Origin: Microbulbifer agarilyticus
GTDB taxonomy: Bacteria > Pseudomonadota > Gammaproteobacteria > Pseudomonadales > Cellvibrionaceae
NCBI RefSeq assembly: GCF_001999945.1
Contig: NZ_CP019650.1
Location: forward strand, 1,488,001-1,552,000
Length of the DNA stretch: 64,000 nucleotides
Direction of reading: 5' to 3'
Positions 1 through 64,000 of the stretch are shown here, in pieces. The notes under the pieces were generated by a model. The model did no database searches. It was given only the letters and a program-made list of their open reading frames with translations, and was not told the origin of the DNA. The first letter of the stretch is position 1. The number at the start of each line of letters is the position of its first letter. Position numbers and translations under genes: made by a program.

Positions 1-326
1 CAGCGGTGACATTTTTCCTCTCTCTTGCCTTTTTTGGCAATGGCCTTGCCTCTATCACCTGGGTATTTGTCTCCTTGATTGCGCCCAAAAATATGGTCGG
101 CCTGGTAGGCGGTTGTTTTAATTTTGTTGGTGGATTGTCCGCCGTAATTATCCCGGTCGCAATCGGGGCGCTCGCACACGATGGTGATTTTCGTCCTGCC
201 CTGGCATTGATTGGTGCGCTTGCCGTGGTGGGGCTTTGTTCCTATTTGTTTCTCGTTGGAAAAATCGAGCAAATTACGCTGCACGCAGGTGAAGAAGGCT
301 CCGCGGTCGAGCCACAGGCTGCGTAA
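1..326 (+). CDS. MFS transporter, C-terminal part (5' end outside window)
   Basis: The reading frame is open from the window edge, so the gene starts upstream. The visible 108 or so residues hold two to three hydrophobic segments and a short polar tail ending in EGSAVEPQAA. Segments such as SITWVFVSLIAPKNMVGLVG and FRPALALIGALAVVGLC fit the last transmembrane helices of a sugar or sugar-acid MFS porter (anion:cation symporter type). It lies 40 nt upstream of a GH50 agarase on the same strand, which suggests uptake of an agar oligosaccharide or sugar acid across the inner membrane. Substrate cannot be read from this fragment. Confidence 0.75.
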   Translation, partial: AVTFFLSLAFFGNGLASITWVFVSLIAPKNMVGLVGGCFNFVGGLSAVIIPVAIGALAHDGDFRPALALIGALAVVGLCSYLFLVGKIEQITLHAGEEGSAVEPQAA

Positions 327-366
327 ACACACCATATTTTCATAATCATTCAGGTGGGGACTCACA

Positions 367-2724
367 ATGCGGTATCGAATCTTGTTGCTGGCTTTTACTT
401 GCTTTGCGGGAGCGCTGGTAGCTGCCTGTGGCGAGCGTTTGGATGGCCAGCAGCAGACCAGTGCGGCGCAATTGGATAAGCGCCCGATTGGCGAAGCCTT
501 ATGGGATTTCGAAGAGACTACCGTACCTCCAGAGATCAAATTGCATAACGCGGTGGCCACGTTGGTTGGAGGCAGAACTGACAAGAGTGGGCAGGCACTG
601 AATATCAAGCTGCAAACGGAAAACCACTACACCGCTGGCTTTTCCTTTTCACCCCAATCGCCATGGGATTGGAGTGAGCTGGGTACATTTGCATTTGCAC
701 TGGATATCGCCAATCAACAGCCATCTTCCGTGCATTTTTATGTGAAAGCCCACGATCAACAGGGTAAGACCCATAACCGCAGTTTTGTCGTGCCAGAACG
801 CTCGGATAACACCTACTTCTTTGAGCTGAAAGGTCCGGATCTTGGGGTAGAGACCGGCATCCGGTCCAACCCGCCTTCGTGGGATAGTGAGTACCAAGAC
901 ATTATCTTTCGCTACGGCGCGAAAGATTTGGATGTGAGCGCAATTGCGCGTATTGAATTCAACGTTGTCGGAGTGCTGGAAGACAAAGAGATTCGCATCG
1001 ACAATGTTCGTTTGATTCAACCGCAATCTTTGGATCAGGACTACCTGAAAGGTTTGGTCGATGCCTTCGGGCAAAGTGCCAAGCGCGAATTTACAGGCAA
1101 GGTAGATTCGGTTGTAACTTTGCGCGAGCAAGCTGAGGAAGAAGGAACCATCCTGCGTAAGCAACCACTGGAGGGGCGCTCTCGCTTCGGTGGTTGGACC
1201 CAGGGACCAAAGCTTGATGCCACCGGCTTCTTTCGCGCACAAAAGGTCGATGGAAAATGGACGCTGGTGGACCCAGAAGGCTATCCCTTTTTCTCTACCG
1301 GTATCGCCAATGTGCGTCTGGCCAATACCTCCACCATTACCGGTTACGACTTTGACCAGGGTGCGGTTCCCCAACGTGCGCCCGGTGATTTAACCCCTGA
1401 AGATTCCCTGGGGCTTAACCCAGTGCCGGACGCTGCGCTTCCTTCGCGCCATATCAGTTCTTCCCTGCGCGCAGAAATGTTCACCTGGCTACCGGATTAC
1501 GGCGATCCACTGGGCGAGAACTTTGGCTATCGCCGGGAAGTGCATACCGGCGCGATTCCGCGCGGTGAGACCTTCAGCTTCTATCGCGCAAATCTACAGC
1601 GCAAGTACCAGGTTGCCGACAACGAACAGCTGATGGCGAAATGGCGCGAAGTCACCATTGATCGCATGCTCAGTTGGGGCTTTACGTCTTTTGGTAACTG
1701 GATTGATTCCGATTACTACCAGATGGATCGCATTCCCTATTTTGCCAATGGCTGGATTATCGGCAACTTCAAGACCGTCAGTAGTGGCAATGATTACTGG
1801 AGTCCACTGCCCGATCCTTTCGATCCATTGTTTAAGGAGCGCGCATTCATTACGGCCAAGCAGGTCGCAAGGGAAGTGCAGGGCAGCCCCTGGTGCGTTG
1901 GGGTTTTTATCGATAATGAAAAGAGCTGGGGCCAGGAAGGTTCTACCGAAACCCGCTTTGGTATCGTCATCAACACCCTGTCGCGGGATGCTGTCGAGAG
2001 TCCGACCAAAGCCGAATTCGTGCGGTTGATGCGGGAGAAATATACCTCCATAGAACAGCTCAACAGCGCGTGGGATACCCAGGTCTCTTCCTGGGAGCAG
2101 TTTTCTGGCGGCGTGGCATTGGCGAGTTTTAACCCTGCGATGGTGGAGGACTTTTCCGCACTGCTTGAACACTACACCGGCCAGTACTTCAAAGTAGTGC
2201 GTGCAGCAGTGAAGCACTTTATGCCCAATCACTTGTACCTGGGCGCGCGCTTTGCAGATTGGGGCATGACCCCGGAGGTGCGTCGCGCTGCAGCCAAACA
2301 TGCCGATGTTGTGAGCTACAACTACTACAAGGAAGGCGTTAGCGACAAGTTCTGGTATTTCCTTGAGACATTGGACAAGCCGAGCATCATCGGTGAGTTT
2401 CACAATGGCGCACTGGATTCCGGTTTACTCAACCCCGGTTTGATTCACGCGAGTTCGCAAGCGGATCGAGGGAAGAAGTACACCGAGTACATGCACAGTG
2501 TGATCGACAACCCCTGGTTTGTGGGAGCCCACTGGTTCCAGTACATCGACTCCCCGCTGACCGGCCGCGCATACGATGGGGAGAACTACAACGTGGGTTT
2601 TGTGAGCGTTACCGATACGCCGTACGCGCCCTTGGTTGATGCCGTTACCCGCGTGAACAAAAGCCTTTACCAGCGTCGCTTTACCAGTGGCAAACAAGCT
2701 GTCGAAGAGGGTGGAACCCCGTGA
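367..2724 (+). CDS. GH50 beta-agarase, lipoprotein
   Basis: 785 aa. The N-terminus is a lipoprotein signal with lipobox LVAAC, so the enzyme is probably anchored to the periplasmic or outer-membrane face. Residues about 45-220 form a beta-rich carbohydrate-binding-like domain, as in characterised exo-beta-agarases of GH50. The rest is the clan GH-A TIM barrel. The likely acid/base is Glu518 in IDNEKSWG and the nucleophile Glu677 in SIIGEFH. GH50 enzymes cleave beta-1,4 bonds of agarose, often releasing neoagarobiose exolytically. The stop overlaps the next gene's GTG start by 4 nt. Two paralogues occur at 25.8 and 28.5 kb. Family is clear; endo or exo mode is not. Confidence 0.93.
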   Translation: MRYRILLLAFTCFAGALVAACGERLDGQQQTSAAQLDKRPIGEALWDFEETTVPPEIKLHNAVATLVGGRTDKSGQALNIKLQTENHYTAGFSFSPQSPWDWSELGTFAFALDIANQQPSSVHFYVKAHDQQGKTHNRSFVVPERSDNTYFFELKGPDLGVETGIRSNPPSWDSEYQDIIFRYGAKDLDVSAIARIEFNVVGVLEDKEIRIDNVRLIQPQSLDQDYLKGLVDAFGQSAKREFTGKVDSVVTLREQAEEEGTILRKQPLEGRSRFGGWTQGPKLDATGFFRAQKVDGKWTLVDPEGYPFFSTGIANVRLANTSTITGYDFDQGAVPQRAPGDLTPEDSLGLNPVPDAALPSRHISSSLRAEMFTWLPDYGDPLGENFGYRREVHTGAIPRGETFSFYRANLQRKYQVADNEQLMAKWREVTIDRMLSWGFTSFGNWIDSDYYQMDRIPYFANGWIIGNFKTVSSGNDYWSPLPDPFDPLFKERAFITAKQVAREVQGSPWCVGVFIDNEKSWGQEGSTETRFGIVINTLSRDAVESPTKAEFVRLMREKYTSIEQLNSAWDTQVSSWEQFSGGVALASFNPAMVEDFSALLEHYTGQYFKVVRAAVKHFMPNHLYLGARFADWGMTPEVRRAAAKHADVVSYNYYKEGVSDKFWYFLETLDKPSIIGEFHNGALDSGLLNPGLIHASSQADRGKKYTEYMHSVIDNPWFVGAHWFQYIDSPLTGRAYDGENYNVGFVSVTDTPYAPLVDAVTRVNKSLYQRRFTSGKQAVEEGGTP

Positions 2725-5600
2725 GTAAAGCGTTGCCAGTCATTGCAGTACTTGCCGGGTGGATATTGCCAATCACCGCTAGTGCGGGTGGCTCTGCAGA
2801 AATTTTTGACCCGCAAGTATTGTCACTACTGGATCCCAAAGCGGAAGTAGAGGTCGTCAGCGAGGGCTATGCGTGGGCGGAAGGGCCTGTGTGGGTGCCG
2901 CCGGCATCTCGAGTTAGCCGGGGGCAGGGGGCGCGCGGAACCAGTATAGAGGGAAGCACGAACACCGCAGCCACCGGCTATTTGCTGTTTTCGGATATTC
3001 CCACACATCGTGTGTACCGTTATGTCCCGGGCGAGGGGGCAAGCGTTTATCTCGAAGACAGCGGTTACTCCAACGGCCTGTTACTGGACCGGGACAATAG
3101 CTTGTTGCTCCTGCAGTCCCGATCGCGGCGCGTGGCCAAACTCACTGCGCCGCTCGACACACCACAACCAAGGTATACAACGCTCGCCGAGTCATTTGAA
3201 GGCCAGCGCCTGAATAGCCCGAACGATGGTGTGCTGCACCACACCGGCATCCTCTACTTTACCGACCCGCCATACGGGTTGCCCGCACAACTGGAAGACC
3301 CGGCCAAGGAACTGGATTTCCAGGGTATTTATGCGCTTGCGCCATCCGGGGAACTGACCTTGCTGGATGACAGCATCCATCTGCCCAATGGCATCGCACT
3401 TTCTCCCGATCAACGCCGCTTATATGTTGCGGCTTCCGATCCCAATACACCGGCGTGGTACCTGTATGAGCTTGACGCCCACGGCGTGCGGGGTCCGCGT
3501 CGCGTATTCCACAAACTGGATAGTAAAGGCCTTGGCGCCCATGGAAGCGGTTTGCCGGATGGGTTGAAGGTACACAGTTCCGGTACGGTGTTTGCCACCG
3601 GCCCCGGTGGTGTGTGGGTGCTGGATGAGGAGGGGAAGCACCTCGCTACTATCCCGACACCGAGTGTTGCGGCTAACCTGGCATTTAATGCCGACGAATC
3701 GGCAATCTATATCACTGCGCACAAAACCCTGTTGCGCTACCAACTGCGATCCCAACCCGTGCGCTTCACGGATGTTTCCGCAGCCCGCGGCCTGTTTACA
3801 GAACCCACGTGGAAATATGGCGGTCCCGCGGTTGCCGACTTGAATGGAGACGGGCGCTACGAGCTGCTTCTGGGTAACCACGATAAGGTCCCTGCACAGC
3901 TTGTTTGGGCCACCGGTGAGAATCACTATGCATTGGATCCAGCACCCTTGATGCGTTGGGATGTCCACGGCATTGCCGCTGGTGACTACGACCTGGATGG
4001 TGACCAGGATGTAGTGGTCGCACTCGGTGGTGGCAACGGCAGTAGCCCCCAGCCACCACGAATTTTAAAAAACAACGATGGGAGTTTTGTTGATATCACC
4101 GAAGGCAGTGGTATCGAGCACATGGGCGCGCGGGGCCGCTCTGTGCGTTGGATCGACATGGATCTCGATGGTGACCTGGATCTGTTGCAGATCAACGCGA
4201 TGATGATTCCCGGAGAAACAGGACCGCGCAATATCCTGTTCGAAAATATCGGCCAGGACCAATTTCGCTACCGCAGCCATCCGCAGTTCGAATCACTCGA
4301 CGCCGAACGCGTACTGGTTACCGATTTTAATGGCGACAATGTGAGTGACCTGATCACCTTCGCACCGCTTGGCTTATGGGCAGGGGACGGTGAATTTGGG
4401 TTTGAAGATGTCACAGGTGAGTGGTTGCCGAAATCGGTGGAGCAGGACTTTGTGATGGCGGTGGCAGAGGCAGACATCGACAACGATGGTGACCTTGATT
4501 ATTACCTTGCCCGCGGTAAAACCTATTATCAAATTGCCAACAATGCCATCGCCTTCGATGCGCGGTCACGGCGATTGGACTTGCGCGATGAAGGTAATAG
4601 CGGGCACGACGGTATTAGCTTCACCGCGGATGGGGAGCTCCAGCTCAATCATTTTTTCCACTGGCACCGCGGTGTAAAGGTGACACTGCCCGTGTACCTC
4701 GGTGAAGCAGGGGTGGCACTGGACACACCGGCAGGTGCTGACCGGGTTTCGGTGAGCCGGGAACAGGCTATAGGTTTCCCGGCGGACCTAAAGAAAAACG
4801 GCTGGTATCTGGGCCACATGGGCGACGGCCAATGGCGGCTTGAGTGGCGCCTCAATGACAACCTGGCGTGGGACCTTCGCGCTAGTATTCACGGGGTAAC
4901 TTCCGTAACACCGGATTGGCAGCCCCAGGAGCTCGGAGTCCCAGACTTGCTGTTGCGCAATGAGGGAGACCGGTTTAGCGATGCAAGCCAGCTGCTGCCG
5001 GTGCAAACCACCGATAATAATTGGGGTGTGGCAACCGGTGACTTCGATAACGATGGCTTTGAAGACTTTTTCGTATATCGGTTTGGCGCGCTGCACCAGC
5101 GCAAGGTTGATTTGCTACTGCGCAATCGCCAAGGCAAGGACTTTGGGCTGCAATTAATGCATGGCGCCACTGCCGTGCCGCAGTCAGGGCATGGCGATAT
5201 GGGGGCCGCGTTCGACTACGACCTCGACGGAGATGTCGACCTGCTGAGTGGCGACGACGATCAGGGTCGCTGGCACTTGTTTGAAAACCAGCTAAAAGAT
5301 GCATCCCCCGCGACTGACTTTTTATTGGTCAACGTAGGTTATTCACCAAAGGGGGCGGATGCTTCTGCGGCAACCGTGCGCCTGACAGTTACCCACGGGG
5401 AAACTGAACTCACCCGACTCAAGCGCGTTGGTTCCGGCAGTGCCACGCACTCGCAAAGCCAGCTGAATCTTGTGCACTTTGGTCTCGGCCAGGGAATGCT
5501 GCCGACTCGTCTGGAAGTGTTATGGCGAGACGGTTCCCAGCAGCAACTTGAACATCCCATACCTGGTTCCACCATTGCTCTTGGCGAACGCCGCCAGTGA
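2721..5600 (+). CDS. secreted SMP-30/gluconolactonase-like protein fused to FG-GAP repeats and ASPIC/UnbV domain
   Basis: 959 aa, starting at a GTG that overlaps the agarase stop (GTGA). A signal peptide ends near ITASAGG. Residues about 30-345 are an SMP-30/gluconolactonase/LRE-like propeller, with SPNDGVLHHTG, YFTDPPYG, LPNGIALSPD and HGSGLPDGLKV. Residues about 365-850 carry at least six calcium-loop-type FG-GAP/VCBS motifs (for example DLNGDG at 373 and DYDLDGD at 832). The last 90 or so residues resemble ASPIC/UnbV (HFGLGQ, LEVLWRDG). The lactonase half could hydrolyse a sugar lactone outside the cytoplasm; the repeats may bind calcium or polysaccharide. The combined architecture is unusual. 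The lactonase role is inferred from family and from the agarase and galactosidase neighbours. Confidence 0.8.
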   Translation: MSKALPVIAVLAGWILPITASAGGSAEIFDPQVLSLLDPKAEVEVVSEGYAWAEGPVWVPPASRVSRGQGARGTSIEGSTNTAATGYLLFSDIPTHRVYRYVPGEGASVYLEDSGYSNGLLLDRDNSLLLLQSRSRRVAKLTAPLDTPQPRYTTLAESFEGQRLNSPNDGVLHHTGILYFTDPPYGLPAQLEDPAKELDFQGIYALAPSGELTLLDDSIHLPNGIALSPDQRRLYVAASDPNTPAWYLYELDAHGVRGPRRVFHKLDSKGLGAHGSGLPDGLKVHSSGTVFATGPGGVWVLDEEGKHLATIPTPSVAANLAFNADESAIYITAHKTLLRYQLRSQPVRFTDVSAARGLFTEPTWKYGGPAVADLNGDGRYELLLGNHDKVPAQLVWATGENHYALDPAPLMRWDVHGIAAGDYDLDGDQDVVVALGGGNGSSPQPPRILKNNDGSFVDITEGSGIEHMGARGRSVRWIDMDLDGDLDLLQINAMMIPGETGPRNILFENIGQDQFRYRSHPQFESLDAERVLVTDFNGDNVSDLITFAPLGLWAGDGEFGFEDVTGEWLPKSVEQDFVMAVAEADIDNDGDLDYYLARGKTYYQIANNAIAFDARSRRLDLRDEGNSGHDGISFTADGELQLNHFFHWHRGVKVTLPVYLGEAGVALDTPAGADRVSVSREQAIGFPADLKKNGWYLGHMGDGQWRLEWRLNDNLAWDLRASIHGVTSVTPDWQPQELGVPDLLLRNEGDRFSDASQLLPVQTTDNNWGVATGDFDNDGFEDFFVYRFGALHQRKVDLLLRNRQGKDFGLQLMHGATAVPQSGHGDMGAAFDYDLDGDVDLLSGDDDQGRWHLFENQLKDASPATDFLLVNVGYSPKGADASAATVRLTVTHGETELTRLKRVGSGSATHSQSQLNLVHFGLGQGMLPTRLEVLWRDGSQQQLEHPIPGSTIALGERRQ

Positions 5601-5631
5601 GCTTCCGCCAGATATTATTGCAGGAAATACC

Positions 5632-8214
5632 GTGAAAACTTCAGTCTCTATTCCGTCGTTTGTTCTTGTTACATCGGTCCTTTTTTTGTGCGGCCTAGTA
5701 TCAACCGCGCTCGCTAACCCTTCTACATCGAGTAGCACTTCAAACCATGGAGGAGAGGTTGGGCCTGTGCGCTCCACCGATTTTAATTTCGGTTGGAAGT
5801 TCAAGCTGGAAGACAGTAGCGACTTTAGGCGCGCTGATTACGATGATAGTGGATGGCGAGCGCTGCGCTTGCCACACGACTGGAGTATCGAACAGGATTT
5901 TGACCCATCGCTAGATGGCGCCACTGCATATTTACCCGGAGGCATTGGCTGGTACCGGAAGTCTTTCGTTACCCCGAAAAGCGCAGATAAGAAACGCTCT
6001 TTTCTGTATTTTGATGGCATTTATAACCATTCAGAAATTTGGCTGAATGGGACCCGCGTCGGTGGCCGCATCAACGGCTATACCCCGTTTTACATTGATA
6101 TCACTGATCATCTGCTTGATCCGGGTAAGCAGAACCTAGTGGCCGTGCGCGTCGACCGCAGTCGCTACATCGATAGCCGCTGGTACCCCGGTGCAGGTAT
6201 TTATCGCGATGTGAAGCTGGTTTCCGTGGACCCATTGCATATCCCCATATGGGGGGTATTTATCAAAACACCAGTAGTCACGGAAGAGCGTGCCGAAGTA
6301 ACACTGGATGTTGAGGTTGCCAACCAGCGCGATGAATCTGCGCAATTTACCATTCACTCGGTGATTCTGGATGGGCAGGGACGTGAGGTCGCAAGAGCGG
6401 ATTCCAGTAGCAAACTTGCGGCGGATCAATCTGGCACCTTCATGCAGGCTTTGTCGATTAAGTCGCCCAATCTTTGGAGCCCTGACACACCCAACCTGTA
6501 TCGTGCGCAAACCACGATCTCGTTGGGTGATGTGGTAGTGGACCGCCTGGAAACGCGCTTTGGCGTGCGCGAAATTCGTTTTGATCCAAATGCCGGCTTT
6601 TACCTGAATGGTGTGAACACTGAAATCAAAGGCGTAAACCTGCACCACGATGCCGGAGCTGTCGGTGTCGCGGTGCCAAAAGACGTCTGGCGGCGCAGGC
6701 TGGAAAGTTTGAAGCGGGCGGGTACCAATGCCATCCGCACCGCACACAACCCGGCCTCTCAGGAATTTCTCGACCTGTGTGACGAAATGGGTTTTCTGGT
6801 CCAGGCCGAAATTTTTGATGAATGGGATAACCCCAAGGACAAGCGGCTCAACCAATGGGAGCGCCATGACGACCGGATCAGCCGGGGATACGCCGACTAT
6901 TTCCAGCAGGAAGCTGAATCCGACCTCAAGCTTTCGGTAAAGCGCGATCGCAACCACCCTTCGGTGATTATGTGGAGTATTGGCAACGAGATCGAGTGGA
7001 CCTACCCGCGTTACAAGGATGCCACCGGATACTTCGACATGAACGCATCCGGCAATTACTTCTACAACCCGCCGTTTATCACCGAGCAGGAAATCAAGGA
7101 TCGTTTTCACGGCAGCGAAGCCGGGCAATACGTGTTGGCGAAAACGGCGGCCAAACTCTCGGGCTGGGTTAAGGAACTCGACACCAGCCGTCCTGTAACC
7201 GCGAACCTGATTCTGCCTTCGGTGAGTCATATCTCCGGTTACACCGATGCGCTGGATATTGTCGGTTACAGCTACCGTCGCGTGATCTATGACTATGGGC
7301 ACGAGAAGTACCCCGAGAAAATGATCATGGGTACCGAAAATGTGGTGCAGTGGCACGAGTGGAAGGCCATCGAGGAACGCGACTTTATTCCCGGCACGTT
7401 CTTATGGACCGGTACCGACTACCTGGGCGAAGCCCATGGCGCTTGGCCGCGCAAGGCGGTGCGCAGTGGCCTGCTGGACCTTGCAGGTTTTGAGGCCCCC
7501 GCCTATGACCTGTACCGCACCCTGTGGAATCCAGCTCCCTATGTGGCAATCACTTCCCAGACGGAAGAAAAATCCCTGTATCGCCGCGATACCGACGGCA
7601 AGGTGGTAGAAAAAACGCCGGGTGCCTGGGAGCAGCGTGTGTGGGGGTGGCAGGATGTTAACCGACATTGGAATTACGCCAACGGCGAGCCAGTGATTGT
7701 CGAGGTGCTGAGCAACTGCCCGCAAGTAGAACTGTTCCTGAATGGAAGCTCGCTGGGCGCTCGGGCTCTTGCTGACAACCCTGACCGTCTCCTCAAGTGG
7801 GCAGTTCCGTTTGCCGGGGGCAAACTATCCGCCCGCGGTATCGATGGTTGTGCAGCGACTTCTGAGGTACAGACGGCAACGCAACCGGTGTCTATCGAAC
7901 TCTCCTTTGATCGCCACCTGCTGTCGGCAGATAAAGACAGTGTGGCGCATGTGGAAGCACAACTGGTGGATAACAAGGGCCGCCCGGTGCGGCATCTGGA
8001 TGCGAATATTGAATTTGTGTTGCCGGAAGGGCTGGAACTGCTCGGTACCGACAACGGCCGTTCGGCGTATATGGAACGCTACAAAAGCGAACGCTTGCGG
8101 ACCAGTGAAGGCCGGGCACTGCTGATTGTGCGTGCCGCTCAGCATTCGAAGCCTATTGCCCTGGATGATGAGGTAGTGTCGGCGAAGATAACCAGCCTGC
8201 TACAAACACCGTAA
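5632..8214 (+). CDS. GH2 beta-galactosidase, exported
   Basis: 860 aa from the GTG at 5632, which has an AGGAA ribosome site six bases upstream and starts a good signal peptide (MKTSVSIPSF, hydrophobic core, cleavage near ALANP). The longer frame from 5470 overlaps the previous gene and would bury the signal. Domains run in GH2 order: sugar-binding jelly roll, immunoglobulin-like, TIM barrel, then C-terminal beta domains. The likely acid/base is Glu453 in SIGNEIEW and the nucleophile Glu569 in MGTEN. GH2 galactosidases of agar degraders remove galactose from the non-reducing end of agaro-oligosaccharides. It sits 31 nt downstream of the lactonase fusion in the agar operon. Exact substrate is inferred from context. 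Confidence 0.88.
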   Translation: MKTSVSIPSFVLVTSVLFLCGLVSTALANPSTSSSTSNHGGEVGPVRSTDFNFGWKFKLEDSSDFRRADYDDSGWRALRLPHDWSIEQDFDPSLDGATAYLPGGIGWYRKSFVTPKSADKKRSFLYFDGIYNHSEIWLNGTRVGGRINGYTPFYIDITDHLLDPGKQNLVAVRVDRSRYIDSRWYPGAGIYRDVKLVSVDPLHIPIWGVFIKTPVVTEERAEVTLDVEVANQRDESAQFTIHSVILDGQGREVARADSSSKLAADQSGTFMQALSIKSPNLWSPDTPNLYRAQTTISLGDVVVDRLETRFGVREIRFDPNAGFYLNGVNTEIKGVNLHHDAGAVGVAVPKDVWRRRLESLKRAGTNAIRTAHNPASQEFLDLCDEMGFLVQAEIFDEWDNPKDKRLNQWERHDDRISRGYADYFQQEAESDLKLSVKRDRNHPSVIMWSIGNEIEWTYPRYKDATGYFDMNASGNYFYNPPFITEQEIKDRFHGSEAGQYVLAKTAAKLSGWVKELDTSRPVTANLILPSVSHISGYTDALDIVGYSYRRVIYDYGHEKYPEKMIMGTENVVQWHEWKAIEERDFIPGTFLWTGTDYLGEAHGAWPRKAVRSGLLDLAGFEAPAYDLYRTLWNPAPYVAITSQTEEKSLYRRDTDGKVVEKTPGAWEQRVWGWQDVNRHWNYANGEPVIVEVLSNCPQVELFLNGSSLGARALADNPDRLLKWAVPFAGGKLSARGIDGCAATSEVQTATQPVSIELSFDRHLLSADKDSVAHVEAQLVDNKGRPVRHLDANIEFVLPEGLELLGTDNGRSAYMERYKSERLRTSEGRALLIVRAAQHSKPIALDDEVVSAKITSLLQTP

Positions 8215-8263
8215 TTTTTGCGCCGTGCAAGAGACAAGTAGTTTGAGAATTTGAGGAATACAC

Positions 8264-11421
<3,158 letters not shown>

Positions 11422-11598
11422 GTAAACAGTTAAAGCGATCTATAAGCGAGTAACAGTCGGGTTAAATCGGTCAATGGGTGGGGTGGTGTTGGCAATGCCT
11501 TATTGAATGCGTGTTGTTTTATAGCGTCTGGATGATGAGTGAAGCGGTATACTGCCCGGGCTTTTATTCATCTAATTTTCCAGAGCCGCAGCATTCGT

Positions 11599-12567
11599 AT
11601 GAAATATATACTAGGCGCTTATGCCACCGCCCCGGTAACCGACTCCTGGCAACCTGAAGTTCAGGAACAATACCTGAACCGTATTAAGCAGCTGGATAAT
11701 GTGCGGGGGCTGGAACACCCGTTTACCGGCAGCTTGCACGGCCACGATGATGACTGGTTTTTGCGCAACATCGATCCCCAGTGGAATTACGTGTTTACCG
11801 GTGTACCGGGTGTGATGGGAAGCCTGGCTAAAAACCCGGCTTTTGGTATTGCGTCCGACGATGAGGATGGCCGTGCAGCCGGTATCGAGTTTTACCGGCA
11901 AATGCATGCTGCGGTGCTGAAGCTGAATGCCCACCTGGGGCGAAAAGCGGTGGACTATGTGCAGCTGCACACCAGCCCAAATCGCACCAAATCCAATTCT
12001 TCTACAGACTCGCTCAAGCGTTCCCTGCAAGAGATTGTTTCTTGGGATTGGGATGGTGCCGGTCTGGTGATCGAGCATTGCGATGCGTTTATTGATGGCT
12101 CTGAGCCGGAGAAAGGCTTCCTTACCCTGCAGGAAGAAATTGCAACCATCCAGGCAGTGAATACCGCGAGTGGTAGCAAGCTCGGCATTTCCATCAACTG
12201 GGGACGCTCGGCACTTGAGACTCGCAGTGTTGAGGGGCCACTGGAGCACCTGCGTCTCGCCCGCGAAGCGGGGCTGCTGCGTGGCCTGATGTTCTCTGGT
12301 ATCTCCGATGTGGAAACGCCCTATGGCGTTTGGCGCGATACCCATATGCCGCCAGCAGAAATCTTTGCTGAAGGTTATTTCGCGGAGGGCTCCCTGCTGA
12401 CCCGCGAACAAATGGCGCTCACCCTTGAGACCGCAGGTTGGCAAGACCTCGACTTTGTCGGTGCCAAACTCGGCGTACGCCCGAGAGATCTCGACGTCGA
12501 TTCCCGTGTTGCGTACAACCGCGATTGCCTGAACGCCATCGACCTGCTCACGTCAGAAAACCGGTAA
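11599..12567 (+). CDS. DUF4862 family protein, function unknown
   Basis: 322 aa from the ATG at 11599 (MKYILGAYATAP); the frame runs back to 11539 but those residues look like untranslated leader. I recognise the DUF4862 type by its N-terminus and by VIEHCDAF and GISINWGRS. The alternating strand and helix pattern suggests a TIM-barrel fold like xylose-isomerase-type enzymes. Residues such as LHTSPNRTKSNS and FSGISDVETPYG are likely active-site loops, but the reaction is unknown. It stands alone between katG and a convergent serine hydrolase, so context says little beyond a possible sugar-metabolic role. Confidence 0.7.
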   Translation: MKYILGAYATAPVTDSWQPEVQEQYLNRIKQLDNVRGLEHPFTGSLHGHDDDWFLRNIDPQWNYVFTGVPGVMGSLAKNPAFGIASDDEDGRAAGIEFYRQMHAAVLKLNAHLGRKAVDYVQLHTSPNRTKSNSSTDSLKRSLQEIVSWDWDGAGLVIEHCDAFIDGSEPEKGFLTLQEEIATIQAVNTASGSKLGISINWGRSALETRSVEGPLEHLRLAREAGLLRGLMFSGISDVETPYGVWRDTHMPPAEIFAEGYFAEGSLLTREQMALTLETAGWQDLDFVGAKLGVRPRDLDVDSRVAYNRDCLNAIDLLTSENR

Positions 12568-12603
12568 CATCGAGCGGGCGCTTCCGAAGAGGAAGCGCAA
12601 CGA

Positions 12604-12666
12604 AACCCCTGATCAAATCTTGTGTCGCGCGGCTCAAGATGTGTTCAGGGGTTTTCTTTTTTTGCC
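12604..12666. terminator. stem-loop terminator between convergent genes
   Basis: AAACCCCTGA at 12604 pairs with TCAGGGGTTT near 12645, with an inner ATCTTG/CAAGAT stem, followed by a T-rich run (TTCTTTTTTT). It lies at the end of the DUF4862 gene and overlaps the last codons of the convergent serine hydrolase. A second 8-bp hairpin GCGCTTCC/GGAAGCGC lies just upstream at about 12578-12598. Confidence 0.7.
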
Positions 12667-13979
12667 GTATAGATAAAACGGTGCAGGTCCGCCTCAAAGT
12701 CGATTCCCTCGTGGGGGAAAATATTGGTCATAAATACCACAACCAGTTCATCCACGGGATCTATCCAGAACTTGGTGTTGGCCGCTCCGCCCCAAAAATA
12801 CTCCCCATTGTTGCCATAACCGTAACGCGCCTCCGCGTCGGTGAGCACGGCGAAGTTCAATCCAAACCCCCAGCCGGATGTCCAGAAGTGGCCGTCGATT
12901 CCTTCTGGTAGATGGTCCCGGGTCATCAGGGTAATGGTGTCTGGTTGCAGCAGGCGCACGCCATTCAGCGTGCCGCCGTTGGCGAGCATCTGGGCAAAGC
13001 GCCAGTAGTCCTCGGTAGTGCCGATAAGCCCGGCGCCGCCGGAATGAATGATCGGTACTTTTCGGTAGTCGTAGCAATCCTGTGGATCGCTACACGGAGC
13101 GAGTCCTTCTTTGGACGAGACATAAAGCTCGGCAAAGCGCGGTAGCTGTTCCGGCTGTAGCTGGAAGCTGGTATCTGTCATGCCCAGCGGTTCGAAGATG
13201 CGCTCGCGAAGGAAGGTATCAAACCGTTGCCCGGAAAGAACCTCCACCAGATAGCCCTGTACATCGGTGGCCACCGAGTATTCCCAGCGGGAGCCGGGGT
13301 CAAATACCAGTGGCAAGTCGGCAATGGTTGTGGACAGGGCTTTATTACCAGTGATACCGCGCCAAAGGTTTGCTTCCTTGTACGCCTTGTCGATAGCTTC
13401 CTTGCCGCTATAGCCGTAAGACAGCCCGGATGTATGCCGCATCAGGTCAAGAATGGTCATCGGTTGACTCGGGGCGGTAGAGATTATCTGCCCTTTTTCA
13501 TCAATACGGCTAAATATGCGCGACCTTTTAAACTCCGGTAGATATTTTTCCACCGGGTCGTTCAGCTGAAACTTGCCTTCTTCCCACAGCATCATCATGG
13601 CCACGCCGGTAATCGGTTTGGTCATGCTGTACAGGCGGAAAATCGTATCGCGGCGCATGGCCTGCTGCGCCGCAATGTCCTGCGCACCGCCGGTACTAAA
13701 GTGAATCGGCTTTCCCTGGTGGGATACCAATAACGTGTAGCCGGAGATTTTTTGCTGCTTAATATATCCGGCCAGATGCTCGTCGGCCATATTCAGCGCT
13801 TCACTGGAAAAGCCATGATCCTCAGGCTTTTCCAGATGTGCCGACGGCGTAAGCGCATTCGAAAATTGGCAGAAAAATAGCAGCGCCGCACATATGTGCG
13901 GTGCTATCGCATATTTTTTGCTGGTTTGCGTCTTGGTAGTGCCTTTCACTGAAGCACTTTTTTCGAGCAAGCTTTCCAT
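12645..13979 (-). CDS. serine hydrolase, class C beta-lactamase/esterase family
   Basis: 444 aa. After a charged N-terminus there is a hydrophobic segment (HICAALLFFCQFSNALT) that could be a signal peptide or anchor. The catalytic SxxK is SMTK in FRLYSMTKPITG, the Tyr motif is YSV, and the third-motif region is HSGGAG. These are the marks of the beta-lactamase superfamily that includes family VIII carboxylesterases and DD-peptidase relatives. The ribosome site AGGAG lies upstream of the start. It is the last gene of the leftward operon, 44 nt after the aldehyde dehydrogenase. An esterase of a small side chain fits better than antibiotic resistance, but the substrate is unknown. Confidence 0.88.
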   Translation of the reverse strand: MESLLEKSASVKGTTKTQTSKKYAIAPHICAALLFFCQFSNALTPSAHLEKPEDHGFSSEALNMADEHLAGYIKQQKISGYTLLVSHQGKPIHFSTGGAQDIAAQQAMRRDTIFRLYSMTKPITGVAMMMLWEEGKFQLNDPVEKYLPEFKRSRIFSRIDEKGQIISTAPSQPMTILDLMRHTSGLSYGYSGKEAIDKAYKEANLWRGITGNKALSTTIADLPLVFDPGSRWEYSVATDVQGYLVEVLSGQRFDTFLRERIFEPLGMTDTSFQLQPEQLPRFAELYVSSKEGLAPCSDPQDCYDYRKVPIIHSGGAGLIGTTEDYWRFAQMLANGGTLNGVRLLQPDTITLMTRDHLPEGIDGHFWTSGWGFGLNFAVLTDAEARYGYGNNGEYFWGGAANTKFWIDPVDELVVVFMTNIFPHEGIDFEADLHRFIYTAKKENP

Positions 13980-14023
13980 GGTCTAGCACATCTCCTTTGC
14001 GTGGCAGTTGGTGATGAATTGCG

Positions 14024-15484
14024 TTAGTTGCAGTTCAGATACACCGCGCGTTTTTGCAGGTATCCCTCGATGCCGTAGATACCATCTTCGCCGCCGATAC
14101 CACTGCGCTTGTGGCCGGAATGGTAACCCTGGATGTAGCCGACAATTTGCTTGTTCACAAACACGGTGCCTACTTCCAGTCGGGCAATGCCATCCATAAT
14201 GATGCGGTAGTCGTTGCTCCACAGGTAGCAGCTCAGGCCGTCGTTGCGACGGTTGGTGATGGCAACCGCTTCGTCAAAGGACGAAATTTTGACGATGGGC
14301 AATACCGGGCCAAAGATCTCTTCGCGGGCCGCCGCCATGTCTGCCGTCACCTCGGTGAGCACGGTGGGCTGGTACCAGTTGCCGTTTTCAAACTCGCTAC
14401 CTTGTGGGCGGCCACCACCACATGCGACAGTCGCGCCGGCATTAATGGTTTCCTGCACAATGGATTCCACCCGGTCCAATCCCTGTGCGGTCACCGATGG
14501 ACCCATGCTGGGGTTGTCCATGGGGTTGCCCACGGTGAGCGCTTTTACTTTCTCCAGTACCTTACGGGTAAATTCGTCAGCAACCTTTTCGTGTACCAGC
14601 ACCAGTTCTGCACAGATACACACTTGTCCGCAGTTTGCGTAGCGTGAGATCACCACCGCATCCACGGCTTTGTCGATGTCGGCATCGTCCAGCACGATAA
14701 AGGACGCTTTCCCGCCCAGTTCCAGGGATACCGCGGTTACGTTTTCTGCCACCGCACGACAGATCGCCTGGCCCGCGCGGATACTGCCGGTGAGTGTCAC
14801 CAGCTGGGTAATCGGGCTTTTTACCAGGTGTTCGCCAACCGCAATGCCGCTGCCGCTAATGATGTTGATCACACCTTTTGGAATGCCGGCTTCCTCGACA
14901 ACCTTGGCAAACTCCATGGCGGTAATTGGTGTCGCCTCGTGGGGTTTGACGATCATGGTGTTACCGGTTACCAGCGCCGGGCCCACTTTGCGACCGATCA
15001 GTGCGAGCGGGTAGTTAAACGCGCACAGCCCGACGGTTACGCCGTAGGGTACCTTTTGAATCCACAGCTGTTCACTTGCGTTATCGGAGGGAAAGATATT
15101 ACCTTCGATGCGGCGCGCAGCCTCTGCGGAGTAGGTCAGGTAATTCAGGGTGTCGTCGAACTCGCCGTAGGCTTCGTTCAGGGTTTTGCCCTGTTCCAGT
15201 ACCAGCAGGCGGGCAAACAGGTCGCGCTTTGGTTGCAGTGCTTCAATCAGGCGAAACAGGTGGCGGCCGCGTTCGATTGCCGGCAACATTTTCCAGCTTT
15301 GCAGTGCAGCCTGAGAGGATGCCAGTGCAGCGTCTGCCTGTTCCAGAGTACAGTCGGGTACGCTGCTGAATACTTCGCCGGTCGCGGGGTTTTCCACCGA
15401 CAGCTTTTGTGCGCTGTCGACCCAATTGCCGTCGATATAACACTGGTAATGGGTTTGCGCGGTTGAGCTCGATGTACTCATCAT
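14024..15484 (-). CDS. NAD(P)-dependent aldehyde dehydrogenase (AldA-like)
   Basis: 486 aa, full length for the family, no signal. Oxidises an aldehyde to an acid. Key sites are the oxyanion Asn in FNYPLA, the Glu in LELGGKA and the catalytic Cys in [10 protein letters not shown]. It resembles the lactaldehyde/glycolaldehyde dehydrogenase group and is a paralogue of the enzyme at 33856. It follows the crotonase by 70 nt in the CoA-transferase operon, suggesting it oxidises a semialdehyde made by CoA-thioester breakdown. A role in anhydrogalactose oxidation is possible but less likely than for the other copy. Confidence 0.92.
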
Positions 15485-15554
15485 CTTCTCCTTGTATTTT
15501 TTATATCTGGGTCTGATCGATTGATTTGGGACTGATTGTCTCTACGGATTACGT

Positions 15555-16397
15555 TTATTGATTAAACACGGGCGAACGCTTTTCCAGAAAGGCTTGTAAG
15601 CCCTCTGCGGCATCGGGTGTTTCATAGAGCGCATCTGCCAACTCAGCTTCCAGCGCCAGCCCCTGGGCGAGTGGCAGTGAGCTGCCTTCACGCAAGGTGC
15701 GCTTGGTGGCGGCGATGGCGCGGCCCGGGCCGCGTGCAATTTCGTTCGCGAACTCACGCGTTCCCTCGGTCAGGGAGTCGCGGCTGTAGATACCGTCCAG
15801 CAAGCCCAGTTCTTGCGCCTGGCCCACCCCAAAAGTATCGCCGGTAAGCAGGAGTTCCATGGCTGCCCGTCGGCCAATACGGCGCACCAGACGCTGGGTG
15901 CCGCCATTGCCGGGGATCAATCCAAGCTTGATTTCCGGCAGACCAAACCGGTAGTTGCCCTCCGCCGCGAAGATAAAATCGCAGGCCATCGCGATTTCCA
16001 GACCGCCGCCGAGGCAGTGCCCGGAAATCTCGGCGATATAGACTTTACTGCTGTTTTCAATCGCATCCGCGTTGATCCGTGCGGCGGCAACCAGTGCGAG
16101 ATTTTGTTGCACGCTATTACTCGCGAATACCTTGATGTCTGCGCCCGCACAAAAGAATTTTTCCAGCCCGCTTTTGATCACCACCACACGCACGCTATCG
16201 TCTTGCTCCAGAGTGCGAATGACCACGCCAATTTCCCGTAGAAATGCTTCGTAGTAGGCGTTTGCGGGGGCCAGGTTCAGTGAAATGTACGCAACACCTT
16301 CCGCAGATTTGGTGATTGCTACTCGAGCTGGCGTGGCCGTTGTCTTTACCGTTGTCTTTATCGTTGTCTCGCCGAGCGGTGTGTGACCTTCACTCAT
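15555..16397 (-). CDS. enoyl-CoA hydratase/isomerase (crotonase) family
   Basis: 280 aa. The crotonase fold is shown by the oxyanion-hole motifs FCAGADIK and SGHCLGGGLEIAM and by the catalytic Glu pair region (GGGLE, then LPEIKLGLIPGNGGTQR). Both acidic residues expected of hydratases are present. The first 25 or so residues are a Thr/Lys-rich extension encoded by short GTTGTCTTT repeats and are probably disordered. Its start overlaps the end of the CoA-transferase at 16390 by 8 nt, so the two are translationally coupled. It probably hydrates an enoyl-CoA formed from the acid activated by the CoA-transferases. Confidence 0.92.
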   Translation of the reverse strand: MSEGHTPLGETTIKTTVKTTATPARVAITKSAEGVAYISLNLAPANAYYEAFLREIGVVIRTLEQDDSVRVVVIKSGLEKFFCAGADIKVFASNSVQQNLALVAAARINADAIENSSKVYIAEISGHCLGGGLEIAMACDFIFAAEGNYRFGLPEIKLGLIPGNGGTQRLVRRIGRRAAMELLLTGDTFGVGQAQELGLLDGIYSRDSLTEGTREFANEIARGPGRAIAATKRTLREGSSLPLAQGLALEAELADALYETPDAAEGLQAFLEKRSPVFNQ

Positions 16398-17577
16398 GGC
16401 TCATTCCTTTTAATGCGTTGTGGAAACTTTCTATTTCCCGGTTAATTGTTGCCTGGTGTTGCCCCAGTTGTGGCGCAGGTTGGCTGCCCCATAGGCATTG
16501 TTCATCAATCCGGATAGGGCAGCGGCTGGTGGTTAACGCGTTGCCCCCGGGCAAGGGAAGGGACTGCAACATGTCGAGGGTTTTGAACCCTTCGTGTGCC
16601 AGTAACTGCTCCCAATCGAGTACCTCGGCACACCAGATGTCTGCGGGCTCCAGCAGTGACAGCCAGTGCGCAGTGGTCTGGCAGGGCAGGTGGTCGGCGA
16701 GAATTTGCTTGATGGCATCGCGCTCTGCGAAGGCGAGTGCTGGATTGGAAAAGGGCAGTAATGCGGGGCAGTCGAGCAGGCGCGCGAGATCCTCGACCCG
16801 TCCCATCGACAGCGCTATATAGCCGTCTTTGGTGCGGTAAAACCCGTAGGCGCCGGCAACCAGCGCATGGGCGCCATTGACGGCCGCGCGCTCGATGGAT
16901 TGCTCCGGGTCGTGCAATGCAATGGTGAGTGGTTCGAACTGAAAATCCAGCATCGCTTCCAGCATACTGATCTGCACATGGCTACCTTCGCCGGAAAACT
17001 CCCGTGCAAAGACGGCGGCGAGAATACCCTGTACCAGTTGCGCGCCGGTAAAGATGTCGGCAACGGGTACACCCATGGCGACGGGGCCGTCTGCCCGGCT
17101 GCCGGACAGCCAGGTGAGGCCGGAGAGTGCCTGTAGCAATAGATCCTGCCCGGGGCGCTCCGCCCACGGACCAACGAGGCCGTAGCCACTGATTTCCCCG
17201 TAGACGATTGCCGGGTTCAGGTTTTTTACGGATTGGTAATCGAGGCCCAGCCGTTGCATCACCCCGGGGCGGAAATTTGCGATGAGGATATCCGCCTGCT
17301 TAATCAGTGTATTCAGCGCATCCCGTTGGGTGGGGTCCTTCAGGTCCACACAAAAGCTTTCCTTGTCGCGGTTGATTGCGTGGAACAGCGTGGACTCACC
17401 TTCCAAAACACAATCCGACAGGTAGAGGTTGCGGCCGTCTTCACCGCGCTCCGGGCGTTCGATTTTGATTACCCGGGCGCCCAAGTCGGCTAGCCTCAGT
17501 GCGGCGGAGGGGCCTGATAGAAACTGGGAGAAGTCGAGTACGAGTAAGCCGTCAAGCGGTCGCTGCCGTTCGCTCAT
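16390..17577 (-). CDS. family III CoA-transferase (CaiB/BaiF), subunit or paralogue 1
   Basis: 395 aa. Family III transferases move CoA between carboxylic acids through an aspartyl-CoA. The catalytic Asp is Asp145 in [13 protein letters not shown]; other family marks are [14 protein letters not shown] and NFRPGVM. It is plainly paralogous to the next gene upstream (17574-18812), with shared motifs along the whole length and a 4-nt overlap. Two adjacent copies are typical of heteromeric family III enzymes such as benzylsuccinate CoA-transferase. The substrate acid is not evident. Confidence 0.93.
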
Positions 17578-18812
17578 TGTGCAACCTCCTGCTTTGCCAG
17601 CAGTGTTTGCCGGATGTGTGCGGTATCGGCACCCAGTACCGGGGCAGCTCTGTGACTGGTAAAGCGCTGCCCGTTAATTTGTAGCGGGCAGCGGGTTGTT
17701 GTCACGGTGACTTCGTTGCCGTGCGCATTTTGCGCGGATCGCGAGACCTGTAGCTCCATGGCTACTGCCTTGAACGCGGGGTGCTGCAGCAGGGTGTCGT
17801 AGTCCACGACTTCTGATGCCCAGATGGCGGCGGCGTTGAGACGCTGCATCCAGTAGTCGGTTGACTGAGTGCGCAGGTGCTCTGCGAGTGTGGCCTTGAT
17901 GGTATCGCGCTGACTGAAGGCTTCCTTGTCAATATCGTTTCGATTGAGCGCCGGGCACGCCAGTGCCTCTGCCAGTGGTCCCAGCGGCCCCATGGAAATT
18001 GCGATCCAGTGGTCTTTGGTCTGGTAGATTCCGTAAGGGGCGCCGAGGAATGTGTGGGCGTTGGCGATTTCACTGCGGCTTGGCGACTGTTGGCCGTTGT
18101 TCAGGTAGGTAGTAAGCCCTTCAAACTGAAAGTCGATCATGGACTCGAGCAGGCTTACCTGTACTTTTGCACCGGTATTTCCCGCTTCTATTCCTTCTGC
18201 TCCTTTGTTCACAGAGTAATTTCCAGAGTACTTTGTGGCGCGCTGCCGGCGCACCAGTGCGGCGAGAACACCTTGTGCCAGATGGGTACCGCACAGCATG
18301 TCGGCAATGGCGAGGCCCAGCGGCACCGGCCCTTGGTCACGATTGCCCGAGAGCCAGCCGAGTCCGGACACCGCTTGCGCCAGTAGGTCCTGGCCGGGCT
18401 TGTGTACCCAGGGACCTTCGTTGCCGTAACCGGATACTTCCCCATAAATAATGCGCGGGTTAATTGCCTGCACACTGGTGTAGTCGAGCCCGATTTTTTC
18501 CATTACCCCTGGACGGAAGTTGTGGGTCATCACATCCGCCTGACGGATCAGTTGGCGGACCGCCGCCAGGTCACCCGGGTTTTTCAGGTCTGCACAAAAG
18601 GACTCTTTATTGCGGTTGATGGTGTGGAACAGCAAGCTGTCACCATCCACCCATAAATCCTTGGTGGCGAGATTGCGGCAGGCATCGCCGCTGCCCGGGC
18701 GTTCTATTTTGATTACCCGCGCACCGAGGTCTGCCAGGCGCAGGCCCGCATAGGGGCCTGCCAGGTACTGGCTGAATTCGAGAACGGTGATGCCTTTGAG
18801 TGGTTGCGTCAT
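17574..18812 (-). CDS. family III CoA-transferase (CaiB/BaiF), subunit or paralogue 2
   Basis: 412 aa. It has the same architecture as its downstream neighbour, with catalytic Asp142 in [13 protein letters not shown] and the signature [16 protein letters not shown] stretch around residues 195-215 ([19 protein letters not shown]) is an insertion not found in the sister protein. It starts 3 nt after the solute-binding-protein gene ends and overlaps the next gene by 4 nt, so the SBP, both transferases and the crotonase form one transcription unit. Both copies keep the Asp, so neither looks like a dead subunit. Confidence 0.93.
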
Positions 18813-18815
18813 GAA

Positions 18816-19994
18816 TTAACCCTGACGAGATTTCACATACAGTGCATTGAGTTGGGCGAGCAGTGCGTTGGCGTCGCCGCCGTGCATCAGGTAGTTGCGA
18901 ATAGGTGCGCCCGAGTTGTCCTGGAAGAACATATGCCCGTGGTAGCGCGGCCGCAGGAAGGCGCGGTCGAGCGTGGGCAGGGTGTTGGCGAAATAGTCGT
19001 TGGTGAGCTGGTTCGCCGGCTCGGCTTGCCAGGCGGCGCGGTGCCCTGGTTGGCCGCCGTACTGGATATAGAAAGACCCCTGGAAGTCCGGGTTGCCGGC
19101 AAACTCCACAAATTGTGCGGCCACTTCTGCGTGTTTGGTCTGGGCGGAAATTGCCAGGCCGGTGCCACCGAGGGTGGTTTTCAGGTGTTCTGCCTTGGGC
19201 CCTGCAGTGACCGTATCGCGGAATGCCAAGCGCTTGCGTGCATAACCCGGCTGCGCGTAATTCGCATAGCCATAAGCAAATGGGCAGTACGCGAAGTCGT
19301 CGCTGAGGGTCATTGCCTCGTAGACCTTGATCGGGTTCCAGTCGAAGCAGCGGCGGTCGAGGTTATCGGACAGGGCCTTCAGCATACCCAGCGCTTCCAG
19401 ACCCACCGCACTACTGACCACTTCTTCTTCGCCCACACAGGGGTCTTCACCCATGGCCGAACACAACATGTAGAAGTTCATCAGGGTGTCTTGGGGAATG
19501 CTCGGCACAGCCACCAGGCCTTGCTCGGCCAGAGCCATTAAGTCTTCCCAGGTTTTTGGCTCGTCCAGCCCCTTCTGTTGCAGCAGGTCGGGACGCAGGG
19601 AAGCGACGGGCGTGGCGGCATCCAGGGCGAGGGCCCACTGCTGGCCGTCGTAGTTGTAGGAGTTATGGGACTGGCCCACGGCATTGTCTGCCTGATCCTG
19701 CAGGAAAGCGGCTGGCAGGTAATCATCCAAAGGCAGAATCACTTTTTCCCGTGCAGCAAACCCGGTCCAGGGGTGATCGATCACCAGCAGGTCGTAACGG
19801 CCAGCAAGGTCATCGATGGGGTGGTCGGCGAAAGCCTGCAGTGAGCGCTTGTCCCACTCGATGGTGACGTGCGGATTCAATTCTTCAAAGCGCTGGGCGG
19901 CCGCCACCATGGGGGTGAAACCCCGGGTGTGGTTCCAGGTCATACCGCGCAGAACAATTTGTTCCGGGCTGCTGTTGCTTGTGGAGCTGCTCAT
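18816..19994 (-). CDS. solute-binding-protein family 1 homologue lacking a signal peptide
   Basis: 392 aa. The sequence reads as a sugar ABC-transporter binding protein (FTPMVAAAQRFEELNPHVTIEW, YDLLVIDHPWTGFAA, an aromatic-rich C-terminal lobe). It begins directly with the mature fold: after MSSSTSNSSPEQIVLRGMTW there is no hydrophobic core or lipobox. The start is supported by a GAGAG ribosome site. No permease or ATPase gene lies in the window. It heads the CoA-transferase operon and is divergent from the IclR regulator. It may be a cytosolic binding or chaperone-like protein, or an export signal was lost. Family is sure, role is not. Confidence 0.85.
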   Translation of the reverse strand: MSSSTSNSSPEQIVLRGMTWNHTRGFTPMVAAAQRFEELNPHVTIEWDKRSLQAFADHPIDDLAGRYDLLVIDHPWTGFAAREKVILPLDDYLPAAFLQDQADNAVGQSHNSYNYDGQQWALALDAATPVASLRPDLLQQKGLDEPKTWEDLMALAEQGLVAVPSIPQDTLMNFYMLCSAMGEDPCVGEEEVVSSAVGLEALGMLKALSDNLDRRCFDWNPIKVYEAMTLSDDFAYCPFAYGYANYAQPGYARKRLAFRDTVTAGPKAEHLKTTLGGTGLAISAQTKHAEVAAQFVEFAGNPDFQGSFYIQYGGQPGHRAAWQAEPANQLTNDYFANTLPTLDRAFLRPRYHGHMFFQDNSGAPIRNYLMHGGDANALLAQLNALYVKSRQG

Positions 19995-20073
19995 GATTTT
20001 CTCTCGGTAACTCCCGTCGGTGTTGGTCGACAGGTTGCGGGCTGTATTTGCCCGCTGGTTGGCGGCTCATCAG

Positions 20074-20112
20074 GATTTTTATATATGAAGTTATTGTTCA
20101 AGTATAAAAATC
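20074..20112. promoter_or_regulatory. long interrupted dyad in the SBP/IclR divergent promoter
   Basis: GATTTTTATA at 20074-20083 and TATAAAAATC at 20103-20112 are perfect inverted repeats separated by 19 nt. A nested TGAA...TTCA pair lies inside at matching distance from each arm. The 265-nt space between the leftward SBP operon and the rightward IclR gene is where an IclR-type operator is expected. The arms also resemble -10 elements, so part of the symmetry could be two divergent promoters. Confidence 0.5.
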
Positions 20113-20200
20113 GTTTTTTGGCGGTGTCAACCTGTGCTTAAATGCGCGAATCATCAAAAAGGTTTGCAGAAGCCCGGACAGCAATGGCTTGAATGCAACC

Positions 20201-20242
20201 GGTTGATAGTTTTGGGTTGATAGTTTTGGGTTGATAGAAACG
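20201..20242. repeat. three tandem 14-bp repeats upstream of iclR-family gene
   Basis: The unit GGTTGATAGTTTTG occurs at 20201 and 20215 without change, and a third copy at 20229 diverges in its last bases (GGTTGATAGAAACG). The array ends about 18 nt before the regulator's GTG start, so it lies in its leader or core promoter. It could be iterated binding sites or a slippage-prone tract. Confidence 0.75.
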
Positions 20243-20259
20243 GGTTTAAGGGGAAAGCG

Positions 20260-21048
20260 GTGCCCGCAAAAGACAAAGACAAGAGTGCAGGCCAGAAGAG
20301 CGATAACGGCAGTAAATATGCGGTTCCGGCGCTGGATAAGGCGCTGGAAATACTCGAATTTCTGGCGGCGGAGTCATTACCGCTGTCGCAGTCCGATATA
20401 GCCCAGGGTATTGGGCGTACTAACAGTGAGATCTTTCGTGTTTTGGTTGGTCTCGAGGCCCGTGGGTACCTGTTGCGGGAGGAGGTGTCCGGCAAATACC
20501 GGGTCTCCCTCAAATTACTGGAATTGACGCGCACACTTTCCCCTGTCTCCCAGTTGCGCTTTGCCGCACAGCCGGAGATGGAGGCACTGGCGGCGCGACT
20601 CGGGCAGTCTTGCCATTTGAGCGTGATCCACCAGGGGCAATTGATGGTGGTGCTGCAGGTGCAGAGCCCGGGGCCTGTATCCCTGTCGTTCAATGAAGGT
20701 ACTCTGTTCCCGCTGCTGCAGACGGTTTCCGGCCGGGTGCTTCTGGCTAGTTGCGATCCTGGGCGTCGTGCGGATTTGCTGCACGGCGTGCATAACCTGA
20801 CAGAGGCTGCCGAAGTGGAGCAGTCGTTGTTGGCAGTGCGCGAGGCGGGGTTCGAGCTGCGTACCAGTGAACTAACCGATGGCGTTACCGACTGTGCGGC
20901 GCTGGTGGGGCGGCCCGAAGGTGCGACTATTGCTGCGTTGGCGGTTTCCAGCCTCACTTCGGTGGTTGGCAAGAAACTGGAGCGTGAAGAATTGATTCGC
21001 TCGGTACAGGAGTCTGCCGGCCGTATCAGTGCGTCGCTCGGGCTTTGA
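20260..21048 (+). CDS. IclR-family transcriptional regulator
   Basis: 262 aa, GTG start with GGGG upstream. Residues about 20-85 form the winged helix-turn-helix (ALDKALEILEFLA, LSQSDIAQGIGRTNSEIFRVL, YLLREEVSGKYRVS). The rest is the GAF-like effector domain (CHLSVIHQGQLMVV, LLASCDPGRR, ELTDGVTDCAALV). It is divergent from the CoA-transferase operon and most likely controls that operon in response to its substrate or a pathway acid. The dyad at 20074-20112 is the best candidate operator. Confidence 0.94.
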   Translation: MPAKDKDKSAGQKSDNGSKYAVPALDKALEILEFLAAESLPLSQSDIAQGIGRTNSEIFRVLVGLEARGYLLREEVSGKYRVSLKLLELTRTLSPVSQLRFAAQPEMEALAARLGQSCHLSVIHQGQLMVVLQVQSPGPVSLSFNEGTLFPLLQTVSGRVLLASCDPGRRADLLHGVHNLTEAAEVEQSLLAVREAGFELRTSELTDGVTDCAALVGRPEGATIAALAVSSLTSVVGKKLEREELIRSVQESAGRISASLGL

Positions 21049-21141
21049 TGGTGTTTGAGTGCGTTGAACTTTGGGGTGTGCAGACCTAGCGGGCCTAGAA
21101 GGCTTACTAGAAGATTTAAAGGGCGCGCTCTTTCCAGATAT

Positions 21142-21167
21142 AAAAAAAGCGCCCCAAAAGAGGCGCT
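21142..21167 (-). terminator. rho-independent terminator, leftward
   Basis: Read on the minus strand, AGCGCCTC, loop TTTT, GGGGCGCT is followed by a run of seven T. It lies 157 nt past the stop of the leftward aldolase gene and 94 nt past the convergent IclR gene. Confidence 0.65.
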
Positions 21168-21182
21168 GAAGCGAGAGAAAAT

Positions 21183-21216
21183 GCCCTGTATGCCACAAAT
21201 GGCGTTGTGGCAGGGC
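21183..21216. other. stem-loop in intergenic region 21049-21323
   Basis: GCCCTG and CCACAA (21183-21198) pair with TTGTGG and CAGGGC (to 21216), with a four-base bulge and a six-base loop. It has no T run. The 275-nt convergent gap otherwise holds only the terminator at 21142; no gene is visible there. Confidence 0.5.
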
Positions 21217-21323
21217 AAAGATTGCGAAGAGTCAATCGCAACTGACAACGTGTATTGATGCTTGGTCAGGGCCGCCGAGGTTAAGGCCACGGTTGCATAA
21301 CCACACATCGATACGGGGAGAAA

Positions 21324-21980
21324 CTAGTCGCCGAGCGCCTGGGCGCGCTTGGCTGCATCGACCATGATGCGCGCCTTGTCAGCAATCTGGCTGGCGTTAT
21401 CGCCCGCCGCATAAATGTTGGACCCCAGGCCAAAGCCGCGGGCACCAGCCTGCCAGTACTCATCCATATTGGTGTCGGTGATGCCGCCTACCGCCAGGGT
21501 AAGCACATCTTTTGGTACCACCGCGCCGAGGGAGGTCAGGTACTGTGCTGGGAAATCTGCCACCGGGAACATCTTCAGCACCCGGGCACCGGCCTTGAGT
21601 GCGCTGAAGGCCTCCGTGGGGGTGAGGCAACCGGGAACGGAAATCAGGTCACGGTCGATGGTGGCCCGGATAATTTCCGGGTCGCAATTTGGCGAAACAA
21701 TGATCTTTCCGCCGGCATTTTGTACACTCTGGACCTGCTCTTCGGTGAGCACGGTACCGGCACCACAAATGGTGGTTTCGCCGAAGTTGTCCATGATGTT
21801 GGCCAGCCGCTCGATGCTTTTGAGCGGTTCCACAGGGGAGTTCAGCGGAATCTCGATAGCGCGTACACCGGCGTCTAGCAGGGTGTTGGCGACCATGTCG
21901 ACTTCATCTGGGGTAACGCCGCGAATAATGGCGATCAGTGGGCAGGCTTCCAACGCCTGATGAAACTGCTGGCTCAGCAT
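21324..21980 (-). CDS. dgoA: 2-dehydro-3-deoxy-6-phosphogalactonate aldolase (DgoA/Eda family)
   Basis: 218 aa class I aldolase. It resembles E. coli DgoA more than Eda, with IAIIRGVTPDE, RAIEIPLNSP, GAGTVLTEEQV and VPGCLTPTEAFSALKAGARVLKMFP. The Schiff-base Lys is in RVLKMFP and the catalytic Glu in IEIPLN. It splits KDPGal (or KDPG) into pyruvate and glyceraldehyde 3-phosphate, the last step of galactonate breakdown and of the anhydrogalactose route. The start has AGGAA upstream. It is divergent from the sugar transporter, and an ATTGTTAACAAA site lies between the two. Confidence 0.92.
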   Translation of the reverse strand: MLSQQFHQALEACPLIAIIRGVTPDEVDMVANTLLDAGVRAIEIPLNSPVEPLKSIERLANIMDNFGETTICGAGTVLTEEQVQSVQNAGGKIIVSPNCDPEIIRATIDRDLISVPGCLTPTEAFSALKAGARVLKMFPVADFPAQYLTSLGAVVPKDVLTLAVGGITDTNMDEYWQAGARGFGLGSNIYAAGDNASQIADKARIMVDAAKRAQALGD

Positions 21981-22071
21981 GTTGTATTCCTGTTGTTCTT
22001 ACTGGTCTTTTCCCGCAGGGGGTCAGGATGGAGCCAGTATAAGGGGCTACAGGAATATTTGTATATAGTTA

Positions 22072-22083
22072 ATTGTTAACAAA
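22072..22083. promoter_or_regulatory. putative GntR operator (ATTGTTAACAAA)
   Basis: A near-perfect copy of the palindrome ATTGTTAACAAT in the dgoA/transporter divergent intergenic region, 95 nt before the transporter start and 91 nt from the dgoA start. Related sites lie at 28459, 30797, 36379 and 36484, each near an agar-sugar gene or the GntR gene itself. Confidence 0.6.
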
Positions 22084-22177
22084 AAGGAAATGGGGTTGTA
22101 TGATGGGCCTACATCAAGTGGTGCCCGTTCCAGCAACCTGCGGTCGGAGTACCCATAACAATAAAGAGGGTCGTCCG

Positions 22178-23743
22178 ATGAGAGGATTTCAATTAACCGC
22201 CTTCAAATTTGCCGCAATTGTGGCGTTTGGCGGTTTCATCTTTGGTCTCGACGCGGCGCTGATTTCCGGCACCGTGCGCTTTATTACCGCTGAGTTTACC
22301 CTGTCTGACCTGCAAGTGGGTACCGTGGTAAGTGCGCCGGGTTTTGGGGTGATCTTTGCCCTGCTGGTTACCGGGCGTATCTGCGATGCCTGGGGCCGCA
22401 AGACGGCTTTGCTGATCATCGCTGCCTTATACCTGTTATCGGCGATTGGCTCGGTCCTCGCGCCCAACTTTGAAATGCTGGTGGCCGCGCGATTCCTCGG
22501 TGGTTTGGCATTTACCTCTCTGTCCCTGGCCTCGATGTATATTGGTGAGATAGCGCCGGCGAATATGCGCGGCAAGCTGGTCTCGATGAACCAGATCACC
22601 ACAGTGGTAGGGCTGTCTGCCGCGTACTTCGCCAACTACCTGATCCTGCAAGCTTCCAATGCGGACGCTGCCTGGGTAACCACCTTGGGTATCGATCAGT
22701 ACACCTGGCGCTGGATGCTGGGGGTGGAAGTGGTGCCGGCGCTGATCTGGTTACTGATGCTTCTGATTATTCCGGAGAGCCCGCGCTGGCTGGTGCTGAA
22801 AGGTCGTCTTAGTGAAGCGCGCGCAGTCATGGGTAAGCTGATGCCTGCGGGTCATATTGAGCCGCAGATCCAGGAGATTCAGGAGAGCGCTGCCGCTGCG
22901 CCTAGCGGCAGTTTCCGGCAGCAAGTTGCCGAGATTTTCAAACCGCGCTTGCGCACCGCCTTCTGGGTAGGCCTCGTCATTGCGGTGGCCCAGCCGATTA
23001 CCGGCATTAACGCGATTATGTTCTATGCGCCCACTGTATTTGAGCAGGTGGGTATTGGTACCGATGCGGCCTTCCTGCAGGCGGTCGTTGTGGGGGTGGT
23101 GAGTGTGATGTTCACCATCCTGGCGTTGCTGCTGATCGACCGCCTCGGCCGTCGCCCGCTGGTGCTGTTTGGTTTGGCCTGGGGCGGCGCCAGCCTGTTC
23201 CTGTGTAGCTGGGCGTTCAACCAAGCGAGCTATGAATTAACTGCGGACTCGCTGCAGGCGCTGGCAGCTGCGAATATTGATGTGTCGGCACTTCAGGCGC
23301 TGGTGGGCACTGTGTTCGAAACGGACGTGTCCTTCAAGCAGGCGATGTATCAAGCATTGGGTGAAGCCACTGCCCGTGCAAATGAAGCTGCTCTGATTCA
23401 GCAAGCAATCCAAATTGATGCCACGCTGGTGCTTGCGGGAATCATGTGTTTTATCGCGTCCTTTAACCTGTCTATCGGGCCGGTTATGTGGGTGTTGTTC
23501 TCGGAAATCTTCCCCACCCATGTGCGCGGTGTGGCCATTCCATTCTTCGCGCTGATTGTGAGCACCGTCAGTTACTTCGTGCAGCAGTTCTTCCCCTGGC
23601 AGTTGAACAATATGGGTGCTGCGGAAATTTTCCTGTTTTATGCCGCTTGCATCACCGTGAGTCTGGCGTTGTTGTTCCGCTTGCTGCCGGAAACCAAGAA
23701 TAAATCCATCGAAGAGATTGAAGCCACCATGGTGCGCGCGTAA
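22178..23743 (+). CDS. MFS sugar porter (sugar:H+ symporter family)
   Basis: 521 aa from the ATG at 22178 with AAAGAGGG upstream; the frame extends back to a TTG at 22073 that would run through the operator. The sugar-porter family marks are GGFIFGLDAALISG at the first helix, GRKTALLI after helix 2, PESPRWLVLKGR before the central loop, DRLGRRPLVLFG, and PETKNKSIEEIE at the end. Twelve hydrophobic segments are expected. A long loop around residues 360-410 (QALAAANIDVSALQALVG) is an insertion seen in marine relatives. It heads an operon with the dehydrogenase and galactonate dehydratase, so galactose or anhydrogalactose is the likely cargo. Confidence 0.92.
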   Translation: MRGFQLTAFKFAAIVAFGGFIFGLDAALISGTVRFITAEFTLSDLQVGTVVSAPGFGVIFALLVTGRICDAWGRKTALLIIAALYLLSAIGSVLAPNFEMLVAARFLGGLAFTSLSLASMYIGEIAPANMRGKLVSMNQITTVVGLSAAYFANYLILQASNADAAWVTTLGIDQYTWRWMLGVEVVPALIWLLMLLIIPESPRWLVLKGRLSEARAVMGKLMPAGHIEPQIQEIQESAAAAPSGSFRQQVAEIFKPRLRTAFWVGLVIAVAQPITGINAIMFYAPTVFEQVGIGTDAAFLQAVVVGVVSVMFTILALLLIDRLGRRPLVLFGLAWGGASLFLCSWAFNQASYELTADSLQALAAANIDVSALQALVGTVFETDVSFKQAMYQALGEATARANEAALIQQAIQIDATLVLAGIMCFIASFNLSIGPVMWVLFSEIFPTHVRGVAIPFFALIVSTVSYFVQQFFPWQLNNMGAAEIFLFYAACITVSLALLFRLLPETKNKSIEEIEATMVRA

Positions 23744-23752
23744 GCGCGCACC
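23731..23752 (+). other. GC-rich hairpin spanning the transporter stop codon
   Basis: GGTGCGCGC, loop GTAA, GCGCGCACC: a nine-pair perfect stem that contains the stop codon in its loop. It has no T run, so it is more likely an mRNA stability or partial-attenuation element between the transporter and the dehydrogenase genes than a terminator. Confidence 0.55.
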
Positions 23753-23794
23753 GCAAATGGCGATAAGCGACGATTAAATAAGTGAGTAGTCTTC

Positions 23795-24568
23795 ATGTCT
23801 AAAGCCTTGCTGGATCAGAAGGTAGTTGTAATCACGGGCGCTGCCGCGGGCATCGGCTGGGGTATCGCACAGGTGTGTGCCGAGGCAGGTGCCACTGTTG
23901 TACTGGCGGATATCAACGATGCTGGCAATCGCGTTGAAACACTGCGGGACCGCGGCTTTGAGAGTGCTTATTTTCCGTTGAATGTGGGCGATGCCTCGGC
24001 GATAGACCCATTTATTGAGTCGGTGGTAGCGCGCTTTGGACGTATCGATGGCTTGGTCAACAACGCTGGCGTGACCATCGAAGGCGACTTTCTCGATTTT
24101 GATTTGGACAAGCTGGACTGCTTGTGGGAAGTCAACCAGCGTTCCGTATTTCTGTTGTGCCAGGCTGCGGCGCGGCGTATGCAGGCCGGTGGGGCGATTG
24201 TAAACATCGCTTCCAATCACGCCGGTGCCAGTGTGGCTGGCTACGAAATGTATGCCGCAACCAAAGGCGCCATTGTGGCAATGACCCGCGCAATGGCCTG
24301 GAGCCTGGGCAAGAAAGGTATTCGTGTAAACAGCTTGTGCCCGGGCCTGACGAAAACCGAGGCGGTTGCCAAGGTCGCAGATGAGAGCCCTGCGCTGGCC
24401 GCATCCTTTGACAAGATGCACGCGGACAACAAGTACAACACGGTCGAGGAAGTGGGGCATATCGCCGCCTTCCTGCTGTCTTCCTGTTCCGGGGCCATGA
24501 CTGGCTCCAACATCACTGCAGACCATGGCCTCAGTGCCAGTCTGTGTCCCACCGATGACCTGAAGTAA
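23795..24568 (+). CDS. short-chain dehydrogenase/reductase, candidate D-galactose 1-dehydrogenase
   Basis: 257 aa classical SDR. The cofactor motif is TGAAAGIG, with an Asp after the second strand (LADIND) that favours NAD. Further marks are NNAG, a catalytic Ser in NIASNHAG and YxxxK in YAATKGA. It lies between the sugar porter and a galactonate dehydratase and just upstream of the latter by 25 nt. The simplest reading is oxidation of galactose to galactono-lactone, but SDR substrates cannot be fixed by sequence alone. Confidence 0.85.
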   Translation: MSKALLDQKVVVITGAAAGIGWGIAQVCAEAGATVVLADINDAGNRVETLRDRGFESAYFPLNVGDASAIDPFIESVVARFGRIDGLVNNAGVTIEGDFLDFDLDKLDCLWEVNQRSVFLLCQAAARRMQAGGAIVNIASNHAGASVAGYEMYAATKGAIVAMTRAMAWSLGKKGIRVNSLCPGLTKTEAVAKVADESPALAASFDKMHADNKYNTVEEVGHIAAFLLSSCSGAMTGSNITADHGLSASLCPTDDLK

Positions 24569-24593
24569 TGGCTTCAAAGAAGGGCTGGCTGCG

Positions 24594-25748
24594 ATGAAGA
24601 TTTCCGATATCAAGGTATACCCGGTTTGGGTTGGGCACCGGAACCTGTGCCTGGTAAAGGTGGAGACCGATGAGGGCGTTTACGGTTGGGGGGAATCCGG
24701 CCTTTCCAGTCGTGAGTTGGCGGTTGCGGGTGCGGTTAAACACTATCGTGACTTTCTGATTGGCCGCGACGCGCGCAATATTGGCGCGCTGTGGCAAGAG
24801 ATGTACCGCAGTCAGTATTTTGAGGGCGGCCGCGTGCTGACCGCTGCAATTTCCGCGATTGATATCGCTTTGTGGGATATCGCCGGCAAGGCGCTGAACG
24901 TGCCGACCTATCAATTGCTGGGCGGCAAGCAGCGCAACGAAATTCCGTTGTTCGTTACGTCTACCAAGCCCATGGGGCAGGCGCTGATGGATGACTTCCG
25001 TGCATTGCGCGAGCAGGGTTGGGAAGTGATTCGTGCGACTACCGGTGAGCACGGCAGCCCTACCGAACCCACCACATTCGATGTGCGCAAATCGATTGCG
25101 GCAGCGGCCGGTAGCTTGAAAGAAATTCGTCAGGAACTCGGCGAAGAACTGGTGCTGGGCATTGACTACCACCACCGGCTCTCCGTGGCGGAAACCGCAA
25201 GTTTTTGCCAGAAGTTGGGAGAAGGGGTGCTCGACTTTCTTGAAGAGCCCATTCGCGACCAGTCGGTGACTGCCTACCAAGGCTTGCGCAAACTGACGAA
25301 TGTGCCGTTTGCAATTGGTGAAGAGTTTGCCAGCAAGTGGGACTTTTTACCGTATATCGAGAATGACCTCACCAATTTTTCCCGTATCGATGTATGCAAT
25401 GTCGGCGGCTTGACCGAGGCCATGAAGGTGGCGGCAATGGCGGAGAGTCATTACATCGACATTATGCCGCACGACCCGTTGGGCCCGGTGTGCACCGCCG
25501 CAACCATCCAGATGTGTGCCGCGGTACCGAATCTGGCCTGGTGCGAAATTGCTCCCTACGACAGCAATAAGTCCGATCACGACAAGTACTTCATCAACCG
25601 GCCGCAAGAAGTGAATCGAGTTTACCAGGTGGGTGATGCACCCGGTCTTGGTATCGATGTAAACGAAGAGTTGATTGCCGAGCAGTCGTTTAAATTTTGG
25701 GAGGCACCGCGCCTCTACAAACCCGACGGTAGCTACACCAATTGGTAA
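24594..25748 (+). CDS. dgoD: D-galactonate dehydratase-like enolase-superfamily enzyme
   Basis: 384 aa. It is a mandelate-racemase-type enolase-superfamily protein: capping domain, then barrel with metal ligands Asp191 (GIDYHHR), Glu217 (FLEEP) and Glu243 (AIGEE), evenly spaced 26 residues apart. The basic pair motif and MPHDPLGP near residue 295 match the galactonate dehydratase group. The reaction would remove water from D-galactonate to give 2-keto-3-deoxygalactonate (KDGal). Neighbouring transporter, dehydrogenase, DgoK and DgoA make a full De Ley-Doudoroff route. The symbol is by family resemblance; a gluconate or other aldonate dehydratase is the alternative. Confidence 0.82.
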   Translation: MKISDIKVYPVWVGHRNLCLVKVETDEGVYGWGESGLSSRELAVAGAVKHYRDFLIGRDARNIGALWQEMYRSQYFEGGRVLTAAISAIDIALWDIAGKALNVPTYQLLGGKQRNEIPLFVTSTKPMGQALMDDFRALREQGWEVIRATTGEHGSPTEPTTFDVRKSIAAAAGSLKEIRQELGEELVLGIDYHHRLSVAETASFCQKLGEGVLDFLEEPIRDQSVTAYQGLRKLTNVPFAIGEEFASKWDFLPYIENDLTNFSRIDVCNVGGLTEAMKVAAMAESHYIDIMPHDPLGPVCTAATIQMCAAVPNLAWCEIAPYDSNKSDHDKYFINRPQEVNRVYQVGDAPGLGIDVNEELIAEQSFKFWEAPRLYKPDGSYTNW

Positions 25749-25810
25749 GAAATCGTTTATTGGCTTTTTTCAATTGAAAAGGGCAGTCGCGATGCGAACG
25801 ACGATTTCTT
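25747..25810. promoter_or_regulatory. nested palindromes upstream of second GH50 gene
   Basis: TTTTCAATTGAAAA at 25767-25780 is a perfect 14-bp palindrome. It lies within a larger inverted pair, AAGAAATCGT at 25747 and ACGATTTCTT at 25801, with 44 nt between the arms. The first arm overlaps the stop of the dehydratase gene. This 100-nt gap precedes the agarase at 25849 and differs from the ATTGTTAACAAT type, so another regulator may bind. Confidence 0.45.
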
Positions 25811-25848
25811 CAGGAAATACATATCAATAATTAGACGTGGAAAAGATG

Positions 25849-28302
25849 ATGGAAACCAAAAAAGCAGCTGCTAAAGCGTCGGCCGCCGTGTCACATTCAA
25901 CACCTTTGATTCGTTCTGTGCTGGCCCTCGCTATAACCGCGGCGATATTGGGCGGTCTGGCCGCCTGTTCCGCGGAGCAGGGTGATGGTGTGCAAAAAGA
26001 CGGTGTGCAAGAAACTGGTGCGGCGTCCGGTGCAGACTCCAACCTGCTGGCAGAAGACTTTGTGCTGGAAGGGTTTGATAAGGGTGATGTGCCCGCGTCG
26101 GTGCAGGTGAACAACGGTACCGCGGCTCTGGTGGATGATGGTGCCGGTGGCAAAGCGCTGCAGGTCAAGCTGAAACTTGCCGAACACAATAACGCGGGGC
26201 TTGTCATTAAACCGGCAGAGGCCTGGGACTGGAGTGAGTTTTCCGATTTTAACCTGGCCTTCGATGTTTCCAACGATGGAGAAGAGTCTGTTCAAATCGA
26301 CGTCACCATGGCTGACAAAAACGGGGATTTCTACACCCGTGGATTGGTTGTCCCAGCGGACGGCGTAGCGCGCACTTACTACGCGAAGTTGCACGGGCAC
26401 GATCAGGAAGATCCCAAGGCCGCAGCACAGAATGAATTCAACTTTGCCTCCGGCCTCCGTTCCAACCCGCCCACTTGGCAGTCTGATGACATCATGCTGC
26501 ATTCCTTCTGGGGCAAAAAACTGTTGGATTTGAGCGGAATTACCCAAATTTCCTTTGGCTCCGATGGCAGCCTGAGCGACCGCCAGTACACCATTGATAA
26601 CCTGCGCCTGCGTGCGAACCCGGAAATGGATAAGAATTTCCTGAGCGGGCTGCTGGATCAATATGGTCAGAATGCCAAGGTGGATTACGTCGGAAAGATT
26701 CACTCTGATGAGCAATTGCAGCAGGTTGTTGAAGCGGAACTGGCAGGCTTGTCCGGTGAGCCGAATGCAGATCGCTCAAAGTTCAGCGGCTGGAAAAATG
26801 GGCCAAAGCTCGAAGCGACTGGTTACTTCCGTACCGAAAAGGTCAATGGCAAGTGGGCGCTGGTAGACCCGGAAGGCTATCTCTATTACTCCACCGGTAT
26901 CGATATTATCCGCCTGTCGAATTCCTCCACCATTACTGGTTATGACTACGACCAGGCGCTAATCCCGAAGCGCAGCGCAGAAGACGTTATTGCCGAAGAT
27001 GACCAGCCGCTGAATCGTGTGGATGAGAAGGCCTGGGCCACCCGCGAGCTGATCTCCCAGACCCGCTCGGATATGTTCGAATGGCTGCCGGGTTACGAAG
27101 ACCCACTGGGGAATCACTATGGTTACCGCCGCGAAACCCAGTCTGGCCCACTGAAGCACGGTGAAACCTTTAGCTTCTACAGTGCCAACCTGGAGCGTCG
27201 TTACGGCGAGACGTATCCGGAGTCTTACCTGGATACCTGGCAGAAAGTTACCATCGATCGTATGCTGGACTGGGGCTTTACATCCCTGGGTAACTGGGCG
27301 GCGGATTCCTACTACAAGGAAGAGCGTATTCCGTTCGTTGCGTTTGCAGACATCATCGGTGAATTCAGCACGCTTTCTAGCGGCTTTGATTTTTGGCATC
27401 CGGTACCGGACCCTTACGATCCGCGTTTTTATGCCCGCGCAGTGGTTGCGGCGGAATCCGTCAGCGAGCAGATTAATGCCAGCCCATGGTGTATGGGTAT
27501 TTTCTTCGACAATGAGCAGAGCTTTGGCCGTCTGGAAACCAATGAGCTGCATTACGGTATTGTGATCAATGCACTGTCGCGGGACGCGGCAGATACGCCG
27601 GCCAAGGTTGCCTTCAGTAAAGTTCTCAAAGAAAAGTACGGAAACATTGACGCGCTGAACAAGGCCTGGGGCAAGCAGGTCGCTTCGTGGGAGGCGTTCG
27701 ACAAGGGCATGGACTCCAGTGTGAGCACCGATGCGCAGCTGGAAGATTACGCCACTCTGTTGTTCGAATACGGCAATCAGTACTTCGGCACGATCAACAA
27801 GGCGATGAAGTCTGTGCTGCCCAATCACCTGTACCTGGGCTCCCGTTTGCCAAGCTGGGGCATGCCTCCGGAAATCGTCAAGGCGGCGGGTAAAAACGTC
27901 GACATTATCAGCTACAACCTCTACGAAGAGGGCCTGGTCCCGTCCAAGTGGGCGTTCCTGGCGGAGATCGACAAGCCGAGCCTGATTGGTGAGTTTAGCT
28001 TCGGCTCCGATGATCAGGGCCATTTCCACCCGGGTATCGTTATCTCCGCGGATCAGAAAGATCGCGGCCGCATGTTCAAGAACTATATGCATTCGTTTAT
28101 CGACAACCCCTGGTTCGTCGGTGTGCACATGTTCCAGTACATGGACTCGCCGATTACTGGCCGCGCTTACGACGGTGAAAACTATGCCAACGGCTTTGTG
28201 TCGGTTGCGGATGTTCCATATGTGGAAATGGTCAAGGCGGCCAAAGAAGTCCATGAGGGGCTTTATGAGCGTCGCTTCGGCGATACGCAGCCGGAAGACT
28301 AG
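25849..28302 (+). CDS. GH50 beta-agarase, lipoprotein (second copy)
   Basis: 817 aa from the ATG at 25849, which has GGAAAAG before it; GTG at 25837 and ATG at 25846 are alternatives. A long charged N-region leads to a lipobox LAAC (ITAAILGGLAACSAE). A CBM-like domain covers about residues 45-255 and the GH-A barrel follows. Counted from the ATG, the acid/base is Glu556 in FDNEQSFG and the nucleophile Glu715 in LIGEFSFG. The role is agarose or neoagaro-oligosaccharide cleavage at the cell surface or in the periplasm. A strong terminator follows at 28357. It is related to the 367 and 28500 genes along the full length. Confidence 0.93.
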   Translation: METKKAAAKASAAVSHSTPLIRSVLALAITAAILGGLAACSAEQGDGVQKDGVQETGAASGADSNLLAEDFVLEGFDKGDVPASVQVNNGTAALVDDGAGGKALQVKLKLAEHNNAGLVIKPAEAWDWSEFSDFNLAFDVSNDGEESVQIDVTMADKNGDFYTRGLVVPADGVARTYYAKLHGHDQEDPKAAAQNEFNFASGLRSNPPTWQSDDIMLHSFWGKKLLDLSGITQISFGSDGSLSDRQYTIDNLRLRANPEMDKNFLSGLLDQYGQNAKVDYVGKIHSDEQLQQVVEAELAGLSGEPNADRSKFSGWKNGPKLEATGYFRTEKVNGKWALVDPEGYLYYSTGIDIIRLSNSSTITGYDYDQALIPKRSAEDVIAEDDQPLNRVDEKAWATRELISQTRSDMFEWLPGYEDPLGNHYGYRRETQSGPLKHGETFSFYSANLERRYGETYPESYLDTWQKVTIDRMLDWGFTSLGNWAADSYYKEERIPFVAFADIIGEFSTLSSGFDFWHPVPDPYDPRFYARAVVAAESVSEQINASPWCMGIFFDNEQSFGRLETNELHYGIVINALSRDAADTPAKVAFSKVLKEKYGNIDALNKAWGKQVASWEAFDKGMDSSVSTDAQLEDYATLLFEYGNQYFGTINKAMKSVLPNHLYLGSRLPSWGMPPEIVKAAGKNVDIISYNLYEEGLVPSKWAFLAEIDKPSLIGEFSFGSDDQGHFHPGIVISADQKDRGRMFKNYMHSFIDNPWFVGVHMFQYMDSPITGRAYDGENYANGFVSVADVPYVEMVKAAKEVHEGLYERRFGDTQPED

Positions 28303-28356
28303 TCCCACCGGTTCGATCGGGTAGGGCGGTCTGTTCCTAACCGTGTGTCCTTTGAG

Positions 28357-28389
28357 AGCGCGCTGCCCGCCGGGTAGTGCGCTTTTTTT
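28357..28389 (+). terminator. rho-independent terminator after second GH50
   Basis: AGCGCGCTGCCC, loop GCC, GGGTAGTGCGCT: a 12-pair stem with two G-U pairs, then seven T. It isolates the agarase at 25849 from the one at 28500. Confidence 0.85.
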
Positions 28390-28432
28390 GTTTCAAAACA
28401 AGCAGTTATACCTGAGAGGGCCAACAATAACG

Positions 28433-28470
28433 TTTACATTTCAGGTGGATGACTGTAGATTGTTAACAAA
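28433..28470 (+). promoter_or_regulatory. promoter with overlapping GntR-type operator, third GH50 gene
   Basis: A -35 TTTACA at 28433 and -10 TAGATT at 28456 are 17 nt apart. The motif ATTGTTAACAAA at 28459-28470 overlaps the -10 box, a placement typical of repression. Transcription would begin near 28468, which favours the ATG at 28500 over that at 28479. Confidence 0.6.
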
Positions 28471-28499
28471 ATAACTGTATGTCAGCCTCGGGTAGCCTT

Positions 28500-30791
28500 A
28501 TGGCCAGAAAGCTCTTCTCCGCCCAGTTCCGATCACACAAGGTGCGCTCCCTCGCCCTTTGCGTGTGCGCGGTTTCTGTGCTGTTGGTGGGGTGTGGCGA
28601 CCCCAAGGGGCAGCAGGTGATTGATGACGGCGGGGTGAAGCTCGCAGGAATCCCGAACCTGGCCGAAGGGCGGGAGATCCCCTCCGGCGTGAAGGGGGTT
28701 GGTGTTTCCTTGTCCCGGGTGGTGGATGGAGAGGCTGCATCTTTATCTGCTGCCTTCTCCAGTAGTTCTTACGAGCCTCGGCTGGAGTTCAATCCCGAGC
28801 CTGGGCAGGTTTGGGACTGGAGCGCAGCGGGAGAGAACATAGGCTTGGCGCTACGCGTCACTAACCCGGGCGATCATTCCGCACAGTTATTTGTTTCGGT
28901 CTACGATGCGAAAACGTTTGGTACTCGTTCCTTCAACCTACCTGCCGGTAGCAGCGGGAACTTCTATTTTGACCTGAACGGTCCCGCGCTGGCGCTGGAT
29001 ACCGGCATGCGCGACGCACCGGCCCTGTATGACAACGCCGCCACCGCCATGACCTGGATGTGGGGCAATAAAGCGCTGGACCTGACCAGTATTCGTCGCA
29101 TTGAGCTGAATATGAAAAGTATCCTTAGTGACCGCACACTGGTGTTTGAGGATATTCGGCTTGCCGCGAACGGCGCATTTCAGGCGCAAAACCTGCAAGG
29201 CATTTTTGACCAGTATGGTCAGTACGCACCGCAAGAGTACCCAGACAAGATTCACAGTGATGATGCGCTTCGTGCAAGCGCTGCAGCGGAAGCGGAAAAG
29301 TTTGCTGAACAATCCGGTTTTCCCGACCGCTCGACCTTTGGTGGGTGGTTAAACGGACCAAGGTATGAAGCCACGGGCTTCTTCCGTACCGAAAAAATTG
29401 ATGGGCAGTGGGCACTGATTGATCCCGAGGGTTATCTGTTTTTTGCCACCGGTGTCGACAACATGCGAATGGATAATACGGTCACCATGACGGGTATTGA
29501 TTTCGCAGAGCCCGGTGAGCGCGATGGTGCGGTGGTGGCTTCAGAGCTACGCAAGCAACTGTTTCAGTGGTTGCCTGACGAGCAGCACCCTCTGTCCAGT
29601 CATTATGTATACCGCCCTGTAGTGCATACCGGCCCCGTGGCAAAAGGTGAGGCCTTCAGTTTTTATCGCGCAAATCTAGAAAGGAAATACGGTGCGGATT
29701 ATTTGCAGCGTTGGCGTGAAGTGACGATTGATCGCCAGCTGGACTGGGGGTTTACCACCCTGGGGAACTGGGCAGATCCATCTCTGTATGGCAATGGCAA
29801 AGTTGCGTATGTAGCGAATGGTTGGATTCGCGGTGAGCACAAGCGCGTGAGTAGCGGTGATGATTACTGGGGGCCGCTGCACGACCCATTCGACCCTGTC
29901 TTTATTGAATCGGTAAAACGCACCGTCGCTCAGGTCGCCACGGAAGTGCAGGGCGACCCCTGGTGCATGGGCGTATATATTGAAAATGAGCTGAGTTGGG
30001 GTAACACCAAGTCCGATGCCGGACATTTTGGTTTGATTATTCACACCCTGTCCCGCAACTCGAACGAGAGCCCGGCCAAGTCGGCGTTTGTTGAGATCCT
30101 AAAAAACAAATATTCCACGGCGGAACAGTTGTCCCAGGCATGGTCTCTGCCGGTGGCATCCTGGGATGCGTTCGCGACTGGGTTTGCAATGCCTGAACCG
30201 GGCGAGGGCAGTCTGCAAATCGAGGGCACACTGCGGGAAGATTTTTCTCTGCTGTTGGAGTCTCTCTCTGCACGCTTTTTCTCGGTAGTGCAACAGGAGC
30301 TCGCGGCCGTGATGCCCAACCACTTGTTCCTTGGTGCCCGTTTCGCAGACTGGGGCATGACGCCCGAAGTTGTTCGCGGTGCCGCTGCACATGTGGATGT
30401 GGTGAGTTACAACCTCTATACCGAGGGGCTGGCTGCAGACAATTGGGCGTTTTTGTCCGAGATCGACAAGCCGTCGATTATCGGGGAGTTTCATATGGGG
30501 GCGACCGATTCCGGCAGTTTCCATGCGGGGTTGGTGTCTGCTGCGGATCAGCAGGAGCGCGGTGAGATGTTCCGTGACTATATGCACACCATTATCGATA
30601 GCCCCTGGTTTGTGGGTGCCCAGTGGTTCCAGTACATCGATTCGCCCGCGTCGGGCCGTGCCTGGGATGGGGAGAATTACAACGTGGGCTTTGTCACCGT
30701 TGCTGACGAGCCTTATGGCGCGCTGGTCGCAGCAGCCCGGAAATTGAATGCCGAGCTGTACCCGCGGCGTTATGGGCAAAAAAATGATTGA
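28500..30791 (+). CDS. GH50 beta-agarase, lipoprotein (third copy)
   Basis: 763 aa from the ATG at 28500; the ATG at 28479 gives a 770-residue form but would leave almost no mRNA leader. Signal and lipobox: VCAVSVLLVGCGDPK. CBM-like domain to about residue 215, then the GH-A barrel. Counting from 28500 the acid/base is Glu497 in IENELSWG and the nucleophile Glu663 in SIIGEFH. It is more like the first copy (shared SYNLYTEG-, EFHMGATDSG-type loops) than the second. It leads the anhydrogalactose operon, 81 nt ahead of the cycloisomerase. Confidence 0.92.
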   Translation: MARKLFSAQFRSHKVRSLALCVCAVSVLLVGCGDPKGQQVIDDGGVKLAGIPNLAEGREIPSGVKGVGVSLSRVVDGEAASLSAAFSSSSYEPRLEFNPEPGQVWDWSAAGENIGLALRVTNPGDHSAQLFVSVYDAKTFGTRSFNLPAGSSGNFYFDLNGPALALDTGMRDAPALYDNAATAMTWMWGNKALDLTSIRRIELNMKSILSDRTLVFEDIRLAANGAFQAQNLQGIFDQYGQYAPQEYPDKIHSDDALRASAAAEAEKFAEQSGFPDRSTFGGWLNGPRYEATGFFRTEKIDGQWALIDPEGYLFFATGVDNMRMDNTVTMTGIDFAEPGERDGAVVASELRKQLFQWLPDEQHPLSSHYVYRPVVHTGPVAKGEAFSFYRANLERKYGADYLQRWREVTIDRQLDWGFTTLGNWADPSLYGNGKVAYVANGWIRGEHKRVSSGDDYWGPLHDPFDPVFIESVKRTVAQVATEVQGDPWCMGVYIENELSWGNTKSDAGHFGLIIHTLSRNSNESPAKSAFVEILKNKYSTAEQLSQAWSLPVASWDAFATGFAMPEPGEGSLQIEGTLREDFSLLLESLSARFFSVVQQELAAVMPNHLFLGARFADWGMTPEVVRGAAAHVDVVSYNLYTEGLAADNWAFLSEIDKPSIIGEFHMGATDSGSFHAGLVSAADQQERGEMFRDYMHTIIDSPWFVGAQWFQYIDSPASGRAWDGENYNVGFVTVADEPYGALVAAARKLNAELYPRRYGQKND

Positions 30792-30815
30792 CGTCAATTG
30801 TTAACAATCTACAAT
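30788..30815 (+). promoter_or_regulatory. promoter with GntR-type operator in the spacer, cycloisomerase operon
   Basis: TTGACG at 30788 and TACAAT at 30810 form a promoter with a 16-nt spacer. The perfect palindrome ATTGTTAACAAT fills the spacer at 30797-30808. The position just after the agarase stop gives the cycloisomerase operon its own regulated promoter. Confidence 0.65.
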
Positions 30816-30872
30816 GGTCATCATTGTATCAATGAAGTTCTAATAACAAGACACGGATTTTGGGGTTCCTCC

Positions 30873-32012
30873 ATGCTGATGGAAGTGCAAGAGCAGGCGT
30901 CCGCGCTGCTATCCGCGAGCACGATTGCCGCTACAAAAGTCGAGTACTACCAGATACCTCTGGCCGAGGTGCTCACTGACGCCCGTCATGGTGATCACAC
31001 CCATTTCGAGCTGCTGGTATTCCGTGTGCGCTGTAACGATGGCCTGGAAGGGGTTGGCTATACCTACACGGGCGGGCGCGGTGGCCGTGCCATTTATTCC
31101 CTGTTGCAAGACGATATTCAGCCCTTGCTGGAAGGCAAGGATGCCAACGAAATCGGTGCTGCCTGGGAAGAAATCCAGTCGCACCTGCACTACGTGGGTC
31201 GCGGTGGTCTGCTGAGCTTCGCCCTGTCTGCCGTGGATATCGCCCTTTGGGACCTGCGCTGCAAACGCCTGGGCATACCGCTGTGGAAGGTGGCCGGTGG
31301 TGCGGACAACACCACCAAGTGTTACGCCGGCGGCATCGACCTGAATTTCAGTGAAGCCAAACTACTCGACAATATTTCCAGCTACCTTGCGCGCGGTTTT
31401 AACGCGGTCAAGATCAAGGTCGGTAAGGATGAATACCGGGAAGATGTGGCACGGGTGGAAGCGGTACGCAAGCTGATCGGCGACGATGCCATTTTTATGG
31501 TGGATGCCAATTACTCCATGACCGTGGAGCAGGCCGTTCGTTTCGGGCGCGCCATCGACCACTGCGATATTACCTGGTTTGAAGAGCCCACCATCCCCGA
31601 TGACTATCTCGGTTATGGCCGTATTGCCGAGGCGATCAATATTCCGTTGGCAATGGGCGAAAACCTGCACACCATCCACGAATTTACTTACGCGATTGCG
31701 CAGTCGAAGCTCGGCTTCCTGCAGCCGGACGCATCGAATATCGGCGGTATCACCGGTTGGCTGAAAGTTGCCGAGTTGGCCTACGCCCACAACCTGCCAG
31801 TGTGCAGCCACGGTATGCACGAGCTGCATGTGTCACTGATGGCGAGCCAACCGCACGCAGGCTACCTGGAAGTTCACTCTTTCCCAATTGATGAATACAC
31901 CACCCGTCCCATCGTGTTGCAGGACGGCCGTGCTGTCGCCTCCAATGAGCCCGGCACCGGCGTGGTGTTTGATGATGCACTGCTGCGACCACATCTGGTC
32001 AAGTACACATAA
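30873..32012 (+). CDS. 3,6-anhydro-L-galactonate cycloisomerase-like enolase-superfamily enzyme
   Basis: 379 aa from the ATG at 30873, with GGGG eight bases before it; the frame reaches a TTG at 30798 that would place the operator inside the gene. Enolase-superfamily barrel: KIK motif in FNAVKIKVG, metal ligands Asp211 (VDANYSM), Glu237 (WFEEP) and Glu263 (MGENLH), His base in CSHGMHEL. The N-terminal EVLTDARHGDHTHFELL and GYTYTGGRGG are characteristic of the anhydrogalactonate/galactarolactone cycloisomerase group. It would open 3,6-anhydro-L-galactonate to 2-keto-3-deoxy-L-galactonate. The next genes fit the following steps. Confidence 0.85.
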   Translation: MLMEVQEQASALLSASTIAATKVEYYQIPLAEVLTDARHGDHTHFELLVFRVRCNDGLEGVGYTYTGGRGGRAIYSLLQDDIQPLLEGKDANEIGAAWEEIQSHLHYVGRGGLLSFALSAVDIALWDLRCKRLGIPLWKVAGGADNTTKCYAGGIDLNFSEAKLLDNISSYLARGFNAVKIKVGKDEYREDVARVEAVRKLIGDDAIFMVDANYSMTVEQAVRFGRAIDHCDITWFEEPTIPDDYLGYGRIAEAINIPLAMGENLHTIHEFTYAIAQSKLGFLQPDASNIGGITGWLKVAELAYAHNLPVCSHGMHELHVSLMASQPHAGYLEVHSFPIDEYTTRPIVLQDGRAVASNEPGTGVVFDDALLRPHLVKYT

Positions 32013-32024
32013 CAGGTAATTTTC

Positions 32025-33056
32025 ATGCAAGCTCAAGCCGCTCAGTATGTTGGCAACAAATCCTTTGAAGTTGTGGAAGGGCGCTGCGAAGCGCCTGCAG
32101 CCGGCGAGGTGCGCCTTAAAGTGGGTTATGTCGGTATCTGCGGAACCGATATGCACATCTATCACGGTGTGATGGACCAGCGTGTACAGCCGCCTCAAGT
32201 CGTTGGCCACGAGATGTCTGGGGTGGTCGACGCTGTTGGCGAAGGCGTGGAAGGGTACTCTGCCGGAGACCGCGTAGTAGTGCGCCCACTCGACTTTTGC
32301 GGTGATTGCCCGGCCTGTAATGAGGGCCACAGCCACGTTTGCCACAATCTGAAATTCATGGGTATCGACTCTGTCGGTGCGTTCCAGAGCTTCTGGAATG
32401 TAAAAGCCCGCACCCTGCACAAGTTGCCGGAAAACGTTTCGCTAAAGCAGGGCGCGCTGATCGAGCCGCTGGCCGTTGCGTGCCACGATATTTCCCGTGC
32501 GCGCCTCAAGGCGGGTGAGAAAGCGGTCATTCTAGGCGGTGGCCCTATCGGGCAATTGGTGGCGCAGGTTGCTTTGGGTATTGGCGCTGAGGTGATGGTG
32601 TCTGAGCCGAGTCCAGAACGTCGCGCATTTGCTGAACAGACCGGTGCACTGGCGGTTAACCCGCTGGAACAGGATCTCACCGCCGCGGTGGAAGACTGGA
32701 CCCAAGGCAAGGGCGCCGATGTGGTGTTCGAGGTCTCTGGTGTGCAGCCGGCAATTGACGCCATGACCGAAATTGCCGCCGTGCGCGGGCGAATTTGCAT
32801 GGTTGCGATCCACAGTCAAAAGCCGCAGCTGGACCTGTTCAAGTTCTTCTGGCGTGAGCTGGAGCTGGTGGGTGCACGTGTGTACGAAGCGCAGGATTTT
32901 GAACAGGCGATCGACATGGTTGCCAAGGGCAAGATCGACCTGGTGCCGTTTATCAGCAAAGTGGCGCAACTAAACGATATTGGCAGCGCCTTCGCTAGTA
33001 TGGATGGTAATCCATCTGGCATGAAAGCTCTGGTTGCGTGTGGTGCTGAGGACTGA
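32025..33056 (+). CDS. zinc-dependent alcohol dehydrogenase (MDR family), candidate 2-keto-3-deoxy-L-galactonate 5-dehydrogenase
   Basis: 343 aa. The catalytic zinc is bound through Cys in GICGTD and the His-Glu of GHEMSG; the structural zinc site is the four-cysteine loop CGDCPACNEGHSHVC. The nucleotide-binding motif is LGGGPIGQ. It belongs to the sorbitol/threonine/galactitol dehydrogenase branch. Its place right after the cycloisomerase (12 nt) and before a KduD-like SDR fits the known route in which L-KDGal is oxidised at C5 to a diketo acid. The specific substrate is inference. Confidence 0.85.
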   Translation: MQAQAAQYVGNKSFEVVEGRCEAPAAGEVRLKVGYVGICGTDMHIYHGVMDQRVQPPQVVGHEMSGVVDAVGEGVEGYSAGDRVVVRPLDFCGDCPACNEGHSHVCHNLKFMGIDSVGAFQSFWNVKARTLHKLPENVSLKQGALIEPLAVACHDISRARLKAGEKAVILGGGPIGQLVAQVALGIGAEVMVSEPSPERRAFAEQTGALAVNPLEQDLTAAVEDWTQGKGADVVFEVSGVQPAIDAMTEIAAVRGRICMVAIHSQKPQLDLFKFFWRELELVGARVYEAQDFEQAIDMVAKGKIDLVPFISKVAQLNDIGSAFASMDGNPSGMKALVACGAED

Positions 33057-33083
33057 TCCTCCAGAAATAATTTAGAGAGTAAA

Positions 33084-33851
33084 ATGATGTTGCAGCAATT
33101 TAGCCTCGCCGGTAAAAAAGCCCTGGTTACCGGTTGTAATCGCGGTATTGGTAAAGCCATGGCGGTCGCTCTGGCAGAAGCGGGTGCGGACGTGATCGGC
33201 GTATCTGCCAACCTGGATTTGAGTGACTCTCAAGTGGGTCGCGAGGTGGCAGCCGCAGGTCAGCAGTTCTTTCCCTACCAGTGCGATTTTTCAGACCGCA
33301 ACTCGCTGTATGGTTTTATCGACAAGGTTAAAAGCGAACACCCGCAAATCGATATCCTGGTAAACAATGCCGGTACGATTTTACGCGCCCCGGCGGCAGA
33401 GCACGGAGACGACCTGTGGGATAAGGTGATCGAAGTTAACCTGAACGCACAATTTATTTTGAGTCGCGAAATCGGCAAGGAAATGGTCGCGCGCGGCGCT
33501 GGGAAAATTATTTTCACCGCGTCGCTGCTTACCTTCCAGGGTGGTATTACTGTTCCGGGGTACGCCGCGAGTAAAGGTGCGATTGGGCAAATCGCCATGG
33601 CGCTGTCCAATGAATGGGCTTCCAAGGGCGTTAACGTGAATGCGATTGCCCCGGGATATATCGCCACCGATAACACCCAGGCGCTGCGCGAAGACAGTGA
33701 GCGCGCAGCGAGTATCCTCGCCCGTATCCCACAGGGGCGCTGGGGCGAACCCGCAGACTTCAAGGGGCCGGTAGTCTTCCTGGCTTCCGAAGCCTCTAAC
33801 TACATGAATGGCAGCGTCCTGTTGGTGGACGGTGGCTGGATGGGGAGATAA
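33084..33851 (+). CDS. KduD-like short-chain dehydrogenase, candidate 2,5-diketo-3-deoxy-galactonate reductase
   Basis: 255 aa classical [11 protein letters not shown] cofactor motif, NNAGTI, catalytic Ser in [10 protein letters not shown] and YxxxK in YAASKGA. The closest family pattern is 2-deoxy-D-gluconate 3-dehydrogenase/KduD ([29 protein letters not shown]). KduD interconverts a 3-deoxy-hexulosonate and its 2,5-diketo form. Here it could reduce the diketo acid made by the previous enzyme to 2-keto-3-deoxy-D-gluconate. It lies 27 nt after that gene and 4 nt before the aldehyde dehydrogenase. Confidence 0.87.
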
Positions 33852-33855
33852 GCCC

Positions 33856-35310
33856 ATGTCGGTAGAACTGAAAAACAATGTGAACTTTATCAATGGCGAA
33901 TACGTTGCCTCCGAGGCAGATGGCGTCATTGAAGTATTAAACCCGAGCACCGGTGAGGTACTGGGTAGTATCCCCAAGGGCTGTGCTGAAGATGCCGAGC
34001 GCGCACTTAGCAATGCCAAGCAAGCGCAAAAGGCTTGGGCCAAACGCACGGCACGCGACCGTGCAGCGCTGCTGCGCAAGTTTGCTACGGCAATTCGCGC
34101 AGAGACCGAAGGCCTCGCCGAGCTGCTGGTAAAAGAGCAGGGCAAGCTGATTGGCGTTGCCCGCGACGAGGTGAATGCTACCGCGACGTTTATCGAGTAC
34201 GCCTGTGACAACGCGCTGACGCTGGAAGGCGATATTCTGCCTTCCGACAATGAAGACGAAAAAATCTACATCCACAAGGTACCTCGCGGCGTTGTGGTCG
34301 CGATTACTGCTTGGAACTTCCCATTGGCGTTGGCAGGCCGGAAAATTGGCCCGGCATTGATTACCGGTAACAGCATCGTTATCAAGCCTACGCAGGAAAC
34401 ACCGCTCACCACCATGGAGCTGGGGCGTATCGCTAACGACGTGGGTATTCCCGCCGGTGTGTTGAATATTGTTAATGGCCAGGGCTCCGTTGTTGGCCAG
34501 GCGCTCTGCGAAAGTCCGCTCACCGCCATGATCACCATGACCGGCAGTACCCGCGCCGGCCAGGTGATCCATCAGGCCAGCGGCAAGCACATGATTCCCG
34601 TTATGCTGGAACTGGGTGGCAAGGCGCCGTTTATCGTGATGGAAGATGCGGATCTGGAGAAAGCTGCGGAAGCGGCGCTGTGGACCCGTTATGCCAACTG
34701 TGGCCAGGTGTGTACCTGTGCCGAGCGTTTGTATGTCCACGAAAGCGTGTACGACGCGTTTATGGACAAATTCCTGCCGAAAGTAAAAGCACTGAAAGTC
34801 GGCAACCCGCTGGATGAAGCGACGCAGATGGGACCGAAGGTCAATGCGCGCGAAATCGAGCATATCCACGAGCTAGTGCAGCAAAGTATTGCTCAGGGTG
34901 CGGAGCTGTTGATCGGTGGCAAACCTGCGGATGTCGCTGGTTTCGAAGGCGGCAACTGGTATGAGCCGACGGTATTGACCAATGTGCAGCAGGACAATGT
35001 GCTGGTGCATGAGGAAACCTTCGGCCCGATTCTACCGATCGTAAAGATCTCCAGTATCGAGGAAGCCATCAACCATACCAACGACAGTGAATACGGCCTG
35101 TCCGCATACTTGTTTACCGAAAACCTGCGTTACATCCATCAGGCCGTGGCCGAGATGGAAGTTGGTGAGGTTTACGTGAATCGCGGTATTGGTGAGCAAC
35201 ACCAAGGTTTTCACAATGGTTGGAAGCTTTCCGGCATCGGTGGCGAAGACGGCCGCTACGGGCTTGAGCAGTACGTTGACAAGAAAACGGTTTACTTGTC
35301 AGAGGCGTGA
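33856..35310 (+). CDS. NAD(P)-dependent aldehyde dehydrogenase, candidate 3,6-anhydro-L-galactose dehydrogenase
   Basis: 484 aa from the ATG at 33856 with GGGGAGA upstream; the frame extends into the SDR gene but homologues begin near VNFINGEYV. The oxyanion Asn is in AWNFPLA, the Glu in LELGGKA and the catalytic Cys in [10 protein letters not shown]. It belongs to the lactaldehyde dehydrogenase AldA group, which contains the characterised anhydrogalactose dehydrogenases. It is the last gene of the cycloisomerase operon and would carry out its first step, anhydrogalactose to anhydrogalactonate. Two terminators follow. Confidence 0.88.
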
Positions 35311-35355
35311 GCGCCTCTGTTCTCTTCCTTTCATCTCATCAGGATGAACATCTTT

Positions 35356-35384
35356 GCGCGAAGTTTTGCTTCGCGCTTTTTTTT
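35356..35384 (+). terminator. rho-independent terminator after aldehyde dehydrogenase
   Basis: GCGCGAAG, loop TTTTG, CTTCGCGC followed by eight T. It closes the anhydrogalactose operon. Confidence 0.9.
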
Positions 35385-35433
35385 GCCCTGAAAAAACGTT
35401 GTGGGGTGTTGGAAACATAAACTGTTTGTAATA

Positions 35434-35460
35434 AAAAGCCCGGCACTAGGCCGGGCTTTT
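35434..35460. terminator. bidirectional terminator
   Basis: AAAAGCCCGGC, loop ACTAG, GCCGGGCTTTT: an 11-pair stem flanked by A and T runs, so it can act on both strands. It lies between the convergent aldehyde dehydrogenase and GntR genes and probably ends the GntR transcript. Confidence 0.85.
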
Positions 35461-35524
35461 GCGAATCAAACGATATCAATCGACCGTAGTGGGTCGCGAG
35501 ACACTTATTTGATATTGCTTAACA

Positions 35525-36133
35525 TTACTTGATATTGGCGCGCAGTGCGGTGGTGGCCACGTTGATCTTGTTGGCCTTCAGCGCTTCCAGGATTGCGCGG
35601 TGCTCGTCCACACAATCTTTCGGTTTGGAGATTCGCTTGTAGTTCATACGCATGCGCAGCACGATGGGGTACCAGAGGTTGATCAGTTCGTCGCCACCGG
35701 CCGCGTGCACCAGATAGCGGTGGAAATCGATATCGGCTTTGGTCACCTCATTGAATTCCTGAGCATCAAAGGCATCTTGCAGGCGCACCAGAATATCTTC
35801 CAGTTCGGCAAAATCCATTTCGGTCAGTTTGCCCTTCAGCTGTGAGATCGCAAACACCTCGATACGACGGCGAATATCGACCATCAGCTCCTGCATGGAC
35901 GGATCCAGCACGCTGTTTACGGAAACACCGCAGTTGTTCTTGGCGACCAGCAGGCCTTCTTTGGTGAGCTGCAACAGGACGTCGCGCACAGGGCCGCGGG
36001 ATACGCCGAACCGATTTGCCAGCTGCTGTTCGTTCAGTTTGGTAGTGGGCGCCAGGTCTCCGGAAATGATATCGGAGCGCAACTGATCCGCGATCTGTTC
36101 GCGGACTGGAATAATTTTTGTGGCTTCACGCAT
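35525..36133 (-). CDS. GntR-family regulator, FCD subfamily
   Basis: 202 aa. N-terminal winged helix (VREQIADQLRSDIISGDLAP, LNEQQLANRFGVSRGPVRDVL) and a C-terminal all-helical FCD ligand domain with the conserved Asp and His residues (ADIDFHRYLVHAAG, CVDEHRAILEAL). FCD regulators such as DgoR, UxuR and ExuR respond to sugar acids. It is divergent from dgoK and between the two catabolic operons, so KDGal, galactonate or anhydrogalactonate is a plausible effector. The ATTGTTAACAAT-type sites, including one in its own upstream region, are its best candidate operators. Confidence 0.93.
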   Translation of the reverse strand: MREATKIIPVREQIADQLRSDIISGDLAPTTKLNEQQLANRFGVSRGPVRDVLLQLTKEGLLVAKNNCGVSVNSVLDPSMQELMVDIRRRIEVFAISQLKGKLTEMDFAELEDILVRLQDAFDAQEFNEVTKADIDFHRYLVHAAGGDELINLWYPIVLRMRMNYKRISKPKDCVDEHRAILEALKANKINVATTALRANIK

Positions 36134-36378
36134 GATCGATTCTGCTCACCAATTTATCTTTGGGTAGGCGGAGAGGCCCCGCTTACCGTATTTCGTTCAG
36201 TTCATTCGCCGCCTCTTGCAGCCCGTCTGGAGTAGAGGGGGGCAAGGACTTCTGGCGGATATGTCCGGGCTATCTTGGTCACCAGCTGTTTCTGCGGTAA
36301 CGAATGGGTTGCAACAAATTTACAACGGACTCCCGATTTGCCGATAGTACCCCAGACCACAAGAAAAATCCCCAACAA

Positions 36379-36390
36379 ACTGTTAACAAT
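36379..36390. promoter_or_regulatory. putative GntR operator (ACTGTTAACAAT)
   Basis: One mismatch from the palindrome ATTGTTAACAAT, in the 397-nt divergent gap between the GntR gene and dgoK. The position suits autoregulation. No gene is visible elsewhere in the gap. Confidence 0.55.
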
Positions 36391-36483
36391 CAACAATTAT
36401 GCTGGTTAAATTTACCCTTACGAGGGCGATAGTGTGCTGAAAAGCACTATTTAGCTGCGATTTTGGCGTGAATTAGCGCCCCC

Positions 36484-36498
36484 GGTCAACAATTGACC
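36484..36498. promoter_or_regulatory. putative second operator upstream of dgoK
   Basis: GGTCAA, spacer CAA, TTGACC. On the reverse strand it reads GGTCAATTGTTGACC, sharing GTCAATTGTT and then AC with the site at 30794 apart from one base. It lies 33 nt before the dgoK start, where a repressor would block transcription. Confidence 0.5.
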
Positions 36499-36530
36499 AG
36501 TTGTATAAGAATCTGTTTTGGAGTGTCGCA

Positions 36531-37433
36531 ATGGGTGAAATTTTGGTGTGTGACTGGGGAACCAGTAGCTTTCGGTTAATGCGTGTTAGTGCGTCGGGTG
36601 AAATCCTCGCTCAGGTGGCTACAGATCAAGGCGTGAAGCAGCTGAATCCCGAAGATATGGAGGCCTATCTCAAGGCCCAAATGGTGACGCTCGGCAGCAT
36701 TACGGCTCCTGTGGTCCTGTGTGGCATGGTGGGGTCCGGTATTGGCTGGTACGAGGTGCCTTATGTAACCTGCCCAGCCTCCGTCAAGTCACTGTCCGCG
36801 GCATTGGTACGCATCCCGCAGACTGACCTGAATGCCTGGTGTGTACCGGGTGTAAAGCTGACGTCTTCGCAAGGTGATGCGGATGTGATGCGCGGCGAAG
36901 AGACCCAAATCATTGGTTGGCTTACGCAGGCGAGCGAGCGGGAACGCACCAACAGTACTCTGTGCCTGCCGGGGACACATAGCAAATGGGCACATGTGGA
37001 GGGAGCGGAAATCTGTGAATTCAGCACTGCATTCACCGGCGAGATGTACGCGCTGCTGAATGACCACAGTGTGCTCGTACAGGGCGCCCAAGTAGCTTGT
37101 GATAATGCGTTTGACGCTGGTCTTGCGGCAAGCACAGATGGTGCCGGGCTTATTCATCAGTTGTTCAATGCCCGCAGCCGGTCGGTACTGGGCCTGCAGT
37201 CTGCCTCTGCAAGCGCGTCTTATCTTTCTGGCCTATTGATCGGCAGTGAAGTTGCGGGCGTGGCGAAGAAGTTGTCGCCCGGCGCCGTCGTGCACGTGAT
37301 TTGCGGTGATTACCTTGCGGAGCCCTATCTGAAAGCGTTAACGCATTTTGGGCTTAGAGGTATGCACTACTCAGGTAGCACCTATTCCGCACTGGGGCTG
37401 CGCGCCATTGCCGAGGCTCGCGACCTGATGTAG
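36531..37433 (+). CDS. dgoK: 2-dehydro-3-deoxygalactonokinase DgoK
   Basis: 300 aa from the ATG at 36531, with GGAG nine bases upstream; a TTG at 36501 is in frame but lies in the operator region. DGOK family: N-terminal phosphate loop CDWGTSSFRL, PGTHSKWAHV, FSTAFTGEMYALLNDHSVL and VHVICGDYLAEPY. It phosphorylates KDGal at C6 with ATP, giving the substrate of the aldolase at 21324. It stands alone, divergent from the GntR gene, with two candidate operators in front. This is the clearest proof that KDGal is an intermediate in this strain. Confidence 0.95.
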   Translation: MGEILVCDWGTSSFRLMRVSASGEILAQVATDQGVKQLNPEDMEAYLKAQMVTLGSITAPVVLCGMVGSGIGWYEVPYVTCPASVKSLSAALVRIPQTDLNAWCVPGVKLTSSQGDADVMRGEETQIIGWLTQASERERTNSTLCLPGTHSKWAHVEGAEICEFSTAFTGEMYALLNDHSVLVQGAQVACDNAFDAGLAASTDGAGLIHQLFNARSRSVLGLQSASASASYLSGLLIGSEVAGVAKKLSPGAVVHVICGDYLAEPYLKALTHFGLRGMHYSGSTYSALGLRAIAEARDLM

Positions 37434-37573
37434 CGAGGTAGATTGTAGCGAGGCCGATGATAACTTCCCGTTTGTAATAGTTCCTCTATCGCTTTGCCCG
37501 ATGGCTCCCGCTTTACGTTTTCTTCTCCCTTTGACCAATATCCGCCCAATATGTCAAAGGGTTGGAGGGAGCA

Positions 37574-38605
37574 ATGGCGATTATTCTGGGCAAGTTACGG
37601 AGTTTTTTCGCAGCGGTAATGACGGTCATCTTTCTGGTCGGTTGTGGTGGCTCCAGTGAGAGCGAACCGCCCGCACCAGAGGTTACCGAGGATGTTGCCG
37701 ACGGTGGTTCCGATGGTGGCAGCAATGACGACGGTGACACGAACACCACTGAAGACCCGGTAACCGTTGCAGAAAATAAACTGGGCGCTTGGATTTGGTA
37801 CATCGACGAGGCCGGACTCATACGTGGCGATCACGCGAGCATGGCTCAGTACCTCGCTGGTCTCGGCGTGAAGCGTGTGTTCATCAAGATCAGTGATATC
37901 AACTACCAGTGGGACGCCAACAAAATTACCTTCCAGGGTGACGATGTTGATTGCGGTGTATGGCAAGACGCCTGTGAGCCTGAAAACCTCCAATTCTATC
38001 GGGATGCGGGCATTGAACCCTGGGCGTGGACCTATAACGATGTACATTCCTTCGAAGAGCAAGCGGATATGCTCGAAGCTGCGGTGCGTGTAGGTTACGC
38101 CGGTTACGTATTGGATATTGAAGAAGAATATAACGGTGTCTCCGAAGATCTTCACACGCTGCTGTCCGCCCATCGCAATCGCCTGGAAACACTGGGTGAT
38201 ATCGTTCCAGAAAATTTCTTATTGACTGCTACAAGCTGGGGTAACCCGCAATACCACGGTATGCGCATTGATATTATCGATGAGTATGTGGATGCGCACA
38301 TGCCGCAGACGTATATAGAAAAGTGGGGGAGTGATTTTATTCTGGATATCCCCGGGACAATCACTCAGGGAGATTGCGAATACCGTGAGCTTGGGGCGAC
38401 AAAGCCCGTGTGGCATATTGTTTCTCATGAAGACAAACTGCTCACTGCGGACCAGTTAAACGAATTTGTCCGTCATGCCGGCCCGCATGCGTCCGTGTGG
38501 CGTATGAGCAGTGACTATCTGCAAGAAGAGATTGAGGCTATGGACTGGGATATGAAAGAGTTCCAGCCCAATGAATGTACTCAAACGAACTTCGATATCG
38601 ATTGA
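37574..38605 (+). CDS. lipoprotein with acidic linker and TIM-barrel-like domain, function unknown
   Basis: 343 aa from the ATG at 37574, with GGAGGGAG just upstream. Lipobox FLVGC is followed by a 45-residue Asp/Glu/Ser/Gly/Thr-rich linker (residues about 24-70), then one globular domain. That domain has a barrel-like order: GAWIWYIDEAG, KRVFIKISD, EPWAWTYNDVHS, GYVLDIEEEY, LLTATSWG, AHMPQTYIEKWG and KPVWHIVSHED. Acidic residues at strand ends (DIEEEY) resemble glycoside hydrolase active sites such as GH25-like or related barrels. I cannot assign a family. It is 48 nt ahead of an L,D-transpeptidase-fold protein, suggesting a cell-wall role. Confidence 0.7.
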   Translation: MAIILGKLRSFFAAVMTVIFLVGCGGSSESEPPAPEVTEDVADGGSDGGSNDDGDTNTTEDPVTVAENKLGAWIWYIDEAGLIRGDHASMAQYLAGLGVKRVFIKISDINYQWDANKITFQGDDVDCGVWQDACEPENLQFYRDAGIEPWAWTYNDVHSFEEQADMLEAAVRVGYAGYVLDIEEEYNGVSEDLHTLLSAHRNRLETLGDIVPENFLLTATSWGNPQYHGMRIDIIDEYVDAHMPQTYIEKWGSDFILDIPGTITQGDCEYRELGATKPVWHIVSHEDKLLTADQLNEFVRHAGPHASVWRMSSDYLQEEIEAMDWDMKEFQPNECTQTNFDID

Positions 38606-38653
38606 AATCGATAAACTAAAAAGTAGGGCAGACTACTCGCAGGGGAAAGTACC

Positions 38654-39400
38654 ATGTTTGGAAAACAGTATTTTTTATTTCTATGTGCAGCCTTGTGGGC
38701 TTTCACTGCCTCAGCCCAGGTACCACAGAGTAGTCAGCAGTTATTGATAGCCTTGACTGATGATTGGGGTGCGACGACCGGAGAACTACGCGCTTTCTCG
38801 CGTGGAGAAAAAGGTTGGATCTCAGAATTTTCCCCGATTCCGGTAAACCTTGGCCGCACTGGGCTGGCTTGGGGAATAGGACTTCATCCACAATCTGTGA
38901 TTGGCGAAGGTGCCCCTCAAAAACGCGAGGGCGATGGCAAGGCGCCGGCGGGTATCTTTCTTTTGGGTGATGCATTTGGCTACCCTGAGACATTACGCAC
39001 CGGTCTTGATTACCAGCCCATGAGCTCTTCCCACTACTGTATCGATGTACCCACTTCGGCGCTGTACAACCAAACTGTGGATGCTGCTGTTGTGGGTGAA
39101 GAAAAGGTGAAAGGTTCTTCCGAGGGGATGCGCCGGGACATTCACTACGGAGATCAGCAGTATAAAAAGGGAGTTTTTGTGGCCCATAACCCGGCCAATG
39201 TGCCCGGGGCTGGAAGTTGTATTTTCGTACATCTCTGGAAGGGGCCCGGCAGTCCTACTGCGGGCTGCACAGCGATGGCGGAGTCGCAAATGGATTCTGT
39301 TCTCGCATGGCTAAAGTCTGAGGATTTACCGGTATATGTTGCACTGCCCAAGGCTCAGTACCTTGCGCTGCAACGACAATGGGGTCTCCCTCCTTTGTAG
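38654..39400 (+). CDS. L,D-transpeptidase (YkuD-fold) family protein, exported
   Basis: 248 aa with a clear signal peptide (LCAALWAFTASAQ). The YkuD-type domain is shown by GDGKAPAGIFLLGDAFGYPE and the catalytic His193 to Cys205 stretch (FVHLWKGPGSPTAGCTAM). These enzymes crosslink or edit peptidoglycan stem peptides, though this subgroup also includes carboxypeptidase-like members. The ribosome site is AGGGGAAAG. With its neighbour it precedes the aminotransferase and the peptide catabolic genes, so it may release D-amino acids or edit stems. Confidence 0.85.
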   Translation: MFGKQYFLFLCAALWAFTASAQVPQSSQQLLIALTDDWGATTGELRAFSRGEKGWISEFSPIPVNLGRTGLAWGIGLHPQSVIGEGAPQKREGDGKAPAGIFLLGDAFGYPETLRTGLDYQPMSSSHYCIDVPTSALYNQTVDAAVVGEEKVKGSSEGMRRDIHYGDQQYKKGVFVAHNPANVPGAGSCIFVHLWKGPGSPTAGCTAMAESQMDSVLAWLKSEDLPVYVALPKAQYLALQRQWGLPPL

Positions 39401-39522
39401 TTATACGTGGAAAATCTTATGTATCGGCGTTGTCGATAGTTACAAACTGTCACTGACAAATAAGCGCCTTACACTGAGCTCATCGCCCGTCCAATCTAGG
39501 CGGGTCTCCATTATGGTTGAGA

Positions 39523-40932
39523 ATGAGCAAGGTTATGAGTAGCGAGAGCTGGCAGGCGGATAAGCGCCACTGGATGCATCCATGGACCCACTTTGATTCC
39601 TTCAAAGATGAGGGGTCATTGATGTTGACCCGTGCCAAGGGTGCGCGTCTTTGGGATGAGCAGGGTACGAGCTACTTTGATGCAGTCGGTGGCCTTTGGT
39701 GTACCAATATTGGCCTCGGTCGGGAAGAGATGGCTGAAACCATCGCCGAGCAAGTCCGCGAAATGGCTTACGCTAACCCTTTCGTTGACATGTCCAATGT
39801 GCCTGCTGCACAGCTGGCGAAGAAGCTGGCGGAGTTGGCCCCTGGCGATGTGAATCGCGTTTTCTATAGCTGTGGTGGTTCTACGGCAATTGATACTGCC
39901 TTTCGTCTGGTGCACTTCTACCAGAACTGCCGCGGTAAGCCGGCGAAAAAGCATATATTGGCCCGCAAGGGCGGCTACCACGGCAGCACCTATGCGGCCA
40001 TGTCTATCACTGGCAAGTCCGGTGATAAGATCCCCGAATTCGACTATATCCAGGACACCATCCACCATTTGAGTTGCCCGAATCCTTATCGGGCACCAGC
40101 AGGGATGGATGAGCAGCAGTTCTGCGATTTCCTCGTTGATGAGTTCAAGCAGAAGGTTGCCGAACTTGGGGCGGACAAAATCGGGGCATTTTTTGCCGAA
40201 CCGATTCTGGGATCCGGCGGCGTGATTGTGCCACCTGAAGGCTACAATTGCCGTATCTGGGAGCTGTGTCAGGAAAACGACATTTTGTTTGTTGCCGATG
40301 AGGTGGTCACCGCATTTGGCCGTGTCGGTCACTGGTTTGCATCAGAAGATCTCTTTGGTGTGCAGCCGGATATTATTACCTGTGCCAAAGGACTGACCTC
40401 CGGGTATCTGCCGTTGGGTGCTACTCTGTTCTCTGACCGTATTTACGATGTGATTGCCACGGGCGATGCCGATCGCTATTTTGCCAGCGGATACACTTAT
40501 TCGGGGCACCCGGTGGCTTGTGCTGCGGCGCTGAAGAATATCGAGATCATCGAGCGGGAAAACTTGCTGTCACGTGTTGTGGAGGTTGGCGCATACTTTG
40601 AGCAACGCCTTCAGACATTGCGTGACCTTCCGCTAGTAGGTGACGTTCGTGGCAAGCGGTTTATGATGTGCGTGGAGAATGTTGCCGATAGAAATACCAA
40701 GCAACTTTTGCCGGACGAGCTCAATATCGGTAAGTGGATCTCTGATCGCGCTGAACAGAATGGATTGATCGTACGGCCGATCGTGCACCTGAACGTGATG
40801 TCGCCACCTCTGACCATGAGTCGCAAGGATGTTGATTTTGTCGTGGACAAGCTAGGCGCGGCTATCGAGCACACCTATCACGACCTGCAAAAGGAGGGGT
40901 TGATTGCAGCCCCTCGTAAGCTCACGGCTTAA
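39523..40932 (+). CDS. class III PLP aminotransferase (omega-aminotransferase type)
   Basis: 469 aa from the ATG at 39523; ATG at 39535 and TTG at 39517 are alternatives, none with a strong ribosome site. Fold type I PLP enzyme: SCGGSTAIDTAFRLV for the cofactor phosphate, GYHGSTYA, DEVVTAFGR for the pyridine nitrogen, and Schiff-base Lys289 in CAKGLTSGYLPLGA. It groups with omega-amino acid/pyruvate or putrescine-type aminotransferases rather than GABA enzymes. In context it could move amino groups from amino acids released by the neighbouring hydrolases to pyruvate. Substrate is not fixed. Confidence 0.9.
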   Translation: MSKVMSSESWQADKRHWMHPWTHFDSFKDEGSLMLTRAKGARLWDEQGTSYFDAVGGLWCTNIGLGREEMAETIAEQVREMAYANPFVDMSNVPAAQLAKKLAELAPGDVNRVFYSCGGSTAIDTAFRLVHFYQNCRGKPAKKHILARKGGYHGSTYAAMSITGKSGDKIPEFDYIQDTIHHLSCPNPYRAPAGMDEQQFCDFLVDEFKQKVAELGADKIGAFFAEPILGSGGVIVPPEGYNCRIWELCQENDILFVADEVVTAFGRVGHWFASEDLFGVQPDIITCAKGLTSGYLPLGATLFSDRIYDVIATGDADRYFASGYTYSGHPVACAAALKNIEIIERENLLSRVVEVGAYFEQRLQTLRDLPLVGDVRGKRFMMCVENVADRNTKQLLPDELNIGKWISDRAEQNGLIVRPIVHLNVMSPPLTMSRKDVDFVVDKLGAAIEHTYHDLQKEGLIAAPRKLTA

Positions 40933-40956
40933 TCAGGGTATATGCCGGCCCGCCGT

Positions 40957-41874
40957 TTAGGCGGGCTCCGGCGCTGTCGCAGAGAGAATATTTGAAATTT
41001 CGTCGATCAACCTTTGACCGGCAGGGCCGAGTGTTTTGCGGCGAGACCAGATCAAGTCGGTACAATAAGGGTAGGGCGTGAGCTGGAAGTCGGTGTTCAG
41101 CACGGTAATTGCCCCGCTTTCGATATGTGGGCGTGCAATATGCAGTGGGGTAAATGCCCAGCCGAGTCCTTCCGTCAGCATCGTCATAAACAGCGAATAG
41201 CTTTCCAGGTACCAAACCCGGTCGCTGAGGTCGTTCTCCGGCAGGGAGGCCGGGTCACTGCTCGCGCTGATGCGCAGGTGCAGATGGTTATGCAGGTCCT
41301 GGATACTCACCTTGTCCAGCTCAGTAAGCAGGTGATTGGCGCCGGCAACGAGCATAAAGGAGCAGTTGCCCACGCCACGAAAATCAAAGTCTTCGGGATA
41401 GTCCCCCTGGCTCAACACAATACCAATATCCGCTTTGCCTTCTCGAACCAGCGATGCGGCAGTGTCCCCGGATGCGTGCAACAGGCTTACTGTCACGGTG
41501 CCGAACTCCGCATAGAACTTTTCAAGTCCTTGCGCCAGCGCGCTTAGATTGATCGCCGATTCATCCACCGCAATGGTGAGTGACTCTTCCAGCCCGGCAT
41601 TGAGACTGCGGCTTTTCGCCTCAAAGCGGGAGTAAGAACTGAGCAGGGAGCGGACGTCGTGCAGCAGTGAACGGCCTTGTGCAGTCAGCTTGGGCTCGCG
41701 GCCAGATCGATCAAATAGCGTCAGCCCCGTGTCAATTTCAAGGTTGCTAATCAGCCCCGAAATCGTTGACTGCGCCTTTCCCAGGGACCTTGCAGCCGCA
41801 GAAAAGGACCCACTGCGTGCGGCAGCCTCGAAGGCTTCCAGCTGTTCTGGAGCAATAAAGAAGCGCGATTCCAT
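40957..41874 (-). CDS. LysR-family transcriptional regulator
   Basis: 305 aa. N-terminal winged helix-turn-helix (LEAFEAAARSGSFSAAARSLGKAQSTISGLISNLE, shown here only as motif) followed by the periplasmic-binding-protein-like effector domain (SLTIAVDESA, ADIGIVLSQGD). It is convergent with the aminotransferase and divergent from the TonB-dependent receptor, with a 608-nt gap to the latter. It is the natural candidate regulator of the receptor and of the hydrolase and D-amino acid genes behind it. Confidence 0.93.
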   Translation of the reverse strand: MESRFFIAPEQLEAFEAAARSGSFSAAARSLGKAQSTISGLISNLEIDTGLTLFDRSGREPKLTAQGRSLLHDVRSLLSSYSRFEAKSRSLNAGLEESLTIAVDESAINLSALAQGLEKFYAEFGTVTVSLLHASGDTAASLVREGKADIGIVLSQGDYPEDFDFRGVGNCSFMLVAGANHLLTELDKVSIQDLHNHLHLRISASSDPASLPENDLSDRVWYLESYSLFMTMLTEGLGWAFTPLHIARPHIESGAITVLNTDFQLTPYPYCTDLIWSRRKTLGPAGQRLIDEISNILSATAPEPA

Positions 41875-42482
41875 AAATCCCCTGTCAGGCTGTGATCGCC
41901 ATTGTTGTTATTGGGTGTTGTCAGTGTTGCATCTGGTTCGGATATAGCTCTGTGGGGCCATTGTGCCCTCGAATACCCGTTGAACGGCGAATACCTTGTA
42001 TCGGTTTGGCCTATGGAAATGACTTTATCAGAGTCCACTCTACTGTAAAGTGGTGCCATCCATGTTTAGTCCCATCGTCTTATTTTAACCGGTTTTGTGA
42101 CCGCTATTGACCGAGTTACTTGGAAGGTAATACGCATTATTTATCGGTAACTCGATCTCGGCTCGCCATAAAATTGGCTGTTTGACCTTTAGGTCGCGGT
42201 ATTTTCTGCAATTATCATCCGATATGCCGGTAAGCTCACCGAGAAGATTCTGCACTTATTCGGTGCGAGCGGCTGAAATTAGTTCGGTTTGCGAATACTT
42301 TTGGCGCAGACTCGGCGAGTAAGCCTTTCATTGGCGACTAATTTTGTTTTGTCTTCCATCTATCGTCATTACCGATGGTTGATATTTTCCATTTGGCGGT
42401 GGAAAGCGAGATGCTGATTGCAGGGTGGATGAGTTCGCGCGCCCACGAACAGAGTCTCAGTTAAATAATAAGGATCTAGGGT
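41875..42482. promoter_or_regulatory. 608-nt divergent promoter region, LysR / TonB receptor
   Basis: No coding sequence is convincing here; the open frames are short and lack ribosome sites. A TTTCCA/TGGAAA inverted pair with an 8-nt spacer lies at 42386-42405, 78 nt before the receptor start, and could be an operator or leader structure. AAGGATCTAGGG precedes the receptor's ATG. Confidence 0.4.
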
Positions 42483-44852
42483 ATGTTCCAATTTAAGAAA
42501 AAACCGCTGGCTTATCTTGTGCCGATGTTTGCACTGAGCCTGGCTCCTGCCGCCTTTGCACAGGACAGTGTCGAAGACAATAAAGAGCTAGCTAAAGAGG
42601 GTAGCCAGGAAGTTCAGGCGCTAGAGAATGTGGTTGTTACTGCAACCCGTCGAGAAGCATCTGTAGAAGATATTCCTCTGAACATCTCCGCTATTGGAGA
42701 AGCGGAGATGCGCAAGCGTGCGATCACTGACCTGAAAGATTTGATTGGTGACTCCGTTACTATCAGCGCGCCTGGAAACTCTGCGCGCTTCGCGGACTCA
42801 GTCACCGTGCGCGGTCTCAATGTATCTCCGGTAAACCAGAACAACCTGGAGTTCTTTGTGCGCTCCACTTTGGCGTATTACTTGGATGAGACGCCACTGC
42901 CGCACATTGGCTACCGCATTAAAGATGTTGCGCGAGTAGAAACCCTGCTTGGTCCTCAAGGCACTCTCTATGGCTCCGGAAGCCTGGGGGGCACCGTTCG
43001 CTACATTACCAACCAGCCAAACTTTGATGAGTCTACGGTTCGCCTCAATACCGGCATGTATCAGACCCAAGGCGGTGGCCTGAGTACCGATACCGATGTA
43101 GTGATTAACCAGCCGTTGAGTGAGAATGTTGCGGTCCGCGCATCTCTCGCCTACCTGGATGAGGCCGGCTATACCGACCGTGAAATCTCTCCATCCTTCC
43201 GCTCGGATAATCCTTGGACCAATGTAGATGGCTCAAACAAAACCCGTTACGAAAATGATGACTACCAGTATGTAACCACCGGTAAAGTCGCCCTAGCTTG
43301 GCAGGTGAATGCAGATGCGAAGCTCACGTTGACTCACGCCCAGCAAAGCCAGCTGGCAAACGGCTCGGGCGGCAGCACCATTGATCCCACGCAAGATGGT
43401 GACGTGCTCCAGTATGGTCAGGATGTTGTTGTCGGGCGCTATCGCGAATTTTCTGACCGTTCTTTCACATTGGATTCGGTTGATCTTGAGTGGGATTTTG
43501 ACGCTTTTTCAATGAAGTCCAGCACCTCTTACTTTGAGGATACCCGTGCAGGCCAGGCCAACTACGGTATTGGCTACCTGTACTACGGCGACTGGGGCTG
43601 GAGTGCACTGACTGCAGATAATACGGATGAGACTCCGTATATGGTGTTTGACAATACCTATTCTGGTTTGAGTCACGAGACCCGCTTTGTATCGGAAGGT
43701 GACAGTGCGTTGAGCTGGATCGGTGGTATTTATTACACCCAGCAAGAGCGTGCGCTTACTTTCTCGGAAATCTTCCCTACATTGGATTCTGTAGGTGGCA
43801 TCGATCGTACGGCAGTTGGCGGCACTGTTGACGCCGGCTATTCCGAGGACATTAACTCGGATTACAGTGAATTGGCCTTATTTGGTGAGCTCACTTACGC
43901 AGTGACCGATCGCTGGGATGTAACTCTGGGGGCGCGTGTCTTTAACTTTTCTGATGAGGCTGATCCCCAGATTACCGACTATGCGTTTGGCGCTGTCGAT
44001 ACCAAAGGTGCAACTGATACTTCAGAGTCCGGTGAAAAGTTCTTCAAGTTCAATACGTCGTATAACCTGACTGATGACGTGTTGGTCTATGCGACTGCAT
44101 CGCAGGGTTTCCGTCGTGGTGGTGTGAACGGCTTTAAGAATCTGGGTGATCAGCAGGTTGCTGATAGTACCCAAAATTATTCGCCCGATTCAGTTGATAA
44201 CTATGAGCTCGGTTTGAAGGGTACTTTCTTTGATGATGTGCTCTATATCGAAACAAATGTTTATCAAATTTCTTGGGAAAACACTCAGACTTACTATTCC
44301 CAGAGTATTAATTTCTTCCCCCTGAATGGTACTGCAAATGGTCCTGCGGCGGAGTCTCGCGGCTTCGACTTCAGCAGCCGTCTGAAGCTTAGCGACAACA
44401 TTAACCTGAAGTATGCGACTGCGACTACCGAGGCGAAATGGGCTGAGACCGAAGAGGTGTGTTTGTATACCGATGGTTCAAGCTGTCGTACTTGGGAGAA
44501 AGGTGGGCTTCTTGGTGGTGCCCCAGAATGGCGCCATAACTTGGGAGCAGATTTCTTCTACGACCTCAGCAATGGCCTCACTTTGTCCGCGAATGTGCGC
44601 GGTTCCTATACCAGTGAGATTCAAAGCAACCGCGCTGATTCCCCAGATGAAGAGCCGCCTCGCTACGATTCGTACACTCTATACAGTGCCAACCTGGCTC
44701 TGTCAGGTGACGATTGGACCGCGGGACTTTGGGCTCGAAACCTAACCAATGAACGTACCGAAGTTTCCTATCAGTCAGAGCACTACGTAGGTGAGCGCAA
44801 GATCTACACCGCGCCTCGTACCATTGGCTTGAACGTCTCCTACGATTTCTAA
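42483..44852 (+). CDS. TonB-dependent outer-membrane receptor
   Basis: 789 aa with a signal peptide ending AAFAQD. The TonB-box region is followed by the plug domain (VVVTATRREASVEDIPLNISAI, DSVTVRGLN, GPQGTLYGSGSLGGTVRYIT) and a 22-strand barrel with an aromatic C-terminus (TIGLNVSYDF). No N-terminal STN signalling domain. It is followed by a NagZ-like lipoprotein and D-amino acid genes, so import of muropeptides or peptides is a reasonable guess. It heads this rightward set and ends at a strong terminator. Confidence 0.94.
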   Translation: MFQFKKKPLAYLVPMFALSLAPAAFAQDSVEDNKELAKEGSQEVQALENVVVTATRREASVEDIPLNISAIGEAEMRKRAITDLKDLIGDSVTISAPGNSARFADSVTVRGLNVSPVNQNNLEFFVRSTLAYYLDETPLPHIGYRIKDVARVETLLGPQGTLYGSGSLGGTVRYITNQPNFDESTVRLNTGMYQTQGGGLSTDTDVVINQPLSENVAVRASLAYLDEAGYTDREISPSFRSDNPWTNVDGSNKTRYENDDYQYVTTGKVALAWQVNADAKLTLTHAQQSQLANGSGGSTIDPTQDGDVLQYGQDVVVGRYREFSDRSFTLDSVDLEWDFDAFSMKSSTSYFEDTRAGQANYGIGYLYYGDWGWSALTADNTDETPYMVFDNTYSGLSHETRFVSEGDSALSWIGGIYYTQQERALTFSEIFPTLDSVGGIDRTAVGGTVDAGYSEDINSDYSELALFGELTYAVTDRWDVTLGARVFNFSDEADPQITDYAFGAVDTKGATDTSESGEKFFKFNTSYNLTDDVLVYATASQGFRRGGVNGFKNLGDQQVADSTQNYSPDSVDNYELGLKGTFFDDVLYIETNVYQISWENTQTYYSQSINFFPLNGTANGPAAESRGFDFSSRLKLSDNINLKYATATTEAKWAETEEVCLYTDGSSCRTWEKGGLLGGAPEWRHNLGADFFYDLSNGLTLSANVRGSYTSEIQSNRADSPDEEPPRYDSYTLYSANLALSGDDWTAGLWARNLTNERTEVSYQSEHYVGERKIYTAPRTIGLNVSYDF

Positions 44853-44877
44853 ATAGATCGTTTCATTGTGGATTGAT

Positions 44878-44904
44878 GGGGGCGTTTTTCGCCCCCTTTT
44901 TTTT
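44878..44904 (+). terminator. rho-independent terminator after TonB receptor
   Basis: GGGGGCG, loop TTTTT, CGCCCCC followed by eight T, 26 nt after the receptor stop. Confidence 0.92.
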
Positions 44905-44994
44905 CTTTTCGAAAACTTCCGGTTGCGTTACCGCGCTAAATGTGAAGAATAAATTATTCGCCAATTTCAATTATTTAATAATTGGTTATTATTT

Positions 44995-46944
44995 ATGCTA
45001 GTTAAACCGTTGCTCGTAAGAGCGCTGAAGTCCTGTTCGCTTGTGGCACTGATTGCCACGCTGGGTGCCTGTAGCCAGTCCAATGACATAGGCCAAGACT
45101 CTGCGGGTCCATCACTGGATCTGCGCCAGAAGATTGCGCAGAAATTGATGTTGGATATCCGCTACTTCTGCCCAGATATGCAACGCCCGGAGGAAGGACA
45201 GGGCGGTGCGGCACACTGTGCACAACCGGTAACCTCATTGCCATCAGAACTTGCGACGTTGATTTCCGAGAGTGATCTTGGCGGCATTATTTTGTTCGCG
45301 GATAACCTCGAAAGCAGCGCACAGATGGTGAAGCTGAATCGGGCCCTACAGGCATCCGCCGCTCAATCTCGCTCCGGTTTGCCGCTTCTTATTGGTATTG
45401 ACCAGGAAGGTGGTCGCGTTAACAGGCTGCCGCGTGATGAAGCCGCTGCGTTTGCTGGCAATATGGCAATTGGTGCGACCTATACCCGTGAAGGCGACCG
45501 TTTCGCACGCGCTACCGCAGAGGTAATGGCCGATCAATTGCGTGTGCTTGGCTTTAATGTGAATTTCGCGCCCACACTCGATGTAAACAGTAATCCGGAT
45601 AATCCGGTCATCAATGTGCGCTCCTATAGTGAAACACCACAGGTGGTAGCGGATCTTGGGGCTGCGAGTGTTGAAGGGTTTCAGCAGCGAGGCGTGGCTG
45701 CGACGGTAAAGCACTTTCCCGGCCACGGTGACACGAGCGTGGATAGCCACACCGGGCTTCCCCGTGTAGAGCGTACAGAAGCAGAAGCACAAGCTGTTGA
45801 CCTGCTACCGTTCAAACAGGTGATCGCGCTGGCACAACCCGCGCTCACTATGACTGCACACATTCAATATCCTTCCCTGGATACCACCATGCTCACATCT
45901 CGTTCCGGTGAGCAGATGCTAGCGCCGGCGACTCTTTCCCGTGAGATTTTGACTGGCATTCTGCGCAATGACATGGGCTATCAGGGTGTCATTGTTACTG
46001 ATTCTCTCAATATGGCGGGTATCAGTGATTACTTCACCCCGGAAGAGGCCGTGGTAAACACCTTCAAAGCCGGTGCGGATATTGCGCTTATGCCGATAAA
46101 AATCCGTTACCCGGAAGATCTGGTGTTGCTGGATAAGTTGGTGGATCGCGTTGTTTTTGCGGTTGAAGCTGGCGAGCTGTCTCTCGAAGAGCTCGATGCT
46201 TCCCTTGCGCGTGTGCAAAACCTTAAGCAACAGTTTATCGATGAAAGTTGGGTGGAATTGGCTGAGGGCGTAGCCATTGCTCGAGCAGCGCAAGTGCTGG
46301 CAACAGAAGAGCATCGTGCGTTGGCGGATGCGCTCGCGAGCGCGGCGCTCACTAATATCTTCACTCCTGATCCTTCTGTCCTGCCGGTTATCGATGACTC
46401 GGTCGAGCGTATGCAAATACTCGCACCTCATCCTGCCATTGGTGAAGCCCTCCGCATTGCGCTCATGCAGGTGAGCGATGTCGAGGTGGAAGTCCTAAAT
46501 GCGGAATCTGCGGTAGCAGTGGTGAGTGAATCCGATGCCGACGCATTGGTTGTCGCGAGTATCGTGCCTTCTGAAAGTGCTGTGGAGCTTGGTGGTATGG
46601 AGGATCTCGCGATCCTAAAGCATCGAGTCATCGATTTAGATAAGCGTTATGAAATTTATGTGGACGCGCTCAAGGCTGCAAACACCCGTGGCGCAAAAAC
46701 AGTATTTGTCAGCATGCGTTCTCCCTACGAAGCTGCCCGCTTTGAGAGTCTCGCCGATGTGCACTTAGCGAGCTTTGATTACAAAGCATATCTCGGCGAA
46801 GGGCAGCAACTGGAGGGGCCAATCTATCACGCACTTGCTCGCGCGTTATTGAGCCCTGAGTTGTCCGCAGGAGAATTGCCGGTGACTGTCTCCTCCAGTG
46901 AAGCAGTACATGCGGGCAGTGCGGCTGTGAATACAGAAGGTTGA
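44995..46944 (+). CDS. GH3 beta-N-acetylhexosaminidase (NagZ-like), lipoprotein
   Basis: 649 aa. Lipobox LGAC, so extracytoplasmic, unlike the cytosolic NagZ of enteric bacteria and like the lipoprotein NagZ of Bacillus. The GH3 barrel has GIDQEGGRVNRL, the NagZ signature KHFPGHGDTSVDSHTGLP (Lys239, His240, with the catalytic His/Asp loop) and nucleophile Asp336 in VTDSLNMAGI. A second alpha/beta sandwich domain of about 250 residues follows. It removes GlcNAc from muropeptides. It begins 90 nt past the receptor terminator and 109 nt ahead of the amidase operon. Confidence 0.92.
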   Translation: MLVKPLLVRALKSCSLVALIATLGACSQSNDIGQDSAGPSLDLRQKIAQKLMLDIRYFCPDMQRPEEGQGGAAHCAQPVTSLPSELATLISESDLGGIILFADNLESSAQMVKLNRALQASAAQSRSGLPLLIGIDQEGGRVNRLPRDEAAAFAGNMAIGATYTREGDRFARATAEVMADQLRVLGFNVNFAPTLDVNSNPDNPVINVRSYSETPQVVADLGAASVEGFQQRGVAATVKHFPGHGDTSVDSHTGLPRVERTEAEAQAVDLLPFKQVIALAQPALTMTAHIQYPSLDTTMLTSRSGEQMLAPATLSREILTGILRNDMGYQGVIVTDSLNMAGISDYFTPEEAVVNTFKAGADIALMPIKIRYPEDLVLLDKLVDRVVFAVEAGELSLEELDASLARVQNLKQQFIDESWVELAEGVAIARAAQVLATEEHRALADALASAALTNIFTPDPSVLPVIDDSVERMQILAPHPAIGEALRIALMQVSDVEVEVLNAESAVAVVSESDADALVVASIVPSESAVELGGMEDLAILKHRVIDLDKRYEIYVDALKAANTRGAKTVFVSMRSPYEAARFESLADVHLASFDYKAYLGEGQQLEGPIYHALARALLSPELSAGELPVTVSSSEAVHAGSAAVNTEG

Positions 46945-47053
46945 CTGGTCATATTGCCGTGCCTATCGGTCCTACCTTTGGTTAGTCATTTAGTTTCAAT
47001 CGGTTGGACCGTCACACTAATGCTTTCGAAGTTAGAAAAATAAAAGGTGCACC

Positions 47054-48496
47054 ATGCGGATGGACATGTGTTACATGGATGCCTGTGAAGTGCGCGAGCA
47101 CTATATCCGTCGGGAGTTATCCCCGGTGGAGGTGCTTGCAGCACATATCGAGCGATATGAGCAAATTGGCCATGAAATCAATGCGTTTACGCAGTGCAAG
47201 TTCGAGCGCGCGATGGAACAGGCTCGTGCTGCCGAGCAGGCGTATTCGCGTGGTGAGGCACGGCCGCTGGAAGGCATAATTACCGCAATCAAGGATGAGA
47301 GTTATGTTCGTGGTGAGGTGACCACTAACGGCTCGCGACTGCTGAAAGACAACGTTGCAGAAATCACCGATCCGGTGCCGGAGAGACTGCTCTCTGCGGG
47401 TGCAATATTTCATGCGCGCACGGCAACGCCAGAATTCTCCGTCGCTTCTTATACCTGGTCAGACCTGTGGGGGGTAACACGCAACCCCTGGAACACTGCG
47501 GTTACACCCGGTGGTTCGTCTGGTGGTTCGGCTGCGGCCCTGGCCGCGGGCCTTTGCACCATTGCCAATGGTACGGATATGGGGGGCTCTGTGCGCATCC
47601 CCGCATCTTTGTGCGGCCTAGTCGGGCTGAAGGCTTCGCACGGGCGTATCCCTGAAATCCCTCCTTACAACGTAGATCCCTATGTGCATCACGGCATGCT
47701 AACGCGCAGTGCCCGCGACATGGTGTATTTGTATAACCTGATTTCCGGGCCACATCCGGTTGACCTGGTATCTCAGATTGCCAAAGAGTCGGTACCGGCT
47801 TCGCCGCTTAAGTTGAAGGGACTCAAGATCGGCCTGTCACTGGATTTAGGATTTTTTCCTCTGGATGACGACGTGCGTCGCAACACGATTGCCTACGCAG
47901 AGCAACTGCGTACGCTGGGCGCCGAGGTAGAGCTGGTTACTCTGGATTGGGATGAACGCTGCATTCGCACTGCGCAGATTCACCAGGGTGCATCCATGGG
48001 ACATATGCTGCGGCAGAAATACGACAACCCGGAATGTCGTGATCAGTTAAGTAGTTATGTGCGGCACTATTTTGATCTCTCATCTGCTGCCTCACCGGAG
48101 CGTGTTCAAGAGGCGAACGACTACGCGCAGAAAATGTGGCAATCGTTAGAGCAGGTGTTCCGTTCCTATGACTTCTTGCTGTGTCCGACGGTGTGCACTA
48201 CACGGGTACCGGCTGATTTTGATTATGGTCGCGATTCGCTGGAAGTTGACGGCATGGCCGTCGATCCGGTGAAAGGCTGGTTTATGACCTATCCGTTTAA
48301 CACCTTGAGTCGCTGCCCGGTGCTCTCGCTACCCAGCGGTTTCGGGGATAACGGTGTGCCTACCGGCGTCCAGCTGGTTGGACACCCCTACGCGGATGCC
48401 GCCTTGTTGCAGCTAAGCCTCGCTATCGAACTGGAGGTCGGGAAGTTTATTCACGCGGACAATATGCCGCTGAACGCTGAGGTCCAGGTCGCATGA
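47054..48496 (+). CDS. amidase-signature family hydrolase
   Basis: 480 aa, no signal peptide. The Ser-cisSer-Lys triad is visible: Lys80 in AIKDE, the Ser pair 155-156 in TPGGSSGGSAAALAAG and nucleophile Ser179 in GTDMGGSVRIPA. The family cleaves amide bonds of small molecules or peptides (peptide amidases, Glu-tRNA amidotransferase A, allophanate hydrolase). Its stop overlaps the DUF1445 start (ATGA). In this operon a glutamine-like, pyroglutamyl or muropeptide amide is a sensible guess, but the sequence does not decide. Confidence 0.92.
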   Translation: MRMDMCYMDACEVREHYIRRELSPVEVLAAHIERYEQIGHEINAFTQCKFERAMEQARAAEQAYSRGEARPLEGIITAIKDESYVRGEVTTNGSRLLKDNVAEITDPVPERLLSAGAIFHARTATPEFSVASYTWSDLWGVTRNPWNTAVTPGGSSGGSAAALAAGLCTIANGTDMGGSVRIPASLCGLVGLKASHGRIPEIPPYNVDPYVHHGMLTRSARDMVYLYNLISGPHPVDLVSQIAKESVPASPLKLKGLKIGLSLDLGFFPLDDDVRRNTIAYAEQLRTLGAEVELVTLDWDERCIRTAQIHQGASMGHMLRQKYDNPECRDQLSSYVRHYFDLSSAASPERVQEANDYAQKMWQSLEQVFRSYDFLLCPTVCTTRVPADFDYGRDSLEVDGMAVDPVKGWFMTYPFNTLSRCPVLSLPSGFGDNGVPTGVQLVGHPYADAALLQLSLAIELEVGKFIHADNMPLNAEVQVA

Positions 48497-49302
48497 TCAA
48501 GCAGTGTCCACGTGTTATTCGTGCAGAGATTCGCGCCGGACGTTTTTGTGGCCCGACGTCTGGCCTAGCCGCTGGGTATGTCCAGGCGAATATCGCCCTG
48601 GTACCGGCAGAGTATGCGGATGAGTTTGCACGTTTTTGCGCACAGAACAATCGTGCTTGCGCATTGCTGTATCGCGCGGAACCGGGGCAGTTTTTGATGT
48701 CTGGTTTGGGGCAGGATATTGATATCCGCAGCGACATACCTCGTTACCTTGTCCATCGTGCCGGGCATATGGCAGAAGAAGTGACGGACATCCGTGCGCT
48801 ATGGCGAGAAGATCTGGTTACCTTTGCATTGGGATGTTCTTTTTCCTTTGAGGAAGCGCTAATCGCAGCGGACCTGGAGGTGCGGAATATCGTCGAGGGG
48901 CGCAATGTGCCGATGTACCGCACCAATCGGGAGTGCACGGCGGTGGGCCGGTTCCACGGCAACATGGTTGTAAGTATGCGTCCCTTCAATGGTGAAGCAA
49001 CCGAGCGGGCCTGTGAAATTTCTGGCCGCTATCCACTAGTACACGGTGCGCCGATCTTTTCTGGCGATGCAGCGGCATTGGGCATCGACAATTTGGACGA
49101 GCCAGATTTCGGCGATGCCGTGCGTGTGGATAACGGTGAGATACCTTCATTCTGGGCGTGTGGTGTTACCGCGATTGAAGCGTTGCGCAATGCAAACTTG
49201 CCGTTTTGTATCACCCACGCCCCGGGGCATATGCTTATTTCCGATCGGCTCAATGCTGAACTCGAGTTGGTGACCGATATCCAGTCGCTCGACTGGAACT
49301 AG
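48493..49302 (+). CDS. DUF1445 protein (YcsI type; N-terminal half of DGLUCY)
   Basis: 269 aa, start overlapping the amidase stop by 4 nt. Recognised by CGPTSGLAAGYVQAN, DIRSDIPRYLVHR, LVTFALGCSFSFEEAL, NIVEGRNVPMYRTN and FCITHAPGHMLISD. DUF1445 is annotated as a putative hydro-lyase; the B. subtilis member ycsI sits beside pxpBC. The animal mitochondrial D-glutamate cyclase DGLUCY has a DUF1445-like N-terminal half and a DUF4392 half, both of which are present in this operon as separate genes. A role in D-glutamate to 5-oxo-D-proline conversion is therefore likely, but not shown. Confidence 0.88.
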   Translation: MIKQCPRVIRAEIRAGRFCGPTSGLAAGYVQANIALVPAEYADEFARFCAQNNRACALLYRAEPGQFLMSGLGQDIDIRSDIPRYLVHRAGHMAEEVTDIRALWREDLVTFALGCSFSFEEALIAADLEVRNIVEGRNVPMYRTNRECTAVGRFHGNMVVSMRPFNGEATERACEISGRYPLVHGAPIFSGDAAALGIDNLDEPDFGDAVRVDNGEIPSFWACGVTAIEALRNANLPFCITHAPGHMLISDRLNAELELVTDIQSLDWN

Positions 49303-49312
49303 GTGGTGCGTG

Positions 49313-50017
49313 ATGTTTCAGGTCGTGGACTCAGGTGATACTGCGATTACTGTGTATCTCGCGGATAAGCCCAGTGAGTATTCGCTATCGCGCGTGCTGG
49401 ATTTTGTCGACCGGCTGAAGGTCTCGGTTGGAGACATTCTGCAAGATATTGTGCCCTCCTATTGTGGCGTCACGCTGTATTTTGACGTTTTACGTTGTGA
49501 CTATTTTCTACTGCGGAAAAAGGTTCGCGATATCGGACATGCGCTCGATGCGGAGCAAGCAATGTCGCGAGCGGATGAAGAAGTACGGCTTGTATCCTTG
49601 CCAGTGTTTTACGGTGAAGAGTCAGCACCGGACCTGGCAAGAGTGGCTAAGGCCTGCAATCTGACCATAGACGACGTTATCCAGCTACATTCTTCTCAGA
49701 CCTATCGAGTTTTCGCGCTCGGCTTCCGCCCTGGTTTTGCATTTATGGGGGATGTCCCTGAGGCAATACGGGTTCCGCGCTTGGAATCTCCGCGCAAGCG
49801 CGTTCCTGCAGGCTCTGTTGCCATTGCCGGTAACCAAGCTGCAGTCTATCCGTCCGCAAGCCCGGGAGGCTGGAATCTTGTTGGCCGCTGCCCAACGCAG
49901 TTGTTTTCCTGTAGCCGTGGGCAGCCTGAAGTATTGCTTTCGGTAGGTGCGCAGGTGCGCTTTGCGCCGGTTTCCCACAGCGAATATCTTCAGCTGGGTG
50001 GGCGTTTTGATGAATAG
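49313..50017 (+). CDS. pxpB: 5-oxoprolinase subunit PxpB (KipI family)
   Basis: 234 aa from the ATG at 49313, with AGGTGG six bases before it; the GTG at 49310 directly precedes it. PxpB/KipI motifs: FALGFRPGFAFMGDVPE, PRLESPRKRVPAGSVAIAGNQ and YPSASPGGWNLVGRCP. With PxpC and PxpA it forms the ATP-dependent prokaryotic 5-oxoprolinase that opens pyroglutamate to glutamate. Formerly called allophanate hydrolase subunit 1. PxpA is not in the window. It overlaps PxpC by 8 nt. Confidence 0.92.
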   Translation: MFQVVDSGDTAITVYLADKPSEYSLSRVLDFVDRLKVSVGDILQDIVPSYCGVTLYFDVLRCDYFLLRKKVRDIGHALDAEQAMSRADEEVRLVSLPVFYGEESAPDLARVAKACNLTIDDVIQLHSSQTYRVFALGFRPGFAFMGDVPEAIRVPRLESPRKRVPAGSVAIAGNQAAVYPSASPGGWNLVGRCPTQLFSCSRGQPEVLLSVGAQVRFAPVSHSEYLQLGGRFDE

Positions 50018-51008
50018 TGTAGATTTATTCTCGTCCGGTGCCCCAGTACATGGCCATCAAGCAACCATTCTGAATCCCGGTGCGCTTGCACTTATTCAGG
50101 ATCGGGGGCGCGTTGGGAGTCAACACTTGGGTATTGGCACCAGTGGCGTGGCTGATAGCCATGCGGCCGGTTGGGCCAATCGACTTTTGGGAAATGCCAG
50201 TGACGCAGCGGTGATCGAGCTCTGCTTCGGCAATTTTCGCATGCAATTTCAATCCGAGAGCAGATTTGCGATTGCCGGTGCCGACCTGGGTTGGCGGCTG
50301 AATGGTGTGCCATTGAAAAACTGGTGTTCCTATCGTGCAGATGTTAGCGCGATTCTGGAGGCTGGCATTGCGAACGATGGGTTGCGCGGATATCTGGCAT
50401 TTTCCGGTGGCATCGGGTCGCCACTCGTTTGTGGGAGTCGTTCGACGAGCCAGGGGGATGGTCTCGGCGGGTTACGGGGGGACGGTAAGCCTCTGGCAAA
50501 GGGGGACTGTTTGACTTTCAGAGGGTTGGCAGTTTCTGAAACCGTCAAAACAACCACGCGCTCTGTCCCCGATCAGTTTCAGCGTACTTATGGCTCGGCG
50601 GTGACACTACGCGTTGTGCCGTCCAATCAATTTGATGCCTTTTCTGTGTCGTGCGTACACCGCCTGTTTAGTCGTCGCTACACGGTTGCAGCGGATTCTG
50701 ATCGTATGGGAGTGCGTCTTACCGGTGATGCGTTACCTGAACCCCCAGGTAATCTTGTTTCCGAAGCGGTGAGCCCCGGCGCAATACAGGTGCCGGCCAA
50801 CGGGCAGCCGATTGTACTGATGCACGATTGCCAGACCATTGGTGGCTATCCAAAGCTAGGGCATGTTTACCGTACCGACTTAGATCGCCTGGCACAAGCC
50901 CGCCCGGGTACCGAGGTACAGTTTGTCTTGGGGAATAGGGCGGAATCACAGCACGAGTGGTTATTGCAATCTCAATTTTTTTCCAACGTTACGCAAGCTC
51001 AAGGATAG
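50010..51008 (+). CDS. pxpC: 5-oxoprolinase subunit PxpC (KipA family)
   Basis: 332 aa from the ATG at 50010, within the pxpB stop region (8-nt overlap); upstream frame to 49947 is inside pxpB. Biotin-dependent carboxyltransferase/KipA fold: LNPGALALIQDRGR, GIGTSGVADSHAAGWANRLLGN, CFGNFRMQF and the C-terminal IVLMHDCQTIGGYPKLGHV. It is the larger partner of PxpB. In most genomes a LamB/YcsF (PxpA) gene is next door; here the neighbour is DUF4392 instead. Confidence 0.92.
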   Translation: MNSVDLFSSGAPVHGHQATILNPGALALIQDRGRVGSQHLGIGTSGVADSHAAGWANRLLGNASDAAVIELCFGNFRMQFQSESRFAIAGADLGWRLNGVPLKNWCSYRADVSAILEAGIANDGLRGYLAFSGGIGSPLVCGSRSTSQGDGLGGLRGDGKPLAKGDCLTFRGLAVSETVKTTTRSVPDQFQRTYGSAVTLRVVPSNQFDAFSVSCVHRLFSRRYTVAADSDRMGVRLTGDALPEPPGNLVSEAVSPGAIQVPANGQPIVLMHDCQTIGGYPKLGHVYRTDLDRLAQARPGTEVQFVLGNRAESQHEWLLQSQFFSNVTQAQG

Positions 51009-51014
51009 GTGCCA

Positions 51015-51971
51015 ATGGATAAGTTAGCATTTGAAAAAGGGCTCCGTCCGAGCACCGCACAATTGGCGATGCAATTGGAAGCCTTGATGGTGGCCGGTAA
51101 CCTGCGCGGTATGGCTACCGTGCGTGATAGTGGCTATAGAGGCTTTCTACGCGATTCTGTGCAGGCACTTTTGCGGAATAGTGAACGGGTTGCGATTGTG
51201 AGTGGTTTCCCTGTGGGGGAGCACTTCGAAACCGACGGTCCGGCAGGTGCAATCGCTCTTGCAAATGGGTTGCTGAAGTTGGGGGCGGAGGTCGCTTTAC
51301 TGGGAGCGGCGTCTTACGCCAAGGCTTTAGAGAACGCATTGCCCTCAGCAATTAGCAATGGTGATCAGTTTGCCGGAAGCATCGTATCGATCGAAAAAGA
51401 TCAGAGCGAATTCCAACTCAGAAACTTCGTGAGTGACTTCAAGCCCTCGCTGGTAATTTTCATTGAGGTGCCAGGAGCGGGCGCAGATGGCACCCATCGA
51501 AATATGCGTTTTGAAGATATCAGCGAGCAAACCATATCGTGGGAAACTTTACTGACACTGGTTGCCTGCCCTACCATTGCCATAGCGGATGGCGGTAATG
51601 AGCTGGGTATGGGGCTTGTTGCCTCCCATCTGGAGCAGCTGCCAATCGCCTGTGCCTCAGCGAGTACGGATCATTTGGTCCTCGCCGATGTCTCTAACTG
51701 GGGTGCTTACGCGTTGCTCGCACTTGCATCCGCATGTGTAGGACGGTCGTTGCTGGAAGGATTTGAACTGACAACATGTCTAAATGCACTGGTAGAAGCA
51801 GGCTTTGTGGACGGTGTGACCCAATGCAGTGTTGCTACCGAAGATGGCCTGCCGCTTGCGCGGAGTGAGTCGTTTATCCAGGGTGTGCAAGCACTTGCCG
51901 CGCCAGTAGTGGCCGAGCGACATGTGAGTGAGCTTTTGGGTGCGGATCATCTGGCCTCGGGATACGTATGA
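51015..51971 (+). CDS. DUF4392 protein, D-glutamate cyclase-like C-terminal domain
   Basis: 318 aa from the ATG at 51015 with GGATAGG upstream; the GTG at 51009 is an alternative. DUF4392 is recognised from VAIVSGFPVGEHFETDGPAG, the long alpha/beta body, FIEVPGAGADG, IAIADGGNELGMG and DHLVLADVSNWGAYAL. The human homologue DGLUCY, whose catalytic domain is this family, makes 5-oxo-D-proline from D-glutamate. The gene starts right after pxpC and overlaps the racemase start (ATGA). Together with DUF1445 it suggests disposal of D-glutamate. Activity is inferred, not demonstrated. Confidence 0.85.
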   Translation: MDKLAFEKGLRPSTAQLAMQLEALMVAGNLRGMATVRDSGYRGFLRDSVQALLRNSERVAIVSGFPVGEHFETDGPAGAIALANGLLKLGAEVALLGAASYAKALENALPSAISNGDQFAGSIVSIEKDQSEFQLRNFVSDFKPSLVIFIEVPGAGADGTHRNMRFEDISEQTISWETLLTLVACPTIAIADGGNELGMGLVASHLEQLPIACASASTDHLVLADVSNWGAYALLALASACVGRSLLEGFELTTCLNALVEAGFVDGVTQCSVATEDGLPLARSESFIQGVQALAAPVVAERHVSELLGADHLASGYV

Positions 51972-53101
51972 CGCGTCCTCTGCAAGCCATCGTCAATCTG
52001 GGTAGTATTCTCAGTAATTATCAGCAGGCAAAAACCTTGGTCGGTGGCTCTGTTGCCGCGGTTGTCAAAGCTAATGGCTATGGGCATGGCCTCACCACAG
52101 TTGCTACATATCTCGCTCCGCATGTGGATGCGCTGGCCGTGGCAACGCTCGAAGAGGCGGTTGAAATCCGGGCTGAGAATGTCTCGACTCGGCTACTTGT
52201 TCTAGAAGGTGTGTTTGATGCCGAGGCTCTCGATACTGCTATTCAGCTTAATCTCGATTTGGTTGTGCACAGCGAATATCAGGTCGAACTACTAGAGCGG
52301 TACCACCAGAGCGCCGTAAATACCGCACTCAATATCTGGCTAAAGATTGATACCGGAATGGGGCGTTTGGGGTTTCACCCGGATAAGGCTGCAGAGCGTT
52401 ATAAACAACTCCATTCATTGAGTATTGTTGAGTCAGTAATACTGACCAGCCATTTTGCCTGCGCGGACGAACCGGAACGCGAAGAAAATGTGTTTCAATT
52501 AGCCGCCTTTGACGCCGCTGTTCGCAGTGTGCAACGTGCTCACGATGAACTCTTCGAGTCTAGATCTGAGACGACACCTTTACCGCAAAGTATTGCGAAT
52601 TCAGCTGCTATTATCGCGCTACCAGCGGCACATCGGCATTGGAATAGGGCGGGTATCATGCTCTATGGCAGCGACCCTGTGAACCGAGCCGTTGATGGTT
52701 CAGTCGGCAAACAATCGTTGGCATGCAGCATGACTTTGCAATCGCGCCTGATTGCTGTTCGTTCAGCGGCCAAGGGGGAGTCGATCGGCTATGGTGCGGA
52801 TTTTCGATTTTCGGAGGACGGGCGTTATGGGATCGTCGCTTGCGGATACGGTGATGGGTATCCTCGGCATGCCGGCACTGGGACACCTGTAATGGTTGAC
52901 GGTGTGCGTACGCGCCTGATCGGGCGCGTTTCGATGGATATGCTAGCAGTGGATCTTTCCTGTGTCCCACAAGCTGTAGTAGGGGCTGAAGTAGAGCTCT
53001 GGGGACCCCAGCTATCAGTAGCTGAAGTGGCAGAATGCGCAGGTACCATTCCCTACGAACTGTTTACCGGCTTAACCCAGCGCGTTCCTCGTGTGTATTG
53101 A
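51968..53101 (+). CDS. alr: alanine racemase
   Basis: 377 aa, start overlapping the DUF4392 stop by 4 nt. PLP-binding Lys34 in VVKANGYGHG, the barrel run LWLKIDTGMGRLGF-like segment (IWLKIDTGMG), and the opposite base Tyr275 in IGYGADFRFS; RVSMDMLAVD is also typical. It interconverts L- and D-alanine. As the last gene of a catabolic operon it more likely converts D-Ala from peptidoglycan to L-Ala than supplies cell-wall synthesis, but no dadA is beside it. A glutamate-active relative is less likely. Confidence 0.93.
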   Translation: MTRPLQAIVNLGSILSNYQQAKTLVGGSVAAVVKANGYGHGLTTVATYLAPHVDALAVATLEEAVEIRAENVSTRLLVLEGVFDAEALDTAIQLNLDLVVHSEYQVELLERYHQSAVNTALNIWLKIDTGMGRLGFHPDKAAERYKQLHSLSIVESVILTSHFACADEPEREENVFQLAAFDAAVRSVQRAHDELFESRSETTPLPQSIANSAAIIALPAAHRHWNRAGIMLYGSDPVNRAVDGSVGKQSLACSMTLQSRLIAVRSAAKGESIGYGADFRFSEDGRYGIVACGYGDGYPRHAGTGTPVMVDGVRTRLIGRVSMDMLAVDLSCVPQAVVGAEVELWGPQLSVAEVAECAGTIPYELFTGLTQRVPRVY

Positions 53102-53125
53102 CCAGGAAATTTATCAGCCGGGAAA

Positions 53126-53171
53126 ATACGAATAAGCCAGCGGCATATAATTGCCGCTGGCTTATTCGTAT
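53126..53171. terminator. perfect 20-bp hairpin between convergent operons
   Basis: A 20-base arm starting ATACGAATAAG at 53126 is perfectly repeated in reverse complement at 53152-53171, around the loop TATAAT. A four-A run precedes it, so the minus-strand transcript has TTTT after the stem. It lies between the racemase and amidase stops and probably terminates both transcripts. Confidence 0.75.
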
Positions 53172-53183
53172 AGCATCTTGTGC

Positions 53184-54167
53184 TTAGTTTGCGGCTGTTG
53201 CGATTTTTCCAGTAGGAATTTCGGGGTAGCTACTCAGCTTGCTCGGAAAATATTTCTCTAGCAGTGCGAGCATAATCGCGCGAGTCTGGTTGTCCGCTTC
53301 GCCGTCGACCTTCCATGAACGGAAGTGATACTGAAACGCACGTGTAAACAAGGAAATTTCTTCTTCGCTCGCTTCTTCCGGGTCGATTCCGTATCCGTAA
53401 TCATTCATCCACTGTGCAAAGCGCCGACGCACACTGTCTCTATCGCTGGTGGTGTTGCCATTTAGGTACTCGAGATGACGGTTCACTGTCTCGTCGTCGT
53501 ACCAGGCACCTACACCAGCTTCCGCGAGTTTTTGCCACGGGAACTTGGGGCCCGGGTCAATTTTGTAATGGGGAATGATATCGCCATGACCGACCACGCG
53601 GGTAGGGGTGATAGCAGGGTAGCGCGCCAGGATATCTTTGGACAGCGCGATGACAAGATCAATTTGTTCGGGGTCGAAGTCCGGAAAAAAGCATACCTGC
53701 TCGGCTTCAATGCCTGGCGTTGACTCGCTGGGGGGGCGGCAGTAGCTCTTGTTCACGATTTCGATGCCGATCGAGTGATCGTTGAGTTGTGAGCGGTCTT
53801 CCCACCAACTTGGGCCTGCATGCCAGGCGCGCCTATGCTCATCCACCAACTGATAAACGCGCAGGTCATCGTGAGGGTAGCTGGGATCGTCATTTTCTGG
53901 AATAAGGTAATGGGAACTTACTGGAGACGAACTCGGCTGAGTCAGCACATGCAACGAAGTGTCAAAATCAATGGCGGTAAAGTGCATCACCAGAAAGCGA
54001 ACCCGCTCACTGGCATTTTTTGATTCAACAACTTCAATCTTGTAGTCGTCGCTCTTGTGGTTTAGTCCTGCACCGGTGGTGCTGCAACCACCACTGATAG
54101 TTGCCGCAACGAATGCTGCAGTCATAGCCAGTGGTTTGTAAAAAGACTGCATTACTGAGGCTGGCAT
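53184..54167 (-). CDS. N-acetylmuramoyl-L-alanine amidase, AmiD-like lipoprotein
   Basis: 327 aa. Lipobox ISGGC (Cys28). Amidase_2 domain with zinc ligands His62 (VMHFTA), His194 (VVGHGDI) and Asp204 (KIDPGPKFPW) and catalytic Glu136 (GIEIVN). A C-terminal domain of about 80 residues (RRRFAQWMNDYGYG to ALLEKYFP) resembles a peptidoglycan-binding module, as in AmiD. It cuts the bond between muramic acid and L-alanine. It overlaps the NlpC/P60 gene by 16 nt and ends the leftward operon. Confidence 0.92.
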   Translation of the reverse strand: MPASVMQSFYKPLAMTAAFVAATISGGCSTTGAGLNHKSDDYKIEVVESKNASERVRFLVMHFTAIDFDTSLHVLTQPSSSPVSSHYLIPENDDPSYPHDDLRVYQLVDEHRRAWHAGPSWWEDRSQLNDHSIGIEIVNKSYCRPPSESTPGIEAEQVCFFPDFDPEQIDLVIALSKDILARYPAITPTRVVGHGDIIPHYKIDPGPKFPWQKLAEAGVGAWYDDETVNRHLEYLNGNTTSDRDSVRRRFAQWMNDYGYGIDPEEASEEEISLFTRAFQYHFRSWKVDGEADNQTRAIMLALLEKYFPSKLSSYPEIPTGKIATAAN

Positions 54168-54718
54168 AGTGACTCCTTCAGGCGAATACCAGAGTCAAAA
54201 TCGCTTTGTGGAATCTCTTCGATTTTGACGAAACCATCATTTGACGTCATGCGATGGATATATTTTCCATCCCCAAGGGCTATACCAACATGTGTCAGTA
54301 CGCCGTCGGCCCAGTTGCCATAGGTGTTTTTCAGGAATACTAGGTCACCGGCTTGAAGTGCGGCGATGGAAGCAATTTTTTGCCCAAATTCATCCGCGGC
54401 AAGTGAATCCACGTGTTCAGGCAGTAGCTTGTCGTTGGGGCCCAGCAAATGCGCGTCCCAAGGATTCTGGGTCTCCAAAGTCTTGAAGTGTGGGCCGCAT
54501 GCGGCCACAAGGATTTCTCGGGTCCAATTCATGCACTGCTCGGCTTTTCCCACGCGATACTCCTTGTCCTCCCAAGGAAGCGCTGCCCTGATGAGTTTGG
54601 ACGCCATGGGTTCGATATCTTGACGCGCATTTTGCGCTTTAGAGGTCGCGTTTGACTCGCTGCAGGCAGTAAGTGGCAGCATTGCTGCCAGAGAGAGAGT
54701 GGCAATGATTTTCTTCAT
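54152..54718 (-). CDS. NlpC/P60-like cysteine peptidase, lipoprotein
   Basis: 188 aa from the ATG at 54718, which overlaps the M1 peptidase stop (ATGA); the frame extends 7 codons further up. Lipobox LTAC (Cys19). Catalytic Cys62 in EQCMNWTREIL, His143 in LTHVGIALGDGKYIHR; LQAGDLVFL is a common strand before the His. NlpC/P60 enzymes usually cut D-Glu-diaminopimelate bonds. The domain looks short and somewhat divergent, so a DUF2272-type relative is possible. Releases L-Ala-D-Glu for the D-glutamate genes across the hairpin. Confidence 0.75.
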   Translation of the reverse strand: MKKIIATLSLAAMLPLTACSESNATSKAQNARQDIEPMASKLIRAALPWEDKEYRVGKAEQCMNWTREILVAACGPHFKTLETQNPWDAHLLGPNDKLLPEHVDSLAADEFGQKIASIAALQAGDLVFLKNTYGNWADGVLTHVGIALGDGKYIHRMTSNDGFVKIEEIPQSDFDSGIRLKESLCQPQ

Positions 54719-56946
54719 GGATTTTCTACTTCCACACAATTATTTTTTCGATTGGTATCCGGGGTAAGCCATAAGGGGTCCACGCAGGCTGAAACTAGTT
54801 TTCGATCCAGTGGCAGATCCAACTGCACTGCACCATTCTTTGCGTTCATCCAGGCGTATACGGGTATTGTCAGGTTCTGCGAAGGTGCATTGTAAAAATC
54901 GAGTTGTAATGGAATTGGCAGCAAGCCATTTCCATGGTTTTCAATGGTCAACATGTACCAGTGTGTCTTCCGGGCCGCTTCGTCAGTTTCCAAAGAGTCT
55001 GCTGTTGCGTTAACTCGATCTTCGTGCAATGGGGCCGTGTAGCTGTCTATCAGGGTGGTGTCTTCATCCACCATGAAGTCGCGTATCTGGCCGACGGTAT
55101 AGGCCATGGCTGGTGGTGAGCGCACGTCTTTGGTCGACACGACGAGACGTTGGTCCTCTAATGTGACGGCGCTGATCGTCAGGTCAATGTGTTTGTTCTC
55201 GTAGAACCAGTTACGCCAAAACCAGCTTAAATCGGTGCCGGAAGCGGATTCAATAGCACGGAAAAAGTCACCAGGCATTGGGCGTTTACCCTCCCAGGCT
55301 TTCGCGAAAGCAGAAAGCGCTGGGTCAAATACCTCAGGACCCAAGACGAGATGCCGTAATGTGTTAAGCATGCTCGCAGTTTTGTTGTAGGCGTTGTCGA
55401 TTTTTCGGTACAGGCTATCTGCACTACTCATTATTGGCTGGTGCAGGTCGTGGTTTGTGTATCCGGCTATTGTGCGAGGTTCACCATAGATCACATCGAA
55501 GCTGGCCTCCCAGCTGTGCTCGGCGCGGTACTCAATAAAGCTCACCAGGCCTTCATCCAGCCAGGCCCACTCGCGCTCGTCGGTATTGATTTTCATCGGC
55601 AAGTAATTGTGACCAACTTCGTGTATCACGCTGCCAATAAAATCGTATTTGGTAAGGCGGTCCCATGCCGGGTGCTGTTCAGTATTCACTGTGCGTTCCG
55701 GGCGAGTAGCGACAGTGGCCAGGCCAGGATACTCCATGCCTATGCCCGCCGCATTTACGACGCTAATGCTCTGCATGTTGAGTGGCAGAAGTGCGTCGTC
55801 ATAGACGCGCAAGGTGTGGTCAATTGCTGCAAGACCAAACCGCTCCCAAAGGGAGGCTGCTTCATGTGGGTAAAACTGTTGTAGCTTTCTTCCTTGAGAG
55901 TCTACTTTGGCCTGCCAGAGGAAGGCGGGTGAGGCGGCAAACGCGAAATCACGCATTGTTTCGCCGCTGAAGATCCAGCGGAAATCTTTGTCTGCCGACT
56001 TTTTTCTGCGTTGACTGGCTTCGCTTGGCCCAATAATAGTGACAGCTTCCCGAGATGCGCTTTCCAGGGCGTTGAATTGTTTTTTGTTTAATACCTGCCG
56101 AGGGTTCTGTAAATCGCCGCTGGCGGCCACGGTATAGTTTTCTGGAACCGAGATGGTGACGGAATAATCGCCAAATTCGGTAGAAAACTCCCCTTGTTGC
56201 AAAAATGGCTTCAGCTGCCATCCCGCATAATCGGTATAGGCGAGGGCCCGTGGAAACCAGTGTGCGGCCACATAGATTCGTGCACCATCTCCAAGGGTTT
56301 CGTAGCCGCTGCGTACGCCGGTTGCAACCTTGTCGGTGAGTGGAAGTGTCCAGGATATTTGCAGTGTTTGCGTGTCACCGGAGCGCAATGGCTCGGGTAG
56401 GGTAATCTGCAGATTGGTGCCTTGCTCACGCCATGTGAGGGTGTTGCTGCGGTTGTCCAAGACATTGAGGATATTAAATCCGCCCGCACTCACACGCGCC
56501 TGTTTACGCGACTGACTGCTTGTTTTTCCTGAGGTCAGGAGTTGAAAAGTGGCTTCTGCCTCCGGGCGAAATGCATTGTGATCCAATGCAAAATACAAGT
56601 GCGATAAGCTGTCTGGCGAGTTGTTCTGGTAGTCGATCGTCGCGGTAGCAGTAATTTCATGAGCGATTGGATCAAGTGTCGCGTTGATTGTGTAATCAAC
56701 GGCTTGTTGCCAGTAATTCGTGGCTGGCAGACCATTGGCACTTCGGTAAAAACCGAGGTCCAAATCGGTCTGGGTCAATTTCAGGAAAGGGTCTGCGGAT
56801 GGTTCTTTAGAGGCGGCTGCACTAGACCCGGTAGTATTCACCAGCAGGGAACAGCTTAGCCCCCAGATTGCCAAACTTCGCCATGAGGGCCGTTTGGCGC
56901 CTCTTGCGGAGCGTGTTACCTGATCCTTTGCGCTCGAGGTATTCAT
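54715..56946 (-). CDS. M1-family metallopeptidase, exported
   Basis: 743 aa from the ATG at 56946, which overlaps the upstream MFS stop by 4 nt; the longer frame from 57042 lies inside that gene. A long N-region and hydrophobic core (LAIWGLSCSLLVNTTGSS) mark export. Zinc site: His442, Glu443, His446 in HEVGHN and Glu465 in WLDEGLVSF, the HExxH-x18-E of the family. The substrate loop GIGMEYPG replaces the usual GAMEN. M1 enzymes remove N-terminal residues from peptides. In this operon it could trim muropeptide or dietary peptides. Confidence 0.88.
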   Translation of the reverse strand: MNTSSAKDQVTRSARGAKRPSWRSLAIWGLSCSLLVNTTGSSAAASKEPSADPFLKLTQTDLDLGFYRSANGLPATNYWQQAVDYTINATLDPIAHEITATATIDYQNNSPDSLSHLYFALDHNAFRPEAEATFQLLTSGKTSSQSRKQARVSAGGFNILNVLDNRSNTLTWREQGTNLQITLPEPLRSGDTQTLQISWTLPLTDKVATGVRSGYETLGDGARIYVAAHWFPRALAYTDYAGWQLKPFLQQGEFSTEFGDYSVTISVPENYTVAASGDLQNPRQVLNKKQFNALESASREAVTIIGPSEASQRRKKSADKDFRWIFSGETMRDFAFAASPAFLWQAKVDSQGRKLQQFYPHEAASLWERFGLAAIDHTLRVYDDALLPLNMQSISVVNAAGIGMEYPGLATVATRPERTVNTEQHPAWDRLTKYDFIGSVIHEVGHNYLPMKINTDEREWAWLDEGLVSFIEYRAEHSWEASFDVIYGEPRTIAGYTNHDLHQPIMSSADSLYRKIDNAYNKTASMLNTLRHLVLGPEVFDPALSAFAKAWEGKRPMPGDFFRAIESASGTDLSWFWRNWFYENKHIDLTISAVTLEDQRLVVSTKDVRSPPAMAYTVGQIRDFMVDEDTTLIDSYTAPLHEDRVNATADSLETDEAARKTHWYMLTIENHGNGLLPIPLQLDFYNAPSQNLTIPVYAWMNAKNGAVQLDLPLDRKLVSACVDPLWLTPDTNRKNNCVEVENP

Positions 56947-58127
56947 GCGGATTGTGCTACCAATGGGGCAGATTCCACTTCTCGCCGCTCGGTGATGAGT
57001 GCCATCACTAAGGTTGCGGCCATACAGGCCATGCCCAGCCAAAGTACGGCAGTAAAGTCGCTTGCGCTGATTAGGGCTGCGGCCAGGGGCGGGCCGGCAA
57101 TTTCACCTACTTTGAACGCGCTGGCGCAAAGGACGATAAAGCGTCCGGTGTCGTCGACCCGGTTGAATTGGTCCATCAGTAGCGGCAGTGAGAAACTCCA
57201 GAAAAACTGGAAAACAATCGATGTGGTTGCGTACAGCGCATAGGCGCCACCGGAGTATTCTCCCGTGAGTATCGCCATGGTGAAAATTTGAATAATGAAG
57301 GCGGTTAGCAAGGTAAATGCGCGCCCCACAAACTTGCTAAGCCAGGGGGTTGCCAGGGATCCCAATCCGCTGATGGCAAACCCGATCCCCAATAAGTCAC
57401 CAACATCTGCGCTGCTCAACCCCAGATTTATGCCGATGCGCTCGAGGTAGGCCCAAACTGAGGAAACACCACAGTAGTAAACCACTGTGGTGGCAAATAC
57501 CAGCAGGGCTTTTCCAGAGAGCAGGGTGGTGAAAACATTACCACTCTCATTGGCTGGGGACTTCTGTGATTTGGGGAAACTCAGGAAACACAAAAGCAGG
57601 GTGGCCAGCAGCCAGCCGTTTAGATAGTGGAAGAATGGGTTGATTTCAGCTTCCCCCATTAATCGAGGCAGCGCGAAAAAGCCAATGGTGCCGAATACAA
57701 CCTGTGCCGTAACCATCAAGCCAAAGGCCATCTGTGGGTTTTTCCGATCCCCCAGGCCTGCCAGCGCAATTGCGTAGGCAGAGCCGCAGCCGATACCCGC
57801 GATGATGCGGATAACCATCAACGTGGTAAAGCTATCCACCGAAAGGCTTGCCAGGTTACCAGCGATAAACAGTCCGAGTCCGGCGAGTACCACTGGTCTC
57901 CAGGACAGCTTTCGTACCCAGAAAATCGCTGATGTAGAGCTCAGGAATATTCCAATTACGTCCGCTGAGGCTAACCAGCCAATTTCCTGGCCGGAAAAAT
58001 TCCCCCTATCTGTTAGTGCACCAACCCACAGTGGTAACAAGGTCAGGATCGAAGCCCCCATCATCGCAACAAATAGCAGGCTCACAAGATTCTGAAGAGA
58101 ATTTGGCTGATCGTTTTTTGAGTACAT
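56943..58127 (-). CDS. MFS transporter
   Basis: 394 aa with 12 predicted hydrophobic segments and MFS landmarks (GWLASADVIGIFLSS, RIIAGIGCGSAYAIAL, WRPVVLAGLGLF). It is shorter than sugar porters and does not carry AmpG signatures I can recognise. As the first gene of the peptidase/amidase operon it probably moves amino acids or small peptides released by those enzymes through the inner membrane, or exports a product. The start is 462 nt from the divergent TonB receptor. Confidence 0.85.
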   Translation of the reverse strand: MYSKNDQPNSLQNLVSLLFVAMMGASILTLLPLWVGALTDRGNFSGQEIGWLASADVIGIFLSSTSAIFWVRKLSWRPVVLAGLGLFIAGNLASLSVDSFTTLMVIRIIAGIGCGSAYAIALAGLGDRKNPQMAFGLMVTAQVVFGTIGFFALPRLMGEAEINPFFHYLNGWLLATLLLCFLSFPKSQKSPANESGNVFTTLLSGKALLVFATTVVYYCGVSSVWAYLERIGINLGLSSADVGDLLGIGFAISGLGSLATPWLSKFVGRAFTLLTAFIIQIFTMAILTGEYSGGAYALYATTSIVFQFFWSFSLPLLMDQFNRVDDTGRFIVLCASAFKVGEIAGPPLAAALISASDFTAVLWLGMACMAATLVMALITERREVESAPLVAQSA

Positions 58128-58589
58128 GTGTTGTTACTTATTGTGTTTTTTGCTGATCAAATTATGCCCTTTTGCGTGCAGGCAATGGCACTTTGATTTT
58201 ATGTCACCGGTGTATCGCGGCGAATGATTGCCAATCGGTCCGGGCGATAGACGGCTAGCCGTATTGAAACTATTTGATCGCTAAACCCAATGCTCGAGAT
58301 ACTGAGTAATTAGAAGCATATTTTATTCCAGCTGGCGCCAAAATTATCTTTTTGGGCAATTTTCGTCGTGTTTTTGATCTCGCCCTGTCGATTGTACAAA
58401 TAAATAATTCCTAATTTGTAGTCATTTTGGAATTTTTTAAGTAGTCTAGCCCTGCGCTGTGAGGAATTGGCGCAATTGGATATGAGGTAACCAAACCAAA
58501 CGTGCCCAAATGACAGCGATGTCACTTTGGTCAGGTTGGGGCAAAGGGACGCTGACAAGCACTAATCCGACTAACGATAAAAACGGAAA
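58128..58589. promoter_or_regulatory. 462-nt divergent promoter region with inverted repeat
   Basis: No gene is convincing. At 58508-58528 lies AAATGACA, spacer GCGA, TGTCACTTT, whose TGACA/TGTCA core is a perfect inverted repeat with outer AA/TT symmetry. It is about 70-90 nt ahead of the TonB receptor start and is a candidate operator. Confidence 0.4.
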
Positions 58590-58595
58590 ATGACT

Positions 58596-61283
58596 ATGAA
58601 ATCCAATGACTTCCGTAAGAACCTGCTAGCACGCGGTGTCGCACTGGCGCTCGCCGGCGTTGCTGCGCCTCTGGCGTATGCGCAAGATGCCGAGCAGCAG
58701 GATGAGAAGAAAAAAGAATCTGCTTCCCTGGAAGAAATCCAGGTTGTAGGTTTCCGCGCTGCTCTTGAAAAGAGTGTCAACGTAAAGCGCTACGCTACCG
58801 TCGTAATGGATAGCGTAAACGCTGAAGATATCGGTAAATTCCCGGACAAGAACATCGGTGATGCACTGATGCGTATCCCGGGTGTTGGTATTGAGCGTCG
58901 TTTCGGCGAGGCGGACGGTGTAAGTATCCGTGGTCTCGACCCCGCGCTGAGCTTGACCTACCTGAATGGCCAATCCATCTCTACCGCCCAGTGGTTTGAG
59001 GGTTACCGTCCGACTCGTGGCTTCCGCTCCGACATGTTGGCATCCGAGCTGGTTTCCTCTCTGGAAGTTTACAAGTCGCCGCGCGCGGACTTGCCGGACG
59101 GTTCCATCGGTGGTGTTGTAAACATCAAGACCCGCCGTCCGCTGGAAATGGCCTCTAACACCGTACACGGCTCCATGGAGTATCAGTACTCTGAAAACGC
59201 CGAGCGTTGGGACCCAGCATTTTCCGGTCTCTACAGCTGGAAAACCGAAGACGAAAAATTCGGTGTACTGGTTAGCGCCAGCCACCAGGAACGTTTCACT
59301 ACCTACGACGCCATGGAAAACTACTATGGTAGCGGCGCGTCTGCGAAAGATACCGACGGTTCAGGCGACTTCTCGCACGTAACCTGGGGTGCTGGCCACG
59401 CGATCTTCCAGCAGCAGCGCGAGCGTACAGCGTTCAACGTTACCACCCAGTTCCAGCCTACCGAGCAGCTGGACATTACCGCGAATTACCTGAATTTCGC
59501 ACTGTCAGCAGATAACGTGAACTCCAACTATCTGGTAGTTCCGGGCCGTACTGCCGACATCCGTAACGTGACCGCAGTGGGTGATTTCCCAGCCGGTCAG
59601 GGTGCGCTGAAGCACGATTCTTACCTGAGTGACGTGACCGGAGAATCTGGTAACGATTATTGGTTTGGTCCAGACACCTTCTTCCGTAACACCAACCCGG
59701 AAGCCCAGGCACTGGATATCGATGTTAACTACAGCCATGAGCTGTTTGACGCGCACGTGCAAGTGGGTCATACCGAAGCCGAAGGCGACATCATCGTGAT
59801 CGGCTATTCCGGCATGATTAACACCGCCACCATGGGTGCTGCTGGCCTGACCGGTGATGAAGTTCTGACTTTGGACCTGACAGGTAACAAGCTCGGTGTG
59901 GAGTTCGAAGGATTTGACCCAAGTAATCCGGCGAACTATCCGCTTAGCATCCGTGAAAATAACCCACATATTCAGGATGCGGACGAAGAGACTTATGCTC
60001 AGTTCGACTTGACTGTTCCGATGCAGGACGCGGGCATCATCACCTCCGTTAAAACTGGCCTGAAATATCAGGACCGTACTAACGAGCGTTCACTGCATAA
60101 CTTCACTGTCGACATTCCTGCAAGCCTTGCTGCTGGTACTGCGACCTATGCAGACCTGCCTGTAAATACCGGTTGCGGTCAATATCAGGAAACTGCGAAG
60201 AGCAATACTCTGACTTGTCTGCCGACTCTGGATCTGGACGGCATTCGCGACTTGTCCGACTCTCTGACGCCTTCCAACACCCTCCAGCGTGAAAGCCTTG
60301 CTGATTTCTATCAGATCAACGAGCAGAAGCTGGCGGTCTACGGCATGGCCGAATTTGAGTACGACAAGTTTGCTGGTAACTTCGGTGTACGTTTTGTTGA
60401 CTACGACCTTGAGTCGGTTGCCAACCAGGACGACGCACTGCGCGTACCAACCAAGAACGACTACAACGAGTTCCTGCCTAGCCTGAACGTTACGTATGAG
60501 CTCAGCGAAGATTTGTTGATTCGTGGTGCTGCTGCTCGTGTTATGTCCCTGCCGAACTATCAGGATCTACGTAACACCTTCAGCTACAACAGCACGACTC
60601 GTACCGGTTCCGCTGGTAACCCGTATTTGGAACCCTGGTTGGCTACCCAGTTTGACCTCGGTATTGAGTGGTACTTCGCAGAAGGTGCGCTGGCCAGCGC
60701 GACTTACTTCCGTAAAGACATCGATTCCTTCCTGTTCTCTATTTCAGAACTCGAGACACACGAAATCATCGATGAGAACACCGGCGACTTCTTTACTGCG
60801 GAACTGGATATTTCTCGTACCCGTAACGGTGGTGAAGCCAAGCTGCAGGGTATCGAGCTTCAGTTGCAGGCGGAGCTGGGCTACGGCTTTGGTGTAACCA
60901 CCAACTACACCTTCACTGATGCGGAAGTTGTGGACAACAATGGTCAGGACGGTTTGAACCTGCCGGGTAACTCCGAAGACATGTGGAACGTGACTTCCTA
61001 CTGGGAAAACGACCGCTACAGTGCGCGTCTGATGGCGAACCATCGCGGTGAGTTCTTCAATGGGTTCCGTATCGGTACAGCCTCTGAGACTGAAGCGTTC
61101 ACCTCTGTGGATGTGGCCTTCTCTGCGGAAGTTTCCGAGAACGTAACCGTGAGCCTGCAGGGCATGAACCTGACTGGTGAGCTGTACCGTACTAAAAACT
61201 CTCAGGATTCCTGGGACGGTATCTTCCAGCTGATCAACGACGGCGGCACCCGCTGGTTTGTAAACGCTTCGGTTAAGTTCTAA
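58596..61283 (+). CDS. TonB-dependent receptor, Xanthomonas/Caulobacter type
   Basis: 895 aa from the ATG at 58596, seven bases after GGAA; ATG at 58590 is in frame. Signal peptide ends LAYAQD. Plug motifs EEIQVVGFRAALEKSVNVKR, VNAEDIGKFPDKNIGDALMRIPG and GVSIRGLDP match the TonB-Xanth-Caul group, common in carbohydrate-utilisation loci, and the barrel ends with TRWFVNASVKF. Codon choice is strongly biased toward frequent codons, suggesting high expression. Tryptophan-halogenase-like genes beside it are a recurring partner. Confidence 0.94.
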   Translation: MKSNDFRKNLLARGVALALAGVAAPLAYAQDAEQQDEKKKESASLEEIQVVGFRAALEKSVNVKRYATVVMDSVNAEDIGKFPDKNIGDALMRIPGVGIERRFGEADGVSIRGLDPALSLTYLNGQSISTAQWFEGYRPTRGFRSDMLASELVSSLEVYKSPRADLPDGSIGGVVNIKTRRPLEMASNTVHGSMEYQYSENAERWDPAFSGLYSWKTEDEKFGVLVSASHQERFTTYDAMENYYGSGASAKDTDGSGDFSHVTWGAGHAIFQQQRERTAFNVTTQFQPTEQLDITANYLNFALSADNVNSNYLVVPGRTADIRNVTAVGDFPAGQGALKHDSYLSDVTGESGNDYWFGPDTFFRNTNPEAQALDIDVNYSHELFDAHVQVGHTEAEGDIIVIGYSGMINTATMGAAGLTGDEVLTLDLTGNKLGVEFEGFDPSNPANYPLSIRENNPHIQDADEETYAQFDLTVPMQDAGIITSVKTGLKYQDRTNERSLHNFTVDIPASLAAGTATYADLPVNTGCGQYQETAKSNTLTCLPTLDLDGIRDLSDSLTPSNTLQRESLADFYQINEQKLAVYGMAEFEYDKFAGNFGVRFVDYDLESVANQDDALRVPTKNDYNEFLPSLNVTYELSEDLLIRGAAARVMSLPNYQDLRNTFSYNSTTRTGSAGNPYLEPWLATQFDLGIEWYFAEGALASATYFRKDIDSFLFSISELETHEIIDENTGDFFTAELDISRTRNGGEAKLQGIELQLQAELGYGFGVTTNYTFTDAEVVDNNGQDGLNLPGNSEDMWNVTSYWENDRYSARLMANHRGEFFNGFRIGTASETEAFTSVDVAFSAEVSENVTVSLQGMNLTGELYRTKNSQDSWDGIFQLINDGGTRWFVNASVKF

Positions 61284-61313
61284 GTTCTTACCCGTACGAT
61301 TACAACCTTGCAA

Positions 61314-61346
61314 AAAGAAACCGGCCAATGGCCGGTTTCTTTTTTT
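61314..61346. terminator. bidirectional terminator between TonB receptor and halogenase
   Basis: AAAGAAACCGGCC, loop AAT, GGCCGGTTTCTTT followed by further T. The 13-pair stem has A and T runs on its two sides and lies five bases before the stop of the leftward halogenase gene. Confidence 0.92.
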
Positions 61347-61350
61347 ATGG

Positions 61351-62937
61351 CTAGCGCATTTTTCGTATTTTGTTGATGAGTGCCCGATTACTCGGAAGTA
61401 CGTCGGTAATCTCAGCGCTGAGCTTTCGAATACGTGCAAAATTGGCTTGTGCGTTTTCCAGGTGGGGGAGTTGCCCCGCACTCCACTGGTAGTCGGCATG
61501 ATACTCCATGCCGTAGAGAATGAACTCATAGCTCTCACGCACAAACGGCTCCAGCGCGCTTGGCATGTCGAACCGTGTGGGCGGGTAAAACTTCCAGAAT
61601 TCCAGTTGTTCTTTTAGTGAGTCTGGCAGTGTGGTTTGATCGGTATTATCGAGCCAGAAGCCGCTGTCGGTACGTCGTGAGAGGAAGTAGTGCAGTTTGA
61701 TGAAGTCGACCACACGATGCCAGCGCTGGGTAAACACCGCATTGTATTTTTTCTCTAGTGTGCCGAGTTGCTCCATACGCTGCGGGAACAGCTCGGTTAG
61801 CATATTGCAGGATGCTTCAATCAAAAAGATGGCACTGGCTTCCAGGGGTTCCAGGAATGCGGCAGAAAGCCCCATGCCGACGCAGTTTTTGTGGAAGACC
61901 TTTTCTCGGTACCCGAGGCGCAGGTCAATTTGCCGCGCATCGAGTTGATCTACATCGACAGCCTGGTGGTTAGTGTTTACAACCTGCTTGTTTAGTGCTT
62001 CTTTGTTGTAGGCGCGAAGTGTAGCCTCGGCCTCATCGGGAGAAGTATGGTTGTCGCTGTAAACATATCCCGTGCCCCGCCGAGTCTGCAAACCGATATC
62101 CCAGATCCAGCCCGCCGACTGTGCCGTGGAAAGCGTTGGGCTGCAGATTGGCGCTTGTTCGCTGGCATAGGGAACCTGCATAGCGACGGCCTTGTTGACA
62201 AGGAGGGTGTCGCTAACGCCACGAAATGGAATATGGTAAGTCTTATCCAGCAGTAAGCTGGCGAATCCCGTGCAGTCAATGAATAAGTCGCCGGAGATTT
62301 TTTCCCCCTGTTTTGTGGCGATGGACTCAATGTAACCGGCTTCGGAGACGTTGACGGATTCGACATGGGCAAGTAAGTGTGTCACGCCAAGTTTTTCGCA
62401 GGCATGTCTTCTCAGGAAGGTTGCGAATTTTCCGGCATCCAAGTGATATGCGTAGTTGAGAACCGTCTCGTATTGCGCTGTATCAAGTCCCTTGGGTGCA
62501 AGGTGGTGCATGCATGCTGCCGGTTGGGGAGAAATTGCTTCTGCATAGGATAGCCCCAGCTCCTTTTGCAGGTGGTGCCAGTAGGGCCCGGGTGGAATAG
62601 GCCACATGCCACGGGGAAGTTCGAAGGAATGAAAATAGCTTGCATCTTGCCCATTTTCAGCACGGGTATGCCAGTTAACAAAGCGCGTGCCTTGCTTGAA
62701 GGAAGTATCGCATTCGCGAATAAATTCAAATTCATCGATTCCAAGGTTGCGCAGTGTGTTGCGCATGGTTGGCCAGGTTCCTTCTCCTACGCCAATAATG
62801 GGGGCATCTGGGGACTCCACCAGAGTTACCGTGTATTCGTGATGCGTTAGAGGGTCAAGGTGACGTGCGAGGCTAGCAGCGGCGAGCCAGCCCGCGGTGC
62901 CACCGCCGACAACAACAACATTTTTTATTGATTTCAT
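61351..62937 (-). CDS. tryptophan-halogenase-like flavoprotein, WxWxI without Pro
   Basis: 528 aa, full length for the family. FAD motif VVGGGTAGW, catalytic Lys81 in CDTSFKQGTRF, acidic residue region AAFLEPLEASAIF. The halogenase signature WxWxIP reads W277-I-W-D-I-G282: the proline is glycine. Flavin halogenases use reduced FAD from a partner reductase to chlorinate or brominate a substrate. Members beside TonB receptors in marine and plant-degrading bacteria are of unknown substrate. The motif change could alter or abolish halogenation. Confidence 0.92.
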   Translation of the reverse strand: MKSIKNVVVVGGGTAGWLAAASLARHLDPLTHHEYTVTLVESPDAPIIGVGEGTWPTMRNTLRNLGIDEFEFIRECDTSFKQGTRFVNWHTRAENGQDASYFHSFELPRGMWPIPPGPYWHHLQKELGLSYAEAISPQPAACMHHLAPKGLDTAQYETVLNYAYHLDAGKFATFLRRHACEKLGVTHLLAHVESVNVSEAGYIESIATKQGEKISGDLFIDCTGFASLLLDKTYHIPFRGVSDTLLVNKAVAMQVPYASEQAPICSPTLSTAQSAGWIWDIGLQTRRGTGYVYSDNHTSPDEAEATLRAYNKEALNKQVVNTNHQAVDVDQLDARQIDLRLGYREKVFHKNCVGMGLSAAFLEPLEASAIFLIEASCNMLTELFPQRMEQLGTLEKKYNAVFTQRWHRVVDFIKLHYFLSRRTDSGFWLDNTDQTTLPDSLKEQLEFWKFYPPTRFDMPSALEPFVRESYEFILYGMEYHADYQWSAGQLPHLENAQANFARIRKLSAEITDVLPSNRALINKIRKMR

Positions 62938-63097
62938 TTAAAACCTCGGTACGAGATTGTCGCAACCTGAATTCGGTGTTGTAATAAATCGCGAAGCATT
63001 ATGCAGGCTATATTGCCACTGAAAGCGTTGTGATTACACCGTAAAAGCGTCGCAGTGAAATTGGTAGTTTGGTTTCGAGAGAGAACTTTTGGGGGTT

Positions 63098-64000
63098 ATG
63101 GTGGATAGTCGTTTTTCCGTGCTGATTGTGGGTGGTGGTACCGCGGGTTGGATGGCTGCGAACCTGCTTGCCCATCACTGGAGAGACTTTCCGGTCAAAA
63201 TTTCCTTGGTTGAATCTACCGAAATCGCGACGGTTGGCGTGGGTGAGGGGAGTACGCCTTTTTTAAAGAATTTTTTCCGCACGCTCGGTATCGATGAGTC
63301 CGAATGGATGCCTGCGTGCGATGCGACCTATAAATCCGGCATCCGATTCCCCAATTGGTCAAAAGTACCGGGGTATGAATCCTACTATCACCCGTTCTTT
63401 TCTCCTTTGGATAGAGAAACCGGTCAAGAATTTTTTGCTCAGGCGAATTTGCGGCGTCAGGGTGAAGCAGTAGAAGCAGTACCTGATTATTTTTTCCATG
63501 CACCATATCTTTCTGCCGCCGGAAAGGCGCCAATACCAAAACGGCCATTACCATTTGAGCTGGACTACGCCTATCACTTTGATGCAGGTCTACTGGGTAA
63601 ATTCTTGCGCGATAAAGCGATAAAGGCTGGTGTTGAACATAAGCAAGCCACTATTGAGCGGGTTTTGGTAGAGAGCGGTAAGATTGCCGGGTTGCAGACT
63701 ACCGCGAGTGAGAACCTGGCCGCTGATTTTTATATTGACTGCACGGGTTTCCGCAGCGCGCTATTAGCCGCGTTGCCGGGTTATCAATTCAACGAGTACA
63801 GTGACACTCTGTTCAATAATGCAGCAGTCACGCTGCAGGTGCCCAGCGATGGCACTGGCCCCATTAAATCTGAGACAGTGTCCGAAGCCATGTCCGCAGG
63901 CTGGATGTGGGATATTCCCCTGCAAAGCCGCACAGGGTATGGCTATGTATATAGCGACCAATTTCTTTCCGCTGAGCAAGCGGAGCAGGAGTTGCGGGGT
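63098..64000 (+). CDS. tryptophan-halogenase-like flavoprotein (3' end outside window)
   Basis: The first 301 codons are visible. FAD motif LIVGGGTAGWMAA, GVGEGSTP, catalytic Lys79 in CDATYKSGIRF and an intact WxWxIP at Trp269-Pro274 (GWMWDIPLQSR). The start may be this ATG or the GTG at 63101, as GGGGG is only 2 nt before the ATG. It is divergent from the other halogenase across a 160-nt gap. It keeps the standard motifs, so activity is likely for this copy. Confidence 0.9.
   Translation, partial: MVDSRFSVLIVGGGTAGWMAANLLAHHWRDFPVKISLVESTEIATVGVGEGSTPFLKNFFRTLGIDESEWMPACDATYKSGIRFPNWSKVPGYESYYHPFFSPLDRETGQEFFAQANLRRQGEAVEAVPDYFFHAPYLSAAGKAPIPKRPLPFELDYAYHFDAGLLGKFLRDKAIKAGVEHKQATIERVLVESGKIAGLQTTASENLAADFYIDCTGFRSALLAALPGYQFNEYSDTLFNNAAVTLQVPSDGTGPIKSETVSEAMSAGWMWDIPLQSRTGYGYVYSDQFLSAEQAEQELRG

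Follow-up and report, generated by a model that had tools for sequence, protein, structure and literature searches.

The genes at positions 42483-58127 of the window (the whole stretch of 64,000 nt that was analyzed) very probably constitute a peptidoglycan-utilization locus. It makes up the left portion of a more extensive peptidoglycan-utilization island, because a second peptidoglycan cluster adjoins it in the present genome and in 8 of the 10 relatives tested (M. agarilyticus L024, whose region was too short, stood outside these ten); in the remaining 2, no such cluster was found next to the locus. The island is one contiguous gene set for import and for the handling of sugar, stem peptide, and D-amino acids, and the interpretation in the first-pass annotation, that peptidoglycan fragments are taken apart and used here, was supported. 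In the sea, peptidoglycan and D-amino acids are a large reservoir of organic nitrogen that turns over slowly. A literature search of titles and abstract starts returned no description of this locus. Its features and nearest neighbors are as follows:

40957..41874, minus strand: LysR-type regulator (Pfam HTH_1 and LysR_substrate; 11/12 loci)
42483..44852, plus strand: TonB-dependent receptor TBDR1 (Plug and beta-barrel; 12/12 loci)
44878..44896, plus strand: intrinsic terminator or attenuator (7 G-C pairs, then a T-run)
44995..46944, plus strand: two-domain GH3 N-acetylglucosaminidase lipoprotein, B. subtilis YbbD/NagZ type (3bmx; 10/12 loci)
47054..48496, plus strand: amidase-signature enzyme (PF01425, 3.6e-87; 12/12 loci)
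48493..49302, plus strand: DUF1445, D-glutamate cyclase family (PF07286, 1.3e-60; NF003969, 362.4 vs. 324; 12/12 loci)
49310..50017, plus strand: PxpB, 5-oxoprolinase subunit (CT_C_D; TIGR00370, 157.6 vs. 145.55; 9/12 loci)
50010..51008, plus strand: PxpC, 5-oxoprolinase subunit (CT_A_B; TIGR00724, 242.7 vs. 230.2; 9/12 loci)
51009..51971, plus strand: DUF4392 (GLUCM-like_C), TON_0340-related metal-site protein (PF14336, 2.1e-56; 12/12 loci)
51968..53101, plus strand: alanine racemase (TIGR00492, 324.8 vs. 168; 5/12 loci)
53184..54167, minus strand: N-acetylmuramoyl-L-alanine amidase, AmiD/AmpDh3 type (Amidase_2; 4bxd, 2bh7; 11/12 loci)
54152..54718, minus strand: NlpC/P60-type peptidase, a lipoprotein here (NLPC_P60, 27.8 bits vs. 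23, weak; 12/12 loci)
54715..56946, minus strand: exported M1-type zinc aminopeptidase (PF01433, 2e-11; 12/12 loci)
56943..58127, minus strand: MFS transporter (MFS_1, 2.7e-19; 12/12 loci)
58590..61283, plus strand: second TonB receptor, TonB-Xanth-Caul type, an optional neighbor (TIGR01782, 593.5 vs. 310; matched in 4/12 regions)

The 12 ORFs within 42483-58127 were all present at these coordinates, and all 12 products exceeded the Pfam cut-offs for their named families. The plus-strand set (TonB receptor, YbbD-type NagZ lipoprotein, amidase-signature enzyme, DUF1445, PxpB, PxpC, DUF4392, and alanine racemase) and the facing minus-strand set (AmiD/AmpDh3-type amidase, NlpC/P60, M1 peptidase, and MFS) converge, with a gap of 82 bp between them. 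The gene families and facing arrangement described in the first-pass annotation were thus recovered, as were its 4-nt overlaps, of which four were confirmed, all ATGA (48493-48496, 51968-51971, 54715-54718, and 56943-56946). Judged from overlaps and relatives, the start of PxpC is probably the ATG at 50010 and that of the M1 gene the ATG at 56946. Of the two operons proposed earlier, the two convergent sets stood, but a strong terminator lies directly after the receptor gene. A hairpin and T-run followed the receptor in 11/11 loci examined, the present locus among them; the left arm is therefore made up of a unit for the receptor and a further operon, or else is transcribed by read-through. 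The evidence for the terminator is its conservation, since the scan itself gave 19 terminator-like sites where 17.9 were expected. The LysR-type gene is divergent from the receptor and accompanies the locus in all regions except one, which ends before the gene's place; its product is likely the regulator of the locus. The promoter scan found 5 promoters vs. 13.8 expected in shuffles, which is no excess.

Several products resemble known wall hydrolases. The best solved relative of the GH3 protein was YbbD (3bmx, E 8.3e-91, residues 32-634), and the protein has the two-domain length, both motifs of that type (KHFPGHG and TDSLNM), and a lipobox-like LGAC. Its score against the NagZ equivalog NF003740 was below the cut-off (187.6 bits vs. 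207), and it is better classed as YbbD-type than as the NagZ equivalog. The Amidase_2 protein was closest to AmpDh3 (4bxd, 8.6e-56) and AmiD (2bh7, 7.3e-54) and contains MHFTA, GHGD, and KIDPG, with the His/His/Asp zinc site of these enzymes. EQC and THVG were found in the NlpC protein; its model (mean pLDDT 68.9, middling) matched MepS, CwlO, and other NlpC/P60 peptidases in Foldseek with E from 5e-5, at TM-scores by query <0.5, and these matches bear on the fold class only. The M1 protein was a weak match to Peptidase_M1 (44.3 bits vs. 27.7) with GMEYP and, in the numbering of the listed ORF, HEVGH at 474 and WLDEG at 494, which supply HExxH and a downstream Glu; HEVGH was invariant in a 9-row alignment. 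For the GH3 motifs, the Amidase_2 zinc site, EQC and THVG, and HEVGH and GMEYP, the roles are those that we presume for each family. We propose that TBDR1 imports peptidoglycan fragments and that the MFS protein carries a released peptide or amino acid.

The D-glutamate cyclase domain pair was present, with DUF1445 and DUF4392 both above cut-off (PF07286 and PF14336). A vertebrate protein with the same pair is 9030617O03Rik/C14orf159, which we take to be DGLUCY. It is reported to be a D-glutamate cyclase that converts D-Glu to 5-oxo-D-proline (PMC5339696, PMC5132392). Whereas the vertebrate enzyme unites the two domains, here each has its own gene, and the genes for oxoprolinase subunits lie in between. 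The relatives of DUF4392 were 4fc5/4dwz (E about 3e-46), and its E74, D76, E153, D194, E198, and D279, which do not vary in the family alignment, correspond to the six metal ligands of TON_0340. For the Thermococcus protein, weak Mn-dependent phosphatase activity is reported, with no substrate identified (PMC5132392); the present protein is homologous to it and has all six acidic ligands but, unlike it, stands in a D-amino-acid context. A phosphatase acting on phosphorylated oxoproline was considered for DUF4392, without being settled on. The locus sets this family of unsettled function in a pathway that suggests what its substrate may be.

PxpB and PxpC exceeded the TIGR00370 and TIGR00724 cut-offs, and PxpC was below the equivalog NF045499 (201.3 vs. 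500, scanned from the upstream GTG at 49947). PxpABC is reported to open 5-oxoproline in an ATP-dependent reaction (PMC13274462). Like the PxpABC operons of B. subtilis and C. glutamicum, the locus has PxpB and PxpC; unlike them, it lacks PxpA, for which the only match in the genome was at C1:3499270, beside another PxpBC. The PxpC of the locus was distant from that second PxpC, which sits on a long branch and is therefore placed with uncertainty. The genome has two alanine racemase copies, the one here and another at C1:3570217, and because further copies of NagZ, AnmK, Alr, and PxpABC occur elsewhere, the locus is supplementary to the genome's own set. Ring opening by the locus is dispensable, since PxpA is absent here and PxpBC is absent in 3/12 loci. 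A PxpBC working without PxpA by design was rejected, as relatives L016-L019 have an in-locus PxpA and three loci have no PxpBC; stepwise loss is the simpler account.

The amidase-signature enzyme contains AIKD, GGSSGGS, and TDMGGS, whose roles we likewise presume, and is proposed to act on D-isoglutamine or another amide. Because it is kept where PxpBC is lost, and because its relatives include the cyclic-amide hydrolase 3a2p, it was considered as a substitute for PxpA in ring opening and also as a D-isoglutamine amidase, without settling between the two. Relatives of this enzyme (26-30%) were found near DUF1445 in 6/20 regions without DUF4392, so the gene is not specific to peptidoglycan.

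From these families the following order of steps, with their substrates and localizations, can be proposed. The TonB receptor would take muropeptides across the outer membrane, the NagZ-type lipoprotein would remove GlcNAc, and the AmiD-like amidase would release the stem peptide, which the NlpC/P60 and M1 peptidases would cut into small pieces, including L-Ala, L-Ala-D-Glu, and D-Glu; the MFS carrier would bring one of the products into the cell. In the cytoplasm, DUF1445 with DUF4392 would convert D-Glu to 5-oxoproline, downhill and without ATP; PxpBC, together with PxpA from the gene outside the locus, would reopen the ring to glutamate at the expense of ATP, and Alr would racemize Ala. The neighboring half would handle MurNAc via NamZ, the symporter, the kinase, and MurQ, and would add an L-Ala-D/L-Glu epimerase route.

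The downstream cluster comprises NlpC/P60, L-Ala-D/L-Glu epimerase (relative 1jpm, 4.3e-101), LD-carboxypeptidase, a VanX-NamZ (M15-NamZ) fusion, MurQ, kinase, symporter, and MurR. Among its products is a gamma-D-glutamyl-L-diamino acid endopeptidase relative (3m1u, 3.5e-23). NamZ to MurR sit 21.8-33.5 kb downstream of the MFS gene. MurQ, above cut-off, is 28.8 kb away and does not occur in the window's own half, which does not by itself make up a muropeptide rescue operon. The earlier claim that sugar, stem peptide, D-Glu, and D-Ala are all handled in one locus therefore holds for the extended island but is limited for 42483-58127, where GH3 is the sole enzyme for the sugar: in-cell sugar handling lies outside, Alr is found in 5/12 loci, and PxpA is not here.

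The island shares parts with two B. subtilis systems. Like the murQRP-amiE-nagZ-ybbC operon, it has a YbbD-type NagZ and a MurNAc-L-Ala amidase and, in the neighboring half, MurQ, a MurR-like regulator, and NamZ (the YbbC family). The amidase, however, belongs to the AmiD/AmpDh3 family, the island has an SSF symporter and a kinase at the place that the PTS carrier MurP takes in B. subtilis, and TonB receptors, DUF1445, PxpBC, DUF4392, Alr, and M1 are added. Like the B. subtilis ykf-type murein-peptide genes, the downstream half has the epimerase, the endopeptidase relative, and LD-carboxypeptidase, whereas the window's own half has D-Glu cyclase and oxoprolinase genes instead.

The genome belongs to Microbulbifer, and conservation within this genus was assessed in 12 distinct loci (L025-L028, on contigs of equal length, were treated as the same records as G038, G011, G021, and G018). 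Receptor, amidase-signature enzyme, DUF1445, DUF4392, NlpC, M1, and MFS were kept in all 12; PxpBC (9/12), racemase (5/12), and PxpA (4/12) were optional. Across 40 genus genomes, NlpC and full-length DUF4392 were both present in 10 and both absent in 30, one of which (G025) has a 68-residue DUF4392 fragment and was not counted as a carrier. The linkage in relatives that had been suggested as a check was thus found. In the 12 genes comparable with M. agarilyticus, dN/dS was 0.025-0.151, values indicative of purifying selection on the locus. Because the content recurs in 11 other Microbulbifer loci under such dN/dS values, the gene set is not a chance assembly. A recent gain from the neighboring order-wide operon was rejected by the midpoint-rooted trees: Microbulbifer rows formed one group for PxpC (45 rows, 99/99) and DUF1445 (52 rows, 100/100), outside the other DUF4392-linked rows (100/99 and 87/95, respectively; the 20 non-Microbulbifer DUF4392 loci were hand-picked).

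Three other explanations were weighed. That the locus recycles peptidoglycan shed by the cell itself, and not foreign peptidoglycan, is improbable, though partly compatible with the main interpretation. The parts would act on the cell's own muropeptides too. In B. subtilis, a YbbD-type NagZ and a MurNAc-L-Ala amidase are reported to act sequentially outside the cell, and NagZ- and AmiE-type enzymes to serve turnover (PMC5061867). The present genome, however, encodes canonical NagZ (449.8 bits) and AnmK (464.6 bits) elsewhere, the absence of the marker NlpC from 30/40 genus genomes fits an optional catabolic trait, and TonB receptors flank the enzymes (42483 and 58590), though the second in 4/12 regions only. 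It is very unlikely that the receptor and peptidases handle something other than peptidoglycan, for example peptides containing D-amino acids or Glu compounds with gamma linkages: the substrates of TBDR1, M1, MFS, and the amidase-signature enzyme are unassigned and GH3 is missing in 2/12 loci, but the AmpDh3/AmiD-type amidase and YbbD-type GH3 are kept in nearly all, and the NamZ/MurQ/LD-carboxypeptidase/epimerase cluster adjoins in most relatives tested.

A general D-amino-acid or pyroglutamate operon lying by chance beside wall hydrolases is quite improbable. It would agree with most other genera, in which DUF1445-PxpABC-DUF4392-transaminase-Alr occurs without peptidoglycan hydrolases. Against it, the Microbulbifer halves face each other and are present or absent together (in the same 10/40 genomes), and an independent join was found in Thalassotalea. 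A further proposal is possible but doubtful: DUF4392 or DUF1445 may, if either does, invert stereochemistry in a general route from D- to L-glutamate, with DUF1445-PxpABC-DUF4392-transaminase-Alr an undescribed D-amino-acid operon of marine Gammaproteobacteria that Microbulbifer fixed onto a peptidoglycan-eating island. In this route, a two-metal carboxylate site would invert the 5-oxo-D-proline formed by cyclization of D-Glu, and PxpABC would then open the ring of the resulting 5-oxo-L-proline. As 5-oxo-D-proline is reportedly excreted by humans (PMC5339696), inversion to the L form is not documented for the vertebrate enzyme.

Outside Microbulbifer, DUF1445-PxpABC-DUF4392 was accompanied by a D-amino-acid-transaminase-like gene in 52/55 and by alanine racemase in 43/55 regions, usually without wall hydrolases; both were found in 0/20 DUF1445 regions from genomes without DUF4392 (20 of 43 such genomes examined). 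The class-wide scan found DUF4392 in 3/369 genomes, the present one included, and 80 of 253 confirmed contig loci were covered. G506, at 19.6 bits, was not counted as a DUF4392 carrier. The best 120 of 409 matches in the DUF4392 alignment search all had PF14336 alone, with no fusion among them. In BLAST panels of 75 loci outside Microbulbifer, many on short contigs, peptidoglycan-gene relatives were near DUF4392 only in L056 and L065; 54 regions gave none except three weak SSF-symporter matches. In Thalassotalea (L056), DUF1445-DUF4392 lies inside a cluster with NamZ, a MurQ fusion, GH3 (NagZ), and a MurR/RpiR-type regulator, and in a gammaproteobacterial MAG the D-Glu genes are joined to an Amidase_2-PBP4B fusion; these are independent joins of D-Glu and peptidoglycan genes. 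The NlpC scan of the order gave strong matches in 2/371 genomes, both of them Microbulbifer; a further 14 matches were weak and partial.

The locus at window positions 42483-58127 (single contig, genome of 4.26 Mb, window at C1:1488001-1552000) most probably serves peptidoglycan utilisation and includes a D-glutamate module, which would make it a variant of the known salvage systems for murein peptides and muropeptides. No title or abstract opening describing its composition was found in the literature searched, in which journal coverage was partial. All genes named in the first-pass annotation were found with open reading frames, and the 4-nt overlaps that it reported were confirmed by direct reading of the sequence (four ATGA overlaps). 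The two gene sets converge, with ends 82 bp apart (read directly).

42483-53101, plus strand: TonB receptor (42483-44852) through alanine racemase (Alr; 51968-53101)
58127-53184, minus strand: MFS (58127) through Amidase_2 protein (end at 53184)
608 bp upstream, divergent: LysR gene

A G+C-rich hairpin with a T-run (window 44878-44896), a strong terminator, lies directly 3' of the TonB receptor. Because an equivalent hairpin trailed the receptor in all 11 loci examined (this locus and 10 relatives), the data suggest that the receptor is a separate unit or is attenuated from the remaining genes, with an expression level different from that of the enzymes. Elsewhere in the window, the protein encoded at 38654-39400 gave a YkuD (L,D-transpeptidase) match of 20.9 bits, under the threshold of 23.4.

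Residues 32-634 of the GH3 protein aligned with Bacillus subtilis YbbD/NagZ (3bmx, E = 8.3e-91), and against the NCBIfam NagZ equivalog model it scored 187.6, below the cut-off of 207. The closest relatives of the Amidase_2 protein were AmpDh3 and AmiD, and the M1 protein retained HEVGH and GMEYP. Sequence gave weak support to the NlpC/P60 assignment (27.8 bits, cut-off 23); the predicted model (mean pLDDT 68.9) resembled MepS, CwlO, and other NlpC/P60 peptidases. Solved relatives of DUF1445 (3db9 and 2pif) were deposited under UPF0317 names. The nearest named relatives of the DUF4392 gene, among the matches listed, were from Microbulbifer, M. agarilyticus first (87% identity). DUF4392 was homologous to TON_0340, for which PMC5132392 reports a weak phosphatase activity that depends on Mn and a metal site with six acidic ligands; each of these ligands aligned with an invariant residue of the locus protein.

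The first-pass annotation had proposed conserved synteny as a check, and linkage was indeed kept in 12 distinct Microbulbifer loci; outside the genus, BLAST panels found peptidoglycan-gene relatives near few loci. Of 40 genus genomes, the source genome among them, 11 gave a DUF4392 match, which in one case was a fragment of 68 residues. Matches to the NlpC protein came from 10 of the same 40, and these were the very genomes that have full-length DUF4392 (Fisher P = 1.2e-9, uncorrected for kinship among genomes). By tblastn, all 12 loci carried the TonB receptor, amidase-signature, DUF1445, NlpC, M1, and MFS genes, as well as DUF4392, which was the search bait and is present by construction. 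Amidase_2 and LysR were each found in 11 loci (the twelfth region ends too early for LysR), GH3 in 10, PxpB and PxpC in nine, Alr in five, and PxpA in four; a C39-like peptidase gene was also present in four (L017:13091-13720, and L018-L020). The dN/dS relative to M. agarilyticus was 0.025-0.151 for 12 genes, LysR being left out (PxpB, 0.120; PxpC, 0.122).

Among the 80 loci listed of the 253 from the DUF4392 scan, five of them from Microbulbifer, DUF1445 was present in 71 and PxpA in 67 (tblastn). Order-wide and class-wide searches yielded 55 DUF4392 regions, one of them from Microbulbifer, with DUF1445 nearby in 50, PxpA in 49, PxpB and PxpC in 48, a class-IV aminotransferase in 52, and Alr in 43. 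DUF1445 was present in 52 of 54 DUF4392 carriers; in the other two, DUF4392 lies <350 bases from the contig start. The usual gene order was DUF1445-PxpA-PxpB-PxpC-DUF4392-aminotransferase-Alr, which looks like a D-amino-acid operon and for which no description was found in the literature searched. Most of the 54 non-Microbulbifer regions (L117-L168, L170, and L171) contained this operon. Three of the class-IV aminotransferases were scanned and scored best with D-amino-acid transaminase models, all under the cut-offs. Regions were examined from 20 of the 43 genomes with DUF1445 and without DUF4392: PxpABC lay close by in 15, six had a distant relative of the amidase-signature enzyme, and neither the aminotransferase nor Alr was matched in any. 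Thus, the D-amino-acid genes track DUF4392, not DUF1445 or PxpABC, although this comparison draws on a small set of DUF1445-only genomes that are related to one another.

A mouse protein with the DUF4392 domain is a D-glutamate cyclase that produces 5-oxo-D-proline (PMC5339696), and DUF1445 is the second domain of the vertebrate enzyme (PMC5132392). For the L form, PMC13274462 describes cyclisation of glutamate to 5-oxoproline as downhill and reopening by PxpABC as costing ATP; the phosphorylation is ascribed to PxpBC and the ring opening to PxpA. A cyclase together with PxpABC is useful only if the stereocentre is inverted or if it is the ring form that is exported or imported. DUF4392, the remaining conserved gene, could be the inverter; such chemistry would be well served by a two-metal carboxylate site. 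The reported excretion of 5-oxo-D-proline by humans (PMC5339696) argues against inversion by the vertebrate enzyme. Where the genes are present, a transaminase and Alr could alternatively clear D-Glu directly (D-Glu to D-Ala to L-Ala); in Microbulbifer, the class-IV aminotransferase was found in none of the 12 loci (tblastn), and the source genome had no match above the D-amino-acid transaminase cut-off. The rival readings are compatible with a peptidoglycan-utilisation locus and with each other, and their odds hence sum to other than one.

D-Glu genes were joined to peptidoglycan genes independently in two loci outside the genus. One stretch of Thalassotalea sp. G2M2-11 (L056) held a class-IV aminotransferase, NamZ, a BadF kinase-MurQ fusion, an SSF symporter, a YbbD-like GH3, an RpiR regulator, DUF1445, DUF4392, and an FAD/Fe-S oxidase of the type that D-lactate dehydrogenases belong to. 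In a gammaproteobacterial MAG, one protein (L065:4119-6590) combines Amidase_2, a peptidoglycan-binding domain, and a PBP4B-like serine hydrolase (PBP4B model, 497.8 vs. 385) immediately ahead of DUF1445-PxpABC-DUF4392-aminotransferase. BLAST-query panels, which distant families would escape, found no peptidoglycan-gene relatives near the other 73 of 75 non-Microbulbifer DUF4392 loci, many of them short, or, three weak SSF matches excepted, near the 54 order-wide and class-wide regions.

Positions 42483-58127 make up the left part of an island that continues beyond the window. The right part lies downstream of the window in two extracted regions that together span C1:1552001-1592000 (L207:1055-18942 and L208:413-7577; C1:1553055-1579577) and encodes the following.

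1003-aa protein with CarboxypepD_reg domain
SH3-NlpC/P60 protein, related to putative gamma-D-glutamyl-L-diamino acid endopeptidase (3m1u, 3.5e-23)
L-Ala-D/L-Glu epimerase relative (1jpm, 4.3e-101)
RpiR regulator
PF00144 serine hydrolase
LD-carboxypeptidase
Antiporter-family carrier
Orn/Lys/Arg decarboxylase-family protein
M15 (D-Ala-D-Ala dipeptidase family) and NamZ fusion
GlcE-like protein (281 vs. 284)
GlcF
MurQ (393 vs. 302)
Kinase (score under its model's cut-off)
Sodium symporter
MurR/RpiR-type regulator

From the TonB receptor (C1:1530483) to the MurR/RpiR-type regulator (1579577), the island covers about 49 kb. In eight of 10 relatives tested, the right-part block flanked the locus on its MFS side, and in G011, G021, and G035 no more than about 1.5 kb separated its first match from the MFS gene; it was not found beside the locus in G002 (one NamZ2-query match excepted) or G018. 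The island therefore has two answers to D-Glu: the right-part epimerase, which would act on L-Ala-D-Glu, and the putative left-part route through DUF1445, DUF4392, and PxpBC. Near the window end, a tryptophan-halogenase-family gene (61351-62937) adjoins a TonB-Xanth-Caul receptor, and a further ORF (63089-64000) runs off the end; a weak halogenase match at the start of L207 (30% over 130 residues) is perhaps its continuation. The source genome also carries a second MurQ etherase gene (G000:C1:2477605-2478474, 421.7 bits).
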